From: Allacma fusca
Taxonomy: Eukaryota; Arthropoda; Collembola; Symphypleona; Sminthuridae
Assembly (NCBI GenBank): GCA_947179485.1
Contig: OX359245.1
Coordinates: 52,997,067-53,061,066, forward strand
Direction of reading: 5' to 3'
DNA length: 64,000 bases
The position numbers and the translations under genes are program-made. The notes beneath the pieces are model-generated. The model was given only the letters and a program-made list of their open reading frames with translations. It was not told where the DNA came from and did not search any database. How positions within the stretch are numbered: position 1 is the first letter of the stretch; the number at the start of each line of letters is the position of its first letter. Positions 1 to 64,000 of this stretch are shown piece after piece.

Positions 1-730
1 ACACAATTAAGTTTCATACTACACATGAGCGTCAAGACGTTTTTAGGGTGGCGTCAGCCCACTAGTAAAATAGCCTTGTCAGTACGTCCGTCTGCCCTTC
101 CGCACGATTACTCAAAAACTACAGGTTCGGTTTCAATGAAATTTTTTATGGATACTACTTGTGTTTAAAATAAGGTTGAGTTCATATTTGGTTGAAATCG
201 GACGTATAGTTTTTGAGAAACATATTCTTGAAATTTTGAACTTCAAGTCACATGACGGTTATCTCCAAAACTATTGAATGTATTTCAATGATTTTTTTTG
301 TGAGTATTGCTTATGTAAATAGTAATGTTTATTGCCTATATATGTGGTTGAAATGGGCTCTATATTTTTTTTTAAAAATCTGAAATTTCGAACTTCAAAT
401 CAAATGACAGTTATCTCTAAAACTACTGAATCGATTTCAACGAATTTTTTTGTGAATATTGCTTGTAATGGTTATTGCCAATGTGATTGAAATCCGCCCG
501 ATTTGTTTTTTCGAAAAAAGTTCTGAAATATTCAAAAAATCTCAAAATTCATCATACTTTGATTATGGTAGCTAACGTACCCCTACGCGAAATCTCAAAT
601 TATCTCGTAGCGATGATTTTTATAAAGAAATTGTGTGTGAGAATCACAAATTAAAAACATCGATATTCTCAAGACTTTACGTCACGTTTTCGAACCCTGT
701 GACCTCAAACACTGACCTAGGTTAATGAAG
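1..730. repeat. Dispersed repeat with degenerate ~135-bp tandem units
   Basis: No gene is visible. Three degenerate copies of a unit of roughly 135 bp follow each other, each with a phrase like 'aaaactactgaatcgatttcaacgaa' cut short here to 'aactactgaatcgatttcaa', near 115, 270 and 420. The first 110 bases (around 'cccactagtaaaatagcc' and 'acgtccgtctgcc') match, in reverse complement, the segment at about 33600-33905 of this window, so this is an interspersed family present in both orientations. The family is not identified. Homology to the receptor locus at 19.9-20.1 kb starts only after about 730. Confidence 0.55.
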
Positions 731-887
731 TGACGTTTAGAACATCTGGAACTAAATTTAGTACAAAGAGGGGGAATCAAGTATTTTATGATTCTGTCCC
801 TTATGTAGGTTAGAGCTTGTTACAAATAAGTATGTTCACTCTGTACATTAAAATTGAATTCTTGTACTCATTTTGTAGTGAACTTAC

Positions 888-1272
888 CCTCTAATTTGCA
901 GCCCAAATTTTCTGCGAGGAAGGGATAGTTAAAGATTGTTACTGTAATATCAGATTTCCCAAAAAACGATAGGAATTGAATAATTAAGCCGAATGTGAAT
1001 GCAACTGTAAGCATTGAGTGCAGAGCCAGATCATATACGGATGGTTCCTCCTGGCAGAAATATACTAACCGGATCAAGGAAAACCAATTAAGGGATACCC
1101 GAAAACCCACCCAAGAAACTAATGTTCTGAAAATGAATGAATGCAATCTACTTCCAGGACGTATTGTAACCCGTTCCTCTTCCTTCAAACGAAGCTCAAA
1201 AGGAATTAAACAATATTTGGATGCCATTTTTAGCCAATAAAAATAGAATTTTAAATCTACTGGGTTTAACAT
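888..1272 (-). pseudogene. Lone first exon of a gustatory receptor (duplicate)
   Basis: The 385-nt exon begins with ATG at 1272 and ends at a GT donor just below 888. It encodes MLNPVDLKFYFYWL and onward, and is very similar over its whole length to exon 1 of the intact receptor at 20124-20508, including the donor site. It holds the first transmembrane segments of a 7-TM gustatory receptor. No matching exons 2 and 3 are found below 730, where an unrelated repeat begins, so this is a truncated duplicate. The reading frame is open, so the loss is recent or the rest lies outside the window. The upstream flank is also duplicated but carries a hAT-like insertion at 1311. Confidence 0.7.
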
Positions 1273-1310
1273 TTGGGAACCAACTTTTAAATTTATGTAT
1301 TATTTTCCTC

Positions 1311-2739
1311 CACTGGTGCCCTAGTCTAGTCCGACTTGACTAGGAAAATAGGGAATAGACTAGACTAGTGGTTAAAGCGGAGTGAAATGAATAGATTAGA
1401 ATAGACTAGCGATTCGCGAGGTTTAGAAAGACTAGACTAGACTAGAATAGTTAGATAATGAAAGCTCACAGAATAGAATAGACTTGACTAGGAAAATAGA
1501 CCTATTCCTGCTCACAAATTTCGCTCAAATTAGGCTGAATAGTGTAAGCTCAAGCACTCGTTTTCATAAAATACTTCATATTCTTTTGCGGTAAATATGT
1601 ACATGACATTCTAGCATGGAAACAAAAGGGTTCTTGTTTTTCTGCACTGCAGTAAGTAGCATTTCGTCGTTGAAGAGGTTAAGTAAACTATATTCATTTT
1701 CGATTAAAAGCAAACGCTATACAAATACATTTGCATGTAAAGCATAATGCTTTTGATGAAACCGATTGAAGCTAGTTTGGCTTTTAATTGAGAAGGCATA
1801 TAATTCATTTTACCTCTTCATAGTTCGTGTTGCTCACCCCATTTATGAATTTTTACAAGAATTGTATAGATCTTTAAGCAAAAATGAAAATATGACCGCA
1901 TGAAGGAATGATTTTTTACGTTTATCATTTGGAAACAAGTTTACTTTAGCAGCTCCTCACTTTTTTGACACAAGTTGATTCACATGCAATATTTCAGCAG
2001 TAGATTACGAAACTGGGAAATGTTTTTCAGCAAATCTCTAGTTTCCGAAATCTGTGAGGACAAATGTCACATTCGCTAATAAAGCGTAATTTTGGGATCT
2101 AGTTTATAAAACCTAACCTGACCTTCAAAAAATGAATATCAACGTGGTTTGATCGGTGATTAAAAAACTAAGTAGAAATACGAGAACTTCGAAACGGATA
2201 TTCAGTGAAAAAGGAATTAATAGATATTCTTATATCCGGAACTAGATGCTTGCTGACAAAAACTCCGGTTTTAATCTACTACTGAAATATTTTGTGTACC
2301 AATTAAAAATAATAGTGCGATCCTTCTTTGGGTAGGTGCTGGGGGTCACTAGTAGGTGCATTGATTCTGGAAGTATTCCCAGCAGTACTGAAGAAATCTA
2401 TTGTTTTATTTATGAGAGCTGGCAGCTCCCTCATTTTATCTCCTCATCCCGACCTCCCTGACTTTATCCATGAACTTCTGAGTCCAAGACAAGGATCAGG
2501 GCATTCCCTCGTCCATTACATTTGAGCGATTCCTCGAATTTTTGTAGTTTTAGCCTTGAATAGGATTGGACTAGGAATTGACTAGGAATAGACTAGGAGT
2601 TTGAAGAAAATGTGTGAATAGGAATAGACTAGACTAGTGCGAGGAAATTCGTATAAGAATAGACTAGAATTGAATAGGCAATGACAATCCTGCGAAAGAA
2701 TAGATTAGACTAGACTAGTCGAGCTCGTGGGCACCAGTG
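1311..2739. mobile_element. Non-autonomous hAT-like element, GACTAG-rich
   Basis: Terminal inverted repeat CACTGGTGCCC at the left and its complement GGGCACCAGTG at the right. The 8-bp target duplication TTTTCCTC lies at 1303-1310 and 2740-2747. The paralogous receptor flank near 20535 has the same sequence without the insert, i.e. an empty site. Subterminal zones (about 1325-1500 and 2560-2720) are packed with variants of GACTAG / GAATAGACTAG. The 1.4 kb body has no transposase reading frame, so mobilisation would need an outside transposase. Eight-bp duplications and short inverted ends are the hAT hallmark; assignment to hAT is inferred from structure only. Confidence 0.85.
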
Positions 2740-2990
2740 TTTTCCTCGTAATATCCAAAGGAATAGAATCGAAAGCAACTGTTATCCTTCTTTTCAGTGT
2801 AGGGTGCAATACGTAACTGAGACTGACAAAGTTGTACTTAGGCTTGTTAAACTTATCAGGATTCAGTGCTCGTGCAAAGAAGTAATTAGAATCGGATGAA
2901 TTAAATTTAATCAACACTGATTCAAATACAATTAAAAATAATATTAATTGCAAGATAAGTCCTCTTCTGTTTGTCAAGTAAATTACCTCT
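2740..2990 (-). other. Duplicated upstream flank of the receptor gene
   Basis: After the 8-bp duplication this segment resumes homology with about 20535-20800 (for example 'cgtaatatccaaag' and 'attgcaccctacactgaaaag'). Here it is open in one minus-strand frame with a hydrophobic start (MTNRRGLILQLILFLIVFES), but the paralog has small insertions that break that frame. I therefore treat it as conserved non-coding or decayed flank rather than a gene. Confidence 0.5.
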
Positions 2991-4738
2991 AATCTTTATT
3001 ATTGTCTGTTTGTAAAAATAAAAGTTTAGACTTAAAATATCTACAAAGTTTGTTAAATGGAATCAACAATGTCGTGATTAAATTGTCAGCTCTGATTAGT
3101 TTGCTTTTTAAAGACCCATAATTGAGAATGCGCACTTATTTTTCCCGGATCATATTAGACTACAATCGTTATATGAAGTTGCTCCTGGAACTGAGTTGCT
3201 AGGTAAATAACATGTTTCCAAGTGGGTCTGAAAACTACTACATTTCTGTCTTTGACTGTTAATAAACTTAAACTAAACTCTGCTTCCTTATAATGATTTT
3301 GACCGTGGTCGTGTTTAATTGTAGCGCATGGAAATTCTAGAATATTTGTTAAAGTTTTGAGGCATTCGAATATGTAAAAGTTATAGGTTATCACGTCAAT
3401 CACCCCCGACATGTAAACATACTTATATATTTACATACTGTGCTGGATCTCCCCCACACTTTGGCCCGTGACTTTTTGTACCTGACTTTGTCATATTTGC
3501 ACGGGTTCTTCACATTTGTGAAATTTTTGCTGGATTTGGCTTGCTGGTCAGTTTGGTACATGGTTCTATTGGTTTGTTTCTTGTGGTATTCTTGGTATAA
3601 GGTTGATAAATATGCTTCTTTTCATGATCCACTTCAATTGGTTGATTTCTTTCTTTCTCCCATCTGACAGTTGGGTCTATTATGTAACCTACTTTGGTAA
3701 CTTCTTACTTCTTTAAAACCTAAAATGTTCAAGCTACTGATTGTCAGTTAACAGAGTAAAAACAAGGGTCCAAGCAATCCAAAAAACAATACGGGTTGTA
3801 AATTTAATCCACTCATCGGAAATGTTTCCGACGATGTGTATCTGTTGTACAATGTGAGACCCACCAAACTTGTTTAATGATACATCGTCGTATAATTTCA
3901 GTCATAAGTAACTACAACCAAGGGCTGTAAAGCAGATAAGATTTTCTCAGGGTATTTTTCTCTATTTTGATACGGGAGTCTTCGTTAAGCTGTAGGGATT
4001 ATACATAACGACAATCGTAACTTTACTATCTTTATTCTCTTTGATTGTATTGGCCGCAGAGTCCCTGACAGTAACTAGGCATATATGATTAAATACTCAA
4101 CAAAACGATAAAATTATTATCATTCAGTTATTTTGATTGGTTTATTAAACTGCTTTGCAAGGAGATTTAATTATTCATTTAAGTAGTTAATAAAAAAGTA
4201 CCCGAAGAAAAGTTCAAAAATGTGTTTATATCTCAACAGGTCGAACAACACTAAAAATTGTTTTTTTTTAACATTTTCAAAATTGTTTACTATTTGGTGC
4301 CTGCCTCCTTAATAACAATTTTGGGGCCGATTTTCACCCACAGTTTCCGCCTCATGTATTTGAAATTCAATTTCCACTAAATACATTTCCAATGATTTTC
4401 AAGTATATTGTATCCACACTGATCGCCAACATTATCAATTTCACAATAATGTTGATAGGTTTCGGTACTGTTGTACCAAAGCTACTCGTTATTAAGTGCG
4501 TCGTTCATGAACAATTGTAAGTTTTTAACATTTCTTTGAATTATTTAACATCGAAAACATAGAGATGCGCTTATTTGATGAAATCCAAATATTATAAAAT
4601 AAATACACAATGTTGTGCTTCACGTGTTATTTTACATTCATATAACATGTTTTTATCATAAATATTTTAGGGAACATAATTGTACATTTTGAGATCTTAT
4701 TGAATGAAAAAGTATTGTATGTAAAATAAAGGGCCCAT
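2991..4738. other. Intergenic, no supported gene
   Basis: AT-rich sequence with only short open frames. A small imperfect hairpin around 'atcggaaatgtttccgacgat' (cut: atcggaaatgtttccgacg) lies near 3815-3835. I see no transposon ends, RNA gene or coding signal. The short minus frame at 3155-3412 is hydrophobic but matches no motif I recognise. Confidence 0.4.
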
Positions 4739-4766
4739 AAATTAATGAAAATCTCTTGTGACAGTA

Positions 4767-6376
4767 TGTATGTATTTGTAGAGACCAAAGTCTATCCATA
4801 ATTTGAATTTCCTTTGGAGGCGCTCAAGCCAGAGACTTATTGCGCTCGCCCTGATGCAATTGCTTTCAGCTTTTACCCAAACTTCTTGTAGCCATGAGAA
4901 AGGCTACAAGATTACGGTGGGAAGCTGTGACCATATGCCAAGATGCTATGCCATAATGTAGGTAGACCAACCTCTGACCGATGTAGAAAGGGCATTCACA
5001 AATGATATGCTCCATTGTCTCTTCGGCCAGGTTACATGAGCATGTAGCCCCTACACCTTTCAGTTTATGCATATGCGCTTTGGTGGGCCCAAACCCCGTA
5101 TATGCATAGGTAAGCAGTCTTGTTGACTGCCTGCTTACCCCCACTATACTCTCTGTTCACCATTTGGGTCCGGAGATAAATTTCTTTGATTTAATCGAGG
5201 AGAGGTTCCAACACCTGATATGGTCTGCCCTCTTCCACCCCCTAATCGATAATTTAACCGCGGAGGAGGAGATGGGTACTGCAGGTTCCGGGCCAATGCC
5301 CACCCTACTAGTTCCCCGTATCGTAGCTCTCCTTGCCACGTCATCAGCCTTTACGTTGCCTACAAGACCTGAGTGCCCCGGTATCCACCCCAAGGTTACC
5401 CGGTTGACCTCTTCCAGTGCCTGTATTTTATCGTGACATTCTTTTGAAATAAGAGATCTTATACAGCCATTTTCCAATGACTCCAACATGCTTTTACTAT
5501 CGGAGTAGAGGTAAATTTCTCTTTCCTCTAATCCTCTTTCTAAAAGCCAATAAGCTGCCTGAAGGGCCGCAAAACATTCGCTCTGAAAGAGTAGCATACT
5601 TCCCCAAGGGGTATGACGACATGTGAATGTCCTCTCCCCCTTCGACAATATATACCCCGCTTCCAAACAGGCCATCGTCTCCTTTGGATCCGTCTGTGTA
5701 GCAGTTTATGTGTTCCCTGTCTCATCGAGAGGTCTTCCTGTTTCCAGTCTTCCCTAGACCTGAGATTTATTGCATAATTCGATTATAATTAACCACGAAC
5801 ATACAGTTGTCTGAAGGCATTTGCAATTCCGGTATATTGATCCCCAGCCCTGTACACTGCTTTGCATGTCCCCGGGTTAGTCCATCATACCTCCAATGCC
5901 CATTAGCCTTCAGCCTGTGCATCGTAGAAATCGTCACACCTTTCAGGTGTATAGCTATGGGGGTCAATCCAGTTAAGCACTCTATGGCCTCCCTTGGAGT
6001 CCCCCGCATGGCTCCCGTGATAAGCAATCCCGCCTGGTACTGCAACTTGTTCAGTGCCCCCAGGCAGGTAGTCTTATTAGCTGAGCCGATCCAAGCAAAA
6101 CCCCAATACTCGATAATTGGCATAACAACTGCGGTATAGATCCAAAGCAATCGCTTTGGAGTAAGCCCCCAGTTCCGACCAACAATCCGCCTGCTATAGC
6201 CTAGCACGGAAGTGGCCTTGTTTCTCCTGTCTCTCCAGTGCTCCGTTATTAGGAGTTTGCTGTCGAGTAAGATTCCCAAGTACTTTGTCGACGTCTTATA
6301 CTCAAGTGTGGTTTCCCCAATGGAAATAATCCGGAGTCCCACCTTCCTTTTCCGAGTGAACGGAATTAATTCCGTG
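4767..6376 (-). mobile_element. 5'-truncated LINE (I/Jockey-group, with RNase H)
   Basis: Reading on the minus strand, the order is the end of a reverse transcriptase thumb region (about 6370-5770: 'WGLTPKRLLWIYTAVVMPII', 'GALNKLQYQAG'), then an RNase H domain (5675-5157: 'LYSDSKSMLESLENG', 'WIPGHSGLVGN'), then a C-terminal Cys/His cluster (5144-4866: 'CSCNLAEETMEHIICECPF'). The frame shifts several times, so the copy is dead. It is flanked by a near-perfect 28-bp target duplication (4739-4766 and 6377-6404, one mismatch). The 3' end carries a short CATA-type tail next to 4767. The 5' end is truncated at 6376, the usual result of incomplete target-primed reverse transcription. RNase H argues for the I, LOA or R1 side of the group rather than RTE. 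Confidence 0.85.
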
Positions 6377-6571
6377 AAATTAATGAAACTCTCTTGTGAC
6401 AGTAGTGACCAAGTACACGCATTTGTTAAATACCATCTTGAATTGCATGTGATATCAGACACCACAGCATTGCAACACAGCTGGGGAACTTGCGCAAGAA
6501 CGAAAACGTTTTTAAAACTAAAATACAAGAAAATTTAAATGTTACCACATTTATTGGGGAGTACCGTCAAT

Positions 6572-8136
6572 TAAAGGCGTGGCCCGCAGGCCATTTTCCA
6601 AGCCAACCCGAGTCTTACCCACAAATACGCAACCCGAACCCGCCCGACCCGAAAGTCAACCTCTGAAACGTCGGCCCGACCCGACCCGACAGTATTTTTT
6701 TAGGCCCACGCCAGACCGCAACCCGCTGGGTTTCAGTTGACACGGCCCGACCCAGCTTGCGGGCCCCCGCGGGGGCCCGCAATTATTTCATAACTTATTA
6801 AAACGTTGTGAGATTCGCTTCTCGGTCGGTCTTCTTCTGAATTTTAAATCATCCTCCATCACAATGTCTAAAACAGAAGTGTAAACCGTAGAAACCGAAG
6901 AATAAATGTTGTTTTATAAGTTTTTCATGTTTTAATATATGTAGCTGGTTTGATATTCAATTAATGTCATTTTGTTTAAAAATCATTGCGCAGGAAACTT
7001 GAACTAATTGTAAGAATACTGCTTTAAGAAGTTTTACATGCTATTGAGTTCAGAGCAGCAACTTAAAAACGTTACAAGTGACAGTCATACAATGATAAGC
7101 AAAAAACACGATGAAACAGGAATAGTAACAACCAACACTTAAGCCGGGTTTTTAGTTTCACTTTTGCCGTCCCTTTCCCTTACTTCTGCTGCGGGTCAAA
7201 AATGAGATTCCTTCGATGTATGACTTTCATCTGATCAAGTAGTGATTTTTGCGTTTCGTTTGCCTTTTCGTTCCCGCGTTAATAAATGAATGAAAGTATA
7301 AACTGATTACCTGTTGTATTCTAGCCGACATGCATTTTGATCAAGATTTTTTTAAAAAGGTTCTCGGGTATTACTTTTATAAATTCAAAAATAGTGGATT
7401 ACGGTTTATGTACATTAGATCAATATTTCGTACACGAAATACTACTGATTCGATTTTAACGAACGATTGAGGTCTTGAGAATTCCGAGTATAATCATAAA
7501 TATTTAGGCAAGTACACAGTATGATGTAAAAATACATGTAAAGATAATTAAAATATATCGCAGAATGAACAAGTAAAACTTTGATTAATTAAATCTAAAA
7601 AAAATTGAGAACAAAATATTCCATTAAATTAGTCAAACTCATTTAATAAATCCTCATGACCGTTTGGCCATGATATTAAGGTATGAAAAATTCCGGAATA
7701 ATTATTTTGCAATTAATTTGATGTATATATAAAAATTAGACACTGCAATTGTTCCTAAAATTTTATATTTTTATATGTATTTAGCTACAGGATGCAAACA
7801 GGAATATTTAACACAGAACTACAAACGTAAGCAATCACAAATGGACGCAAACCATATAATTCTCCTGGAAAAATTCTAAACGTCGTTGATTGAAAATTAA
7901 GCGGTTTGCGGGCTGCTTGCGGGCCCAACGTAATATAAATCCAGCCCGAACTCGCCCGCAATCCACACTATATGCATAAAGTATAACCCGATCCGCCCCA
8001 ATGAAATACGGTAATAACCCAGGCCGATCCGCAACTTGTCACATGACGAAGCATTAAACCCGAACCCGCTCTGAACCCGCACGGGCGGGTCGGGTCGAGG
8101 CCCGACCCCAATTTTTACCCGCGGCCCACGCCTTTA
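6572..8136. mobile_element. Non-autonomous hAT-like element, CCCGACC-rich
   Basis: Terminal inverted repeat TAAAGGCGTGG, 8-bp target duplication CCGTCAAT (6564-6571 and 8137-8144). The start fits the hAT end consensus YARNG. Both ends (6590-6780 and 7900-8125) are GC-rich blocks of CCCGACCCGA and GCGGGCCCGC words, in sharp contrast with an AT-rich 1.1 kb core that codes for nothing recognisable. No transposase is present. It inserted into host sequence that is continuous across 6571/8145. Confidence 0.85.
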
Positions 8137-8159
8137 CCGTCAATTGCAAATGTTGGTTG

Positions 8160-8420
8160 TAACTTAATGTGTTGTGTTCTGACCAGGTCGCTGTGGTCCA
8201 AACCACATGGATTTCTTCAGCTACGGCCATGATTATCTTAGTGATAAAATCTACCGCATGGAACGAACGGTTGCTAGGATTTACGTTAGCAGCTTTCAAT
8301 CTCACCATGCTCATATCCTTCAATCAATTTTCAGGATCTGTTTTCGAAGACTCAAAAGAAACTTTGTCACGCTGGAGGAGTATTTGTATTTTCAAGTATT
8401 TCAGATTTGAAATTCCGAAA
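8160..8420 (+). pseudogene. Possible gustatory receptor-like exon fragment
   Basis: After a plausible acceptor ('tgaccag' at about 8187) the plus frame reads a hydrophobic stretch, then 'FSGSVFEDSKETLSRWRS', which resembles the region after transmembrane segment 6 of arthropod gustatory receptors (compare 'FGSAFSVPELVKLIKSE' in the intact gene at 18.8-20.5 kb). The frame then stops without the expected last exon. A minus-strand frame is also open over this stretch, so orientation and identity are uncertain. Confidence 0.3.
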
Positions 8421-8622
8421 TAGCTTCATGTTCTAGTGTTGACGTGTCAACGTGTAACTGCAAAAAATTCATATGGCAATCTATTTATTTGTATTTCATG
8501 GAAGTCAAAGGCAATTAATGCAATGCAATTATCTGTAATTTTGCGGATTCATGCATCTATTTGTACGCATATCTGTGTAATTGACACCACTGCCTCACTA
8601 CATGTCACATTTAATGTAACTT

Positions 8623-8642
8623 GAGGTCAATTAACTGACCTC
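8623..8642. promoter_or_regulatory. AGGTCA-type inverted repeat, distal, copy 1
   Basis: GAGGTCAATTAACTGACCTC is a near-perfect palindrome made of two AGGTCA half-sites, inverted and six bases apart. It lies about 490 nt upstream of the start codon of secreted-protein copy 1 and is a more symmetric relative of the element found upstream of every copy. AGGTCA is the classic nuclear-receptor half-site; binding is inferred. Confidence 0.5.
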
Positions 8643-8811
8643 ATAGCTCAATAAATGATACTCCTCAAACCAAAGCCAGCCTTATATATATTGTATCTAA
8701 ACCAGACATTTTTTCAACTTTTCGATATCTTAGTTTCATGTAAATATGCAATTGAAACCAGTGCATACGCTGTCGAAGCACTACATTCGTTGGAATTTTT
8801 ATTTACAATTT

Positions 8812-8831
8812 GGGGTCAATTAGGTAACCTC
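8812..8831. promoter_or_regulatory. Conserved GGGTCA...TAACCTC palindrome, copy 1
   Basis: GGGGTCAATTAGGTAACCTC, 302 nt upstream of the ATG. The same imperfect palindrome recurs at a similar distance (297-346 nt) upstream of four other copies, and 1036 nt upstream of copy 5. Likely a transcription factor site; nuclear receptor binding is inference. Confidence 0.55.
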
Positions 8832-9007
8832 AAAACAGTATAAGATATGAGCATCCTCAAATTCAAGTCTTATTCTAAATCATCACCAGACATTTTTTCC
8901 CCATTTCTTCGTTATCTAAGCAAATGGGAATATCCATAAGAAATACTCGTCTGTAAATACCATTTCTCGTAATCAGCACCTGCGTAAATAAAAAGTAGTC
9001 AGTACTA

Positions 9008-9015
9008 TATATAAG
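9008..9015 (+). promoter_or_regulatory. TATA box of secreted-protein copy 1
   Basis: TATATAAG followed by ACCCAAT, exactly 106 nt before the ATG. Copies 2, 3, 5 and 6 have the same octamer at exactly the same distance. Transcription probably starts about 30 nt downstream, around the conserved 'caactttcaattcagag'. Confidence 0.75.
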
Positions 9016-9113
9016 ACCCAATATTTGCAACAACTTTCAATTCAGAGTTACATTTTCCATTGAACAGTGAACTTGAATTTTATTGCAACAGTTCCTACAG
9101 AAAACACTTGACC

Positions 9114-10177
9114 ATGCACAACACCATTGCATTCGTAAATGCAATTATCCTTGCAAGTTGTTTCTTAAGCTGCGTTTACAGCTTACCCACTCAATCAATT
9201 GAAGCAGCACTGGAAATATTTTCGACTACTCCTGCACCAACCCCAACATGTTTTGACTCCTATCCCTACCCATACAATGGTGAATTAAGGAGCATCCATG
9301 AACAAGCAGTCGATTCAGAGGTAATTACATTTATTTATTTATTTTGTCTTGGAAAGGATAAATGTTATGGGGTAATCAGTGTCCATGTTTGTAAATTGTG
9401 GCTTATTTTTAAAATCTACAGGGCCGATTGTGCTTTGAATCCTACAAAAATTTCGGCATGAACCGCTTACTTGACAAGGAAAATTTCGACAGTAACTACG
9501 CAAACGTGACTGAAGAAAATTGTCCAACATGGCCCCGATTCACTGAATGTCTCCATGAGCATGTCAACAGTGACAGATGCAATGAGGTGGAAAGACAGCA
9601 AGTTGTGGATTCTGAATACCTCAATGTGCATATTGTTATGGGGGATCTGCTATGCAGTCGTTCAAGGAATCAATACTTTCAAAACTTATGGAGAAGTAAG
9701 TGAAGAGGTCGATGAGGCTTAAATCAGTTATTAATTTCCTAATTAAAAAGTAAATGCTAAAGGTTTCATGATAATCAACAAATTGTCTGGAACTTCCCAC
9801 AGGGGCGCTCTTCGATGGTCTCTGGGACTGCGTTTTTGGGGATGACTTGCGTGAGTCTTCGGAACAGTGTGAAAATAAGAAATTTGGTCCGACCGGACAC
9901 CAGAAACGTTATCAGTAAGTTACAACTGATTTTTGTTTTGCTGACCCGAAACTTTTACTGATAATAATTATTAGTAACAGTCATTTTTTAATCCTAATTT
10001 TTTTAAATTAATTAAAATTGTAAACGCAGGGATCTGAGTCAGTTTTTTGACTGCTTGAAACCGGGAGTGAGAAGCTGCGCCAAAGGAGATCTTGTGAAGG
10101 AAGTTAAATTGATTGAGCTTTTCGAGGAATTCGATAGAGCTCTTCAAGATACACATAGAGCGTTTTGGAATTATTGA
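9114..10177 (+). CDS. Secreted Cys-rich protein, array copy 1 (intact)
   Basis: Four exons: 9114-9320, 9422-9695, 9803-9914, 10030-10177 (741 nt, 246 aa), all with GT-AG borders; intron phases 0, 1, 2. The ATG was chosen because it starts a hydrophobic signal peptide (MHNTIAFVNAIILASCFLSC) conserved in all copies. After it comes a short Pro/Thr-rich linker (SLPTQ...TTPAPTPTC). Exon 2 holds five cysteines and a 'CPTWPRF..CL.EHVNSDRC' core. Exon 3 holds 'LWDCVFGDDL..S.EQC', and exon 4 'FFDCLKPGVRSCAKGD' and an acidic helix-like tail ending in FWNY. There are ten cysteines in the mature part and a potential N-glycosylation site (NVT), so it is probably extracellular. I do not recognise the family; a distant link to 27-kDa hemolymph-type proteins is only a thought. 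AATAAA lies at 10408-10413. Confidence 0.85.
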
Positions 10178-12437
10178 TTCGCCTCTCATATTGATTTCGT
10201 CCACGGAATTTGGTTATACTGTCAGAACTAACAGTGTCTTAACTATTGGTTTTGAATGTTTTTGTCTATAGTCACAACTGTCAAAGTTATCCTGGTACTC
10301 AAAATTACTGCACTTATTACTTTTAGCGTTACTTTATCCTGTAAATGTTTTGATTCTTGCATTTTGTGCTGAAATTGAATTCCAAATTCCAGTTATAATT
10401 ATGCTTAAATAAATGGCATTATAAAAAGAATGCAAGTATATATGATTGAGCATCACCCTCAGCATAAAATCATATTTTTATTCAAGACAAGGTCCATGCC
10501 AAATCAATCTACAGGGATTTTAGCTGTCCTAATTAAAGTGATGGATGTATATAATAACAATTAATTGTTATTCCTATTAAGCTCCTAATGAAAATTGTTA
10601 CAAGCACTATGCTTAGAAAAAATTTCCTACTTTCGCCCCTGAGTTTGATTTTTCGCACAAAATCCTCCAAGCTGAAAAAACAGGCTCCTGTTAAACCCTG
10701 AAATTGTTAGCAGATATTCACATTTTTTTTAAATTTGTTTAAAATATTCATTTAAAATTGCAGAAGGAAACTATTACACAAATCGTTCAGTTAAGAATTT
10801 AGGGAATGATGTGAAAAATATGGAAAGAGTTATCATAGTTTCAGAAAAATCAACTTTTTTTCTTGTTAACACTTAAAATAAATAAAAATTGCCCTTCATC
10901 GAAAGGTACGTACGGTCGGAATTCGCTACTGTTTCTGGTGCTATTAGACCCATATATGAATCCAAATAAAATTTGCTACAAGTATAACCTTGAAAATGTT
11001 TTTACAACGGCCAGATCTACTGAGACAACAATTTACACGATCACAAAGTATTCTTCGAATTATCGCCGCTCTCACCTCTCCAACCAAACTTCCTATTTGT
11101 TTTGGGAATTAATAATTATGTGCCACAAAAATTACCCCTACAAACATAATTACATATAATTATGGAAATGAAGAAAATACAAACAATTAATTCATTTGTA
11201 TTTTAGGACACAAAATTTACCCGGCAAAAATACAAATGTAAATACAAATGTCAATGAACAAAACAATTAACATTTGTATTTTAGGACCACTAAATCCAAA
11301 TAATGTAAGGAATTTGACGATTTTTTCACTTAGTAGGATTCTGTATAATAAACATATTCACAATCAGACATTTAGGGATTCACCAGGCTGCGCCACCGCT
11401 GTCCCACATGTTTCACCCAATCAGTGAGTAATCTCTCAAAGTAACGTTGCAACCAAAATTGCAAATACATAGGTTCAGTACGAACTGGACGTTTTTATAA
11501 CAACAGGGTGTTGATTCATGACTAAATATTAACAGAAATAGAAATATGATGGATAATATCTGTAATTATATTATACACAACATTTATTCCTAAGATTGAG
11601 AAACAATCTAGGAAATCAATGTAAATGACTGGGAATGTGTCCAACCCGGAACACTTCCTAATAAGTTGCGGTTCATCTGCCCTCATTTCAATATGCCGGA
11701 ACTTCCCGGTATTCTCGATTAATCTTTTTATGACGTTAAGCCAAAACCAATCTTAAGTAGGTTAATTCCGCATTGGTAATTTAGTATGTATTTCCTAGAT
11801 ACCCGATTCTGTATAAATACCCAATACTTTTTGTAATAAAGTGTGATTAGAAAACCCAAGCTCCGTGAGTACGCATCGAAAGTTATTCCGGCTGCTCCAC
11901 AGTAAACACACATTCGTACACAGTTACACACGAACGTAAACAGGGTGTCTAAACAGGGTATGTCTGGGTTTTACAAATCTATACATCAAAGGAGCAAGCA
12001 TGTAGAGATCTTAGAAAAGTAATAATATTAGTTCATATTTCAGTTTTATCATTCTGAGAATATCAATAAAGACTACCCCAGGACATTGGAAGCGTGGGAA
12101 CGCCCATCTTATTACGTACAATATTATTTTTTATCAAGATGATTTACAATTATAAATTATTGCACAATGACTAATCAGAAGGATGAAATGAGACAGCTAT
12201 TTATACGCTCTCAGTGGCCAATAACACGTTAAATGTTCCACTTTAATTACATGCATCCATCCCTCGTGTCCATATAAATGCATTTAAGAATAATAAAGAT
12301 TAATGAATGTTGAAGCCCGCTGCAAATCTGAAATGATGCGGATCATACATCCTCCTATATCTAATGTAATTGAAAACACTACGTCAATGGAAGCCCTGTT
12401 TATGTACTATCCTTTGGAATTTCCACATTTGCAACTT
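10178..12437. other. 3' flank of copy 1 and 5' duplication unit of copy 2
   Basis: 3' UTR to about 10430, then AT-rich intergenic DNA without a supported gene. Near 11175-11285 the phrase 'atttgtattttaggac' occurs twice in direct orientation with its inverse 'aaatacaaatg' between, which could fold into a small hairpin (MITE remnant?). From about 12035 the sequence matches the regions upstream of copies 3 and 5 ('cattctgagaatatcaataa', 'actaccccaggac'), which marks the extent of the tandem duplication unit: about 700 bp of upstream DNA. Confidence 0.5.
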
Positions 12438-12457
12438 GGGGTCAATTACGTAACCTC
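12438..12457. promoter_or_regulatory. Conserved GGGTCA...TAACCTC palindrome, copy 2
   Basis: GGGGTCAATTACGTAACCTC, 307 nt upstream of the copy 2 ATG; same position as in copy 3. The central six bases differ from other copies while both half-sites are kept. Confidence 0.55.
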
Positions 12458-12638
12458 AAAACTCAGTATAAGATGTGAGCATCCTCTAATCAAAACAAGT
12501 CTTATTCTGCATCATCCCCAGACATTTTTTCCCCATTTCTTCGTTATCTAAGCAAATGGGAATATCCATAAAAAATACTCGTCTGTAAATACCATTTCTC
12601 GTAATCAGCACCTTCGTAAACAACAGTGTGGTCAGTAC

Positions 12639-12646
12639 TATATAAG
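12639..12646 (+). promoter_or_regulatory. TATA box of copy 2
   Basis: TATATAAG, 106 nt before the ATG at 12745. This promoter is intact although the gene behind it is split. Confidence 0.7.
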
Positions 12647-13095
12647 ACCCAATATTTGCAACAACTTTCAATTCAGAGTTGCATTTCCCATTGAACAGTG
12701 AACTTGACTTTTATTGCAACAGTTCCTGCAGAAAACACTTCACCATGCATAACACGATTGCATTCGTAAATGCAGTTATCCTTGCAAGTTGTTTCTTAAC
12801 CCTATAATTCCGAAGGTTTTTACTATGCTACTATTCCTAAGCTGTGGACAGCCTGGCCACATGTTAAACGAAGGGGCCGATAACATATTACGCAGCTCTA
12901 CTGCGAGCACAATTTCAGCAGCTTAGACGCTGCAAACAGAGGAATAGATTTAGCTTAAATTTATTAGAGCTAAGAATGTGATCAAAAAACCTCCGCATTG
13001 GACAGAATGGGGAGGAATAAATTTTGGAATGTAGCTATTAGACCACCTGAACAATGTCATCGACAATGGACATCTGTGCAATAACGCAAAAATTA

Positions 13096-13141
13096 TTTGT
13101 GACTTGAAATCAACATCAGTATGTTGACTTCAAGTCACAAA
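13096..13141. repeat. Long hairpin inside the piggyBac-like element
   Basis: Two 21-base arms (TTTGTGACTTGAAATCAACA... and its complement) separated by about four bases and with one mismatch, giving a stable hairpin. It lies about 300 bp inside the left end of the element. Role unknown. Confidence 0.7.
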
Positions 13142-13263
13142 TTGCCTTACAAATAATATAATATAATATTTGACAAATAGTTGATAAATAATTTTTGTCA
13201 CTAATAATTTGTTACCCAAAATATTTTGGGTAAACGTCAGACATAATTATGACACCCCTATAC

Positions 13264-13824
13264 CAGGGGTCGGACTTGAAAGATTCTTCCCAGGGAAAAA
13301 ATATTTCCGGCAGGGAAAATCTCAAAGGGAGGGGATTTATTTTTACGAACAGGGATTTTCAAAATCGTTGACCTTTTTTGGCAGTGAGTTTCAGGGGAAT
13401 TTATTATTCAAACAGGGATTTTTAGATTGATTGGTCTAATTTGGCAGGGATTTCACGTCTTGTAGGGGATTTTTCTTTGCCAACAGGGATTTTCAAATCG
13501 TTGACCTTGTTTTCAGCAGGGATTTTTCAAATCGTTGACCTTGTTTTCAGCAGGGATTTTTCAAATCGTTGACCTTGTTTTCAGCAGGGATTTTTCAAAT
13601 CGTTGACCTTGTTTTCAGCAGGGATTTTTCAAATCGTTGACCTTGTTTTCAGCAGGGATTTTTCAAATCGTTGACCTTGTTTTCAGCAGGGATTTTTCAA
13701 ATCGTTGACCTTGTTTTCAGCAGGGATTTTTCAAATCGTTGAGGACCTTCCAGCAGGGAGATAATATTCAGCAGGGAAATTCGAAAATCATCTTTCAGGG
13801 AGATTTACAAAACTCCAACCCCTG
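13264..13824. mobile_element. Non-autonomous hAT-like element, CAGGGATTTT-rich
   Basis: Ends CAGGGGTCGGACTT and, inverted, CAGGGGTTGGAGTT; 8-bp target duplication CCCTATAC at 13256-13263 and 13825-13832. CAGGGG is a classic hAT terminus. The 561-bp body is made of CAGGGATTTT and TCAAATCGTTGACC words, part of which has become a 34-bp tandem repeat. No coding capacity. Confidence 0.85.
13488..13750. repeat. 34-bp minisatellite
   Basis: Unit CAGCAGGGATTTTTCAAATC + GTTGACCTTGTTTT, repeated at 13514, 13548, 13582, 13616, 13650, 13684 and 13718 with no visible change, plus degenerate flanking units. It is built from the host hAT-like element's own words and was evidently amplified recently. Confidence 0.9.
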
Positions 13825-13929
13825 CCCTATACCAGGGAATCGCATTACCTCCTGTTTCTCGGAAAACTCTGGTCGAATCCTCGTTAAATTTTACTTGTCT
13901 ATCTAGAATGGTATATCATGAGTTGCAGC

Positions 13930-15083
13930 TAGGGTATGCCGATTGAAATTGCCCTGCAGTATTTGCCCGCCCAGCTGAAAATGCCTATAATGCCTGCCCA
14001 CATGCTCAAAATCGGGTAAGTGGGCAGCTTTTGAAAATGCCCTGATTTTGGGCATTTTGGGCAGGGCAAGTTGGGCATTTTGGGCATTTTCACGGCACCA
14101 AAATTGGATTACTAGCATATATTCAGAATATAAATCCAAATGCATCAAAGTGCAGCCAAGGAAGCGTTACAAATGTCAATATCTGGATATTCGCTTGTTC
14201 GTAATATATTATAATGGCAAAAACAGCCAAATCAATTTAATTTCATTGACGTAAGGTGATATCATTTACCACTCCTATGAAAATAAATTTCTATGTAAAC
14301 AATAATATGAAATAAATTTACGCATGCGTCACTGACTGGCGGGCAGAAATACTATTAAGTACTACTAAAGTAAAAATCTGATGGTAAGGGATCAGTCAAA
14401 ATTTTAATAGGTGATGAAGCTGAATTTTATACTCAGTTTATTCTACATCACTATTGTCTGCAGTTTGCAACGATCAGCCAAAAATGGCTCGAGTAAAAAC
14501 AAATAAATATCCTCCGTACAGGTCCCCCAAATATTGTTGTTTGTAGTTTTATGGTTTATAAAACAATTCCCGTATGGGTTCAAATTTTAGCGAAAAGACA
14601 TTTCTGATCGCAGTAGACATACATGTATAGGGGTATGTGAATATTCCATGATGATGGGAGTTCATTTTACATCGTCTGCAGTTTGGAAAAATAGTTCCTA
14701 GAATAATTTAATTTATAGCCGTATCGTGTACAGGTGTTTCAAAAATTCAAAATGGTATCAAAACGTATTTCGTCACCGGTTGAATTAACTTCGTCAACAT
14801 GACATAAATCTAATACAATTTTTAAGGTAATTTCGAACGCTTTTTCTCCAAAATTACAAAGAAATTTTCAAATCCATTGTCAAATTATATAGATTGTGCT
14901 ATTATATTACCCGATTCTGCCCGAAATGCCCAATTTGTCCTCGATGAAAATGCCCAAAATGCCCTTGCCCAACATGAGCTAATATGCCGCCCTCGCCCTG
15001 AAATGAAAATGCCCAAATTGCCCCGGCATTTTGGGCGGACAATTTGTCCAAAATGCCGGGCATTTTCAAATCGACATAACCTA
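13930..15083. mobile_element. Non-autonomous hAT-like element, GGGCATTTT-rich
   Basis: Ends TAGGGTATGCCGATTGAAA and, inverted, TAGGTTATGTCGATTTGAAA. The 8-bp target duplication is GTTGCAGC at 13922-13929 and GTTCCAGC at 15084-15091, one mismatch, so it is older than its neighbours. TAGGG fits the hAT YARNG rule. Both ends carry ATGCCCAAAATGCC / GGGCATTTTGGGC words; the core is AT-rich and non-coding. The same words recur at 21250 and 22.2-24.5 kb. Confidence 0.75.
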
Positions 15084-15239
15084 GTTCCAGCTATCGTCGA
15101 TTTTTTATATCCGAAAAATTGAGGTTTTCGGATTATACCTGGGTAATGACCGGCGTTGCTTGCACGTACGGTAATCAAGGTTGGCAAATAACAAAAAATG
15201 GTCTGGCCATTATTAGGTCAAATCCGGTTCTAACCGGCC

Positions 15240-15732
15240 TGTACCTCTTGCCTTCATAAATACATTCTTCAGGCGTCGAAAATACAAACTACAAAATACT
15301 AAATACATCCTTTAGGCGCCGAAAATACAAACTATAAAATACTAAATACATCCTTTAGGCGCCGAAAATACAAACTATAAAACACTAAATAAATTCTTTA
15401 TACGTCGAAAATACTGACTATAAAATACTAAATACATACTTGAAACGCAGAAAATACAAACTACAAAATACTAGACAAATATTTGAAACGCAGAAAATAC
15501 AAACTACAAAGTGATAAATACATACTTGAAAAGTAGAAAATACAGACCCCAAAATGCTAAATACATACTTCAAACGTAGAAAATAAAAACTACTAAATAC
15601 ATTGCTTCCTTTACGTAATACAAAATATACTTAGCGACCAAAATACGAAATATATTTAGCGACAAAAATACAAAAATGTATTTTAAATGCGTATTTGAAC
15701 AAACATGTATTTAAAATAACATAACAGCTCTG
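15240..15732. repeat. 43-bp degenerate tandem repeat ending in a hAT-like terminus
   Basis: About eight degenerate copies of a 43-bp unit (CTAAATACATCCTTTAGGCG + CCGAAAATACAAACTATAAAATA). The block ends at 15732 in ...AACAGCTCTG, whose inverse CAGAGCTGTTATG resembles the end of the element at 26418 (CAGAGCTATGC), which uses the same AAATACAAA vocabulary. A matching left end was not found, so this is probably a truncated relative. Confidence 0.55.
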
Positions 15733-15867
15733 GTAGGTTGGTATAAAATGGTCATAATTAGTGCTATCCAAATAAACCCACTGACCAATAAAAATCGGCT
15801 GTTACCATTTCTTGCCACTGGCTTGCCACGCCAATGCTGCAGTTTTTCAACTACACAAATACGCAAA

Positions 15868-16746
15868 CTAAACTTGAGTCTAAACTTGAGTCTAAACTTG
15901 AGTCTAAACGTGAGTCTAAACTTGGATCTAAACTTTAATCTAAACTTGAGTCTAAACTTGGATCTAAACTTCAGTCTAAACTTGAGTCTAAACATGAGTC
16001 TAAACTTGGATCTAAACTTGAGTCTAAACTTGGATCTAAACATGAGTCTAAACTTGAGTCTAAACATGAGTCTAAACTTGGATCTAAACGTGAATCTAAA
16101 CTTAGATCTAAACTTGGATCTAAACTTGGATCTAAACTTGGATCTAAACTTGGATCTAAACTTTAATCTAAACTTGAGTCTAAACTTGGATCTAAACTTT
16201 AATCTAAACTTGAGTCTAAACTTGGATCTAAACTTGAGTCTAAACTTGGATCTAAACATGAGTCTAAACTTGGATCTAAACTTGAGTCTAAACTTGGATC
16301 TAAACATGAGTCTAAACTTGAGTCTAAACATGAGTCTAAACTTGAGTCTAAACATGAGTCTAAACTTGGATCTAAACGTGAATCTAAACTTGGATCTAAA
16401 CTTGGATCTAAACTTGGATCTAAACTTGGATCTAAACTTGGATCTAAACTTGGATCTAAACTTGGATCTAAACTTGGATCTAAACTTGGATCTAAACTTG
16501 GATCTAAACTTGGATCTAAACTTGGATCTAAACTTGGATCTAAACTTGGATCTAAACTTGGATCTAAACTTGGATCTAAACTTGGATCTAAACTTGGATC
16601 TAAACTTGGATCTAAACTTGGATCTAAACTTGGATCTAAACTTGGATCTAAACTTGGATCTAAACTTGGATCTAAACTTGGATCTAAACTTGAGACTTAA
16701 CTTGAGTCTTAACTTGAGTCTAAACTTGATTCTAACCTAGAATCTA
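15868..16746. repeat. 12-bp satellite (TCTAAACTTGGA), about 73 copies
   Basis: Dodecamer array with variant units (TTGAGTC, ATGAGTC, GTGAATC, TTTAATC) in the left 500 bp and a homogenised run of more than 20 identical TTGGATC units at about 16380-16690. A multi-unit variant pattern occurs twice in the left half (about 15990-16120 and 16255-16400), i.e. a higher-order repeat. Being a multiple of three without stops, it opens long frames on both strands (330 aa plus, 214 aa minus); these are by-products, not genes. Confidence 0.9.
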
Positions 16747-18229
16747 ATTTGGACCTGTCCATGGCCCCCCAATTTTATATAAATGCTAAAACATTTATTG
16801 GAACAACAAAAATTAACTTGACCTAAGTGACCTGCCCAGGTTAAGTACAGAAATAGGTTATGACCCCTGCATCATATTTGTAGTTTTCAAGCTGATATAG
16901 GCCTCGGTGAACGTTGAAATGAATATTATAATTCCACTAGAATATGTGTCGGGCCCCCATGTATTAGTATAGGCGTATGTGTTTGTATGGTAAATGGCGG
17001 AAAATTTCCGAAGTTGGTGGACTTTTAATTTTTTGTAGGTTAATTGGATTGACCTGGACACTTGAAATTTGGTGTGGTAATTGCCAGTATAATAGGGAAC
17101 GATTAGCTAATTTTCTGAAATTGTAGGTTTCATACTTTTGTTCAAATAAAAAAATGTTTGCCAAAATTGCAATTTTTGGCCACGCTGTCCACACCTTAGG
17201 AAGTATGGGGTTAAGCTGCGTTTACAGCTTACCCACTCAGCCAATTGAAGCAGCCCTGGATATATTTTCGTCTACTCCTGCACCATCCCCAACATGTTTT
17301 CAAGCTCTCGCGTATCCATACAACCGTGAAATAAAGACCATGAAGGGTTATGCTGTAGATTCTGAGGTATTTTTTTCCTTATTGCAAAAAAAAATTGTTA
17401 ACTGTAGACAAAGTATTGACCATAATTTATTAATTGCAATTTTTTTCGAAAATCTTCAGGGGCGCTCATGCTTTGAAAACATGAGGGATCCTCGCTTTGG
17501 GATACTCATGAACAAAACAAATTTCGAAAGCAACTGGGCCAATGAGACTGGAGAATTCTGCCCAACGTGGCCCCGATTCAAGCAATGTTTAAAGGACCAT
17601 GTCAACAGTGACAGATGCAATGAGGAGACTAGACAGCTCGTTATTGATTCTGAATACATCAATGTTTTTGTTGTTCTTTCCGACCTGTTGTGCAATCCGG
17701 GAAGGTCTCCTGCCTTCCGTAACTTAATTAAAGGTATGAATTGAGCCTGATAATGGCGTAGGAAAATTGTGACTGTCCTAAGAAATTAAAAGGAGATTTT
17801 CATGATGTACATTGAATTTAAACTGTCTGGACGTAGTAGCAACGCTGGAAGAAGACATCCTGGCCTGTGCATTTGGGGAAGGGACACGGGAGCTGTCAGA
17901 GGGGTGCAATACAATGCAATTTGATGAGAACGGATACCATGCTCGTTTCCAGTAAGTTTCTAATTTGAACAATAGTACTTTGCAACTACTCCCAAAAAAA
18001 GTAGTAATAATCAGTAGCTGGTTAAAAAAATCTGTTTGTCAAATATATTTGTTTAAAAATTTGCTTGGAAATTTGTAAACACAGGGATCTGCCTCTGTAT
18101 TTCGAGTGCATGAAACCAGGGGTGAGGAAATGTGCCAATGGAGATCTTGTGAAGGAAGTCACATTGATTGAGCTATGGGATGAATTAAGTCGAGCGCTTC
18201 AGGATACTCATAGAGAGTTATGGGATTGA

Positions 18230-18825
18230 TTTTTTGTTCAGTTTCATTTCAACCAAAGAATTTAGTTCTCTAATAACTACTGCCCCAACAGCAAGTGTAC
18301 AAAGTTTCTTCCTGTTTGTGGTGTGTCAAATGTAGGCAATAAGAATTCTGGTGCACATTGTAAATATTTTAAGTAACATTATTTTGGAATTTGATTGTTT
18401 ACTCCTTGTACATTGTCATAAATTTGAATGGACAAAATATGCCTGAAATTGATTAGTAGATTCAAACTATTATATAAATAAATGAGTATTATTAATGACG
18501 ATGGAATCATAAGGTTGAGTGCCACCTGCATAAGTTCATATTTGTGTTCAACCGTATAGGTATGACCTTAGGATGAGCATGTCAATGTACCCACATTTGA
18601 GTAATTTAATGGAACAAAAACAGCGATATAATTAAAATTATAGATTGGTACGATCAGTAATAGTTTGATGCGTAATATTTTGTTTGTAGAATCCGGATTC
18701 ATCCTTCCTATTAAAACAAGTTTAGCCCACAAAGAATCTGAATACAAGTATCTACTGCTTTTTTCACAAACCCTAGTACACACCTAATAATCAGTTCCGC
18801 AATTCATACTTACCTAACAACGCAT
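18230..18825. other. Short intergenic between convergent genes
   Basis: 3' UTR of copy 2 (polyadenylation signal at 18477) and then about 340 bp to the stop codon of the receptor gene on the other strand. A strong donor-like TAG|GTAAGT (minus strand, about 18810) follows the receptor stop; it may be chance or part of a 3' UTR intron. Confidence 0.45.
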
Positions 18826-20508
18826 CTATCCAATGCCAAGTAACAAACTGTTGATGCCTCTTACTGTATAGTCCAAAAATATAGGCGTGCTTTCCCTTTC
18901 AATGGTGTGGAACGGACCGCATTTGATACCAACGGGGTAAATCGCGGTAATCCTTTTAGAGCACCACGAAAGTCTCCTGCTACTCAATTTGGACAGGTGT
19001 AACGGTAACGGTATTTCCGATTTTATCAACTTTACCAATTCCGGCACTGAGAATGCGCTCCCAAACCCAAGCACATAAAGACTAGCAACAAACATAGAGT
19101 GTAAAATAAGAAATGTCCCCAATCCAGGATTGTCGGAGAGTCCTCTGATTCCTGCATACGCTTCAGTTATCACTGCTGCAAGAACCGAAACCTTCAGCAT
19201 GTATATAATATCCGAAGAGCCTTCATTAAGGAATTGAATACTAAGTTGAGTGGTCACGCATTGGGAAATATATCCCTCCAAATCCACTTGATGGGAAGGT
19301 ACCGTCCTAGTAAAATATCAGAATTGAGTAAAACAGTTAAAAATAAATGCAAACGTTTCTTAACTCGTGAAGAAATAAATTTGTCCAAAGGATCTAATTG
19401 TATAAGCCTTGCCTAATTTGATCTACTCTGTCAATCACTGTTCTTTGAGCGTGTTCCGAGAATATGAGACAATTTTGAAAAAATATTAAGCCCGCGGTAA
19501 GTTGCATCATTTGGACGTAGAATTCTTGCAGAATTAGTATCATAAATATTAGTGGGTTTTGCCAGGGTTCGTCAAGGAGCTGGAATAAGTGGAACCGTGT
19601 ACAAATCCCGGCAGCCATAATGACGACTGCAACGGATAGGAAACTGAACACATAAGGCAAAAGAATTGCTAACACTTCTTCAAATGTGTAGTCTTTCCCA
19701 GGTTGAAATATCCGTTGAAATCCTGGAAATCGATAATTTTATTATTACGTTTTATTTCATAAAATTAATAATAATTATTACAGTAGGGATTAATCTTCTG
19801 TATCGTCAAAAATTCCCTAGAATATCAAATAAAAAGATCTGGCTTATGAATGGTCATCAAATGGACAGATCCGAGAGATAAAAATTTTCAACACTGTACT
19901 GGGTGACTATACTGTAATCCCTGTGAAATCAAATATTGACCTGGATCAATGCAGTATATTTTAGAAAATCTGTAACAAAATTTACTACAAACAATGGGAA
20001 TCCAATATTTTATGATGCTTTCCCTTCTGTGAACTAGAAGGGGTCGCAAACGATTATGGTCACAGTCACAGTGTATGTACATTGACATTGCATATTCTTG
20101 TAGTCATTATGTAGTGAACTTACCCTCTAATTTGCAACCCAAATTTTCTCCGAGGAGAGGAAAGTTAAATATTGCTACTGTAATATCAGATTTCCCAAAA
20201 AACGATAGGAATTGAATAATTAAGCACAATGTGAATGTAATTGTAAGCATTGCGTGCAGGGCCAGATCATATACTGATGGTTCCTCCTGGCAAAAATATA
20301 TTAACCGGATCAATGAAACCCAAATAAGGGATACCCGAAAAGCCACCCAAGAGACTAATGTCCTGAAAATAAATGAATGCAATCTACTTCCAGGACGTAT
20401 TGTAACCCGTTCCTTTTCCTTCACACGGAGCTCAAAAGGAATTAAACAACATTTCGATGACGTTTCAAGCCAATAAAAATAGAATTTTAAATCCACTGGG
20501 TTTAACAT
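18826..20508 (-). CDS. Gustatory receptor, 7-TM, 391 aa
   Basis: Three exons on the minus strand: 20508-20124, 19722-19413, 19306-18826 (1176 nt). Intron 1 is GT-AG. Intron 2 uses a GC donor (AG|GCAAGG) with a normal TAG acceptor, and only this choice keeps the frame (R-TVPSHQVDLEG). Exon 1 carries TM1-3, exon 2 'FEEVLAILLPYVF' and hydrophobic TM4-5. Exon 3 ends with the receptor C-terminal block 'YPVGIKCGPFHTIERE' / 'FLDYTVRGINSLL', matching the conserved last-TM region of arthropod gustatory receptors. Length is typical. It would act as a ligand-gated cation channel in chemosensory neurons; the ligand cannot be told. It lies inside the secreted-protein array on the opposite strand, and its first exon and flank are duplicated at 0.9-3.0 kb. 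Confidence 0.8.
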
Positions 20509-21240
20509 TTTGAAATAAGCTGTTAAATCAATATATTATTTTCCACGTAATATCCAAAGAAATAGAATTAGAAGCAACTATTACGCTACTTTTCAGTGTA
20601 AGGTGCAATACATAACTAAGACTTTGGGGGAGCTGAAGAAACTTTTCTTATGCTTGTTAATTTTATCTGGAATCAGAACCCGTGCAAAGAAGTAATTATA
20701 GAATCGGATGAATTAAATTCAATCGGTACTTATTCAAATACATAAAGCTAATGATAGTTGCCGGATAAGACATTTTTTGTTTTAGTCAAGTAAATTACCT
20801 CGAATGTTTATTATTGTATATTTGCACAAATAAAAAGTGCAGACATGTACGTGCAGTCCGTCATATGTCAGGGGACCTCAATTTCTGTCGTACATGATGG
20901 CATTAATTTTTATACAAGTCTGTGTTTGTACCACTCTGGGGAGTCACCTCTAGAACGACTCCTCAACTTGGTTGAGCCACTGCAATACTATTCGTCCCGG
21001 GACTACAATTGTCGCAATTGCACAGCTAGACTAGTGGAAAACCTAGGGATTTATTACATTGATTGTGATAATTGTTACACGTGGAAATAAGCAAATTACT
21101 TAAATTGGTAGAAGGGACAAGAATGAAAGAATTCAACAGTTCATTGGAAAATGAAAGGAAACAAGATAATGGAAATTGGGCCAGCATAACAACAGACAGA
21201 TTTTCCTTACACGCAATTAAAATTCGAGTACTTTTTGCAT
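20509..21240. other. Upstream region of the receptor gene
   Basis: Homologous to 2740-2990 until about 20800, then unique AT-rich DNA. No further exon is evident. The sequence 'ttattttccacgtaatatcc' at about 20533-20552 is the empty counterpart of the hAT-like insertion at 1311. Confidence 0.5.
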
Positions 21241-21249
21241 TTAGTGTAA

Positions 21250-21352
21250 TATTATTGCCCGAAAATGCCCTACTTTCAAAATGCCCGGCATTTTGGGCAT
21301 TTTCGGCAGGCATTTTGGGCATTTTCGGCAGGCATTTTGGGCATTTTCGAAT
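21250..21352. repeat. GGCATTTTGGGCATTTTC repeat block
   Basis: About five units of GGCATTTTGGGCATTTTCGGCA and its inverse, the same vocabulary as the element at 13930 and the satellite at 22.2-24.5 kb. Probably a remnant or one end of a related element; no terminus or target duplication was identified. Confidence 0.6.
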
Positions 21353-21359
21353 TTTTTGT

Positions 21360-22160
21360 AAATAATCATTATTTACCGCTCTTTTTTAGCGACCAGATTG
21401 TTTTAAAGGTCAAACTTCATTTAAAAATATACATTTTACAGAATGAATTAATCTAAAGCTTCGTAATTTGTAAACTATTAGTATTCTTATATTGTTTCTT
21501 CCCTTGCGTATTGCTAATCTAATTCAACAATATCCTCAACATCAACTCACCTTCGGACTCGTGAAAAGTAAAACTATAATTTTCGTCATCTAAAATATTT
21601 TTTTCCAATTCAGGGAATGCAGTGATATTTTATACACATGATAATCATGTCTAATTTGTTTTGATGAACTCGGTTCTGGCTTTGTTGAGAATTATTTCAC
21701 CAACGCTGGTTCTTGTGAGCTTAAATCGATTTCTTTGGTCACATCGATGCCCAGAGCAATATCCGTTTAGGTAATAAATTTGGATAATTCCCGTTTTACC
21801 TCCACTTGGGCTTTTAAACTTGCGTGCGAGCACGCCACTTTATGGTATAATCCAACTGCTTGTTTTGAAAGTAATTACACAACATTTTATTTTCACCGAT
21901 GCCTGACCAATGAAGCTGAATATTGTCATTGATTCGAGGTATCCGGATTAAATCTCAAGTGAAAATTAAGAAAATGGAATCAGATTTAAAATAATGATAA
22001 TAAAAATGTTAGTATAGTGAATCAAGACACGCGACATGCTACAATAATGAAATTTCAGGTATGCATTTACAAAGATATTTGCATCGATTCAAACAAAACA
22101 TGTATCCGAATTTACCTCGCTGAAAAAATAATAGAAAGAGTCCAGGCAGAAGTATCCCAA
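21360..22160. other. Intergenic, no supported gene
   Basis: AT-rich sequence between two blocks of the same repeat vocabulary. Short frames only. I could not find the left end of the element that finishes at 24486 here. Confidence 0.4.
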
Positions 22161-22204
22161 GAAATGATTGAATATGCCCAAAATGGATATCCCTACGCGG
22201 ATTA

Positions 22205-24357
22205 TGCCAAAAATGCCGAAAATGCCATAGATGCCGAAAATGCCATAGATGCCGAAAATGCCATAGATGCCGAAAATGCCATAGATGCCGAAAATGCCAT
22301 AGATGCCGAAAATGCCATAGATGCCGAAAATGCCATAGATGCCGAAAATGCCATAGATGCCGAAAATGCCATAGATGCCGAAAATGCCATAGATGCCGAA
22401 AATGCCATAGATGCCGAAAATGCCATAGATGCCGAAAATGCCATAGATGCCGAAAATGCCATAGATGCCGAAAATGCCATAGATGCCGAAAATGCCATAG
22501 ATGCCGAAAATGCCATAGATGCCGAAAATGCCATAGATGCCGAAAATGCCATAGATGCCGAAAATGCCATAGATGCCGAAAATGCCATAGATGCCGAAAA
22601 TGCCATAGATGCCGAAAATGCCATAGATGCCGAAAATGCCATAGATGCCGAAAATGCCATAGATGCCGAAAATGCCATAGATGCCGAAAATGCCATAGAT
22701 GCCGAAAATGCCATAGATGCCGAAAATGCCATAGATGCCGAAAATGCCATAGATGCCGAAAATGCCATAGATGCCGAAAATGCCATAGATGCCGAAAATG
22801 CCATAGATGCCGAAAATGCCATAGATGCCGAAAATGCCATAGATGCCGAAAATGCCATAGATGCCGAAAATGCCATAGACGCCGAAAATGCCATAGATGC
22901 CGAAAATGCCATAGATGCCGAAAATGCCATAGATGCCGAAAATGCCATAGATGCCGAAAATGCCATAGATGCCGAAAATGCCATAGATGCCGAAAATGCC
23001 ATAGATGCCGAAAATGCCATAGATGCCGAAAATGCCATAGATGCCGAAAATGCCATAGATGCCGAAAATGCCATAGATGCCGAAAATGCCATAGATGCCG
23101 AAAATGCCATAGATGCCGAAAATGCCATAGATGCCGAAAATGCCATAGATGCCGAAAATGCCATAGATGCCGAAAATGCCATAGATGCCGAAAATGCCAT
23201 AGATGCCGAAAATGCCATAGATGCCGAAAATGCCATAGATGCCGAAAATGCCATAGATGCCGAAAATGCCATAGATGCCGAAAATGCCATAGATGCCGAA
23301 AATGCCATAGATGCCGAAAATGCCATAGATGCCGAAAATGCCATAGACGCCGAAAATGCCATAGATGCCGAAAATGCCATAGATGCCGAAAATGCCATAG
23401 ATGCCGAAAATGCCATAGATGCCGAAAATGCCATAGATGCCGAAAATGCCATAGATGCCGAAAATGCCATAGATGCCGAAAATGCCATAGATGCCGAAAA
23501 TGCCATAGATGCCGAAAATGCCATAGATGCCGAAAATGCCATAGATGCCGAAAATGCCATAGATGCCGAAAATGCCATAGATGCCGAAAATGACATAGAT
23601 GCCGAAAATGACATAGATGCCGAAAATGCCATAGATGCCGAAAATGCCATAGATGCCGAAAATGCCATAGATGCCGAAAATGCCATAGATGCCGAAAATG
23701 CCATAGATGCCGAAAATGCCATAGATGCCGAAAATGCCATAGATGCCGAAAATGCCATAGACGCCGAAAATGCCATAGATGCCGAAAATGCCATAGATGC
23801 CGAAAATGCCATAGATGCCGAAAATGCCATAGATGCCGAAAATGCCATAGATGCCGAAAATGCCATAGATGCCGAAAATGCCATAGATGCCGAAAATGAC
23901 ATAGATGCCGAAAATGCCATAGATGCCGAAAATGACATAGATGCCGAAAATGCCATAGATGCCGAAAATGACATAGATGCCGAAAATGCCATAGATGCCG
24001 AAAATGACATAGATGCCGAAAATGCCATAGATGCCGAAAATGACATAGATGCCGAAAATGCCATAGATGCCGAAAATGCCATAGATGCCGAAAATGACAT
24101 AGATGCCGAAAATGCCATAGATGCCGAAAATGACATAGATGCCGAAAATGCCATAGATGCCGAAAATGACATAGATGCCGAAAATGCCATAGATGCCGAA
24201 AATGACATAGATGCCGAAAATACCATAGATGCCGAAAATGACATAGATGCCGAAAATGACATAGATGCCGAAAATGACATAGATGCCGAAAATGACATAG
24301 ATGCCGAAAATGACATAGATGCCGAAAATGACATAGATGCCGAAAATGCCATGAATT
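22205..24357. repeat. 18-bp satellite (GCCGAAAATGCCATAGAT), about 119 copies
   Basis: Near-perfect tandem array. Three units carry ATAGAC for ATAGAT (near 22879, 23347, 23761). GACATAG for GCCATAG appears as a pair near 23590 and then, from about 23893 to 24225, alternates almost strictly with the normal unit, giving a 36-bp higher-order repeat. The last units are all GACATAG. Because 18 is a multiple of three, several frames stay open for 750-807 codons on both strands; these encode only hexapeptide repeats and have no gene-like flanks. Confidence 0.95.
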
Positions 24358-24486
24358 GAAAATGCCGAAAATGCCATGAATTGAAAATGCCGAAAATGCC
24401 ATGAATTGAAAATCCCCAAAATGCCCGGGCATTTTCGGCAGGCAAAATGCCCAAAATACCACGGCATTTTCAATTGGCCAACCCTG
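24358..24486. mobile_element. Right terminus of a hAT-like element bordering the satellite
   Basis: Three 26-27-bp units of AATGCCGAAAATGCCATGAA lead into a palindromic zone (TGCCCGGGCATTTTCGGCAGG) and then GGCCAACCCTG, ending at 24486. Inverted, this end reads CAGGGTTGGCCAATTG, a typical hAT terminus. No matching left end or 8-bp duplication was found, so the element is truncated or its left end has diverged. It shows how the 18-bp unit derives from an element's subterminal words. Confidence 0.55.
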
Positions 24487-25860
24487 CTCTTACTTATTAC
24501 CTTGTAAAATCAAAGATAGGTACCCTTCAACATCATATTCTGACATGATCGGCAACTCTTGACACCCTTCCTTTTCCTTGCCTATAATTGGTGTTATATT
24601 TGCCTTCCAATCCCCTAGCCTTGTATTCATACAATGCCTACCCTTTTTTTCAACCTCGCCTACATTTTTTCAGCATTTTTCAGCCCGCCTACACTATCGC
24701 CTATTTATAGGGTTAAAATGTTGTATCTTTCACTTCGGTGATGCACCAAATTGGTTTTAAGATTATGTCGAATAATAGAAATGGTTGCAATGTGTATAAA
24801 TAATAATTATCACACTTTACTACGAAATATCATTCAATCATTTTCAAGACTTGCAATTATGATGTTATTCAATATCTGTCTCATGCTAGACTCGCTTTTA
24901 CTGTATTCACTGTATTCCCTTTTGTACAGTCAACTAATCTCATGCTCATTGATTGAAATTTTCTCAATTATCAATTTTCGGAACTTATGATATTTTAAAA
25001 TTACTGATAGTTAACAATTAACAATAGTTAAAAATAGTAACCTAAACACTTTGATTCACTATCCAACAAGGGTATATATATAGGCGAAGTGCCCACCACT
25101 GTATCTATGCATAAGTAAAATAACAATGTTTCTAATTGATGTTTCAATTGATTCTAAAAAATGTATTCATTTGCCTTCAGACAAAAGATGCTAGCCTATC
25201 CTACATGTAGGCCTATTTATAGGGTGCGAGCTATTTTCAGAAAAACTTATAGGCAAAATAGGGTGCACTATTTTCCGCAGACAAAATGCAGAATAAAACA
25301 GGAAATGTACGCCTGCATACATGCGGTCATATAGTCATATATGTAGGCAGCACGAAAACACGCTTGTATGAAGGCAAATATATAGGTTATATACATAATT
25401 AACTATTGTCACATTATGGAAGTCTTATCTCAATGTAAACCAAACTGATTTTTAAACGTTGGAATATCAGGCTACTGCAGGGACATCTGAGATTTCCCAT
25501 TCAAAATAATATACATACAAAGCTAAGTACATATAGGTCTATATATTGAATGTGATTGCTCGATGGCTTATACTTACTGTAAGTATAACGTGAGATACGA
25601 CCGATTAATACGAGGTTTTACATAATGCACGAGTAACATTAATTTTGAAGAAGTACACACAATCAGTTTTCTTAAAAATATAATACATATGATAGTAACA
25701 AACAGTTGCGAGTGTTTGCTAAATAATTGTTGCATATGAGGGATAGCCTAAATTTTGTCTAAACTAATGTTATATGTGAAAAATAAATTTTCTAAAATAA
25801 AAACAACAAAATGTAATTATGAATTTCAATAAAAGTATAATTTAATTCTACAGTATAGGG

Positions 25861-26267
25861 TAGTGATGCCAATGGTCTGGTCTGATCCAGCTTTTATGAA
25901 ACTGGTCTGGTCCGAAGCTCAGACCTGACCAATGGTCTGGTCCAGTTTTTCGGACCAGACCAGACCAAAGACCATGGTCTGGAACATGGTCCAGAAAACC
26001 ATAGAGTACAATTAGGCAATCACATTTTATCCAATGAAATTCTTGTTTTATCACCAGAAATGACATTTTTAATTCGTTCCATGGGATTTCGTTAACTCAT
26101 AATTTTTTATTTTGCATACTTTTTGGACCATGGTCCTTGTGGTCTGGTCTGGTCTGGTCCTGAAGCTGGACCAATTGTATCTGGTCTGGTCCAAGTGTTG
26201 GATTAGACCGGACCAGACCAATAACGGACCATTATAAATGGTCCGGACCAGACCATTGGCATCCCTA
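25861..26267. mobile_element. Non-autonomous hAT-like element, GGTCTGGTCC-rich
   Basis: Ends TAGTGATGCCAATGGTCTGG and, inverted, TAGGGATGCCAATGGTCTGG; perfect 8-bp target duplication GTATAGGG at 25853-25860 and 26268-26275. At 407 bp it is one of the two shortest of the set. The outer thirds are GGTCTGGTCC / GGACCAGACC words; the centre is AT-rich. No coding capacity. Confidence 0.9.
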
Positions 26268-26417
26268 GTATAGGGTCCCACGTAGGAAGGGGCTAATACT
26301 TGCCGCTATCCTATATAGGCAGAAATGTAGGCAGCGGCAAATGCCTACTTGTAGGCAAGGATATAGGCCCAGCAATTGCACAAATAGGGACAAAAGGAAG
26401 GCTCGTCCTAAACTAAA

Positions 26418-28497
26418 CAGAGCTATGCAAAATACTTGGTCTTCAATAACAAAATACAAAATAAAATACCTGAAATAAAACATGGAAAATACAAAGTAAA
26501 ATACCTCAGGATACATTTCTAAAATACAAATAAAAATACAATACATCGTAGGTAAACTAAAATACTCAAATACAAAATACTGTATTTTAAATACAATACT
26601 TTCCTTAAAATACCCACCTAATGCTCACTCTTTTTGGTTTCTAGAACACAAAAAGCGTTAAGAAGCAACCGTTTAAAACATAATCAGATAACTATAATCA
26701 CATCAAAGATTGCATATAAGACGTGTAGTAACAAATTGTTCAACTATTGTCAAATAAGTCAGTCCATTATAAATATGATTTAAATCGTTTTAACTGTTAA
26801 AGCAGTTAATGGTTGCAGTTGGAATAATTTTTAGATATTAGTTATTATATAAATTAGTATATGAAAATTAAATTGAGTCGGTCTTCGGCGTCTCTTAATC
26901 AGTGCTGCGATCGGGTCAAGTAATTTGAAAACTTGACCATGAACTTGACTTGACCACGAAACTTCAAGTAATTTTCAAGACACAACCTGAACTTGATAAC
27001 TCGCGTTCGTGTAATTACTTGACTTGTCAAGTTCAAGTAATCAAGTAACTTTTGTAAGACCCGAACTTGATCAAGTAGTTAAATTTCCAAACTTGACTTG
27101 AACTTGACTTGACCATGACTTGAACGCGACTTGAACTTGATAATTCAAGTTAAGCATCACAAAAAATTAAACATGGCCACAATACCTTGTCGAACTTGCT
27201 GTAGCAAATTATTTCCTTCAGACTGAAAACCAAAACGCATTCAGAAAACAGTTTTACTGCTACTTTTTATTTAAAACCATTCGAGGACAAATTTGAGCGT
27301 ATACTGAATACAGTAAAAGTTTGATATAAGGGAGTATATAATTTATAAAGGAATTTACCTTATACAAAACGTCTAAAGCATTGTGTAAATGAAATGGGGT
27401 CAAACAAATGCAACCCTGATATTCATACATTCCTTATAAGCTGCGCACTTATAACGGACTTTTACTGCATACCTGACGAGCTTTTCAGGGTGTCAAGTTT
27501 TATTTAATGTTTATATATGTATATATACATATACCTATTTGAGCATTACCAGTACTCTTAATTTAAAATTTAAGAAACTAGTATTTACTTATTTATTAAA
27601 CGCTTTTTGTAAAGAGTCATCCAAGCTCAATTTATATTGGAATTTATTTACACAATTTGAAAATAATAATTCTAAGCAACAATATGAATTATCAAGATAA
27701 TTCTTTCATTTCATGGAAAGGCCGCTGCAACAACTAACAATGAGCAACGTCTGGTAAACAAGACCTTTATAAAATGGACTGGCATACGCAATCTAAAATT
27801 ACTTGAACTTGACCATGAAATCTCAAGTTCATGGTCAAGTTTTTTCTTTCCATTACTTGACCCTGAACTTGACTTGAGATTCAAGTAAATTTCTCTTACT
27901 TGTACTTGAACCTGACTTGTCTTAGAATGTCATGGTCAAGACGAGTACGTTCTTGAACTTGACCCGAAAGATTCAAGTAAAAATATTGTCCTACTTGAAC
28001 TTGACCCGAACTTGAACTTGACTTGAAAACTCAAGTATTACTTGAACTTGTCCGCAGCACTGCTCTTAATACCGTTGTTGAAGAGTCAAAATGGTTTATG
28101 CCGTACAAAAGCATGCGCGCGCAAACCATCTTCAGTGACGATATGTAATACCGAGAACCTGAAAATGTTTCATGTAGTAAAGGGATTCATTCCAACGTAT
28201 GCTACTTCAATGCTAAAATGAAATTCTCACAGATATTGCACATCATACAAGCTACATACAACGTCAAAGTCAGAAATCATACAGGTGAAAAGTATTTTGA
28301 GCCAAATACTATATTTGAAATACATTTCACATGTCATTGAGAGTAAGTAAATACCAAATACTTTTGTACTTAATAGATCTTAAAATACTACGTACAAAAT
28401 ACTGGCCCACTGCGTGTCAATTTGGAAATACAAAATACTTTGTGGTCTGAAAATACGTATTTTGAAATACTGTATTTGAAAATACTGCATAGCTCTG
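26418..28497. mobile_element. Non-autonomous hAT-like element, AAAATACAAA-rich
   Basis: Ends CAGAGCTATGCAAAATAC and, inverted, CAGAGCTATGCAGTATTT; perfect 8-bp target duplication AAACTAAA at 26410-26417 and 28498-28505. Subterminal zones (26440-26600, 28290-28480) are AAAATACAAAATAC words. It encloses another complete hAT-like element at 26900-28062. No transposase. Confidence 0.9.
26900..28062. mobile_element. Non-autonomous hAT-like element, ACTTGAACTTG-rich (nested)
   Basis: Ends CAGTGCTGCGATC and, inverted, CAGTGCTGCGGAC; perfect 8-bp target duplication CTCTTAAT at 26892-26899 and 28063-28070. Both ends (26930-27150 and 27795-28050) consist of ACTTGAACTTGACTTGACC words and their inverses; the centre is AT-rich. 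It inserted into the element at 26418, so it is the younger of the two. Confidence 0.9.
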
Positions 28498-28966
28498 AAA
28501 CTAAATGTATAGGTAGGATGCAGGATAGGCAAAATCAGTTTAGCATCGTTGCTTCAGACCTTCATACACACGTTTCAGGCGAATAAGTATATACATTTTT
28601 TCCGTTTTATCATTCTGCAAATATGAATAAGGACTACCCCAAGAGATTATGTGCTCTAGAGAATTCCCATCTTATTACGTACAATATTAATTTTTGTCAA
28701 GATGCTTTACAAATTATTGAACTAGGACTAATCTGGAGGCAGATAATTATACCCTCAACGGCCAACACATTAAATTCTCTGTATTAATTACTTGCCTCCA
28801 CCCTTTGTGCTCGAATGAATGCATATAAAAATAATAACGATTCGTGAATCTAGAACCACGCTGCAATCCATAATAATGCGGATCATAAATCCTCCTATAT
28901 TTATGTAATTGAAATCACTGCGTTAATGTATGTCCTGTTTGTTTGGAATTTCCACATTTGCAACTT

Positions 28967-28986
28967 GGGGTCAATTAGGTAACCTC
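28967..28986. promoter_or_regulatory. Conserved GGGTCA...TAACCTC palindrome, copy 3
   Basis: GGGGTCAATTAGGTAACCTC, identical to the proximal site of copy 1, 307 nt before the ATG. Confidence 0.55.
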
Positions 28987-29167
28987 AAAACTCAGTATAA
29001 GATGTGAGCATCTTCTAATCAAAACAAGTCTTACTCTGCATCTTCACCATACATTTTTTCCCAATTTCTTCGTTATCTAAGAATATGGGTATATCCATAA
29101 AAAATACTCGTCTGTAAATACCATTTCTCGTAATCAGCATCTGCGTAAATAACAGAGTGGTCAGTAC

Positions 29168-29175
29168 TATATAAG
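29168..29175 (+). promoter_or_regulatory. TATA box of copy 3
   Basis: TATATAAG, 106 nt before the ATG at 29274. Confidence 0.75.
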
Positions 29176-29273
29176 ACTCAATATTTGCAACACATTCCAA
29201 TTCAGAGTCACATTTGCCATTGAACAGTGATCTTGATTTTTATTGCAACAGTTCCTGCAGAAAACACTTCACC

Positions 29274-30338
29274 ATGCAAAACACCATTGCATTCCTAAAT
29301 GCAATTATCATTGCAAGTAGTGCACTAAACTGCGTTTACAGCTTACCCACTCAGCCAATTGAAGCAGCCCTGGATATATTTTCGTCTACTCCTGCACCAT
29401 CCCCAACATGTTTTCAAGCTCTCGCGTATCCATACAACCGTGAAATAAAGACCATGAAGGGTTATGCTGTAGATTCTGAGGTATTTTTTTCCTTGTTGCA
29501 AAAAAAATTGTTAACTATAGACAAAGTATTGACCATAATTTATTAATTGCAATTTTTTTCGAAAATCTTCAGGGGCGCTCATGCTTTGAAAACATGAGGG
29601 ATCCTCGCTTTGGGATACTCATGAACAAAACAAATTTTGAAAGCAACTGGGCCAATGAGACTGGAGAATTCTGCCCAACGTGGCCCCGATTCAAGCAATG
29701 TTTAAAGGACCATGTCAACAGTGACAGATGCAATGAGGAGACTAGACAGCTCGTTATTGATTCTGAATACATCAATGTTTTTGTTGTTCTTTCTGACCTG
29801 CTGTGCAATCCTGGAAGGGCTCCTGCCTTCCGGAACTTAATTAAAGGTATGAATTGAGGCTGATAATGGCGTAGGAAAATTATGACTGTCCTAAGAAATT
29901 AAAAGGAGATTTTCATGATGTACATTGAATTTAAACTGTCTGGACGTAGTAGCAACGCTGGAAGAAGACATCCTGGCCTGTGCATTTGGGGAAGGGACAC
30001 GGGAGCTGTCAGAGGGGTGCAATACAATACAATTTGATGGGAACGGATACCATGCTCGTTTCCAGTAAGTTCCTAATTAAATAATAGTCCTTTACTCCTA
30101 CTCACAAAAAAAGTAGTAATTCTCAGTAGCTGGTTAAAACAATCTGTTTGTCAAATATAGTTGTTTTAAATGCTTGGAAATTTGTAAACACAGGGATCTG
30201 CCGCTGTATTTCGAGTGCATGAAACCAGGGGTGAGGAAATGTGCCAATGGAGATCTTGTGAAGGAAGTCAGATTGATTGAGCTATGGGATGAATTAAGTC
30301 GAGCGCTTCAGGATACTCATAAAGAGTTATGGGATTGA
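29274..30338 (+). CDS. Secreted Cys-rich protein, array copy 3 (intact)
   Basis: Exons 29274-29480, 29573-29846, 29950-30064, 30194-30338 (741 nt, 246 aa), GT-AG borders. Signal peptide MQNTIAFLNAIIIASSALNC, linker 'STPAPSPTC', then the family core 'CPTWPRFKQCLKDHVNSDRC', 'LLCNPGR', 'FECMKPGVRKCANGD'. Exon 3 could begin at 29950 or 29953 because two AGs lie in frame. From exon 1 to exon 3, introns included, it is almost identical to copy 2, but intron 3 and the 3' flank differ clearly, which points to gene conversion rather than simple duplication. It has potential N-glycosylation at NET. Confidence 0.85.
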
Positions 30339-31223
30339 TTCGTTGTTTATTTTGGTTCCAACCAAAGAATTTAGTTATCCTCTAAAAAATACTTTCCTAA
30401 TTGTAAATACAAAGTTTTTATCTGTTTGTGGTGATTCAAATGTAGGTAATAAAAATTCTGGTGCGTATTGTAAGTATTTAGTGTAGCTTTACTTTTTGAT
30501 TTGCTTATTTGCATTCCTTGTACATTGTCATAAATTTGCATGGGCAGCAAATACCCTTTTAATTCATTAATGAATTCAAAATATTATAGAAATAATGCGG
30601 TTCAGCATATACCAATTTACCGACATTTGAGTTCTCTAAATTGCACCCGAAAGCAGCTATAAAATTATTTTAGGTTAGTTATTACGCATTAAATTATTAG
30701 ATAGAGTCTACTCATCAAATACATCTTTCATATGGGGAAATAGAATATTACAAATTAGAGAACTAATTAATAGTTTCAATTAACCTCTAAATAATATGTC
30801 ACAACCTTCAGTTACCGGAAAAAACATGTTAAGTTTTCACATGCAGCAGCCAGAAAGTGTTTGCTGTTTAAATATTTTTCTTTCCATCTAGCATAAGGTG
30901 GTGAAATGCAAATTGAAATTAGTCAATTGTGTCAAATTTTATCAGAAGTTTTCTAAATTACAAATAAATTTAGAATCACAAGCCCGTAATGTTTTTAAAT
31001 TGAAGGGCTATGTTACACCAACAAAAATCAGTATAAATATTCAAGCGCCACTGTGATAATGCCAGTGTGAATATAATTACTAGGTTATTTGAAGCACTAT
31101 ACTTGTCTTAATGCAGTTGTCTGTAAAGATCAAGTATCTGCTGATATCTTCCTAACTGAAATCCCTGCATTACTGTATATCACTTTTAAACACTACCTCT
31201 TGGACTTTCTATATTTGGATCAT
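30339..31223. other. Intergenic between copies 3 and 4
   Basis: 3' UTR with AATAAA near 30450, then AT-rich DNA. No gene, transposon end or RNA gene seen. Confidence 0.45.
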
Positions 31224-31243
31224 GAGGTCAATTAGGTAACCTC
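31224..31243. promoter_or_regulatory. Conserved GAGGTCA...TAACCTC palindrome, copy 4
   Basis: GAGGTCAATTAGGTAACCTC, 346 nt before the ATG. The TATA box of this copy is degraded: TTCATAAG at 31450, 120 nt before the ATG. Confidence 0.5.
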
Positions 31244-31569
31244 AAAATTCAAAATACGATATAAACATCATTAAAACAAAACCAGCCTTATTCTCTATCT
31301 ACCATAAACATTTTATAAATTTTCGTTATCTAATTGTAAGCACATGGGAATATCCATAATAAGTAGTCGCCTGTAAATGATGGTTCTCATAATCAGCAAC
31401 AGCATAAATAAAAATTGGGCATAATCATTAAATGGACAATTAGCAATGGTTCATAAGACCCAATGTTTCTAACAGCTTCCAATTTAGAGTTACATTTACC
31501 ATTGAACAGGGAACTATAGATTTTCGTTGTTGCAGTATTAAAGTTAAGTTTACAAACAAATATTCAACC

Positions 31570-32788
31570 ATGCACAACACCCATGCATTCCTAAATGCAA
31601 TTATCATTGCAAGTAGTGTGCTAAGCTGCGTTTGGAGCTTGCCCACTCAGCCAATTGAATCAGCCCTGGAAATATTTTCGTCGACTCCTGAACCATCGCC
31701 AACATGTTTTGAACCGTATCCCTATCCAAGCAAGGGTGAAGTACGCAGTATTTATGAATATGCTGTCGATTCGGAGGTATACTTATTATTATTCTTTTGC
31801 TTTGGAAATTTTCTAGGATATTGATCACGCCCTTGAATTTCAATTTGTTTCTAAAATCCAAGGGTCGGCCCTGTTTTGAATCCTACAAGGACTCCGGCAT
31901 ATACCGCCTAGTTGACAAAACTAATTTCACCAGTAACTCAACGCAAACGTTACTGCAGAAAATTGTCCACCCTGGTCCCAAATGAAGCAATGTTTCCTGG
32001 ATCATGTCAACAGCCAAAAATGCAATGAGGAGGATCGACAGCACGTTGTGGATTCTGAATTCGTGAATGTACGTTTGGTATTTGGCGATCTATTATGCAA
32101 TCCTGAAAGGTCTCAATACTTTCGAAACTTATGGGAAAGTAAGTATACAGGCGGATAGGGCCTCAGAAAAGTTTTGACGGTCCTAATTAAAAAGTGTGAC
32201 AGATTGCTTTCATGATTTTTTTTATTATGATTTTTTATGATTTATGATTTATTTTTTATTTATATTTTTTTATATATTTTTTATATATTTATTTATATTT
32301 TTTATGATTTTTTTTTAATGATTTTTTTCATTGATATTGAGAAGCAGTGTCAATAAAGTCTTTCTCTCTCAATGAATTTTCCATCATATTCATTAGATAT
32401 GCTAAAGGAAGGCTTCTGGGAATGTTTTTATTCGGGTGAAAACTTCCATCTAATGGTGGAGTGTAATGAATTGATTCAGCAGAATTTAAATGCGCAAGGA
32501 CGCCATGGTCATTATCAGTAAGTTACAAAGGAATATAATTCTATAACAGATAATAATATAGTATTCGTAATTAACACAAACTAGTTTGTTACAAAGTTAA
32601 TTCAATTCTAATTTTAATTTACATGAATCTGTAAACACAGGGATGTGGGACTATTTTTCGATTGCATGAAACCGGGGGCAAGAAAATGTGCCAAAGGAGA
32701 TCATGTGTATGAAATAAAATTGATTGAGCTTCTTGAGGAATTTGATAGAACTCTTCAAGGTACACATAGAGCTATTTGGAATCATTGA
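31570..32788 (+). pseudogene. Secreted Cys-rich protein copy 4, 2-nt frameshift
   Basis: Exons 31570-31776, 31863-32138, 32397-32517, 32641-32788. Relative to the other copies, exon 2 has two extra bases near 31935, in the codons after 'FTSNS', which shift the frame and lead to a stop at about 31983; the rest of exon 2 and exons 3-4 are open in the original frame. Exon 3 is diverged (two cysteines kept). Intron 2 contains a run of T-rich simple sequence (32210-32340). The copy also has a degraded TATA box, so it is probably dying; a sequencing error at one site cannot be ruled out. Confidence 0.75.
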
Positions 32789-33600
32789 TTTCTTGTACAT
32801 GTTGATTTAATCCAAGGAAATTAGTTTTTCTGGCAGAACTGCTCTGCTTTTGCTTATTTTTTTTTGGACCCTGTAACAACTGCCGAGGTAGTCGTTACTT
32901 ATAATTCGCATACTTTATAAATTATGAGTTAATAAAATATTGAGTCAAATTATTCTGGAAATTGGTTGTATCTTACAATTTTGTTGTCGTAAATTTTCAC
33001 AAATAGTAGATACCTGTATAATTGATCATAACATTTAAATTATTATACAAATAAAGAGTAATTAGGATATACATTGCAAGCATATGTTTGATTGTCACTC
33101 TGGACACATAAGCATTCATATTTTTCTTGATATCAATATATTTGCACCACATATACATATATGGGTTACATTATACAGTCATAGAACGACTGAGGTTTTA
33201 TTTCACGTTAGAGCATATTTATATATACTACTACAACAAAACATACCATGCATTCTTAATCTAAAATTTCTTACAAAATTAATTTCTAGAGTCCAGTTCT
33301 GTTTTACAGCACTGAAGCCGTACCGATATACAAATGCAAAATATAAAGAGGATATTTTAAATGAGGCATAAACCGAGAGCGAAGATCCTTATTGTATCCT
33401 GTAATAAATACCAGCTATTATGGGTGAGCAGTGTTCTTAGCTGCAACATTTGTCCACTCTAAAAATTTCTAATATTAATTGATGTTACCAAAAAAGAACT
33501 ATATTATTTATGTTTCTTGAAACCTGTATTTAATGTTTCCTGTTGTTGTTGTCATTTACAAATAGATATAAGAAAGTGAGATGCAAGTTGTCATTTATTT
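32789..33600. other. Intergenic after copy 4
   Basis: 3' UTR and AT-rich sequence; short open frames without motifs. Nothing else supported. Confidence 0.4.
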
Positions 33601-33905
33601 TTTTATTCGTTTCCATTGTTTTACATAAGAGATTTTGAAATCTAAACCACAAATGGGTATTAAAATTTAGATAATTTTGTAAATCTCAAACATTCAGGAA
33701 AGTGTTACTGTTATATCCTACGGGCAGTAGCTAAACAAATTTCAAACCTAGAAACACTTTTTTTAATTTTGTAAGCACTCATACGTATGTGTATTAAAAA
33801 ATGTCACTTAGAATAGCTTTTGAGATACCTTGCGAAAGGACACACGGACGAACAGGCAATGGTATCTTACTAGTGGACTGACTCCACCCTAAACATTTTA
33901 AATGT
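33600..33905. repeat. Inverted copy of the repeat at the window start
   Basis: Reverse complement of 'accctaaac', 'ccactagtaagataccatt' and 'cgtccgtgtgtcc' here matches positions about 40-200 of the window ('cccactagtaaaatagcc', 'cgtccgtctgcc', 'ctcaaaaactac'). An interspersed family of unknown class. Confidence 0.55.
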
Positions 33906-34245
33906 CGTTTCAGTTTCATCATTCTACGGCTACGAATGATGACTGCTCCAAAGGATTGTGAGTGTGGGAAAGTGCGTCAGTTTAATGTGCAGTCCTACTG
34001 AATATTAAGTGCAATATTATTTTAATCAGGATGACTTACAAGTAGTAATAAATTAATGAACTATAATTAATCTCGGCCAATGAATTTTGATCTCACGGAG
34101 ACAAACAAAATGAATGATCTTAATTAAAGAGTTGCATCCGCCGCCTGTGTGTAAATGCATGCTGGGGTGAATAAAATAACACAACAGCAATCATTAAGTA
34201 ATGTTTTTGCCTTGATGCTTGCACTTGTCTGAAATGATACGGTTC

Positions 34246-36429
34246 CAAGGCTATAGATAGTAACAGGTTCGGACATAGCGTATGCTGAAACAACCCCCTC
34301 GATGTGACGTCATCAAAAGTCATTTCTTACTACACATACTACACAAGTATGTAAACAATTCTCAAAATAGAGTGAATAAGATTTTTAATTATTTTCAAGT
34401 ATTACAATTAAATTTAAAATTAACCCACAACAACAACAGAGCTATTAACAAATTGTTTCCTTTTCACAAAATTAATCCGTGGCTTCTGCTTTTTAGCAGG
34501 GAATTAGTTAAGATTAAAAATCCCAGCTGACACTTGCGTTTCTTGCTGTTTCTGTAAATTTGGATCTTGCTTATTCCATGAATGCCTTTAAATTGAATAA
34601 CGACACCGTGTGAAACTCCATGTGAGCACCAAATCCCAACTTATTATTATTTTTGGAATAAAATTGAAAACAGGAAGTTTGGTAAAAATCTCTTCGTCAA
34701 AAGTCAACTTGCTCGTTCGCCTTCATAAAGTTCTGTGTTATTGCAGTGGAATTTGCAAATATTCCTTGGTCACACGATAGGTTTTAGTACTTAGGTACTT
34801 GATTGTCAATGCCTTTGAAACATCCCCTATGCTCCAGTTGACACTTTTGTGACCACTAATTAATTTGGCTTGGTCGGGGGAAAGAGATATTTAAGTGGTT
34901 TGTGTTTACTTAATGTAGCTTTTATACTTAGAACTTTAGAATCACACAAATAATCATCACGATTTCACTTCTCTGATTTGAAATGATTGATTGAAGTTTC
35001 TTCATGAGCTAATTTTGATCACCTTGAATTTGTTATGCTTTACAATAAGTTGTTAATTTCATCTCTAATTTTTTTTTGTAGACAGTTACTTCGAATTAAT
35101 GAAACTGGTTGAGTTCTGAATGGAAACACATTGGGAACGGCCGTTCTTTTTAATATTTTTTAGGTGTAAAATCCAAAAATAAAATTTTTAAATCTCAGAC
35201 ATAATCACTTTCACTGAAATGATGTGAACAAATCCTAGCTGTAACACAATTTAAGTTCTCTTTCCTCTTACACTTACCAACCCAAACCATACCTAATTGA
35301 GAATTTTTAGGGAACTGGTGACTCTGTTTGTGACTTGAACTCTGTTTAATATTTTAATGTTTTACATTCCGCTATTGCACAAATAAAGTTCACATTAAAT
35401 AATTTTATTTGCTTCTTTACACGGATTGTCAATTAGAGCTACTTGTGGGAACGAAAAGTTTGATCCCATTCCCGAACCCGATCCCGAAAATCGGGTCATC
35501 AATATTTTCGGACTCAAACCCAAACCCGTTCCCGAAATACTGGGATCAGGTGCACAAAAACCCAGATATTAAATATGCTTCAATCGTTGATCTCAAACCC
35601 GATCCCGATCCCGAACCCGAAATCAGATAAAATTTGCTCCCAATCCCGATCCCAAAACCCTTGAACCCGGACTCGTTCCCGGGACCAGTGCAGTTAGTGT
35701 AAATCATTTTTTTTCTTCGCATTTTTATTGATTTAGCAATACTTATGCATGCGTACCATGCAACAATAGATTTAGGCACTATTAAAAATGGTCATCAAAC
35801 TAAACGTCTGGTCTGCGTTGCCGAAAAAGCTGCAGGAAGACTGCTTAAACGATTCCCGCTATGAGTTTTGCAATGACTTTCATCTTGCAAGTTAGAGTAG
35901 GCGGTAATCACTACTATGCGATCCCAACTGACAATATGCGAAACGGCTCAAGTCGCTTATGTAAAATTATTATCTCAACACTTTAAAGAGGGAAGCAAAT
36001 CCCGCTGAGGGTATTTTTTCTCCGTTAGATGGATGCGTAGTTCCCGGGAACGTGAAGCGTGTAACGGGTGTGGGAACGAAGATGTTCCCGGTTCCCGACG
36101 GGAACACAAATACCTTCATCAAGCTTGAACCCGTTCCCAAACCCGGTCCCGATCTCGAAATCCCGGGTCTGCTGAGCATGTTCCTGAACCTGGTCCCAAA
36201 GTATTTGGGAACATTAATTAGACACCCGAACTCGAACCCGTTCCCGATCCCGAACCCAATTCCCGGGTGTATCCCGATCCCAAAAGTAGCTCTATTGTCA
36301 ATTAAAAACAAGTAGAGCGCTCGCTGAGATCACTTTTACTGACGTCACAGTCCCCTAAGTTTGTCCACCTCTCCGCCCTATTCATTCTTACATGCGATGT
36401 GGCCGAACCTGTTACTATCTATAGCCTTG
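34246..36429. mobile_element. Non-autonomous hAT-like element with 27-bp perfect inverted ends
   Basis: Starts CAAGGCTATAGATAGTAACA and ends with its perfect inverse; 27 bp match exactly before the first difference. Perfect 8-bp target duplication TACGGTTC at 34238-34245 and 36430-36437. CAAGG fits YARNG. Unlike most of the set it has no short-word vocabulary of its own; the CCCGATC block inside belongs to a second element at 35434. It inserted into the duplicated upstream region of copy 5. No transposase frame. Confidence 0.9.
35434..36294. mobile_element. Non-autonomous hAT-like element, CCCGATCCCGAACC-rich (nested)
   Basis: Ends TAGAGCTACTTGTGGGAACG and, inverted, TAGAGCTACTTTTGGGATCG; perfect 8-bp target duplication TTGTCAAT at 35426-35433 and 36295-36302. 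Both outer thirds are CCCGATCCCGAACCCGTTCC words, the centre AT-rich. It lies inside the element at 34246. No coding capacity. Confidence 0.9.
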
Positions 36430-36530
36430 TACGGTTCATGCATCCCCTGATATCTGTGTACTTCAAACCACTGCATCAATGCAAGCCAAGTTTAAGAACT
36501 AGACCCGTTGGAATTCCATGTTTGCAACTT

Positions 36531-36550
36531 GAGGTCAATTCAGTAACTCA
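36531..36550. promoter_or_regulatory. Diverged GAGGTCA palindrome, copy 5
   Basis: GAGGTCAATTCAGTAACTCA; the first half-site is intact, the second has lost a C. It lies 1036 nt from the ATG because about 700 bp of extra DNA (roughly 36600-37330) sits between it and the promoter. Confidence 0.4.
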
Positions 36551-37440
36551 AAAACTCAATATACACTATTAGAATCCTCCAACCAAGTCACACTGTTATT
36601 ATGTGTTAGGGATGGCAATGGCAATATGGAGTAAATAGCGCTCATATCTGACATATGAAGTTCCAGGATTTTTGCAACTTTTGTCAATAATATTGCAAAA
36701 TCGTTGGCAAACTGTACAGAAATTTGTAAAGCCTTGTATCAACTTCGTTTAAATATATTGTAAACTATTGTGCGGTTAGAAAACTTTTTTGTGGGCAACC
36801 ATGGTTTAGGTTAAAATTTTCGGAAAAATAAATAAATTAAAATGGAAAATTCTACATATAAAAATGTATAAAATAAGAACATGGATATTTTAAAATGATG
36901 GGATAAGAATCTTTTAATTTTGTATACACTTATGTATAAATTAATATACTATTCATAAAATTCTAATTACAATAATATGATTATTATTTATATTTATCAA
37001 TTCCTTTTGACGACGCATGCCGGATCATGTGTGATTTAAATGTAATTACTGTTAAAGATTATATGTTTGCTCATAATCACCGAAAATAATACGACTTTTT
37101 CAGTTATTATACTAGTATTATCTCTAATGACTCTCCTGTCTTGGGGATATTTTGGGTATCGCCTGTAATCACCTAAACTGCTTTTGACGAGACAGAGAAA
37201 ACCAATATACTAAATATACCGTCGACTAAATTTTAAAAGACATCATTTTCATTTCGTAATCCATGCTTTTTAAACGTGATCTGCATTGAAAATGGTACTT
37301 TTTAGAATTTAGTCAACGAATACTGATATTTTCCCACCCCTTTTCTGTATCTTCACCAGATATACCAGTGAACGTTTTTAACTATAAGCAAATGCAAGTA
37401 TCCATAATAAAAACGCTGCATTAGCAACAGGATCTGCGTG
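36551..37440. other. Extra DNA inside the copy 5 upstream unit
   Basis: Upstream homology to the other copies is lost at about 36600 and returns at about 37335 ('tctgtatcttcaccaga'). The intervening sequence is AT-rich and probably an insertion; I could not define its ends. Confidence 0.45.
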
Positions 37441-37460
37441 GAAAACATAGCGGTCAAACG

Positions 37461-37468
37461 TATATAAG
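37461..37468 (+). promoter_or_regulatory. TATA box of copy 5
   Basis: TATATAAG, 106 nt before the ATG at 37567. Confidence 0.75.
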
Positions 37469-37566
37469 ACCCAATGTTTCTTGCAACTTCTAATTAAGAG
37501 ATTAATTCCCCTTTGAACAGTGAACTTCATTTTGTTAGAAACCACTCCAACAACAAACAGTCAATC

Positions 37567-38586
37567 ATGCACAGCATCATTGCTGGCATAAATGCAATTA
37601 TTATTGCAAGTAGTGTGCTAACAATAAGCTGCGTTTGCAGCTTACCCACTCAGCCAATTGGAGCCGACCTGGATATATTTTCCTCCACCCCTCAACCATT
37701 GCCTACATGTTTTGAGCCGTATCCACACCCACACATCGGTGAAATAAGAAGCATACATAAATATGCTGTCGATTCGGAGGTACGTACCATTCATGTTTTT
37801 TTCTATTTGAAAATTGTATGGAAGTAATGGCCATGTTTGTGTATTGCATCGTATTTCTAAAATCTACAGGGTCGGCCCTGCTTTGAATCCTACAATGAAT
37901 CTGAGATGCGTCGTCTATTGGACAAAACTAATTTCGAAAGTAACTATGTAAATGTGACTGCAAAAAATTGCCCGACGTGGCCTCAAATGAAGCAATGTTT
38001 CCGGGATCATGTCAATAGTCACAAATGCAGTGAGGAGGAAAGACAGCGCGTTGTGGATTCCGAATTTGTGAATTCACATATTATTTTTGCCGAGCTGTTA
38101 TGCAATCCTGAAAGGGCTCAGTACTTTCGGAACTTATGGAAAAGTTAGTTAAGTCGGCTAAAACCTTAATCCAATTATGGACAAGCCTAATAATTATTAA
38201 GATTTTGGTGATCAAGATTTTTTGGCAACTTCCTACAGATGCGCTTAAGGCAGGCCTCTGCGACTGTATTTTTGGAAAAGAATTCCACGAGCTGTCAGAG
38301 GAGTGCGATGCTACGAAATTTGATGAGCATGGACACCGAGCGCCTTTTAAGTAAGTTATCATTGAAGAATGACTAGCAGTAAAACAATTTGTAGTCATGA
38401 GATTTTACTGTAATACATTTTAAGTAAATTTATAAATGCAGGGACCTGGGTCTATTTTTCGAATGCATGAAACCTGGGGTGAGAAAATGCGCCAAAGGTG
38501 ATAATGCAAAGGAAATCAAATTGGTTCAGTTATGGGAAGATTATGATCGAGCACTTCAAGATACACACCTGGCTTTTTGGAACTGA
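37567..38586 (+). CDS. Secreted Cys-rich protein, array copy 5 (intact)
   Basis: Exons 37567-37779, 37870-38143, 38239-38350, 38442-38586 (744 nt, 247 aa). Borders are GT-AG, with a weaker GTTAGT donor after exon 2. Signal peptide MHSIIAGINAIIIASSVL is two residues longer than in other copies (extra TIS before C). Core motifs: 'CPTWPQMKQCFRDHVNSHKC', 'LLCNPERAQYFRNLW', 'GLCDCIFGKE' with one extra cysteine, 'FECMKPGVRKCAKGD', ending in AFWN. All frames are open, so it is probably functional. Confidence 0.85.
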
Positions 38587-38717
38587 TTCCTTGTTCAATT
38601 TTATTTCATCCCACTATTTCGACTTCCATGTTATTAGGCTTGCGTATTTTTGTGGTAATTGTAACACAACTGCAAAAGTAAGTCATGTGTGCAAATTCTC
38701 GTAATTCGGATAACTAC

Positions 38718-38760
38718 AATAATTAGCAGTAAAATAATAATTATTTTACTGCTAATTATT
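38718..38760. repeat. 43-bp near-perfect palindrome
   Basis: Arms AATAATTAGCAGTAAAATAA and its complement around three central bases, about 130 nt after the copy 5 stop. Could form a hairpin in the 3' UTR or act as a terminator-like or RNA stability element; function unknown. Confidence 0.8.
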
Positions 38761-39936
38761 ATGCTCTGAAAATAAATGGTCGCTACTTGCACAATTGTAC
38801 GTTTGCACATCAGTTATAATAAATTGTCGTCGAAATTTTAATAGTTCACATTTAATTTTTAGTTCCGTAACGAAGGCAAAGTCTTTATTTTCTAAAATTT
38901 CCATTTTAAAATTTTATTTGCTTACTATTATTATCTGAGCACCCTGGTAGTAGTACATATGACTTCCCTTGTAATCAATAATTTTCTAATACTGTGTTTT
39001 TAAATAACGATTCTTAGTCATATTACATTGATTATTAACACTATGAATAAAATATTTGTCAAAAGGAAACATATGTAAATACATGTTGAAATTAAAACGA
39101 TATTAAAGTTTACTCTGTCCTATCCTGATTCCTTATACTCTCACTCCTATTAAATAAGAACCAAAGTCTAACTTAATTGATTTTGAGTTCATGTAGTTCC
39201 CACACTTAGGACACCATAATTTAGATATATAATTAACAAGTTGTTACGTTCAAAGTATACCAGAATTCAGGGCATCAAATCAGGAAAACTTCCAAAAGTA
39301 AGCTGAAATCATATTTGTGCTTTAATTTCCCCGTCCCCACATATTTTGAAAACATTTTGCGGGCCATAATTGTCTAACAGCAATATAAACTTTACACAAA
39401 ATTTCCCATCCTGGGCGATGATACGTTGATTTTAAATGGGTCATTTTGTATTTTTTGGGGCAAACTTCTATACTGCCCACATATTTCAAAGGCGCGGGAA
39501 CGACGACGTTCGATTCTGCTTAGCGTGACAATTTTACCATTCATAAGAATAATGACTACCTCAATATAATACGAGCGTGGGAATATCCGACAATTCCATG
39601 GGGAGTCTAACAGGAGCACGTACAATGTTACCATCGGAATGATTCACATTTTCAATTAAAAAATAAAAATTGCCTCTCCCACAGGGTCAACTCAATAAAT
39701 ACCATTATTTAAATACTCACATCCACTGCTTGCATATCCAAATGCATGCCATGGTAAGTACAGTGACACTGAACAGCAATTAATATAACAATAATATAAA
39801 GCAATATGTTTGATTGGATACATGAAGTTATCTGTAATGATGCGGATCATGCATCTGGAGATATCTGCGTAATTCAACCACTACACTGTAAGTCGTGCTA
39901 AATCATTATCTCTTGGACTTTCCATATTTAGAACTT
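38761..39936. other. Intergenic between copies 5 and 6
   Basis: AT-rich; no supported gene or repeat. From about 39830 it joins the duplicated upstream unit ('gatgcggatcatgcatc'). Confidence 0.4.
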
Positions 39937-39958
39937 GAGGTCAACTATACGTAACCTC
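39937..39958. promoter_or_regulatory. GAGGTCA...TAACCTC palindrome, copy 6
   Basis: GAGGTCAACTATACGTAACC + TC: both half-sites conserved but the spacer is two bases longer than elsewhere. 297 nt before the ATG. Confidence 0.45.
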
Positions 39959-40127
39959 AAAACTAAACATTTGCGTCCTCAAATCAAAACCTATTCTTCA
40001 TCTTCACCAGACATTTTTTCCCAATTTCTTCTTTATCTCAGCAAATGGGAATACCCTTAATAAATAACTGCTTATAAATAGCATTTGTCGTAATAAGCAT
40101 TTGCGTCAATAGCAGCATGGTCAGTAA

Positions 40128-40135
40128 TATATAAG
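40128..40135 (+). promoter_or_regulatory. TATA box of copy 6
   Basis: TATATAAG, 106 nt before the ATG at 40234. Confidence 0.7.
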
Positions 40136-41136
40136 ATCCAATGTTTCTAACAGCTTCCAATCCAGAGTTCCATTTCTCACTGAACAGTGAACTTGGATTT
40201 TATTGCACTAATTCCTACAGAAAACACTTAACTATGCACAACAGCATTGCATTCCTAAATGCAATTATTATCATTGCAAGCAGTGTGCTAAACCGCGTAT
40301 GCAGCTTGCCCACTGAGCCAATTGAAGCAGTCCAGGAAAAATTTTCGACAACTCCTGAACCATCGCCAACATGTTTTGAACCGTATCCGTATCCATACAA
40401 CAATGAAATAAGAAGCATTCGCGAATATGCTATCAATTCAGAGGTAATGAATATTGTCTTGTGGGTTGAAATAATATATTTTATGGGGTATTGATCATAT
40501 ATGCTTGTAACTTGCAATGTGTTTCTAAAATCCACAGGGTATGTCGTGCTTTGAAGCCTATAAAGGCTCTCCCATGAACAACCTGCTAGACAAAACTAAT
40601 TTCGACAGGAACTACGCCAGAACATTGTCCCCCTTGGCCCCAAATCAAGCAATGTTTCCTGGATCATGTCAATGGTCACAAATGCAATGAGGAGGAACGA
40701 GAGCACGTTGTGGATTCTGAATTCACTAGTAGAAAGCCCTGCTCAGCAGGGATAATTACTTATAGGTTCGGGATACTCTCACATAGACGCTAGAATATGC
40801 ATGAGTATAATGAGATTTAAGACTTGAAATATTAGAATAATTCAAGCAATATATCATGGTGAAGCGCACTTGGGAACTTCCCACCAAGGCCCTGCTCATG
40901 CCCCATGCTTGACCTGTAGATCGCGGCTGGGAGTTAGTCCCGCTTTAACATACAAATGTTAATTTATCCTTTAAAAATTTCCTTAAATACAACATTTGTT
41001 GTAAATATTTCATTTCTGCCATCAAGTATTTTTCCTTGATGTTCAGTATTGACAATTTTGACTTTAACTTTCTTCCATGAGGTATGTTCCTTGGTAATTG
41101 TCCATATGTAAAACCTGATTGAAAAACCGTGTGAAC

Positions 41137-41290
41137 CAATGGGTCTCTACTACTTTCCACCTTTGGTTAAACCAGTGGGACACCTGGACTTTCCACCCTT
41201 GTTTAACACAATGGGTCTCCTCTACTTTCCACCCTTGGTTACACCAATGGGTCTCCTCTACTTTACATCCTTGTTTAACCCAATGGGTAA
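41137..41290. repeat. 36-bp minisatellite
   Basis: About four units of CCAATGGGTCTCCTCTACTT + TCCACCCTTGGTTAAA with small changes, inside the insertion in copy 6. Confidence 0.8.
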
Positions 41291-41943
41291 ACAACACGTC
41301 TCAAAGCAGTTTTAAAAATGGGTAAATCCAAATAATATTAAAATAAAAGTTCGACAATAGCCAAGGAAAAGTTCCCACAATACTTAAACACACAAAAGTC
41401 CAACTATGTATATGCGGAGAAACCTCAAGACAATTCCCAAAGCAAGTGTAAAAATATCCGTAAATCCAAACATAAAAGTTCAACCATATCCAGAAAAGTC
41501 CACACTATTGAAAATCCTCGTTGTAAATGCAGAGCGATGAAGGAGAGAAGTTTTAAGTTTTGAGTTTCGACTGGATAGAACGATAGAAGCTTCGGCTCGC
41601 TGGCGCTGGCCTGGGTTTGCTGTATAGACCACCGAATTACTTCGCTATATAGTAGTATATAAACCGGTGGTATATACATACATCAAGCCGAAGCTATATT
41701 TGAGTGCGATGATGCGATAGATAATGCAGGAGACAGGAGGAGGAGCGGAGTAGCGGAGGAGGAGAGTCGGAGATCGGAGATTGATTCCACTATAGCCGCT
41801 CCGTAGTGTACTACTTCACTATATATCAAACCAAGCCGGTGGTATATACAGCAAGGAAGCAAGCTGAGCAGCACTGAGCACAGCGAGCTGAAAAAGCTCT
41901 CCTCTGCGACAGAGTTTCAGCTCGCTGTGCTTGTGCTTCTCGG

Positions 41944-42342
41944 TAATGTTAGGGAAAAGTGATTGTCTCTCTCGGGACTGAACAGGGAGTGGAGAGAGTG
42001 CAGTGAGAGTGGGACTGATATGTATGAAAACGGTTGGGACTGAGAGTGAGTGGGACTGACGGATTGAACTAATTCAAGTGCATGGGCTGAGCGGGACTGA
42101 TGCGCATACAATATTAAGCAATTTTTAAGTTTTAGCGCCATATATTAAAGCCCAAGGATGGAAATTAGCGCTATTTTGTATCCTTGGGGACTGAGTGGGA
42201 GTTTGACCAAGGAGTTTATTGGGACTGAGACTGAGTTGGACTCACACTATAATAAGCAAGGACTGAGTGGACTGAGTGTATGTTAGCCCTTTTGGGACTG
42301 ATCGGGAGTGGGAGTGACGAACTGGGAGTTTACCTATCATTA
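41944..42342. mobile_element. Non-autonomous hAT-like element, GGGACTGAGT-rich
   Basis: Ends TAATGTTAGGGAAA and, inverted, TAATGATAGGTAAA; perfect 8-bp target duplication CTTCTCGG at 41936-41943 and 42343-42350. The 399-bp body is almost wholly GGGACTGAGTGGGACTGA words. No coding capacity. Its target is the palindromic sequence of the larger insertion. Confidence 0.85.
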
Positions 42343-43168
42343 CTTCTCGGCTTGCTTGATGTATATACCACCGGCTTGATCCAAGCTAACAATTATACTA
42401 TGCACGACGATAAGACGATGAGAGAATTGCTTATGGGAAATATGTACTCTTGCCATCTATTGGTGTTTGTGGAAAGTAAATGAAGCAGAATAGCGCGTAC
42501 GTCGCTTGTGGAAAGCAAATGAAGCAGAGGAGCGCGTACAATGAGTGGAGTATTGCTTATGGTATATATGTACTCTTGGCATCTATTGGTGCTTGAAGCA
42601 GAAGAGCGCGCAATATGAATAGCCACAGACTCCATCAAGTGGCCGTTATAATGTAGAGATAAATATACGTTTGGTAATTAACGATCTGCTATGCAATCCT
42701 GTAAGGGCTCAATACTTTCGAAACTTATGGGAAAGTAAGTAAAGGCCGATAAGGCAAGGTTTAATTGTCCTAATTACCAAGTGTAGAATGGGGGTTTTTC
42801 ATGAAACTCAACAAATGTTTTCCAACAGAAAAGCTAAACGAGGGCCTCTGGGACTGTTACTTTGGGGAAGATATCCAGCTGTCAGAGGAGTGTCACAATC
42901 AGTTTGATGAACATGGACACCGAGCTCCTTTTAAGTAAGTTCTCATTGAAGAATTGCAAGCAACAAATCAATTGGTACTAATAAGAATAATATAACATCT
43001 ATTACATAAATTTATAAATGCAGGGATCTGGTTCTATATTTCGACTGCATGAAACCTTTGGTGAGAAAATGCGCCAAAGGTGATAATGCAAAGGAAGTCA
43101 AATTGGTTCAGTTATGGGAAGAATATTATGGAGCGCTTCAAGATACACATCGAGCTTTTTGGAACTAA

Positions 43169-43507
43169 TTCCTTGTTCAGTTTTATTTCATCCGACTATT
43201 TCGACTTCCATGTTAGGCTAGTCTATTTTTCTGGTAATTGTCACAACTGCAAAAGTAATTCATGTGCGCGAATTCTCGTAATTACCACAATTACATTTAT
43301 TGTAATGCTCTGAAATTAATTGGACGTTTCTTGCAAAAATTGTTTTTTTGCACATCAGGTGTAATAAAGTCTCATCGAAATTTCTAAATTGCAATAGTTC
43401 AAACTTAAGTTTGAGAAGGAAAAGTCCTTATTTCTAAAAAGTTTCATTTTAAAATTGTATTTGCTTACTATTTGCACCATATTTTCTGGGAAAAGTTTTA
43501 GTTTGAA
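43169..43507. other. Short intergenic between copy 6 and the decarboxylase
   Basis: Convergent 3' ends: 3' UTR of copy 6 and then the stop codon of the decarboxylase on the other strand at 43508. Nothing else seen. Confidence 0.5.
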
Positions 43508-46500
43508 TTAAAATTCGGACTTGAAATTCACATTTGAATACGTGTCTTCACCATAAAATTCCACAAGATCAAAAAAATACTTGATGTCCTTCTCAGATAA
43601 GCAAGTATTGTATAAACAAAAGACAAAATGAGCAGGAATCTTTGCTACGGGCTGCATTGAAGTCAATAATTTGTTCCTGTTCAATAGTCGAATTTGGATC
43701 ATATTTTGTACCTGGGAAAAAGCAATCAACAATTGAGACGTAAATAATAAAATGTCAATAAATAAATAAATGAAATTGCTTATGCCCAAATGTATGTATC
43801 TCCAAGAAATTACTGTACTCATAAATTTTAAAAGAAACTCTTCAAAAAACTTGTAACCTCAACGAGCTTTTCAGTGAATTCTGGTTGACTCAAGTCCGTG
43901 TGCATCAGATCACGTGGCACGTAGAAAAAATTGATGTTCGTGGCTTCTGGAGGTGTTGGAATTGCAGGGAAAAATTTATTTCTGTGCCTACGTCTCAGCA
44001 ATTCGTTGTAAGCATAATTAGTTAATGAGTATGCTTTGTCAACTTGTTCACCGAGGCCTGTCATTCCCTGGAAGGCAATACATGTTAAATTAAGGTCTTT
44101 CATTTTCCAATAGGGCAATATACATTTATTGGGATCCGTTCTTACGAAGTTACCTTCACTTTCCAAAGGAGCCACATTTTGATGACGTCGGGTCTTCTAT
44201 TTGTTAAGGCATGAGTTTCCCCATAGGCATAGGCCTTTTCATTGTACAAACTAGGATTCAGTCGAAATTGTTGTTTACTCGGTGGGGGTGCAAATTGCTC
44301 AACACTTTTGACATGCCTGGTTATCCATGAAGTTGTGTTTCTAAAGTTACACCTCAGTCAATTATTTGGTCTATACTGACGTTAAGCCCAAAATCTCAAC
44401 AAATCTTATTGTACATTTTCAAACGATAAATTACTCACCCTGTTGCACAAAACATTTTATGTCCATTAAACGGAAACGAATCCGATCTGTAAAAAGTCAA
44501 AAAATATTAGACGCACTTATCCTCGATAAACAGGATGCCAGTTTGAACATGTGAAAGTGAATAGAGCATTGAAAAAATTTTAAATGAGTATACTAAAAAG
44601 ACATTTTTAATTTTTCAACAATGAAAATCAATCTTGTATAATTTTTGGTTGTCTTCCATAATCTTTCAGAAAATTTTCGGATTAGTTTGTTATCCTTCTC
44701 ATTGGGTGTGTAAAATAGAGAAAATAGGGGAATATTATACAATGTATGTGTATTATTTACAGGGTGCATCTTACGTTTCTCCCCCTAACCCATGTAAGGC
44801 AAGTCGAAGCAAAACATGGCATTTCTCCAATTTTGAAGCAATACCTTTCTGGTTTGTTTAATTAATATGCATTTATAATTATATAATTATATATATGTTT
44901 ATTTTAGACATTTAATAATAATCTAGATTCCATTCATTGACCTAGGTCCAAAATCGGTCAAAAATGTGAAACAAAATCTCAGAAAATATTAACTTTGTTT
45001 CACGTATTTGATAATTGTGACCGCAAATCCTGACCTACATCAGTGAAATCAATGTTAAAATATTTAAAAGCAGTTCGTCTCAAAATTAGGGAATGGTGTA
45101 TTTTAGGTCATATATGGGCTGAATGGGGAAGATAGTGTAAGAGTAGGTTATGGTCATACCATGAAATCCTAACTCCTGGATTATTTACTTATGTAATTGT
45201 CAAGAAATTGTAAATAATTGGAAATCGTGCTGATGAAAGGAATGATTATGAATAAACGATTGAGTGTGATTTTACATTAATCCGAAGACTAATTGCTTTT
45301 ATTTATAATTGAAATCAAAAGGAAAAGGAAATGAAGATTAACAACTAAAAATAGATGTTACTGGAATGACTCTCAGTTATTCACTGAAGAGTCTGGAAGA
45401 ATCTTAAACTTAACAAGTGGCTACTTGAGCCTATTTTTACAATCTTAAGTCTAGACGTTACATCATAACGGATGTAACGGGACGTTGACACTCGTCGGCT
45501 TTTAGCCGATGGGAAGTGCTTACATTGCACCTTTACAATAAGTGTTTAAGTAACTTTGAACTGACTTAACCTAAGGTTGTGTGTTTCACAACTTAATGAA
45601 TTATTCATGTGAGACTTAACTAATTTATGTAATTTCTATATACTGTAAAGATTGATTTAAGGCTCAAAGTACCATCTTTACATTGAACAATGTTTTTATT
45701 ACTTTCATATACTTTTATCATGAACATCAACAATTTATAATAGTATTCTGGCTGGGCACCCCAAGCCGCTACTTTCACTGCTAGACCAAGTGCCTCGGTC
45801 TGCAGAGCAAGATTGCCTTTATCATTGCAGGGTTCGGCCTTTTATAGGATTGGCCGACGATTATGATTGGCTGGACAGAGTTTATCCAATCACTTCACAG
45901 TAACAACCATAGTCCTAATAATTTAGTTTTAGTAATAATAATAACAATAGTAACAGGAACAGTAATAATAATAATTATAGTAGCCGTAACAATAAGTAAA
46001 GAACTATTCTTTACACAGTTCCCCCTAACATGGGGTAGAAGTTCCACCTTATAGCTTCTTATACAGACATGGTGAGAATGGGAAATGCAACTTAAGGACG
46101 GTATTTGTCCACCAAATTATCCGTCCAGCATATTCATTTAATCCGAAAACCCTAGCACGAATTTCAGACCCTCGGAAACACACATTATACTCTTTAACAT
46201 CATCGTGTTTTCCCTTAGACATAATAATAATATAATCATTTTCCTTTCTCCTAGTTGTCATAGTTACTTCAGGATGATTAATTGCTGTAAGCAGTTGTCT
46301 CGCATTATAGATGAATAACACCTCTGGGAACTCTGGTATAGCTTCTTGATTCGCCTTAATTAATCCTTTGACCCTAGTTTTCTGCGGAATATTCGGTGGG
46401 ATAGGAATATACCTGGACATACCCGGCTGTGGTACTTCTATACGCTTACGCGGTACATGATACTTCACTTCCAACGCTTTGTCCTCTGACTCCTTCTTCC

Positions 46501-49500
46501 TAAATACAGCAAATACTTCCTTAGCTTTCTTCCGTTCCTCCTCCTTCTTCCTATCCGATTCACCTCTTAATTGGGACAGATGGTGGTTGATAGCTCGCTC
46601 CCTGATTGATGCATGGTTTGCGCTAGATCGACACAATTGCCTACGAAGCTTGGATGGCTTCACTCTTTTTCCATTTCGATTAATTATTGCACTTGACTGT
46701 GCATAATGTCCTCCTTGCATTAGAACACGAGCCCTCTCCTTACAGTCCAATTTTACTATAAAAGTGCAAAAATACTTGAAATTTACAAATCATTGTCTTG
46801 GCAAACCATTATACACCTGCTTATTCACAACTAACTTATCCAGACATTTTATCCCCACACAATATAATATTATACCTTCGTCAGTCTTTAGCCCCAATGG
46901 AAGATCTGCCACGGAAAACTGATTCATGTTGGTAATTTTTAAGGAGAGATTCTGAGCAACAGCACCGATAACACTCAATTGAAGAATGAGTACTAATGCT
47001 TAGCTTGAATATTATCATCGTTATTCATTCATTGTTGAACAATTTATTTTATTTAACAGAAGTACATCATTACAACCATGTTACTATAGTAACTTCTCAA
47101 TTCTTATTCATAAGAATAAAATCATTTACCAGTAATTATATAATCATTCGATCAGTCAAATCATCGACCATGTTACTATAGTAACATTTCTCTTATTGTT
47201 AGTATGAGTAACACAATCGACCAGTAATTACATAGCTATTCGAGCAGTCAAATCATCGGCCATTTATAATAAGAACGAAGTACACCACTCTCCCCCAAAT
47301 GAAATGAAATTATTAACACAAAATAATACTGTACCTTACACAAATATTCACTAGTGCCATCATATTGAAACAAAACAGTACTACATTTCATAATTCTCAG
47401 CAAATTAATTGTCATTCCTAATTTCACATCATTTATCACAGTAATAGGCCATATAAAATTTCGTCACCAATCTCAGGATAAATTAACAAAATCTGTCGTT
47501 TTTCGGCTACCAGTCATACAACTCATATATGCAACACACTCATTCTCATCCACTCTCTCTGCTCCAACCACTCCTACATTTGTTTTCACATGCCGCCTAC
47601 TTCTTCGACAGCACTCACGCTATAATTCATACTGAGTCAATGCTGAAAGTAAACTGGCTTCAAACGTGAGACGTGAACTCTTCCAACAATTTTCATTGTC
47701 TTAGGACATTTTAATTCGCATATATTATTTGTAACCATTTTTGAAATCATGAATGGCCCAGAGAATTTTTTGCATAACGAACTAGTTATTCCTTTTGCAG
47801 CATTTGATATGTTCAAAGCAACAGAATAAACTTGATCCCCCACCTTATATTTAGATGGAATCTTATTTTTATTATAAATAGCCATATAACGTTCCTGATT
47901 CTCAAAAGAATTAGTTTTAGCAAGATTTAAGATCAACTGCATACGTTCATTAAAATGATCACTTTGGTCAATTCCAGATAAATTAATTTTTAAAGCTGTA
48001 TCCAATGGTGTTCTCATTTCTCTCCCAAAATTTAAGTATACTGGTGAAAATTTAGTTGTATCATTCACGGCAGTATTAATTGCAAAGCAAATTTCTTCCA
48101 ACTTGCAATCCCAATTTACACATTCTTCAATTTGGGTTATGATGCGGTCCTTTACAGTTCTATTGTATCGTTCACATGGATTACTTTGGGGATGATATGA
48201 AGCAATTTTCCATGACTTTATATTTAAAGATTCGCACCATTGAAGGAATTTCTTACTATTAAACTGAGTTGCATTATCACTTGTCAACGTTAAAGGAAAA
48301 CCCCATTTCAAGAATACAATCCAAAGTCGTTTAATAATACTAGAAGCAGTAGCAGCTCTCAATGAAAACACTTCAACATACTTTGTAGCATTGCATAAAA
48401 TAACTAGAAGGTAACGATTCCCTTTGCGAGTTTTTACATATGGGCCACACAAGTCAACACAAACATTATCCCATGGCTCTCCGATACTAGGTGATGTACC
48501 TATTCCTATATTATGAGAGCGAGCTGACTTAGATTGCTGGCATATAACACAAGTTTTAACATAATTAATTACATCACTACGCATCTTTTTCCAATAAAAT
48601 CTCTCCTCTATCCGTTTATAGGTTTTAGCAATTCCCATATGCCCTGATAAATTATTTGCATGAAAGTATTGCAAAATTATCGCAATTTGATCTTTTGGGG
48701 CCCATATTTTCCAAAATTTAGAATCATTCTCCCACAGTTTTGAAATGCTACCCACATACTTGTACAGACATTCATCATTAGATAAATCAGCATCCCGAGC
48801 TAACTTTACAATTTGTTCAGGACAATTTATTGAAGGATCTTTACAATAGTTAATTACCTGTGCTAACAGAGGATCTTTATTCTGGCTTATTATCAAAGAC
48901 TTACGGTTCAACGGCGTTACTTCAGCTGAGTTTACCTCAAACGCTCTTGATAAAGCATCTGCAGCTTCGTTATGGATACCTTTACGATACCTCACCTCCA
49001 TCTCATAACCTTGCAATTCCAACATCCATCTTGCTATCCTACCTGTAGGGTCCTTAAGAGTTTTCAAGTACGTGAGTGCCTTATGATCCGTTTCTACAAC
49101 AAACTTGGTTAATTCAATAAATCCACGAAACTTGCGTATGGAATAAATAATAGCCAAAGCTTCCTTCTCAGTAGTAGAATAATTTAACTCCGGTGTCGTC
49201 AAACCTCTACTAGAAAACCAAATGGGATACCTATTACCATCTCGCTCCTGCCCCAAGATTCCTGAAATTCCAGTACCACTAGCATCTGTATTAATTATAA
49301 ACTGTTGGTTTAAATCAGGCATATATAAACATGATGCATCATTCAACCCCTTCCTGAAATTATCAAAAGCTTCTTGACAATCCTTAGTCCACATAAATTT
49401 TATATCCTTTCTTAACAACCTATACAAAGGTCTAGCTATATTTTCAAACTTATCAAAGAAATGCCTATAAAATCCAACAAACCCAAGAAAACGTTGAACT

Positions 49501-52500
49501 CCCTTAACGTTAACAGGAACTGGATACTCCTCTAACGCCTTTAACTTTTCCGCTAATGGTCTATATTTCCCTTCACCGATTAGGTAACCTAGGAATATTA
49601 CAGACTTCTGAGCTATTTGAACCTTCTTTGGGTTTATATGAAACCCGTGCTTACATAGAGCTGTTAAGACCAATTCAAGGTGTAATAAATGATCATCCAG
49701 ATTATTGCTCCAACAAATAGCATCATCTACATAAACAATAACGTATATCCATAACCCATCACTAAGTGCTATTTCAACTGCATCTTGGAATGTAGCACCA
49801 GAGTTTTTTAATCCAAATGGTAGTACTTTGAAACGAAACAATCCCTTAGGACCTCTAAACGCTGTTTTATTACGATCCTCTTCCACAACTTCTATATGAA
49901 AATAGCTAGATGGTGCATCAAGTACAGTAAAATAAGTTCCTGTCGACAAAGCAACTATAACATCTTGTAACCTAGGTGCGCAAATCTTATTTGGCACTGT
50001 GACTTCATTAAGCTTCCTATAATCAAATGTAACACGGTATCCAGTTGTCCCATCACCATTCTTCTTTGGTACTATAACTGGTTCTGAACACCAAGGGCTT
50101 TCACATCTTTCAATTAAATCCAACTCCAATAGTTCATCAATTGCATTTTGATACACTGTTCGTTTTGCGGGTGTCATAGCCCTAGGTTTTGACGCTACTG
50201 GCTTCGCATTCCCAGTATCTATTTGGTGCTTTACCAGATGACATCTCCCTGGACGCTTGGAAAACATACGTTCAAAGTCTTGAAATAATTTTGTAAAGTG
50301 TACCTTATATTCTGAGTTTAAATTACAATTACCATTAATTTTATCAATAATAATACTCATACTATCGTTGCCTTCTATACTTAAACATTCTCTACGCTTT
50401 AACATTTCACCTGTATCTATGAAATTATCATTATCATTATCTACATCATCTACCAAATCAGATGACCAAGATCCCGTATTCACATGTACAGATACTCTAT
50501 TCATACCCAAGAAATCTCTACCTAAAATACAATCTCTATTGGAGGAAGTAATTATTAGAAATCGCTGTCTAACTTTTCCGATAGGACAATCTACCATTAA
50601 ATCTACATACCCATCCGTTTTACCGATACCAGTTACTGTCCAAACATCTCTAACATCAAAACTAACTTGAATACCATTTCTTCTAATTACATCAACCCAT
50701 TTAGGCCCAAGAATAGACATAGTTGCACCTGGATCTAATAATGCACTAACATCTAATCCTAAAATACTAATATGCATAACTACTGGAGGATACTGTAATT
50801 TAACTCGATAAACATCTTCATCAACTTCTGTGTGAGGATTCGCCAATGCCACCTGAGCGTGCCTCACTGTCGGCTCGGTGGACGGTTGTTTTCCTGTACA
50901 GGACCACTTCTTCCTTGTTCGGATGGATCTCTACTCCTATTACCATTTGAATTTTCTCGATTTGTACGCCCTCTATCATTATTAGAACTCGTTCCAGGAA
51001 TAGGGTCCGTCATAGTAGTTTGGTTTGGTGTATGATTATTAAAACCTCGATCATTCCGAAATCCCTGATTATTGTTACGGAATCTATTCTGATCTTCTCT
51101 CCTTGGGTGTGGGCTATCATTCCTCTGGAAATGTACCCGTGGTTCCCTTCTCCAATTAGAACTTCCATCTGCATCTTTATTTCCAACCTGCTTGTTATGA
51201 AAAGCGTTATACTGATCAAACGAACTTTGCTGTAGATCTGGAATAACGGTTGGTCTCTCTGTATTAACAGCATTCAATGGTCTTGTAACAACTTGTTCAT
51301 TTTCCTTTACAATACTTTCAATTACTTGCGATGTCTTAGCACGCTGGGAAGACGTACGATAAGCCAATGATGGTTCTAATCCTTGATTCGGAACTGGAGA
51401 CTTATATTCTCTATCCAGTGCTACACTTAGTTGGGCATCATATGCTACATCCATCATATCCTTCAAAGAATTAAATTCCCTCCTAAACGACAATACCTTG
51501 GCCCTATACTGAGGATGCATCAACTCTAACACCTTCTCACATCGGACTTTCTCACTTGTATCTGGATCAATACGCTCATAAAAATCATCGATTACACAAA
51601 TAAACTTGGATAGTGGTTCTTCAACTCCTTGATACCTGTTATCTAAATCTCGCAACATGTTTCTACCATAATTACCACTCTGGAACTCACGTCTAAAATA
51701 TCTCCTAAATTCACTAAAACTCTCAAATGAGTACATCCTCATAACTCTCCTATACCATAAGAAGGCATCCTCAATTAATGCATAAGGAATCACCAACTTT
51801 AGCATCTCATCATCAGAATAACCCACAGCAATTTGGTACTTCTCCAGTTCCAGTAGGAAATCGTAGGGCGTTTTGGCTTCATGGGAACCTGCATACTTTG
51901 GAATATTAACGTCCTTAGCTTTCAGCCTCTTCTGTCTCATTGGTTCCACATCACCATACTCCCTCCTACTCTGAACACCCTGTCTATCCTGTTCAAGCCA
52001 TCCTCTATTTCCATCGTCATAATAGTCATCTGGAACATAATCATTAAATTGTCCTCCAACATCATAATTAGAGCGTCCATAATTGTCATTATCATGTCTC
52101 ATAAACTGGTTATTATCCATAATATTCCGTCGTGTTTCCTGTAAGTTCAATCGCTTTTCAATATTAATCATTCGTTCATCAAGTTTAGATAAATGAGTTG
52201 TCATTACATCCGTCAGCTTCTGCATTAAGTCATTACATAAGGAATCATTATCTGAAATAATCGGTCTCTCTATTGGAGGGGCTGGTTCCTCATTCCTGGT
52301 ATTATTCAACATACTCTCATTCATAGTGCTTGAAAATCTATTACTTGTTCTAACATTCCTATTATTCTTGTAATTACGTCTTGGCATTTTGAAAATTTTC
52401 AATCAATTATTTAATTCGCAATATTTGTTATTCACCCTGTATATTCTTTCATTAATTTAATTATACAAACAAAATATAACCTTGTTTACAAGCACTCTTA

Positions 52501-55500
52501 GAGTATATTAAATAATACCGTTAAATTTAAATAATCACCCTGTATAATTTCATACGTAATTCTGTCAAAATCTCTAGTACAAATCACAGTCAATTTCTAA
52601 ATGTCAATTAGTCGCATTAGCTAAGCACCTTAGCTAATAATTTGTTTTCCGGTCTAAGTGCCTCAGACCGTATAACAAAATAGGTGATCCCGGTTGAGCT
52701 TTTGTAAAGATTGATTTAAGGCTCAAAGTACCATCTTTACATTGAACAATGTTTTTATTACTTTCATATACTTTTATCATGAACATCAACAATTTATAAT
52801 AGTATTCTGGCTGGGCACCCCAAGCCGCTACTTTCACTGCTAGACCAAGTGCCTCGGTCTGCAGAGCAAGATTGCCTTTATCATTGCAGGGTTCGGCCTT
52901 TTATAGGATTGGCCGACGATTATGATTGGCTGGACAGAGTTTATCCAATCACTTCACAGTAACAACCATAGTCCTAATAATTTAGTTTTAGTAATAATAA
53001 TAACAATAGTAACAGGAACAGTAATAATAATAATTATAGTAGCCGTAACAATAAGTAAAGAACTATTCTTTACAATACATACCTAACATCCCGCGCGGTC
53101 GGGGAAAATTTTGTCCCCAAAATTTAATAATTTGTGTTTAAAATTCATATTGTGTTAGTACAATTGGTATGTATGTTTGTGCGAAAGATAGGTAGAATAA
53201 AGAAGAGATAGTTCAAAAAAAATTATTTTTGTGTTTTTCTTTACAAGCTAGTACACATACTGGAATCATTTAAGGCGAAGGTGATAACAGGTGTAAAATC
53301 AATATTGTATTAGTACATCCTACTGTTAGAAAATCAAAATGAGCTTAAAACTATGCTGGAGTCCGGGCAGACAGCTGGTTTGATAAATTGTTGAGGGCCA
53401 CGATGGGTGGGTACGGGTCATTGTTGTGTGGGCGGGGATTATTGATGAAGTAGGCGCTGGGTAGGGCATGGGAGATTCGGGAGTTCTGGCGGTTTCGCTG
53501 ACGATACCGGTAATAACAATATAAACCATATACAATTAAACCAAAGCCAATAATGGTTGAAAGGGCCGTACTTGACAAAGTGAAAATACGGAGAAGAACT
53601 TGGGAATCTCCCTCGCCAACGCCAATTTCCATTTTTGGAACCGGAAGAGCGGGAAGAATGGGCTCTGGTGCTGTTTGCTTTGCATGGACAGGCGGAGAGA
53701 GGGTAGTAGTGAGAGTAACTGTCTGGCCGGGCTCATCCTGCTTAGTCTGTAAGGTGAGAAAAGAATTATGAATAGATTTCCATTCCTCTAACATTCGAGT
53801 TATGTTGGCATCATAATTATTAACATCTTTGAAAGGCTTAAAAGTATCGTCTTTATAATCGTCAATCGTAATTGGTGAGTTTATGAAGAGTCGTTGTTCG
53901 AGTGGGGAAGGAGTGAGCGGAGGAGGAGGAGGAGTTGCCAGGTCAGGTTTTGGAATTTCGGGGAAGGTGTTGGAGCGAGAGGGAATAAAATCCAAGATTT
54001 TACTTATAATTGGTGGGGCTACCATAAGAGCAGCTCCAGCAGCCATAACTTTGACCGCATTATTTTTCTTGGAAGGGGCAGCCTGCATGGGAAGATTAAA
54101 ATGTTTGTTACCGTTCTGAGCCATGGAGGGTAGTGATTGGATACTGACTGACCGTTGAAGGGGTACCATTTTGTGCATTGAATTGGTCCGGGCCATGTTT
54201 AGTTTTGTTCCGGCACCTGTCAGCTTGGAGAGGTTGGGGAGGCTTCCCCAAATGCCAAGTGGAGCACTGTCACAGGCAAAAATAAAAAGAAAAATCATAA
54301 TGATTAGGGTTGAAAAGTTGACGGGGCTTCCACAAATTCCCCTTGTTCGTTGAGAACGAGTTCCGGGTAGATTCGGTGAGGTTGATGGAGAGGAGTGAGT
54401 TGTATGGTTTCCATTATCGTTTGGGGTCTGAGGTCGATCACCGTCCCAGTCGTCTGAGTCCATTGCTGCGGCGGCTTGGCAGGCGTCGTACCAGTCATCA
54501 TATGAGTCGTTGGCGGGGGGCCGGGCGTCAGAGTTGGGAGAGGGCGAGTTTGGCAAACTGTCGTCATCACTTCCGGTGAAGTCACTTTCGGAAGTGAAGG
54601 TATATGTACAGGGCCTTGTTGAGGCGGTTGGGCGAGAGGGTTTTGTATGGGGTCCGGTGGAGCTGTGGTCAGGAGTTGTTGAGGCAATGTCAGAGTAGGG
54701 CCTTGACGTGGCCCGTGCTTCTTGATCCAATTGGATCGGCGGGTTTGGATTGCACAAATGTTGGCTGATTCCAAACATGCCCGAGATATTTGTTCGAACC
54801 GAATTTGCGGATCGATTGAAATAACGGGCGTCGCTGAGACGTAATTCGGTGGGGCGTCGCGTAGTTGAAGGAGAAATTCGTTCCACATTTGGGATTGTTT
54901 CACGGTTGCCTGGAAGTAAGTTGCGCTCAACTGATCCAGAAGAGAGGGAATTTGGTCCGGCAATACAATTCCCACAGCAACATGGCGGAAGGTCCTCTTC
55001 AGAATAGGAATTGAGGAGTCGTAACAACTGAGTTCGTTCCCAGACGCGTCGGCAAATTGATAGGGAAATATTTGAACTGTGCAAATGGATACTGGGCAAC
55101 AGATTAGCGTGTCCGGGGTTCCGGGGAGATAAACTTTGATTAATTCCGTCCAGGGGTTGTCGGAGAGTCGAATGGCAGGATTGATGCCCAGAGTTGTTGG
55201 GTATTGGACAATGCCTGGCACATAAGGGTACACAGGCGGGGACTGGGGGTTGTTGCTGGTCATTGTGGTCAGACATGGGAAAATGTAACTTTCTTTGTTT
55301 TATTACGTAAACGTACGGAACGTCGAAGTGGATGATTCGTATCAATAGGTTGGGGCGGTTTGAGAATTGATTTTAACTTTGTGGAGTGATAACCAAAAGT
55401 TTGAGGCGAGAAGTTTGGAGGAGGAGAAGTTAAACGCTTAACTGGACGGTCTTCAGAAGAAGTGGACGGTTGTAGTTTCATTTTGCGTGAAGGACGTGTG

Positions 55501-58500
55501 GAAGGTTTACGGATGGAAGAAGGGAGAGAGGAATCGGAGTTTGGGGTGTCGGAGGGAAATTGTGTCAACCAAGCGTCAAATTCGTGCTGGTCTTCCGTGG
55601 TGTATACATACTCGGGATGAATGATGCCATCCCCCAAATCAATTTTTATGAGCTTGAGTTGGGAGAGGTGACACTTAATACTAGGTCTAAGCTTAGTAGA
55701 GGGAAAGGTTAAAACTAAGTCAGCATTATTGTTCTTATCAATATAAGTTATGGTATAAGGTCCAACCCAACGACAAAGAAGTTTGTCAGACAAACCAATT
55801 TTTCGCTGAGGGAGATAAAATCGAACGTGGGAACCAACTTTAAACTCTAAGGGTTGATACATAGCATCAAATCGTTCTTTGGCTTGTAATTGAGCCTTTT
55901 TAATTAACTGGGATATTCTTTGATGCATAATTTTGACCTGAGAAGCGCTGAGCTGAGTCATTTGTAAAAGTGTATTGGGAATGGAGTTGAGTAGAGGGGC
56001 TGGAGGAGCTCTACCGAAAAATGCTTGAAAAGGGGAAATTTTTGTAACTGAATGCTCGGAAGTATTATATGCAGTAATTACATACGGAACAAATATGTCC
56101 CAATCTAACTGATTGTCCGAGACAAATTTGCTGAGCATAATTGCGAGAGTTTGATTTAATCTCTCTACAATTCCGTGGGAACGGGGGTGAAAGGGCATAC
56201 TTACATTATGGGTAATATTAAACCGTTTTAATAATTCTTGTAGAGTTGCAGATTTGAACTCCGCAGCTCCGTCAGAAATTAATATAGACATGCCTGGAAA
56301 TGTTAAAATAAAAGATTCCAAATGCATGGCTATATGAGCAGCTTCTCTGTTGGGAAGGAGGGAAGTATGTACCCATTTGGTAAATAAGTCGGTGAGGACG
56401 AGTACATATTTATTGCCTCTCGGAGTTTCACGAAAGGGGCCTAATAAATCCATAGCATACGTGCTTGCTGGAATTTTTATGGGAATGTTTTTCAGACTGT
56501 CCATACGTAATTTGGTTAGGTGCTGGCGACTTTGGCACTCTGGGCAGTGAGTACAGTGTTTAAATGTGTCTGAGGTAATTGATCTCCACCAATAAAATGG
56601 ACGGAGACGTGCCAAAGTTCTTTGAAAATTTAAATGACCTCCAAGGGGATGATTGTGAGCATTTTGTAACACGATGGGAATCATAGCTTTAGGGATGACT
56701 AAAAGTTTAGGGTTGCGTGGATTAAATTGAATAAAATAAATACCATCATCATTGGGAATTAATTTGGAGCGCTTTTTCTGCAATAATTTATTTAAGGTAT
56801 GATCAATAGCTTGAGCATGCTTTAAATCAGCAGGATTAATGAGAGGTATTGGTGGGAGTGGCGTGGGGCTGGATGTTGGAGATTGGGCTGAAAGACCTGG
56901 AATTGTAAGATCATCTTCCGTGTCTTTTGCAGTGGAAAGGGCGTAGGGGCATCGAGAGACTCCGTCTACGTTCCTATGTAGGGTACCTTTCTTATACCGA
57001 ATTACATAACGAAATTGTTCTAAAATTACAGCCATACGAGTAAGTCGGGCGGTGGGATTACGTTGGCATTTTAAATAACACAAAGCATGATGGTCAGTAA
57101 CAATTATGAAAGGTTTGAGATATAAAAACTCTCGAAGCTTTCGTGTGGCAAATACTACGGCTAAACATTCTTTTTCGGTAGCACCCCAATTTTTCTCAGC
57201 TGTAGTCAAAGCTCTGGAAATAAAATAAATTGGGTGTTCACCATCCTCAAATTGTTGATGTAAAATGCCAGCTATGGCTAAATTACTTGCATCCGTATAT
57301 AAAATACATGGGAGTGTGGGATCATAGTGTCTAAGGACCGGAGCTGTGCATAGCGCATTTTTGAGAGTCAAAAATGCCTTATCACAGTCTGGGCTCCAAT
57401 GATAAAGAGAATGTTTCTTCAATAATCCTTGGAGAGGAGCAGCTATTTGAGCAAAGTTCCAAATAAATCTGCGATAATAACCTATAGTGCCTAAAAATTT
57501 ACGTAGAGTTTCTAAATTATTAGGTTTGGGCTGTTGCATAATTGCAGCCACTTTTGCTGATTCAGTGGATAAACCTTTTTGGGACAAAAAGAATCCAAAC
57601 ACTACATGTTCTTGCATACCAAAGAAACACTTTTTGGGATTCATGCGAAAATTAACTTTAGCTAATCGTTGAAATACAAGTTCTATGGCGACCAAGTGAG
57701 AGGGAAAGTCTTTACTGTAGGGTATAATGTCATCAATATAAGACACAGCGTGTGTGTATCTTAAAGTACCAAGAGTACGAGCAGCTAGCCTTTGAAAGTA
57801 GGCGGGGGCATTTTTCAGACCAAAACATACACGTAGGTACATATATAGTCCGAATTCAGTGACAATAGCAGTTAAATGCTGATCATCCGGGTGGATGAGG
57901 GCTTGATAATAACCGCTAAATAAATCTAAGGGAGAAAAATACGCAGCACTTCGTAACTGAAAAAGCAAGTCATCAATCCTTGGGAGAGGGAATATTTCGT
58001 CTACCGTGATTTTATTTAGTTTTTGAAAATCACAGACAAGTCGCCATTTACCTAATTTTTGGCGGACTAAAAATACAGGGGTGGAATAATTGGAGTTTTC
58101 ACAGGGAACAATTATACCTGCTTGAATTAATTTATCTAATTCTTGCTTTAAAATCTCACGCTCCGTGGTGCTCAAGCGATACGGTTTAGCTTGAACTGGA
58201 GTGTCAGAATTTAATTTAATCCTCATGGGGGGCAGGGTACAAACTTGAAGATCCATAAGCGTCCACGCAAATAAATATGAATATTTATTGAGGAGACTCA
58301 TGATCGAGGCGCGTTCAGCGGGCCGTAATTTTGGATTAATATTTAATGATTGAATTTGTTCTGGAGTAAAAGGGGTGGGATTCTGAGGAATTACCGGAGC
58401 TGTGTTTAAGCTTTGGGTAAAATCATAGCGTTGAGCATGACCTAAAAGAGTATCAGCGGGAATAATCTGGGTAGATGTGGAAATGTTTGTGGCGAGCAAA

Positions 58501-61500
58501 ACATTTTTCGCTGGGTTGATAACTGGAGGAAAAATTACTTTGTATTGTTTTTCAATGAGTGGATGAGGGTTGAAAAATGTCGTGTGAGACTTGTGTAATG
58601 AAGTAGTCGGTACATACATTTGGTGTCGAGGGGGAAGTTGGATAGTAAATAATGTTTTGACGGGAGAGGAACAGCCGCACTCAGATGAGCAAGTGGCTGA
58701 GTATGCATGCTTACGAAAGTAATGACATACGTGAGAGTTGTATAGTGAGTTAGAGTTCAGATGTATATGAAAGTCAAATTGTGTAATAAACTTACAGCCA
58801 AGAATGAGTGGAGGAGTGAGCGTCTCAAGGACATGGGCTTCTGTTGTGTAAAAGTAGTTATCAAGTTGGAACGTTAAGGAGGCTATATGGGACGTAGGAA
58901 TGCGAGCTTTATCTGCTGTGATAACATATCTTTGTGGGCAAGGAGTGATGACTGCACTGGAGGGGATGTGATTCTTTTGTATTAAATTATGAGAGGCTCC
59001 TGTATCAATCAATGCATCAATGGAGACATCATCAAAATAGCACATAATATATGGGCACATTGATGAAGCGGGTGACAGGTTTATTGTGGGTAAGTTATGG
59101 AGGGATATTGAAGATTCGCAAAGTGATTCTGGGGGGTTTGATTGGTTTGGGGCGGATTGGGATTGAATGAAATTTCCAATCTGTGGGCATTTTGGTCGTT
59201 CCGGCGATTGTTGCCGTTGTTCTGTTGATTGTTGCGGAAGCCATTGTGGTTTCCGCGGAAATTGTTGTTCCGAAAGTTCGGGCGGGGACCCTGACCACGC
59301 TGGTTGGGCCCCCTCTGTTGGTTTCCCGAACGGCAGTCACGACTGATGTGACCAAACTTATTACAATTATAGCATTGCATGCCTTTGTGGGGATTTTGAT
59401 TTTGTCCTCTGTTAATATTGTTATTATTATGATTATTATTATTATTACCTCGGGGCTGATGGGGAACTGGTTGATGAATGTTGCCTTGATTACCGCGGTG
59501 ATTATTATTATTATGTGAGTTGCCGCGACCATTGCCACGACCTCGTCCGCGGCCAGGGACAAAAGCAAAATTAGCTTGGGCATTAGGCGCATCAGACAAG
59601 GTAAGTTTTTGGATGGTTTCTTCCAAAGACTTAACTTTTGCAGCCATATCTGAAGGTCCAGCAGTTGTATCTGCAAATTCTCGTTGTTCGCAAAAACGAA
59701 CGAGAGCAGCTATGCTCGTAAATGGAAAACCTGCCGCTGCAGATTTGTACTTGGGAAGGAGGCCTTCCATTCCCCAAGCAACACGGTCAGGTTGAGTCAT
59801 GGTTGGGTCATAGCGAGTGCAAATACTATCAACATCATACAAAAATTTGGCACTCGATTCATTGTCTTTTTGTTTACGGGAAATTAATTGATTGAGATAA
59901 ACCTGTCGTGGCTTAGCATAGCGTTCACGGAGAGCCGTGAAGAATGTATCAATACTAACAATAGTGGGTGGCGCTATGGCGAGTTGGGTTTGCAGCCATT
60001 GAAAGGGGTCACGAGCTAATAAATTGGGAGTGTGACCTTGGAGAGTGGGCCAATCCCATTGGTATTGGGCCACGACACGTTGAACGTCAATTATGAAATC
60101 ATGAACGTCATGAGTGGCGGGAATGAATTGTTTAATCTTTTGGAAATCAACAATAGAATGAATGGGAGCGGTATTTACCGTGACATTGACTGGAGTTGCT
60201 GCTGCTGCTGCTGCTGCGGCGGCCATTTTGAATGGTTTGACTTTGCGAGTTTTGGTAGAGGGTCCGTGACGTGAAAAATGTTGGATTTTACGGGCTTTTA
60301 ATATTTGCCGCTTAAAAGAGGGAACGGTTCGTGTAACCGGAGTAACTAATGGAAGAGCAGGTAACGGTGGAGGGAGTGGTGGAGGTAAAGAGATCGGCGG
60401 TGGAGTGCCTGGTGGAGTAGAATATTGTGGACTGGGAGTTCTCGGAGGAGAAGCCTGTGCGGGAGGGACTACTGGAGGAACTGGCGGTGGAGGTGGTGTG
60501 TTTACTGGTAATGGCGGAGGTAATAGAGGTGACTTTTTACTACTGCTAGTGGTAGCTTTTGCTTTGGCTTTTGCTTGTTGTAAAACCTTGGCTAATTCAG
60601 AAGCGTCTTTTAAATCAGGGTCAGAATTTTTACGAGTGACGCGACTTGTAGAAGGCTTAGGGTCAGGTTTGGATGCTGAGGGCTTCTTTTTATCGGACAT
60701 AAATTATAACGTAAGTATGTACGTACCGTGACGGTGGTTCATGGATATGAAACTTAACACTGTGCATTTACTATATAAAAATTCCTCCTGGATGAGGTGG
60801 GAACGGTACTGAGCTTCGTGGCTGTCCGTTGAGTATACCCAAATCCTCAGGGCATCGGTCGGTGAAGCGCAGGTAAATCCGTCTGCCTTCCGTGGACAAG
60901 AAATAATAACCCCGTTTATCAATAAAAACTTACGAGGGGTTCTTCGACCGGTCACAGTCAATAAAGGTTGACTCCTCTGGGGGTAGTCCCGAATGATCTG
61001 TGCGTGTTGCAACGTCAAAAATGCAGGAATGTAACTTCTGCGTGGCCAAAACTGTAAATCTCAATAATTCTCACGAAATATGACACATTAGTCAAACTTG
61101 CCTGGTAATGAAATCAATTCTTAAAGTAAATCGATTGTTTCCCAAGGGGAGTGATAATTGAGAGTAATTCGGGAGCATCGCCAGGGAAATAATATTTTGG
61201 CAATGTTTTACAAAGGCCACCATGTAAGAGTAGGTTATGGTCATACCATGAAATCCTAACTCCTGGATTATTTACTTATGTAATTGTCAAGAAATTGTAA
61301 ATAATTGGAAATCGTGCTGATGAAAGGAATGATTATGAATAAACGATTGAGTGTGATTTTACATTAATCCGAAGACTAATTGCTTTTATTTATAATTGAA
61401 ATCAAAAGGAAAAGGAAATGAAGATTAACAACTAAAAATAGATGTTACTGGAATGACTCTCAGTTATTCACTGAAGAGTCTGGAAGAATCTTAAACTTAA

Positions 61501-64000
61501 CAAGTGGCTACTTGAGCCTATTTTTACAATCTTAAGTCTAGACGTTACATCATAACGGATGTAACGGGACGTTGACACTCGTCGGCTTTTAGCCGATGGG
61601 AAGTGCTTACATTGCACCTTTACAATAAGTGTTTAAGTAACTTTGAACTGACTTAACCTAAGGTTGTGTGTTTCACAACTTAATGAATTATTCATGTGAG
61701 ACTTAACTAATTTATGTAATTTCTATATACATACCTAACAATAGAAAAAGGACACAATATAATGCACCCAGTATAGATTAATTGTACATATGTATACGCA
61801 TATCCATTATTTTTTCTTAACCTTTCCACGCCTTTTAATCGGAAAGATTGTGATTTGGAAAATGCAGCACATCCTCCGTACGAAGCATCGACATGAAACC
61901 ACATATCATACTGTCGGCATATGTCGGCAATCTCCTCCAAAGGATCAAAGGATCCGAGTGTTGTGGTCCCCGCTAGAATTGAATCCAAAACAGTAGATGT
62001 AAATGGTTTGTTCTGAATACTCTTTCCATAAATTAAAAAATCCCGAAGTGCAATCGATGAATCGATAGCAATATTGAAGCGAAGCGCTCGTGTCAAGCTA
62101 GTGTAATAAAGGTTGGTTGATAGTCAATGTATTGGTTGGCTGATAGTGTATTATGTCCGGGGATCTGTGCATTGCATGCATTCTGAAGTAGAGTTAGTAG
62201 AGGACAACAAAGCTCAGTATTTTCGTATGCCATTACAAGGGGTGCGTGGGTTGTCAGGAAGAGGAGATAATTATAAATTCACAAAACGTCGTGAAAAGTA
62301 TTTTTCACGGCTGCTGTGAAAACCGAATTCGTTTGTGAATTTTAGAAATTATAAAACAAAAGGTAGTTAAACCTGCAGCATGATTCGGCAATACTATGCA
62401 AATTTTTTCGAAATTTTAGGAAATTTCGAAAATACAAAACCAGAAGACAGTGAAACCACCATTTATAATTGCAATAATATTGTCATGTGGAAATAACCTG
62501 TTGCGATCACCATAAATGGCATTTTGTTCCCCCTCACTGAAGCTTTCACCTTCTCCCTTAAATCGTTTGGGTCCATTTTACCAGCTTGATCCGTTCTGAC
62601 AGCTACTAAATTATCCAGTCCGATTCCTGGGTACATTGTCAGAAAACATCAAAATAAAATCATTGCTGACATTAAAAATGGAAATTAGTTCCACTTTCGG
62701 AATCAAAGGAACTCACCCATGAAGAAAGCTCCCTTATTCACAGAAAAATGACCCGATTCACTTAGAAACACTACTCCTTCATGGGTCAGCTTGTGGATTC
62801 CATTCCTTTTAACGCCCCCAAATTTTTTATTGAATGCTAACGCCATTGAAAGTTGATTTGCCATTGAACCACCAACCAGTGACATACCAACTGATTCGGG
62901 GTAACCGACCATGCAGTTTGCCAACAGCAGCCGTCAGTTCCTCCTCCATGATTGTAAACACCGGTCCGTCCTCATAGGTGTACATTGGGGAAGAAATACA
63001 AGCGATGATGTAATCTGCCATCAATGTGTACGGTTCCAGTCTAAAAAAATATAATACTTGAAGGTCAGACCTTCATATTTAATCTGTAATGATTAAAATC
63101 AGTTATTTAAATACCCAGCTCTGAGATGAAAGATGTAATAGGGGTGGGCGATTCTGGCACTGTAAAAGATCACTCCGCGGACTATTTCCATAATTCTGTC
63201 CACCGACATGAAAGCCCCATTCTCCCCTCCGGTTTCCTCCTCAACCAACGAGAAACTAAATTTCTTCAAAAGATCTTCAGGAGATCGGAAATGAAACGGC
63301 GATTCTTCTCTTCGATCCTGGAAGTACGTCCCCAACTCGAGGGCCGTTTCGAAATACCTTTGGAACAGTTCCAAATGCATGCTTTTGATTGGAGCGGAGA
63401 CGTAGTCTGGGTACCTCAAAGGTCGAGGTGGAACTTCTGGCTCCTTGTCCATCAAACTTTTAGAGTCTTCCAAAGTTGGTGCAGTAACTTGCTGGCCGGT
63501 TTCAAAATCTCGCTCTAAGATTGTCTGGAGTTGATTCCCGTGATACTCAATCAGATCCAACATGTAAACGAAGTCAGCCCTCGATACTGCTGTGTTGTTC
63601 ATATTCATGACGAAGAATTTCGGCAAATCCATTCTCCCAGGCAACTCTCCAAGTGAAATGACCATCTTCCCCTTAAGAAGTAGCTCGTTCTTGATCTTCT
63701 CTGTGATCTAAAATAGAATGGATACACATATACATGGATCTAAATACAAGGATAATTGCACAATTAATTTTCTTTAATATTTAACCTTATTTCTTTTGAG
63801 GATCTCGATCACATTCGGAAAACTGCCGGTGAGGTTGGGAGACAAATTTCTCCGAAGTGCTTTTGGAACATAGTAAAAGCAAATCAGGTTACTATCGAAT
63901 TCTGGCAGGATCAAAACGAAATTAGGATGGCGATTTCGAAGTTCATCAAGGCATATTCTAGTGTTCTGGTATGTTCCATCCACTTGGTTTCCTAAACCTT
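43508..64000 (-). CDS. Group II PLP-dependent decarboxylase (GAD/CSAD-like), fused modules, partial
   Basis: Minus-strand exons: >64000-63786, 63707-63115, 63040-62717, 62626-62498, 61972-61822, 44486-44439, 44352-44154, 44067-43858, 43711-43508, all with frame-compatible borders. The first exon and the first 170 nt of the second encode a decarboxylase C-terminus ('NLICFYYVPKALR', 'FFVMNMNNTAVSRADF'). Without a stop the frame continues into the N-terminus of a second module ('MYTYEDGPVFTIMEEE', 'LVGGSMANQLSMALAF', 'GTTTLGSFDPLEEIADICRQ', 'WFHVDASYGG', then the PLP-lysine motif 'FNGHKMF', 'IKMWLLWK', 'NINFFYVPRDL'). The family decarboxylates glutamate, cysteine sulfinate or aspartate; substrate unknown. 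One extra base at 62915 breaks exon 3, so it may be a pseudogene or an error. The intron 61821-44487 holds 16.6 kb of nested LTR elements in the same orientation. The start lies outside the window. Confidence 0.8.
45136..45643 (-). repeat. 3' LTR of element A, main part
   Basis: 508 of 518 bp; the remaining ten bases (ATACCTAACA) lie at 53079-53088 on the other side of element B. 508 + 10 equals the length of the intact 5' LTR exactly. Confidence 0.95.
45644..46015 (-). repeat. 3' LTR of element B
   Basis: 372 bp, apparently identical to 52703-53074. Its ends are short inverted repeats (TGTAAAG / CTTTACA). Confidence 0.95.
46049..46750 (-). CDS. Element B third ORF, unknown function
   Basis: 233 aa, basic, with a charged helical stretch (ESDRKKEEERKKAKEVF, about residues 64-80) and a C-terminal globular-looking half ('RQLLTAINHP', 'NVCFRGSEIRARVFGLNEYAGRIIWW'). 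No signal peptide or membrane span, so it is not envelope-like. It lies between pol and the 3' LTR, the place of accessory or envelope genes. A 62-aa frame just upstream (46978-46790, MSVIGAVAQNLSL) could be a leading exon. Not recognised. Confidence 0.6.
   Translation of the reverse strand: MDCKERARVLMQGGHYAQSSAIINRNGKRVKPSKLRRQLCRSSANHASIRERAINHHLSQLRGESDRKKEEERKKAKEVFAVFRKKESEDKALEVKYHVPRKRIEVPQPGMSRYIPIPPNIPQKTRVKGLIKANQEAIPEFPEVLFIYNARQLLTAINHPEVTMTTRRKENDYIIIMSKGKHDDVKEYNVCFRGSEIRARVFGLNEYAGRIIWWTNTVLKLHFPFSPCLYKKL
46751..47636 (-). other. Spacer between pol and the third ORF of element B
   Basis: AT-rich. The phrase 'atgttactatagtaac' with its neighbours occurs twice (about 47078 and 47170) beside 'ccagtaattat' repeats. 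No complete ORF other than the 62-aa frame noted for the third ORF. Confidence 0.4.
47637..50867 (-). CDS. Element B pol polyprotein
   Basis: About 1076 aa: protease near residues 30-60, reverse transcriptase ('YRVTFDYRKLNEV', 'YVDDAICWS'), RNase H ('INTDASGTGISG', 'TDHKALTYL'), zinc-binding integrase N-terminus ('HANNLSGHMGIAKTY...CVICQQSK') and integrase core ('CVDLCGPYVK', 'LTSDNATQFNSKKF', 'CERYNRTVKDR'). The protease motif reads D-P-G (residues 45-47) where families have D-T/S-G, an odd substitution at the catalytic site. There is no ATG; the frame begins with GTG overlapping the gag stop and lies in the -1 frame relative to gag, so expression probably uses -1 frameshifting. Confidence 0.95.
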   Translation of the reverse strand: MRHAQVALANPHTEVDEDVYRVKLQYPPVVMHISILGLDVSALLDPGATMSILGPKWVDVIRRNGIQVSFDVRDVWTVTGIGKTDGYVDLMVDCPIGKVRQRFLIITSSNRDCILGRDFLGMNRVSVHVNTGSWSSDLVDDVDNDNDNFIDTGEMLKRRECLSIEGNDSMSIIIDKINGNCNLNSEYKVHFTKLFQDFERMFSKRPGRCHLVKHQIDTGNAKPVASKPRAMTPAKRTVYQNAIDELLELDLIERCESPWCSEPVIVPKKNGDGTTGYRVTFDYRKLNEVTVPNKICAPRLQDVIVALSTGTYFTVLDAPSSYFHIEVVEEDRNKTAFRGPKGLFRFKVLPFGLKNSGATFQDAVEIALSDGLWIYVIVYVDDAICWSNNLDDHLLHLELVLTALCKHGFHINPKKVQIAQKSVIFLGYLIGEGKYRPLAEKLKALEEYPVPVNVKGVQRFLGFVGFYRHFFDKFENIARPLYRLLRKDIKFMWTKDCQEAFDNFRKGLNDASCLYMPDLNQQFIINTDASGTGISGILGQERDGNRYPIWFSSRGLTTPELNYSTTEKEALAIIYSIRKFRGFIELTKFVVETDHKALTYLKTLKDPTGRIARWMLELQGYEMEVRYRKGIHNEAADALSRAFEVNSAEVTPLNRKSLIISQNKDPLLAQVINYCKDPSINCPEQIVKLARDADLSNDECLYKYVGSISKLWENDSKFWKIWAPKDQIAIILQYFHANNLSGHMGIAKTYKRIEERFYWKKMRSDVINYVKTCVICQQSKSARSHNIGIGTSPSIGEPWDNVCVDLCGPYVKTRKGNRYLLVILCNATKYVEVFSLRAATASSIIKRLWIVFLKWGFPLTLTSDNATQFNSKKFLQWCESLNIKSWKIASYHPQSNPCERYNRTVKDRIITQIEECVNWDCKLEEICFAINTAVNDTTKFSPVYLNFGREMRTPLDTALKINLSGIDQSDHFNERMQLILNLAKTNSFENQERYMAIYNKNKIPSKYKVGDQVYSVALNISNAAKGITSSLCKKFSGPFMISKMVTNNICELKCPKTMKIVGRVHVSRLKPVYFQH
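50864..52402 (-). CDS. Element B gag
   Basis: 512 aa. A coiled-coil-like N-terminus (LMQKLTDVMTTHLSKLDERM), a retrotransposon gag capsid region ('YDFLLELEKYQIAVGYSDDE', 'FRREFQSGNYGRNML', 'CEKVLELMHPQYR') and a long Arg/Asn-rich tail that replaces the usual CCHC zinc knuckle. It builds the particle and binds RNA. ATG at 52402 follows the 5' LTR by about 300 bp. Confidence 0.9.
   Translation of the reverse strand: MKIFKMPRRNYKNNRNVRTSNRFSSTMNESMLNNTRNEEPAPPIERPIISDNDSLCNDLMQKLTDVMTTHLSKLDERMINIEKRLNLQETRRNIMDNNQFMRHDNDNYGRSNYDVGGQFNDYVPDDYYDDGNRGWLEQDRQGVQSRREYGDVEPMRQKRLKAKDVNIPKYAGSHEAKTPYDFLLELEKYQIAVGYSDDEMLKLVIPYALIEDAFLWYRRVMRMYSFESFSEFRRYFRREFQSGNYGRNMLRDLDNRYQGVEEPLSKFICVIDDFYERIDPDTSEKVRCEKVLELMHPQYRAKVLSFRREFNSLKDMMDVAYDAQLSVALDREYKSPVPNQGLEPSLAYRTSSQRAKTSQVIESIVKENEQVVTRPLNAVNTERPTVIPDLQQSSFDQYNAFHNKQVGNKDADGSSNWRREPRVHFQRNDSPHPRREDQNRFRNNNQGFRNDRGFNNHTPNQTTMTDPIPGTSSNNDRGRTNRENSNGNRSRDPSEQGRSGPVQENNRPPSRQ
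52703..53074 (-). repeat. 5' LTR of element B
   Basis: 372 bp; apparently identical to the 3' LTR. Followed on the plus side by the ATAC duplication and the last ten bases of the element A LTR. Confidence 0.95.
53079..53088 (-). repeat. Ten-base remainder of the element A 3' LTR
   Basis: ATACCTAACA, equal to 61731-61740. Completes the LTR started at 45136. Confidence 0.9.
53351..54298 (-). CDS. Element A last ORF, membrane/envelope-like
   Basis: 315 aa from an ATG six bases after the stop of the preceding ORF. It opens with a signal-peptide-like MIFLFIFACDSAPLG, has a second hydrophobic stretch ('VMAAGAALMVAPPII', about residues 82-96), a proline-rich region, one glycosylation-like NITR, and near the C-terminus a membrane span ('ALSTIIGFGLIVYGLYCYY') followed by basic residues. 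This is the layout of a small single-pass envelope-type glycoprotein, but I see no known envelope family motif or furin site, and there are few cysteines. Role in transfer between cells is only inferred. Confidence 0.65.
   Translation of the reverse strand: MIFLFIFACDSAPLGIWGSLPNLSKLTGAGTKLNMARTNSMHKMVPLQRSVSIQSLPSMAQNGNKHFNLPMQAAPSKKNNAVKVMAAGAALMVAPPIISKILDFIPSRSNTFPEIPKPDLATPPPPPLTPSPLEQRLFINSPITIDDYKDDTFKPFKDVNNYDANITRMLEEWKSIHNSFLTLQTKQDEPGQTVTLTTTLSPPVHAKQTAPEPILPALPVPKMEIGVGEGDSQVLLRIFTLSSTALSTIIGFGLIVYGLYCYYRYRQRNRQNSRISHALPSAYFINNPRPHNNDPYPPIVALNNLSNQLSARTPA
54304..55263 (-). CDS. Element A third ORF, unknown
   Basis: 319 aa starting three bases past the pol stop region (pol ends at 55269). 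The first 190 residues look globular ('LIKVYLPGTPDTLICCPVSI', 'RTFRHVAVGIVLPDQIPSLL', 'QMWNEFLLQLRDAPPNY'); the rest is Pro/Thr-rich. No motif recognised. A second frame (55345 to 54299 and on into the last ORF) is also open across the whole gene without a stop, so a longer alternative product joined to the membrane ORF, or overlapping coding, is possible. Confidence 0.6.
   Translation of the reverse strand: MTSNNPQSPPVYPYVPGIVQYPTTLGINPAIRLSDNPWTELIKVYLPGTPDTLICCPVSICTVQIFPYQFADASGNELSCYDSSIPILKRTFRHVAVGIVLPDQIPSLLDQLSATYFQATVKQSQMWNEFLLQLRDAPPNYVSATPVISIDPQIRFEQISRACLESANICAIQTRRSNWIKKHGPRQGPTLTLPQQLLTTAPPDPIQNPLAQPPQQGPVHIPSLPKVTSPEVMTTVCQTRPLPTLTPGPPPTTHMMTGTTPAKPPQQWTQTTGTVIDLRPQTIMETIQLTPLHQPHRIYPELVLNEQGEFVEAPSTFQP
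55269..59060 (-). CDS. Element A pol polyprotein
   Basis: 1263 aa: protease (D-T-G-A at residues 19-22), reverse transcriptase ('WRLVCDFQKLNKIT', 'YIDDIIPYS'), RNase H ('ILYTDASNLAIAG', 'TDHHALCYL'), integrase zinc finger ('HNHPLGGHLNF...CTHCPECQ') and DDE core ('AMDLLGPFRETPRG', 'LISDGAAEFKS', 'GIVERLNQ'), then a 'KLLCRWVGPYTI' module and a basic, disordered C-terminus. All catalytic residues that I can place are present. Frame differs from gag and begins 20 nt after its stop, so frameshifting or reinitiation is needed. Confidence 0.95.
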   Translation of the reverse strand: MCPYIMCYFDDVSIDALIDTGASHNLIQKNHIPSSAVITPCPQRYVITADKARIPTSHIASLTFQLDNYFYTTEAHVLETLTPPLILGCKFITQFDFHIHLNSNSLYNSHVCHYFRKHAYSATCSSECGCSSPVKTLFTIQLPPRHQMYVPTTSLHKSHTTFFNPHPLIEKQYKVIFPPVINPAKNVLLATNISTSTQIIPADTLLGHAQRYDFTQSLNTAPVIPQNPTPFTPEQIQSLNINPKLRPAERASIMSLLNKYSYLFAWTLMDLQVCTLPPMRIKLNSDTPVQAKPYRLSTTEREILKQELDKLIQAGIIVPCENSNYSTPVFLVRQKLGKWRLVCDFQKLNKITVDEIFPLPRIDDLLFQLRSAAYFSPLDLFSGYYQALIHPDDQHLTAIVTEFGLYMYLRVCFGLKNAPAYFQRLAARTLGTLRYTHAVSYIDDIIPYSKDFPSHLVAIELVFQRLAKVNFRMNPKKCFFGMQEHVVFGFFLSQKGLSTESAKVAAIMQQPKPNNLETLRKFLGTIGYYRRFIWNFAQIAAPLQGLLKKHSLYHWSPDCDKAFLTLKNALCTAPVLRHYDPTLPCILYTDASNLAIAGILHQQFEDGEHPIYFISRALTTAEKNWGATEKECLAVVFATRKLREFLYLKPFIIVTDHHALCYLKCQRNPTARLTRMAVILEQFRYVIRYKKGTLHRNVDGVSRCPYALSTAKDTEDDLTIPGLSAQSPTSSPTPLPPIPLINPADLKHAQAIDHTLNKLLQKKRSKLIPNDDGIYFIQFNPRNPKLLVIPKAMIPIVLQNAHNHPLGGHLNFQRTLARLRPFYWWRSITSDTFKHCTHCPECQSRQHLTKLRMDSLKNIPIKIPASTYAMDLLGPFRETPRGNKYVLVLTDLFTKWVHTSLLPNREAAHIAMHLESFILTFPGMSILISDGAAEFKSATLQELLKRFNITHNVSMPFHPRSHGIVERLNQTLAIMLSKFVSDNQLDWDIFVPYVITAYNTSEHSVTKISPFQAFFGRAPPAPLLNSIPNTLLQMTQLSASQVKIMHQRISQLIKKAQLQAKERFDAMYQPLEFKVGSHVRFYLPQRKIGLSDKLLCRWVGPYTITYIDKNNNADLVLTFPSTKLRPSIKCHLSQLKLIKIDLGDGIIHPEYVYTTEDQHEFDAWLTQFPSDTPNSDSSLPSSIRKPSTRPSRKMKLQPSTSSEDRPVKRLTSPPPNFSPQTFGYHSTKLKSILKPPQPIDTNHPLRRSVRLRNKTKKVTFSHV
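59081..60700 (-). CDS. Element A gag
   Basis: 539 aa. N-terminal Lys/Pro-rich region with long proline runs and a nine-alanine tract, a capsid-like middle ('RVVAQYQWDWPTLQGHT', 'ALRERYAKPRQVYLNQL'), a Gly/Arg/Asn-rich stretch and one CCHC zinc knuckle, CYNCNKFGHISRDC. Binds and packages the element RNA. Confidence 0.92.
   Translation of the reverse strand: MSDKKKPSASKPDPKPSTSRVTRKNSDPDLKDASELAKVLQQAKAKAKATTSSSKKSPLLPPPLPVNTPPPPPVPPVVPPAQASPPRTPSPQYSTPPGTPPPISLPPPLPPPLPALPLVTPVTRTVPSFKRQILKARKIQHFSRHGPSTKTRKVKPFKMAAAAAAAAATPVNVTVNTAPIHSIVDFQKIKQFIPATHDVHDFIIDVQRVVAQYQWDWPTLQGHTPNLLARDPFQWLQTQLAIAPPTIVSIDTFFTALRERYAKPRQVYLNQLISRKQKDNESSAKFLYDVDSICTRYDPTMTQPDRVAWGMEGLLPKYKSAAAGFPFTSIAALVRFCEQREFADTTAGPSDMAAKVKSLEETIQKLTLSDAPNAQANFAFVPGRGRGRGNGRGNSHNNNNHRGNQGNIHQPVPHQPRGNNNNNHNNNNINRGQNQNPHKGMQCYNCNKFGHISRDCRSGNQQRGPNQRGQGPRPNFRNNNFRGNHNGFRNNQQNNGNNRRNDQNAHRLEISFNPNPPQTNQTPQNHFANLQYPSITYPQ
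61223..61740 (-). repeat. 5' LTR of element A
   Basis: 518 bp, TG...CA, followed by the ATAG duplication at 61741. By eye identical to the reassembled 3' LTR. Confidence 0.95.

What the first reader, a model, noticed from the sequence alone, without database searches (positions are those of the whole stretch)
1311..42342. A community of ten non-autonomous hAT-like elements, nine of them written in a private short-word vocabulary
Ten elements (1311, 6572, 13264, 13930, 25861, 26418, 26900, 34246, 35434, 41944) show 8-bp target duplications and inverted ends, nine duplications perfect and one with one mismatch. All but the one at 34246 have outer zones saturated by their own 6-10-base words (GACTAG; CCCGACC; CAGGGATTTT; GGGCATTTT; GGTCTGGTCC; AAAATACAAA; ACTTGAACTTG; CCCGATCCCG; GGGACTGAGT) around an AT-rich core. 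hAT transposases are known to bind short subterminal repeats; here those repeats seem to have expanded until they form most of the element. I infer that each vocabulary is the recognition code of a different transposase with a BED-type zinc finger. Such a diverse, word-based MITE set in 40 kb is, to my knowledge, not a described pattern.
Basis: partly seen in the sequence, partly recalled or inferred. Interest (0 to 1): 0.9.

Follow-up and report, generated by a model that had tools for sequence, protein, structure and literature searches.

The report
Jumping genes with word-filled ends
A 41-kb stretch of what is probably an animal genome holds ten small parasitic DNA elements of the hAT kind, and nine of them carry ends packed with a short repeated word of their own, most likely landing sites for the enzyme that moves them: an extreme and crowded form of something already known.

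Summary
All ten elements have 8-bp target duplications (nine perfect, one with one mismatch) and hAT-type inverted tips; 19 of 20 tips fit YANNG. A blind scan returned eight of them, and no YANNG pair at duplication lengths 6, 7, 9 or 10. Nine of ten have outer zones enriched for one word beyond 2,000 background samples; 34246 does not. None can encode a transposase.

I add two partial copies: 15258-15732 carries the vocabulary of 26418, and 21264-24486 that of 13930, each with one end resembling its partner's. This is the only evidence here that words and tips travel together.

Best reading: non-autonomous hAT elements mobilised in trans, the words being subterminal repeats bound by the transposase's finger, as in print for Hermes, Herves and Ac. 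Density and diversity are unusual; the principle is known.

Corrections: words do not form most of the long elements, the core is not always AT-richer, and two elements are words throughout. In five elements words lie mostly on one strand at both ends; none of the nine word elements is significantly mirrored. The host genome could not be searched: copy number, autonomous partners and binding are untested.

The parts
1311..2739 (.). E1: non-autonomous hAT, duplication TTTTCCTC, tips CACTGGTGCCC, word GACTAG x19, mostly + strand at both ends
6572..8136 (.). E2: non-autonomous hAT, duplication CCGTCAAT, tips TAAAGGCGTGG, words CCCGACC/ACCCG, mixed strands
13264..13824 (.). E3: non-autonomous hAT, duplication CCCTATAC, tips CAGGGGTYGGA, word CAGGGA(TTTT) on + strand throughout, with a 34-bp tandem array 13484-13742
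13930..15083 (.). E4: non-autonomous hAT, duplication GTTGCAGC/GTTCCAGC, tips TAGGGTATGCCG / TAGGTTATGTCG, word GGGCATTTT, mixed strands
25861..26267 (.). E5: non-autonomous hAT, duplication GTATAGGG, tips TAGKGATGCCAATGG, word GGTCTGG
26418..28497 (.). E6: non-autonomous hAT, duplication AAACTAAA, tips CAGAGCTATGCA, word AAATAC, mostly + strand at both ends; interrupted by E7
26900..28062 (.). E7: non-autonomous hAT nested in E6, duplication CTCTTAAT, tips CAGTGCTGCG, word ACTTGA(AC), mixed strands
34246..36429 (.). E8: non-autonomous hAT without words, duplication TACGGTTC, long inverted repeat (39-nt arms 90% alike); TGACGTCA once near each end (34305, 36340); interrupted by E9
35434..36294 (.). 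E9: non-autonomous hAT nested in E8, duplication TTGTCAAT, tips TAGAGCTACTT, words CCCGATCCCG / CCCGAACC, + strand at both ends
41944..42342 (.). E10: non-autonomous hAT, duplication CTTCTCGG, tips TAATGWTAGG, word GGGACTGA on + strand throughout
15258..15732 (.). E11: partial relative of E6: AAATAC words in eight 43-bp units; right end CAGAGCTGTTATG (read inward) at 15732; left end and duplication not found
21264..24486 (.). E12: partial relative of E4: GGCATTTT words at 21264-21345 and 24345-24468 around an 18-bp array of 119 copies holding the same word; right end CAGGGTTGGCCAATTG (read inward) at 24486; left end and duplication not found

Best explanation
The ten elements are non-autonomous hAT transposons, several of MITE size, cut and pasted by hAT transposases made elsewhere in the genome. 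The tip (YANNG plus the rest of a roughly 13-32-bp imperfect inverted repeat, longer in 34246) is the catalytic recognition and cut site; the 8-bp duplication is the insertion footprint. The short words in the outer 150-250 bp of each end are binding repeats for the transposase's N-terminal finger; many copies raise the avidity of a recogniser that reads only 4-6 bases. Vocabularies differ because the elements belong to different hAT families with different fingers. Words multiply by slippage and are kept or tolerated when they bind; some grow on into minisatellites. Shown: footprints, tips, word enrichment and placement, no coding capacity, two recurrences of vocabulary with tip. Inferred: transposase in trans, binding of the words, avidity as the selective force.
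For: Tips and duplications. Word scores 31-93 against a background maximum of 26.7 in 2,000 samples. End clustering in 7 of 9. The same word at both ends across word-free stretches of up to 1083 bp. Longest stop-to-stop frame inside any element 110 aa; no hAT or BED hit among 36 window ORFs scanned of the 55 listed, plus one added. Of 221 between-element end pairs the three best scores (13, 12, 12; next 8) join vocabulary sharers; the fourth such pair (E6 left, E11 right) is not among the 25 best. Print: Hermes BED finger binds AAG(T/C), 17 and 14 sites in its ends (PMC10368747); Herves binds a repeated CG/AATTCAT motif, sufficient as a tetramer (PMC3143072); Ac binds AAACGG, and 534 of 903 maize Ac/Ds-type elements keep three or more (PMC3260210); motifs of four hAT proteins match their own subterminal regions and specificities vary widely (PMC8097297).
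Against: No transposase, no autonomous copy and no second full copy of any family was seen; the genome search did not complete. Words and tips are not strictly coupled. No 10.5-bp phasing (p=0.58), whereas Hermes needs exact phasing of its first repeats, and mutating its inner putative sites did not dramatically reduce activity. Seven maize Ds-like elements with such hexamers were tested and did not excise, so words do not prove mobility. Word columns are not significantly better kept than spacers in E11 (0.931 against 0.825, p=0.09). The ends of E11 and E12 were chosen by eye partly for likeness, and the 25 bases compared include some word; in the same call random window 25-mers reached 7 at the 99% and 14 at the 99.9% level (arrays included, which inflates this).
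Confidence: 0.75

Rival explanations
1. The words are by-products: slippage and gene conversion spread whatever short sequence lay near the ends, as in minisatellites, and they do nothing for transposition. The elements themselves are still hAT.
For: Plain tandem growth in 13264 (34 bp x7.6, 99%) and at 22204-24352 (18 bp x119, 98%); no phasing; no significant word conservation over spacers.
Against: The same word at both ends of seven elements across a core largely free of it; recurrence of word with tip in two further copies; repeated subterminal sites are functional in Hermes, Herves and Ac in print.
Confidence: 0.18
2. Not hAT but another superfamily with footprints of about 8 bp (P, Mutator-like, Zisupton-like, Merlin; list recalled).
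For: An 8-bp duplication alone is not exclusive; no transposase is at hand.
Against: 19 of 20 tips fit YANNG (chance 0.029 per position), with eight blind finds only at length 8.
Confidence: 0.03
3. The words are sites for a host factor (silencing or transcription) rather than the transposase.
For: Hermes needs about 200 bp of each end for a reason not explained by its own finger sites; its authors suggest a host factor.
Against: A host factor would predict one shared vocabulary, not nine.
Confidence: 0.03
4. Chance or composition artefact.
For: Low-complexity AT runs also score as repetitive.
Against: 0 of 2,000 background pairs reach any of the nine word scores; the footprint scan is specific to length 8.
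Confidence: 0.01

Closest known systems
Hermes (hAT, housefly), subterminal repeats and BED domain (PMC10368747; passages and sections 6, 14 and part of 17)
   Same: hAT, many short finger sites in both ends (17 and 14), arrangement not mirrored between the ends
   Different: its site is 4 bases (AAG(T/C)) with exact phasing of the first ones; here words of 5-10 bases cover 26-54% of the outer 180 bp (one mismatch allowed) without 10.5-bp phasing
Ac/Ds family of maize (PMC3260210, passages)
   Same: non-autonomous elements with 8-bp duplications that keep tips and subterminal AAACGG hexamers around unrelated filler
   Different: one vocabulary for 903 elements; here nine word families in ten elements within 41 kb
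Herves (Anopheles hAT; PMC3143072, passages)
   Same: an octamer motif repeated in both ends, sufficient for binding as four direct copies
   Different: autonomous element with several, not dozens of, copies
MITEs with tandem arrays that give rise to satellites (review PMC12628747, passages)
   Same: tandem repeats inside non-autonomous elements can expand into satellite DNA
   Different: the passages seen describe captured or internal repeats; here the array unit contains the subterminal word (E12, E3)

Membership tests
hAT superfamily | 8-bp target site duplication | tested here: met
   10 of 10, nine perfect and one with one mismatch; the blind YANNG pairs occur only at length 8
hAT superfamily | short inverted tips of YANNG type (consensus recalled) | tested here: met
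   19 of 20 tips; chance per position 0.029
hAT superfamily | transposase with RNase H-like fold, dimerisation domain and BED finger | not testable with these tools
hAT subterminal repeats | short repeated motif clustered inside both ends | tested here: met
   9 of 10 enriched; 7 of 9 end-clustered, two have words throughout
hAT subterminal repeats | motif bound by the cognate transposase | not testable with these tools
   needs the autonomous partner and a binding assay
MITE | no coding capacity | tested here: met
   longest stop-to-stop frame 110 aa, in E9, made partly of words
MITE | small size | tested here: inconclusive
   399-1565 bp once nested insertions are left out; several exceed the usual MITE size (recalled)
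MITE | high copy number of near-identical copies | not tested
   The genome search did not complete; in the window only two diverged partial relatives (E11, E12)
Other superfamilies with footprints of about 8 bp (P, Mutator, Zisupton, Merlin) | their own tip sequences and transposases | not tested
   set aside because YANNG fits hAT; tip consensus of the others not looked up

The most novel reading that the evidence does not exclude
Word number and word polarity are the selected traits. Non-autonomous copies compete for scarce transposase by adding finger sites, a run-away in avidity; in a subset the words run on one strand through the whole element, so that the left end reads them forwards and the right end backwards. 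Polarity alone would then tell left from right and hinder left-left pairing, a general version of the end asymmetry that Hermes needs. The genome would host at least eight hAT specificities side by side, and old word zones would seed minisatellites.
Probability: 0.12. Interest if true: 0.75.

Novelty: new variant of a known kind. Interest (0 to 1): 0.5.

Why it matters
If the words are transposase sites, each non-autonomous element is a readable record of the DNA preference of an unseen hAT transposase. Finger specificities could then be predicted from sequence and tested in bulk, and one could ask whether binding-site number is under selection among parasitic elements. It also gives a concrete route from transposon end to minisatellite.

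Tried and rejected
Helical phasing of words: none (period 10.5 p=0.58; best of 17 periods tried, 11.75, uncorrected p=0.028, which left out E3 for its array, E8 for lack of words, and strand sets with fewer than four words). Word-over-spacer conservation in E11: not significant (p=0.09). Mirror symmetry of words: significant in none of the nine; but E12 leans to mirror (left 6 and 2, right 2 and 7), E4 is mirror at word lengths 5 and 7 and a tie at 6, E2 is mirror at 6 and 7. Strict coupling of word and tip: rejected (E2/E9 and E6/E9). Relatives in IMG/VR: six patterns gave 0, 14, 3, 0, 29 and 2 loci; none of the 48 holds a duplication-plus-YANNG pair, and the 31 found by tips have 0-2 words in 250 bp inward. 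One pattern in genome contigs: 0. Host naming: protein search with the ORF at 63099-63665 gave none of 51 candidates at E 0.001; the Ty3/gypsy pol at 47640-50867 has relatives in many eukaryotes. A word cluster at 11174-11276 was read: no tips seen, left unassigned. Other repetitive stretches outside the elements are AT-rich runs and 36-bp and 92-bp tandem repeats.

DUF1397 matches are below Pfam's cut-off (18.0 and 14.1 against 25.7 bits), so 'arthropod' became 'animal'. Hermes section 14 reports that re-making the asymmetry of the first three repeats did not rescue a left-left element; this speaks against the polarity reading, and I lowered that probability from 0.15 to 0.12.
Full report
WHAT WAS CHECKED. 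The window (64,000 bp, 37% G+C) is eukaryotic: it holds a pyridoxal-dependent decarboxylase exon at 61710-62123 and LTR elements, one with a Ty3/gypsy pol whose relatives include proteins of spiders, a tick, a turtle and a fish. Weak DUF1397 matches below Pfam's cut-off would fit an arthropod, but no call names the host. The genomes held by the genome search are prokaryotic by its description, and the search of the own genome did not complete in nine tries.

THE ELEMENTS ARE REAL. For each of the ten starts I searched downstream for the matching duplication and inverted tip and read the sequence of all ten. All ten close: 1311-2739, 6572-8136, 13264-13824, 13930-15083, 25861-26267, 26418-28497, 26900-28062 (nested in the previous), 34246-36429, 35434-36294 (nested in the previous) and 41944-42342. 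Nine duplications are perfect and one has one mismatch; 19 of 20 tips read YANNG. A scan that did not know the list found 19 pairs at duplication length 8, of which eight have YANNG at both ends, all on the list; at lengths 6, 7, 9 and 10 none of 51, 17, 5 and 6 pairs does. The two missed fell to a complexity filter (1311) and to the mismatch (13930). The same scan on 48 unrelated loci, about 430 kb, found none.

THE WORDS ARE REAL, IN NINE OF TEN. With 6-mer expectations from the rest of the window, the best word in the outer 200+200 bp scores 31-93 in nine elements, 9.9 in 34246, and at most 26.7 (AAAAAA) in 2,000 background pairs. A cruder measure is less clean: five of the nine are reached by 6-21 of 2,000 background pairs; the most repetitive stretches outside the elements are mostly AT-rich runs. 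Words crowd the ends in seven of nine; 13264 and 41944 are words throughout. Exact words cover 11-40% of the outer 180 bp per end, 26-54% with one mismatch, against 0-18% (exact) of cores. So 'saturated ends' is fair, and 'most of the element' is true of the smallest at best. The AT-rich core is clear in five of the nine, slight in 1311 and 35434, absent in 13264 and reversed in 26418. 'Private' is fair for most words but not for AAATAC and CAGGGA, which are common elsewhere in the window.

TWO MORE COPIES. The vocabulary of 26418 (AAATAC) recurs at 15258-15732, with eight 43-bp units, and ends at 15732 in a tip like that of 26418. The vocabulary of 13930 (GGGCATTTT) recurs at 21264-21345 and 24345-24468, around an 18-bp array of 119 copies whose unit contains the same word, and ends at 24486 in a tip like that of 13930. 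Their left ends and duplications were not found. Of 221 between-element end pairs the three best scores join vocabulary sharers, and the fourth such pair is not among the 25 best. I had chosen these two ends partly by likeness, and the 25 bases compared include some word, so this is support and not proof.

POLARITY. After thinning tandem copies (and dropping the later units of the 34-bp array), words lie mainly on one strand in five elements, the same strand at both ends: 13264 10 of 10, 26418 19 of 23, 35434 9 of 9, 41944 9 of 9, 1311 9 of 11 (p=0.065 for the last). Four are mixed (6572, 13930, 25861, 26900). None of the nine is significantly mirrored. The partial copy at 21264-24486 leans to mirror; by word length 13930 and 6572 change between readings. 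Five of five in the same sense has a chance of 1 in 32, and the split into polarised and mixed was made after seeing the data, so this is a lead. The Hermes paper says that left-end repeats 2-7 are antisense and right-end repeats 1-5 sense. If both ends are read from the tip inward, as a figure legend suggests, Hermes repeats also lie on one strand; that is my reading. It also says that end asymmetry is required, that symmetrised left-left ends pair antiparallel and keep little activity, and that re-making the asymmetry of the first three repeats did not rescue this, which counts against repeats alone setting left and right. In Kat1 the polarity of repeats is said to differ between the two ends.

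MECHANISM. Elements without coding capacity (longest frame 110 aa) but with intact footprints must have been moved in trans. In print, hAT transposases bind multiple subterminal repeats: Hermes through the BED finger; Herves through a repeated octamer that suffices as a tetramer, with Ac, Tol2 and Tag1 cited there as binding short repeats; Ac through AAACGG; Kat1 with repeats that may help cleavage. Four hAT proteins tested on arrays prefer motifs found in their own subterminal regions, and specificities diverge widely. Different word sets in different families are therefore expected. That a word is bound here, and that more words win in competition, is inference.

CAUTIONS. Strong tandem growth in 13264 and in the 18-bp array shows that word density can arise without selection. 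There is no 10.5-bp phasing, and word columns are not significantly better kept than spacers in the 43-bp units (p=0.09). Words and tips are not strictly coupled across elements. Seven maize Ds-like elements that carry such hexamers did not excise when tested.

LITERATURE. Ten searches of the held library listed no paper that, by title and start of abstract, describes many word-filled hAT vocabularies side by side. Most subscription journals are missing from that library and repeat databases were not searched, so this absence is weak evidence. Seen as passages: PMC10368747 (also sections 6, 14 and part 1 of 17), PMC8097297, PMC3143072, PMC3260210, PMC4763223, PMC3517528, PMC12628747. Abstract and outline only: PMC2872659. 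Others: search listing.

VERDICT. A well-supported observation with a mostly right reading; ordinary in principle (hAT subterminal repeats), unusual in density, diversity and possible polarity.

Noticed in passing
22204-24352: 18-bp minisatellite of 119 copies (98% matches), open in several frames; its unit contains the GAAAATGCC word of element 13930, so it may be a minisatellite born from a transposon end.
   Followed up: partly
15868-16747: 12-bp minisatellite CTAAACTTGGAT, 73 copies, just after the partial element at 15258-15732; origin unknown.
   Followed up: no
34305 and 36340: TGACGTCA occurs only twice in the window, once near each end of the word-free element 34246.
   Followed up: partly
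9015-9700, 17127-17741, 29175-29854, 31444-31821, 37498-38145, 40135-40491: Similar ORFs for a secreted-looking protein; two of five pieces scanned have weak DUF1397 matches below cut-off. hAT elements lie between the copies.
   Followed up: partly
871-1299 (-) and 20110-20535 (-): Two copies of an unassigned ORF, 82% identical.
   Followed up: no
46049-60700 (-): Two neighbouring LTR elements; in the second the 664-aa frame at 53351-55345, downstream of pol, has no Pfam match.
   Followed up: no
41661-41691, 41832-41860, 42347-42378: Inverted copies of a GGTGGTATATAC-containing sequence around element 41944, which seems to have landed in another repeat.
   Followed up: no
11174-11276: Small cluster of AAAATAC words without recognisable tips.
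   Followed up: partly
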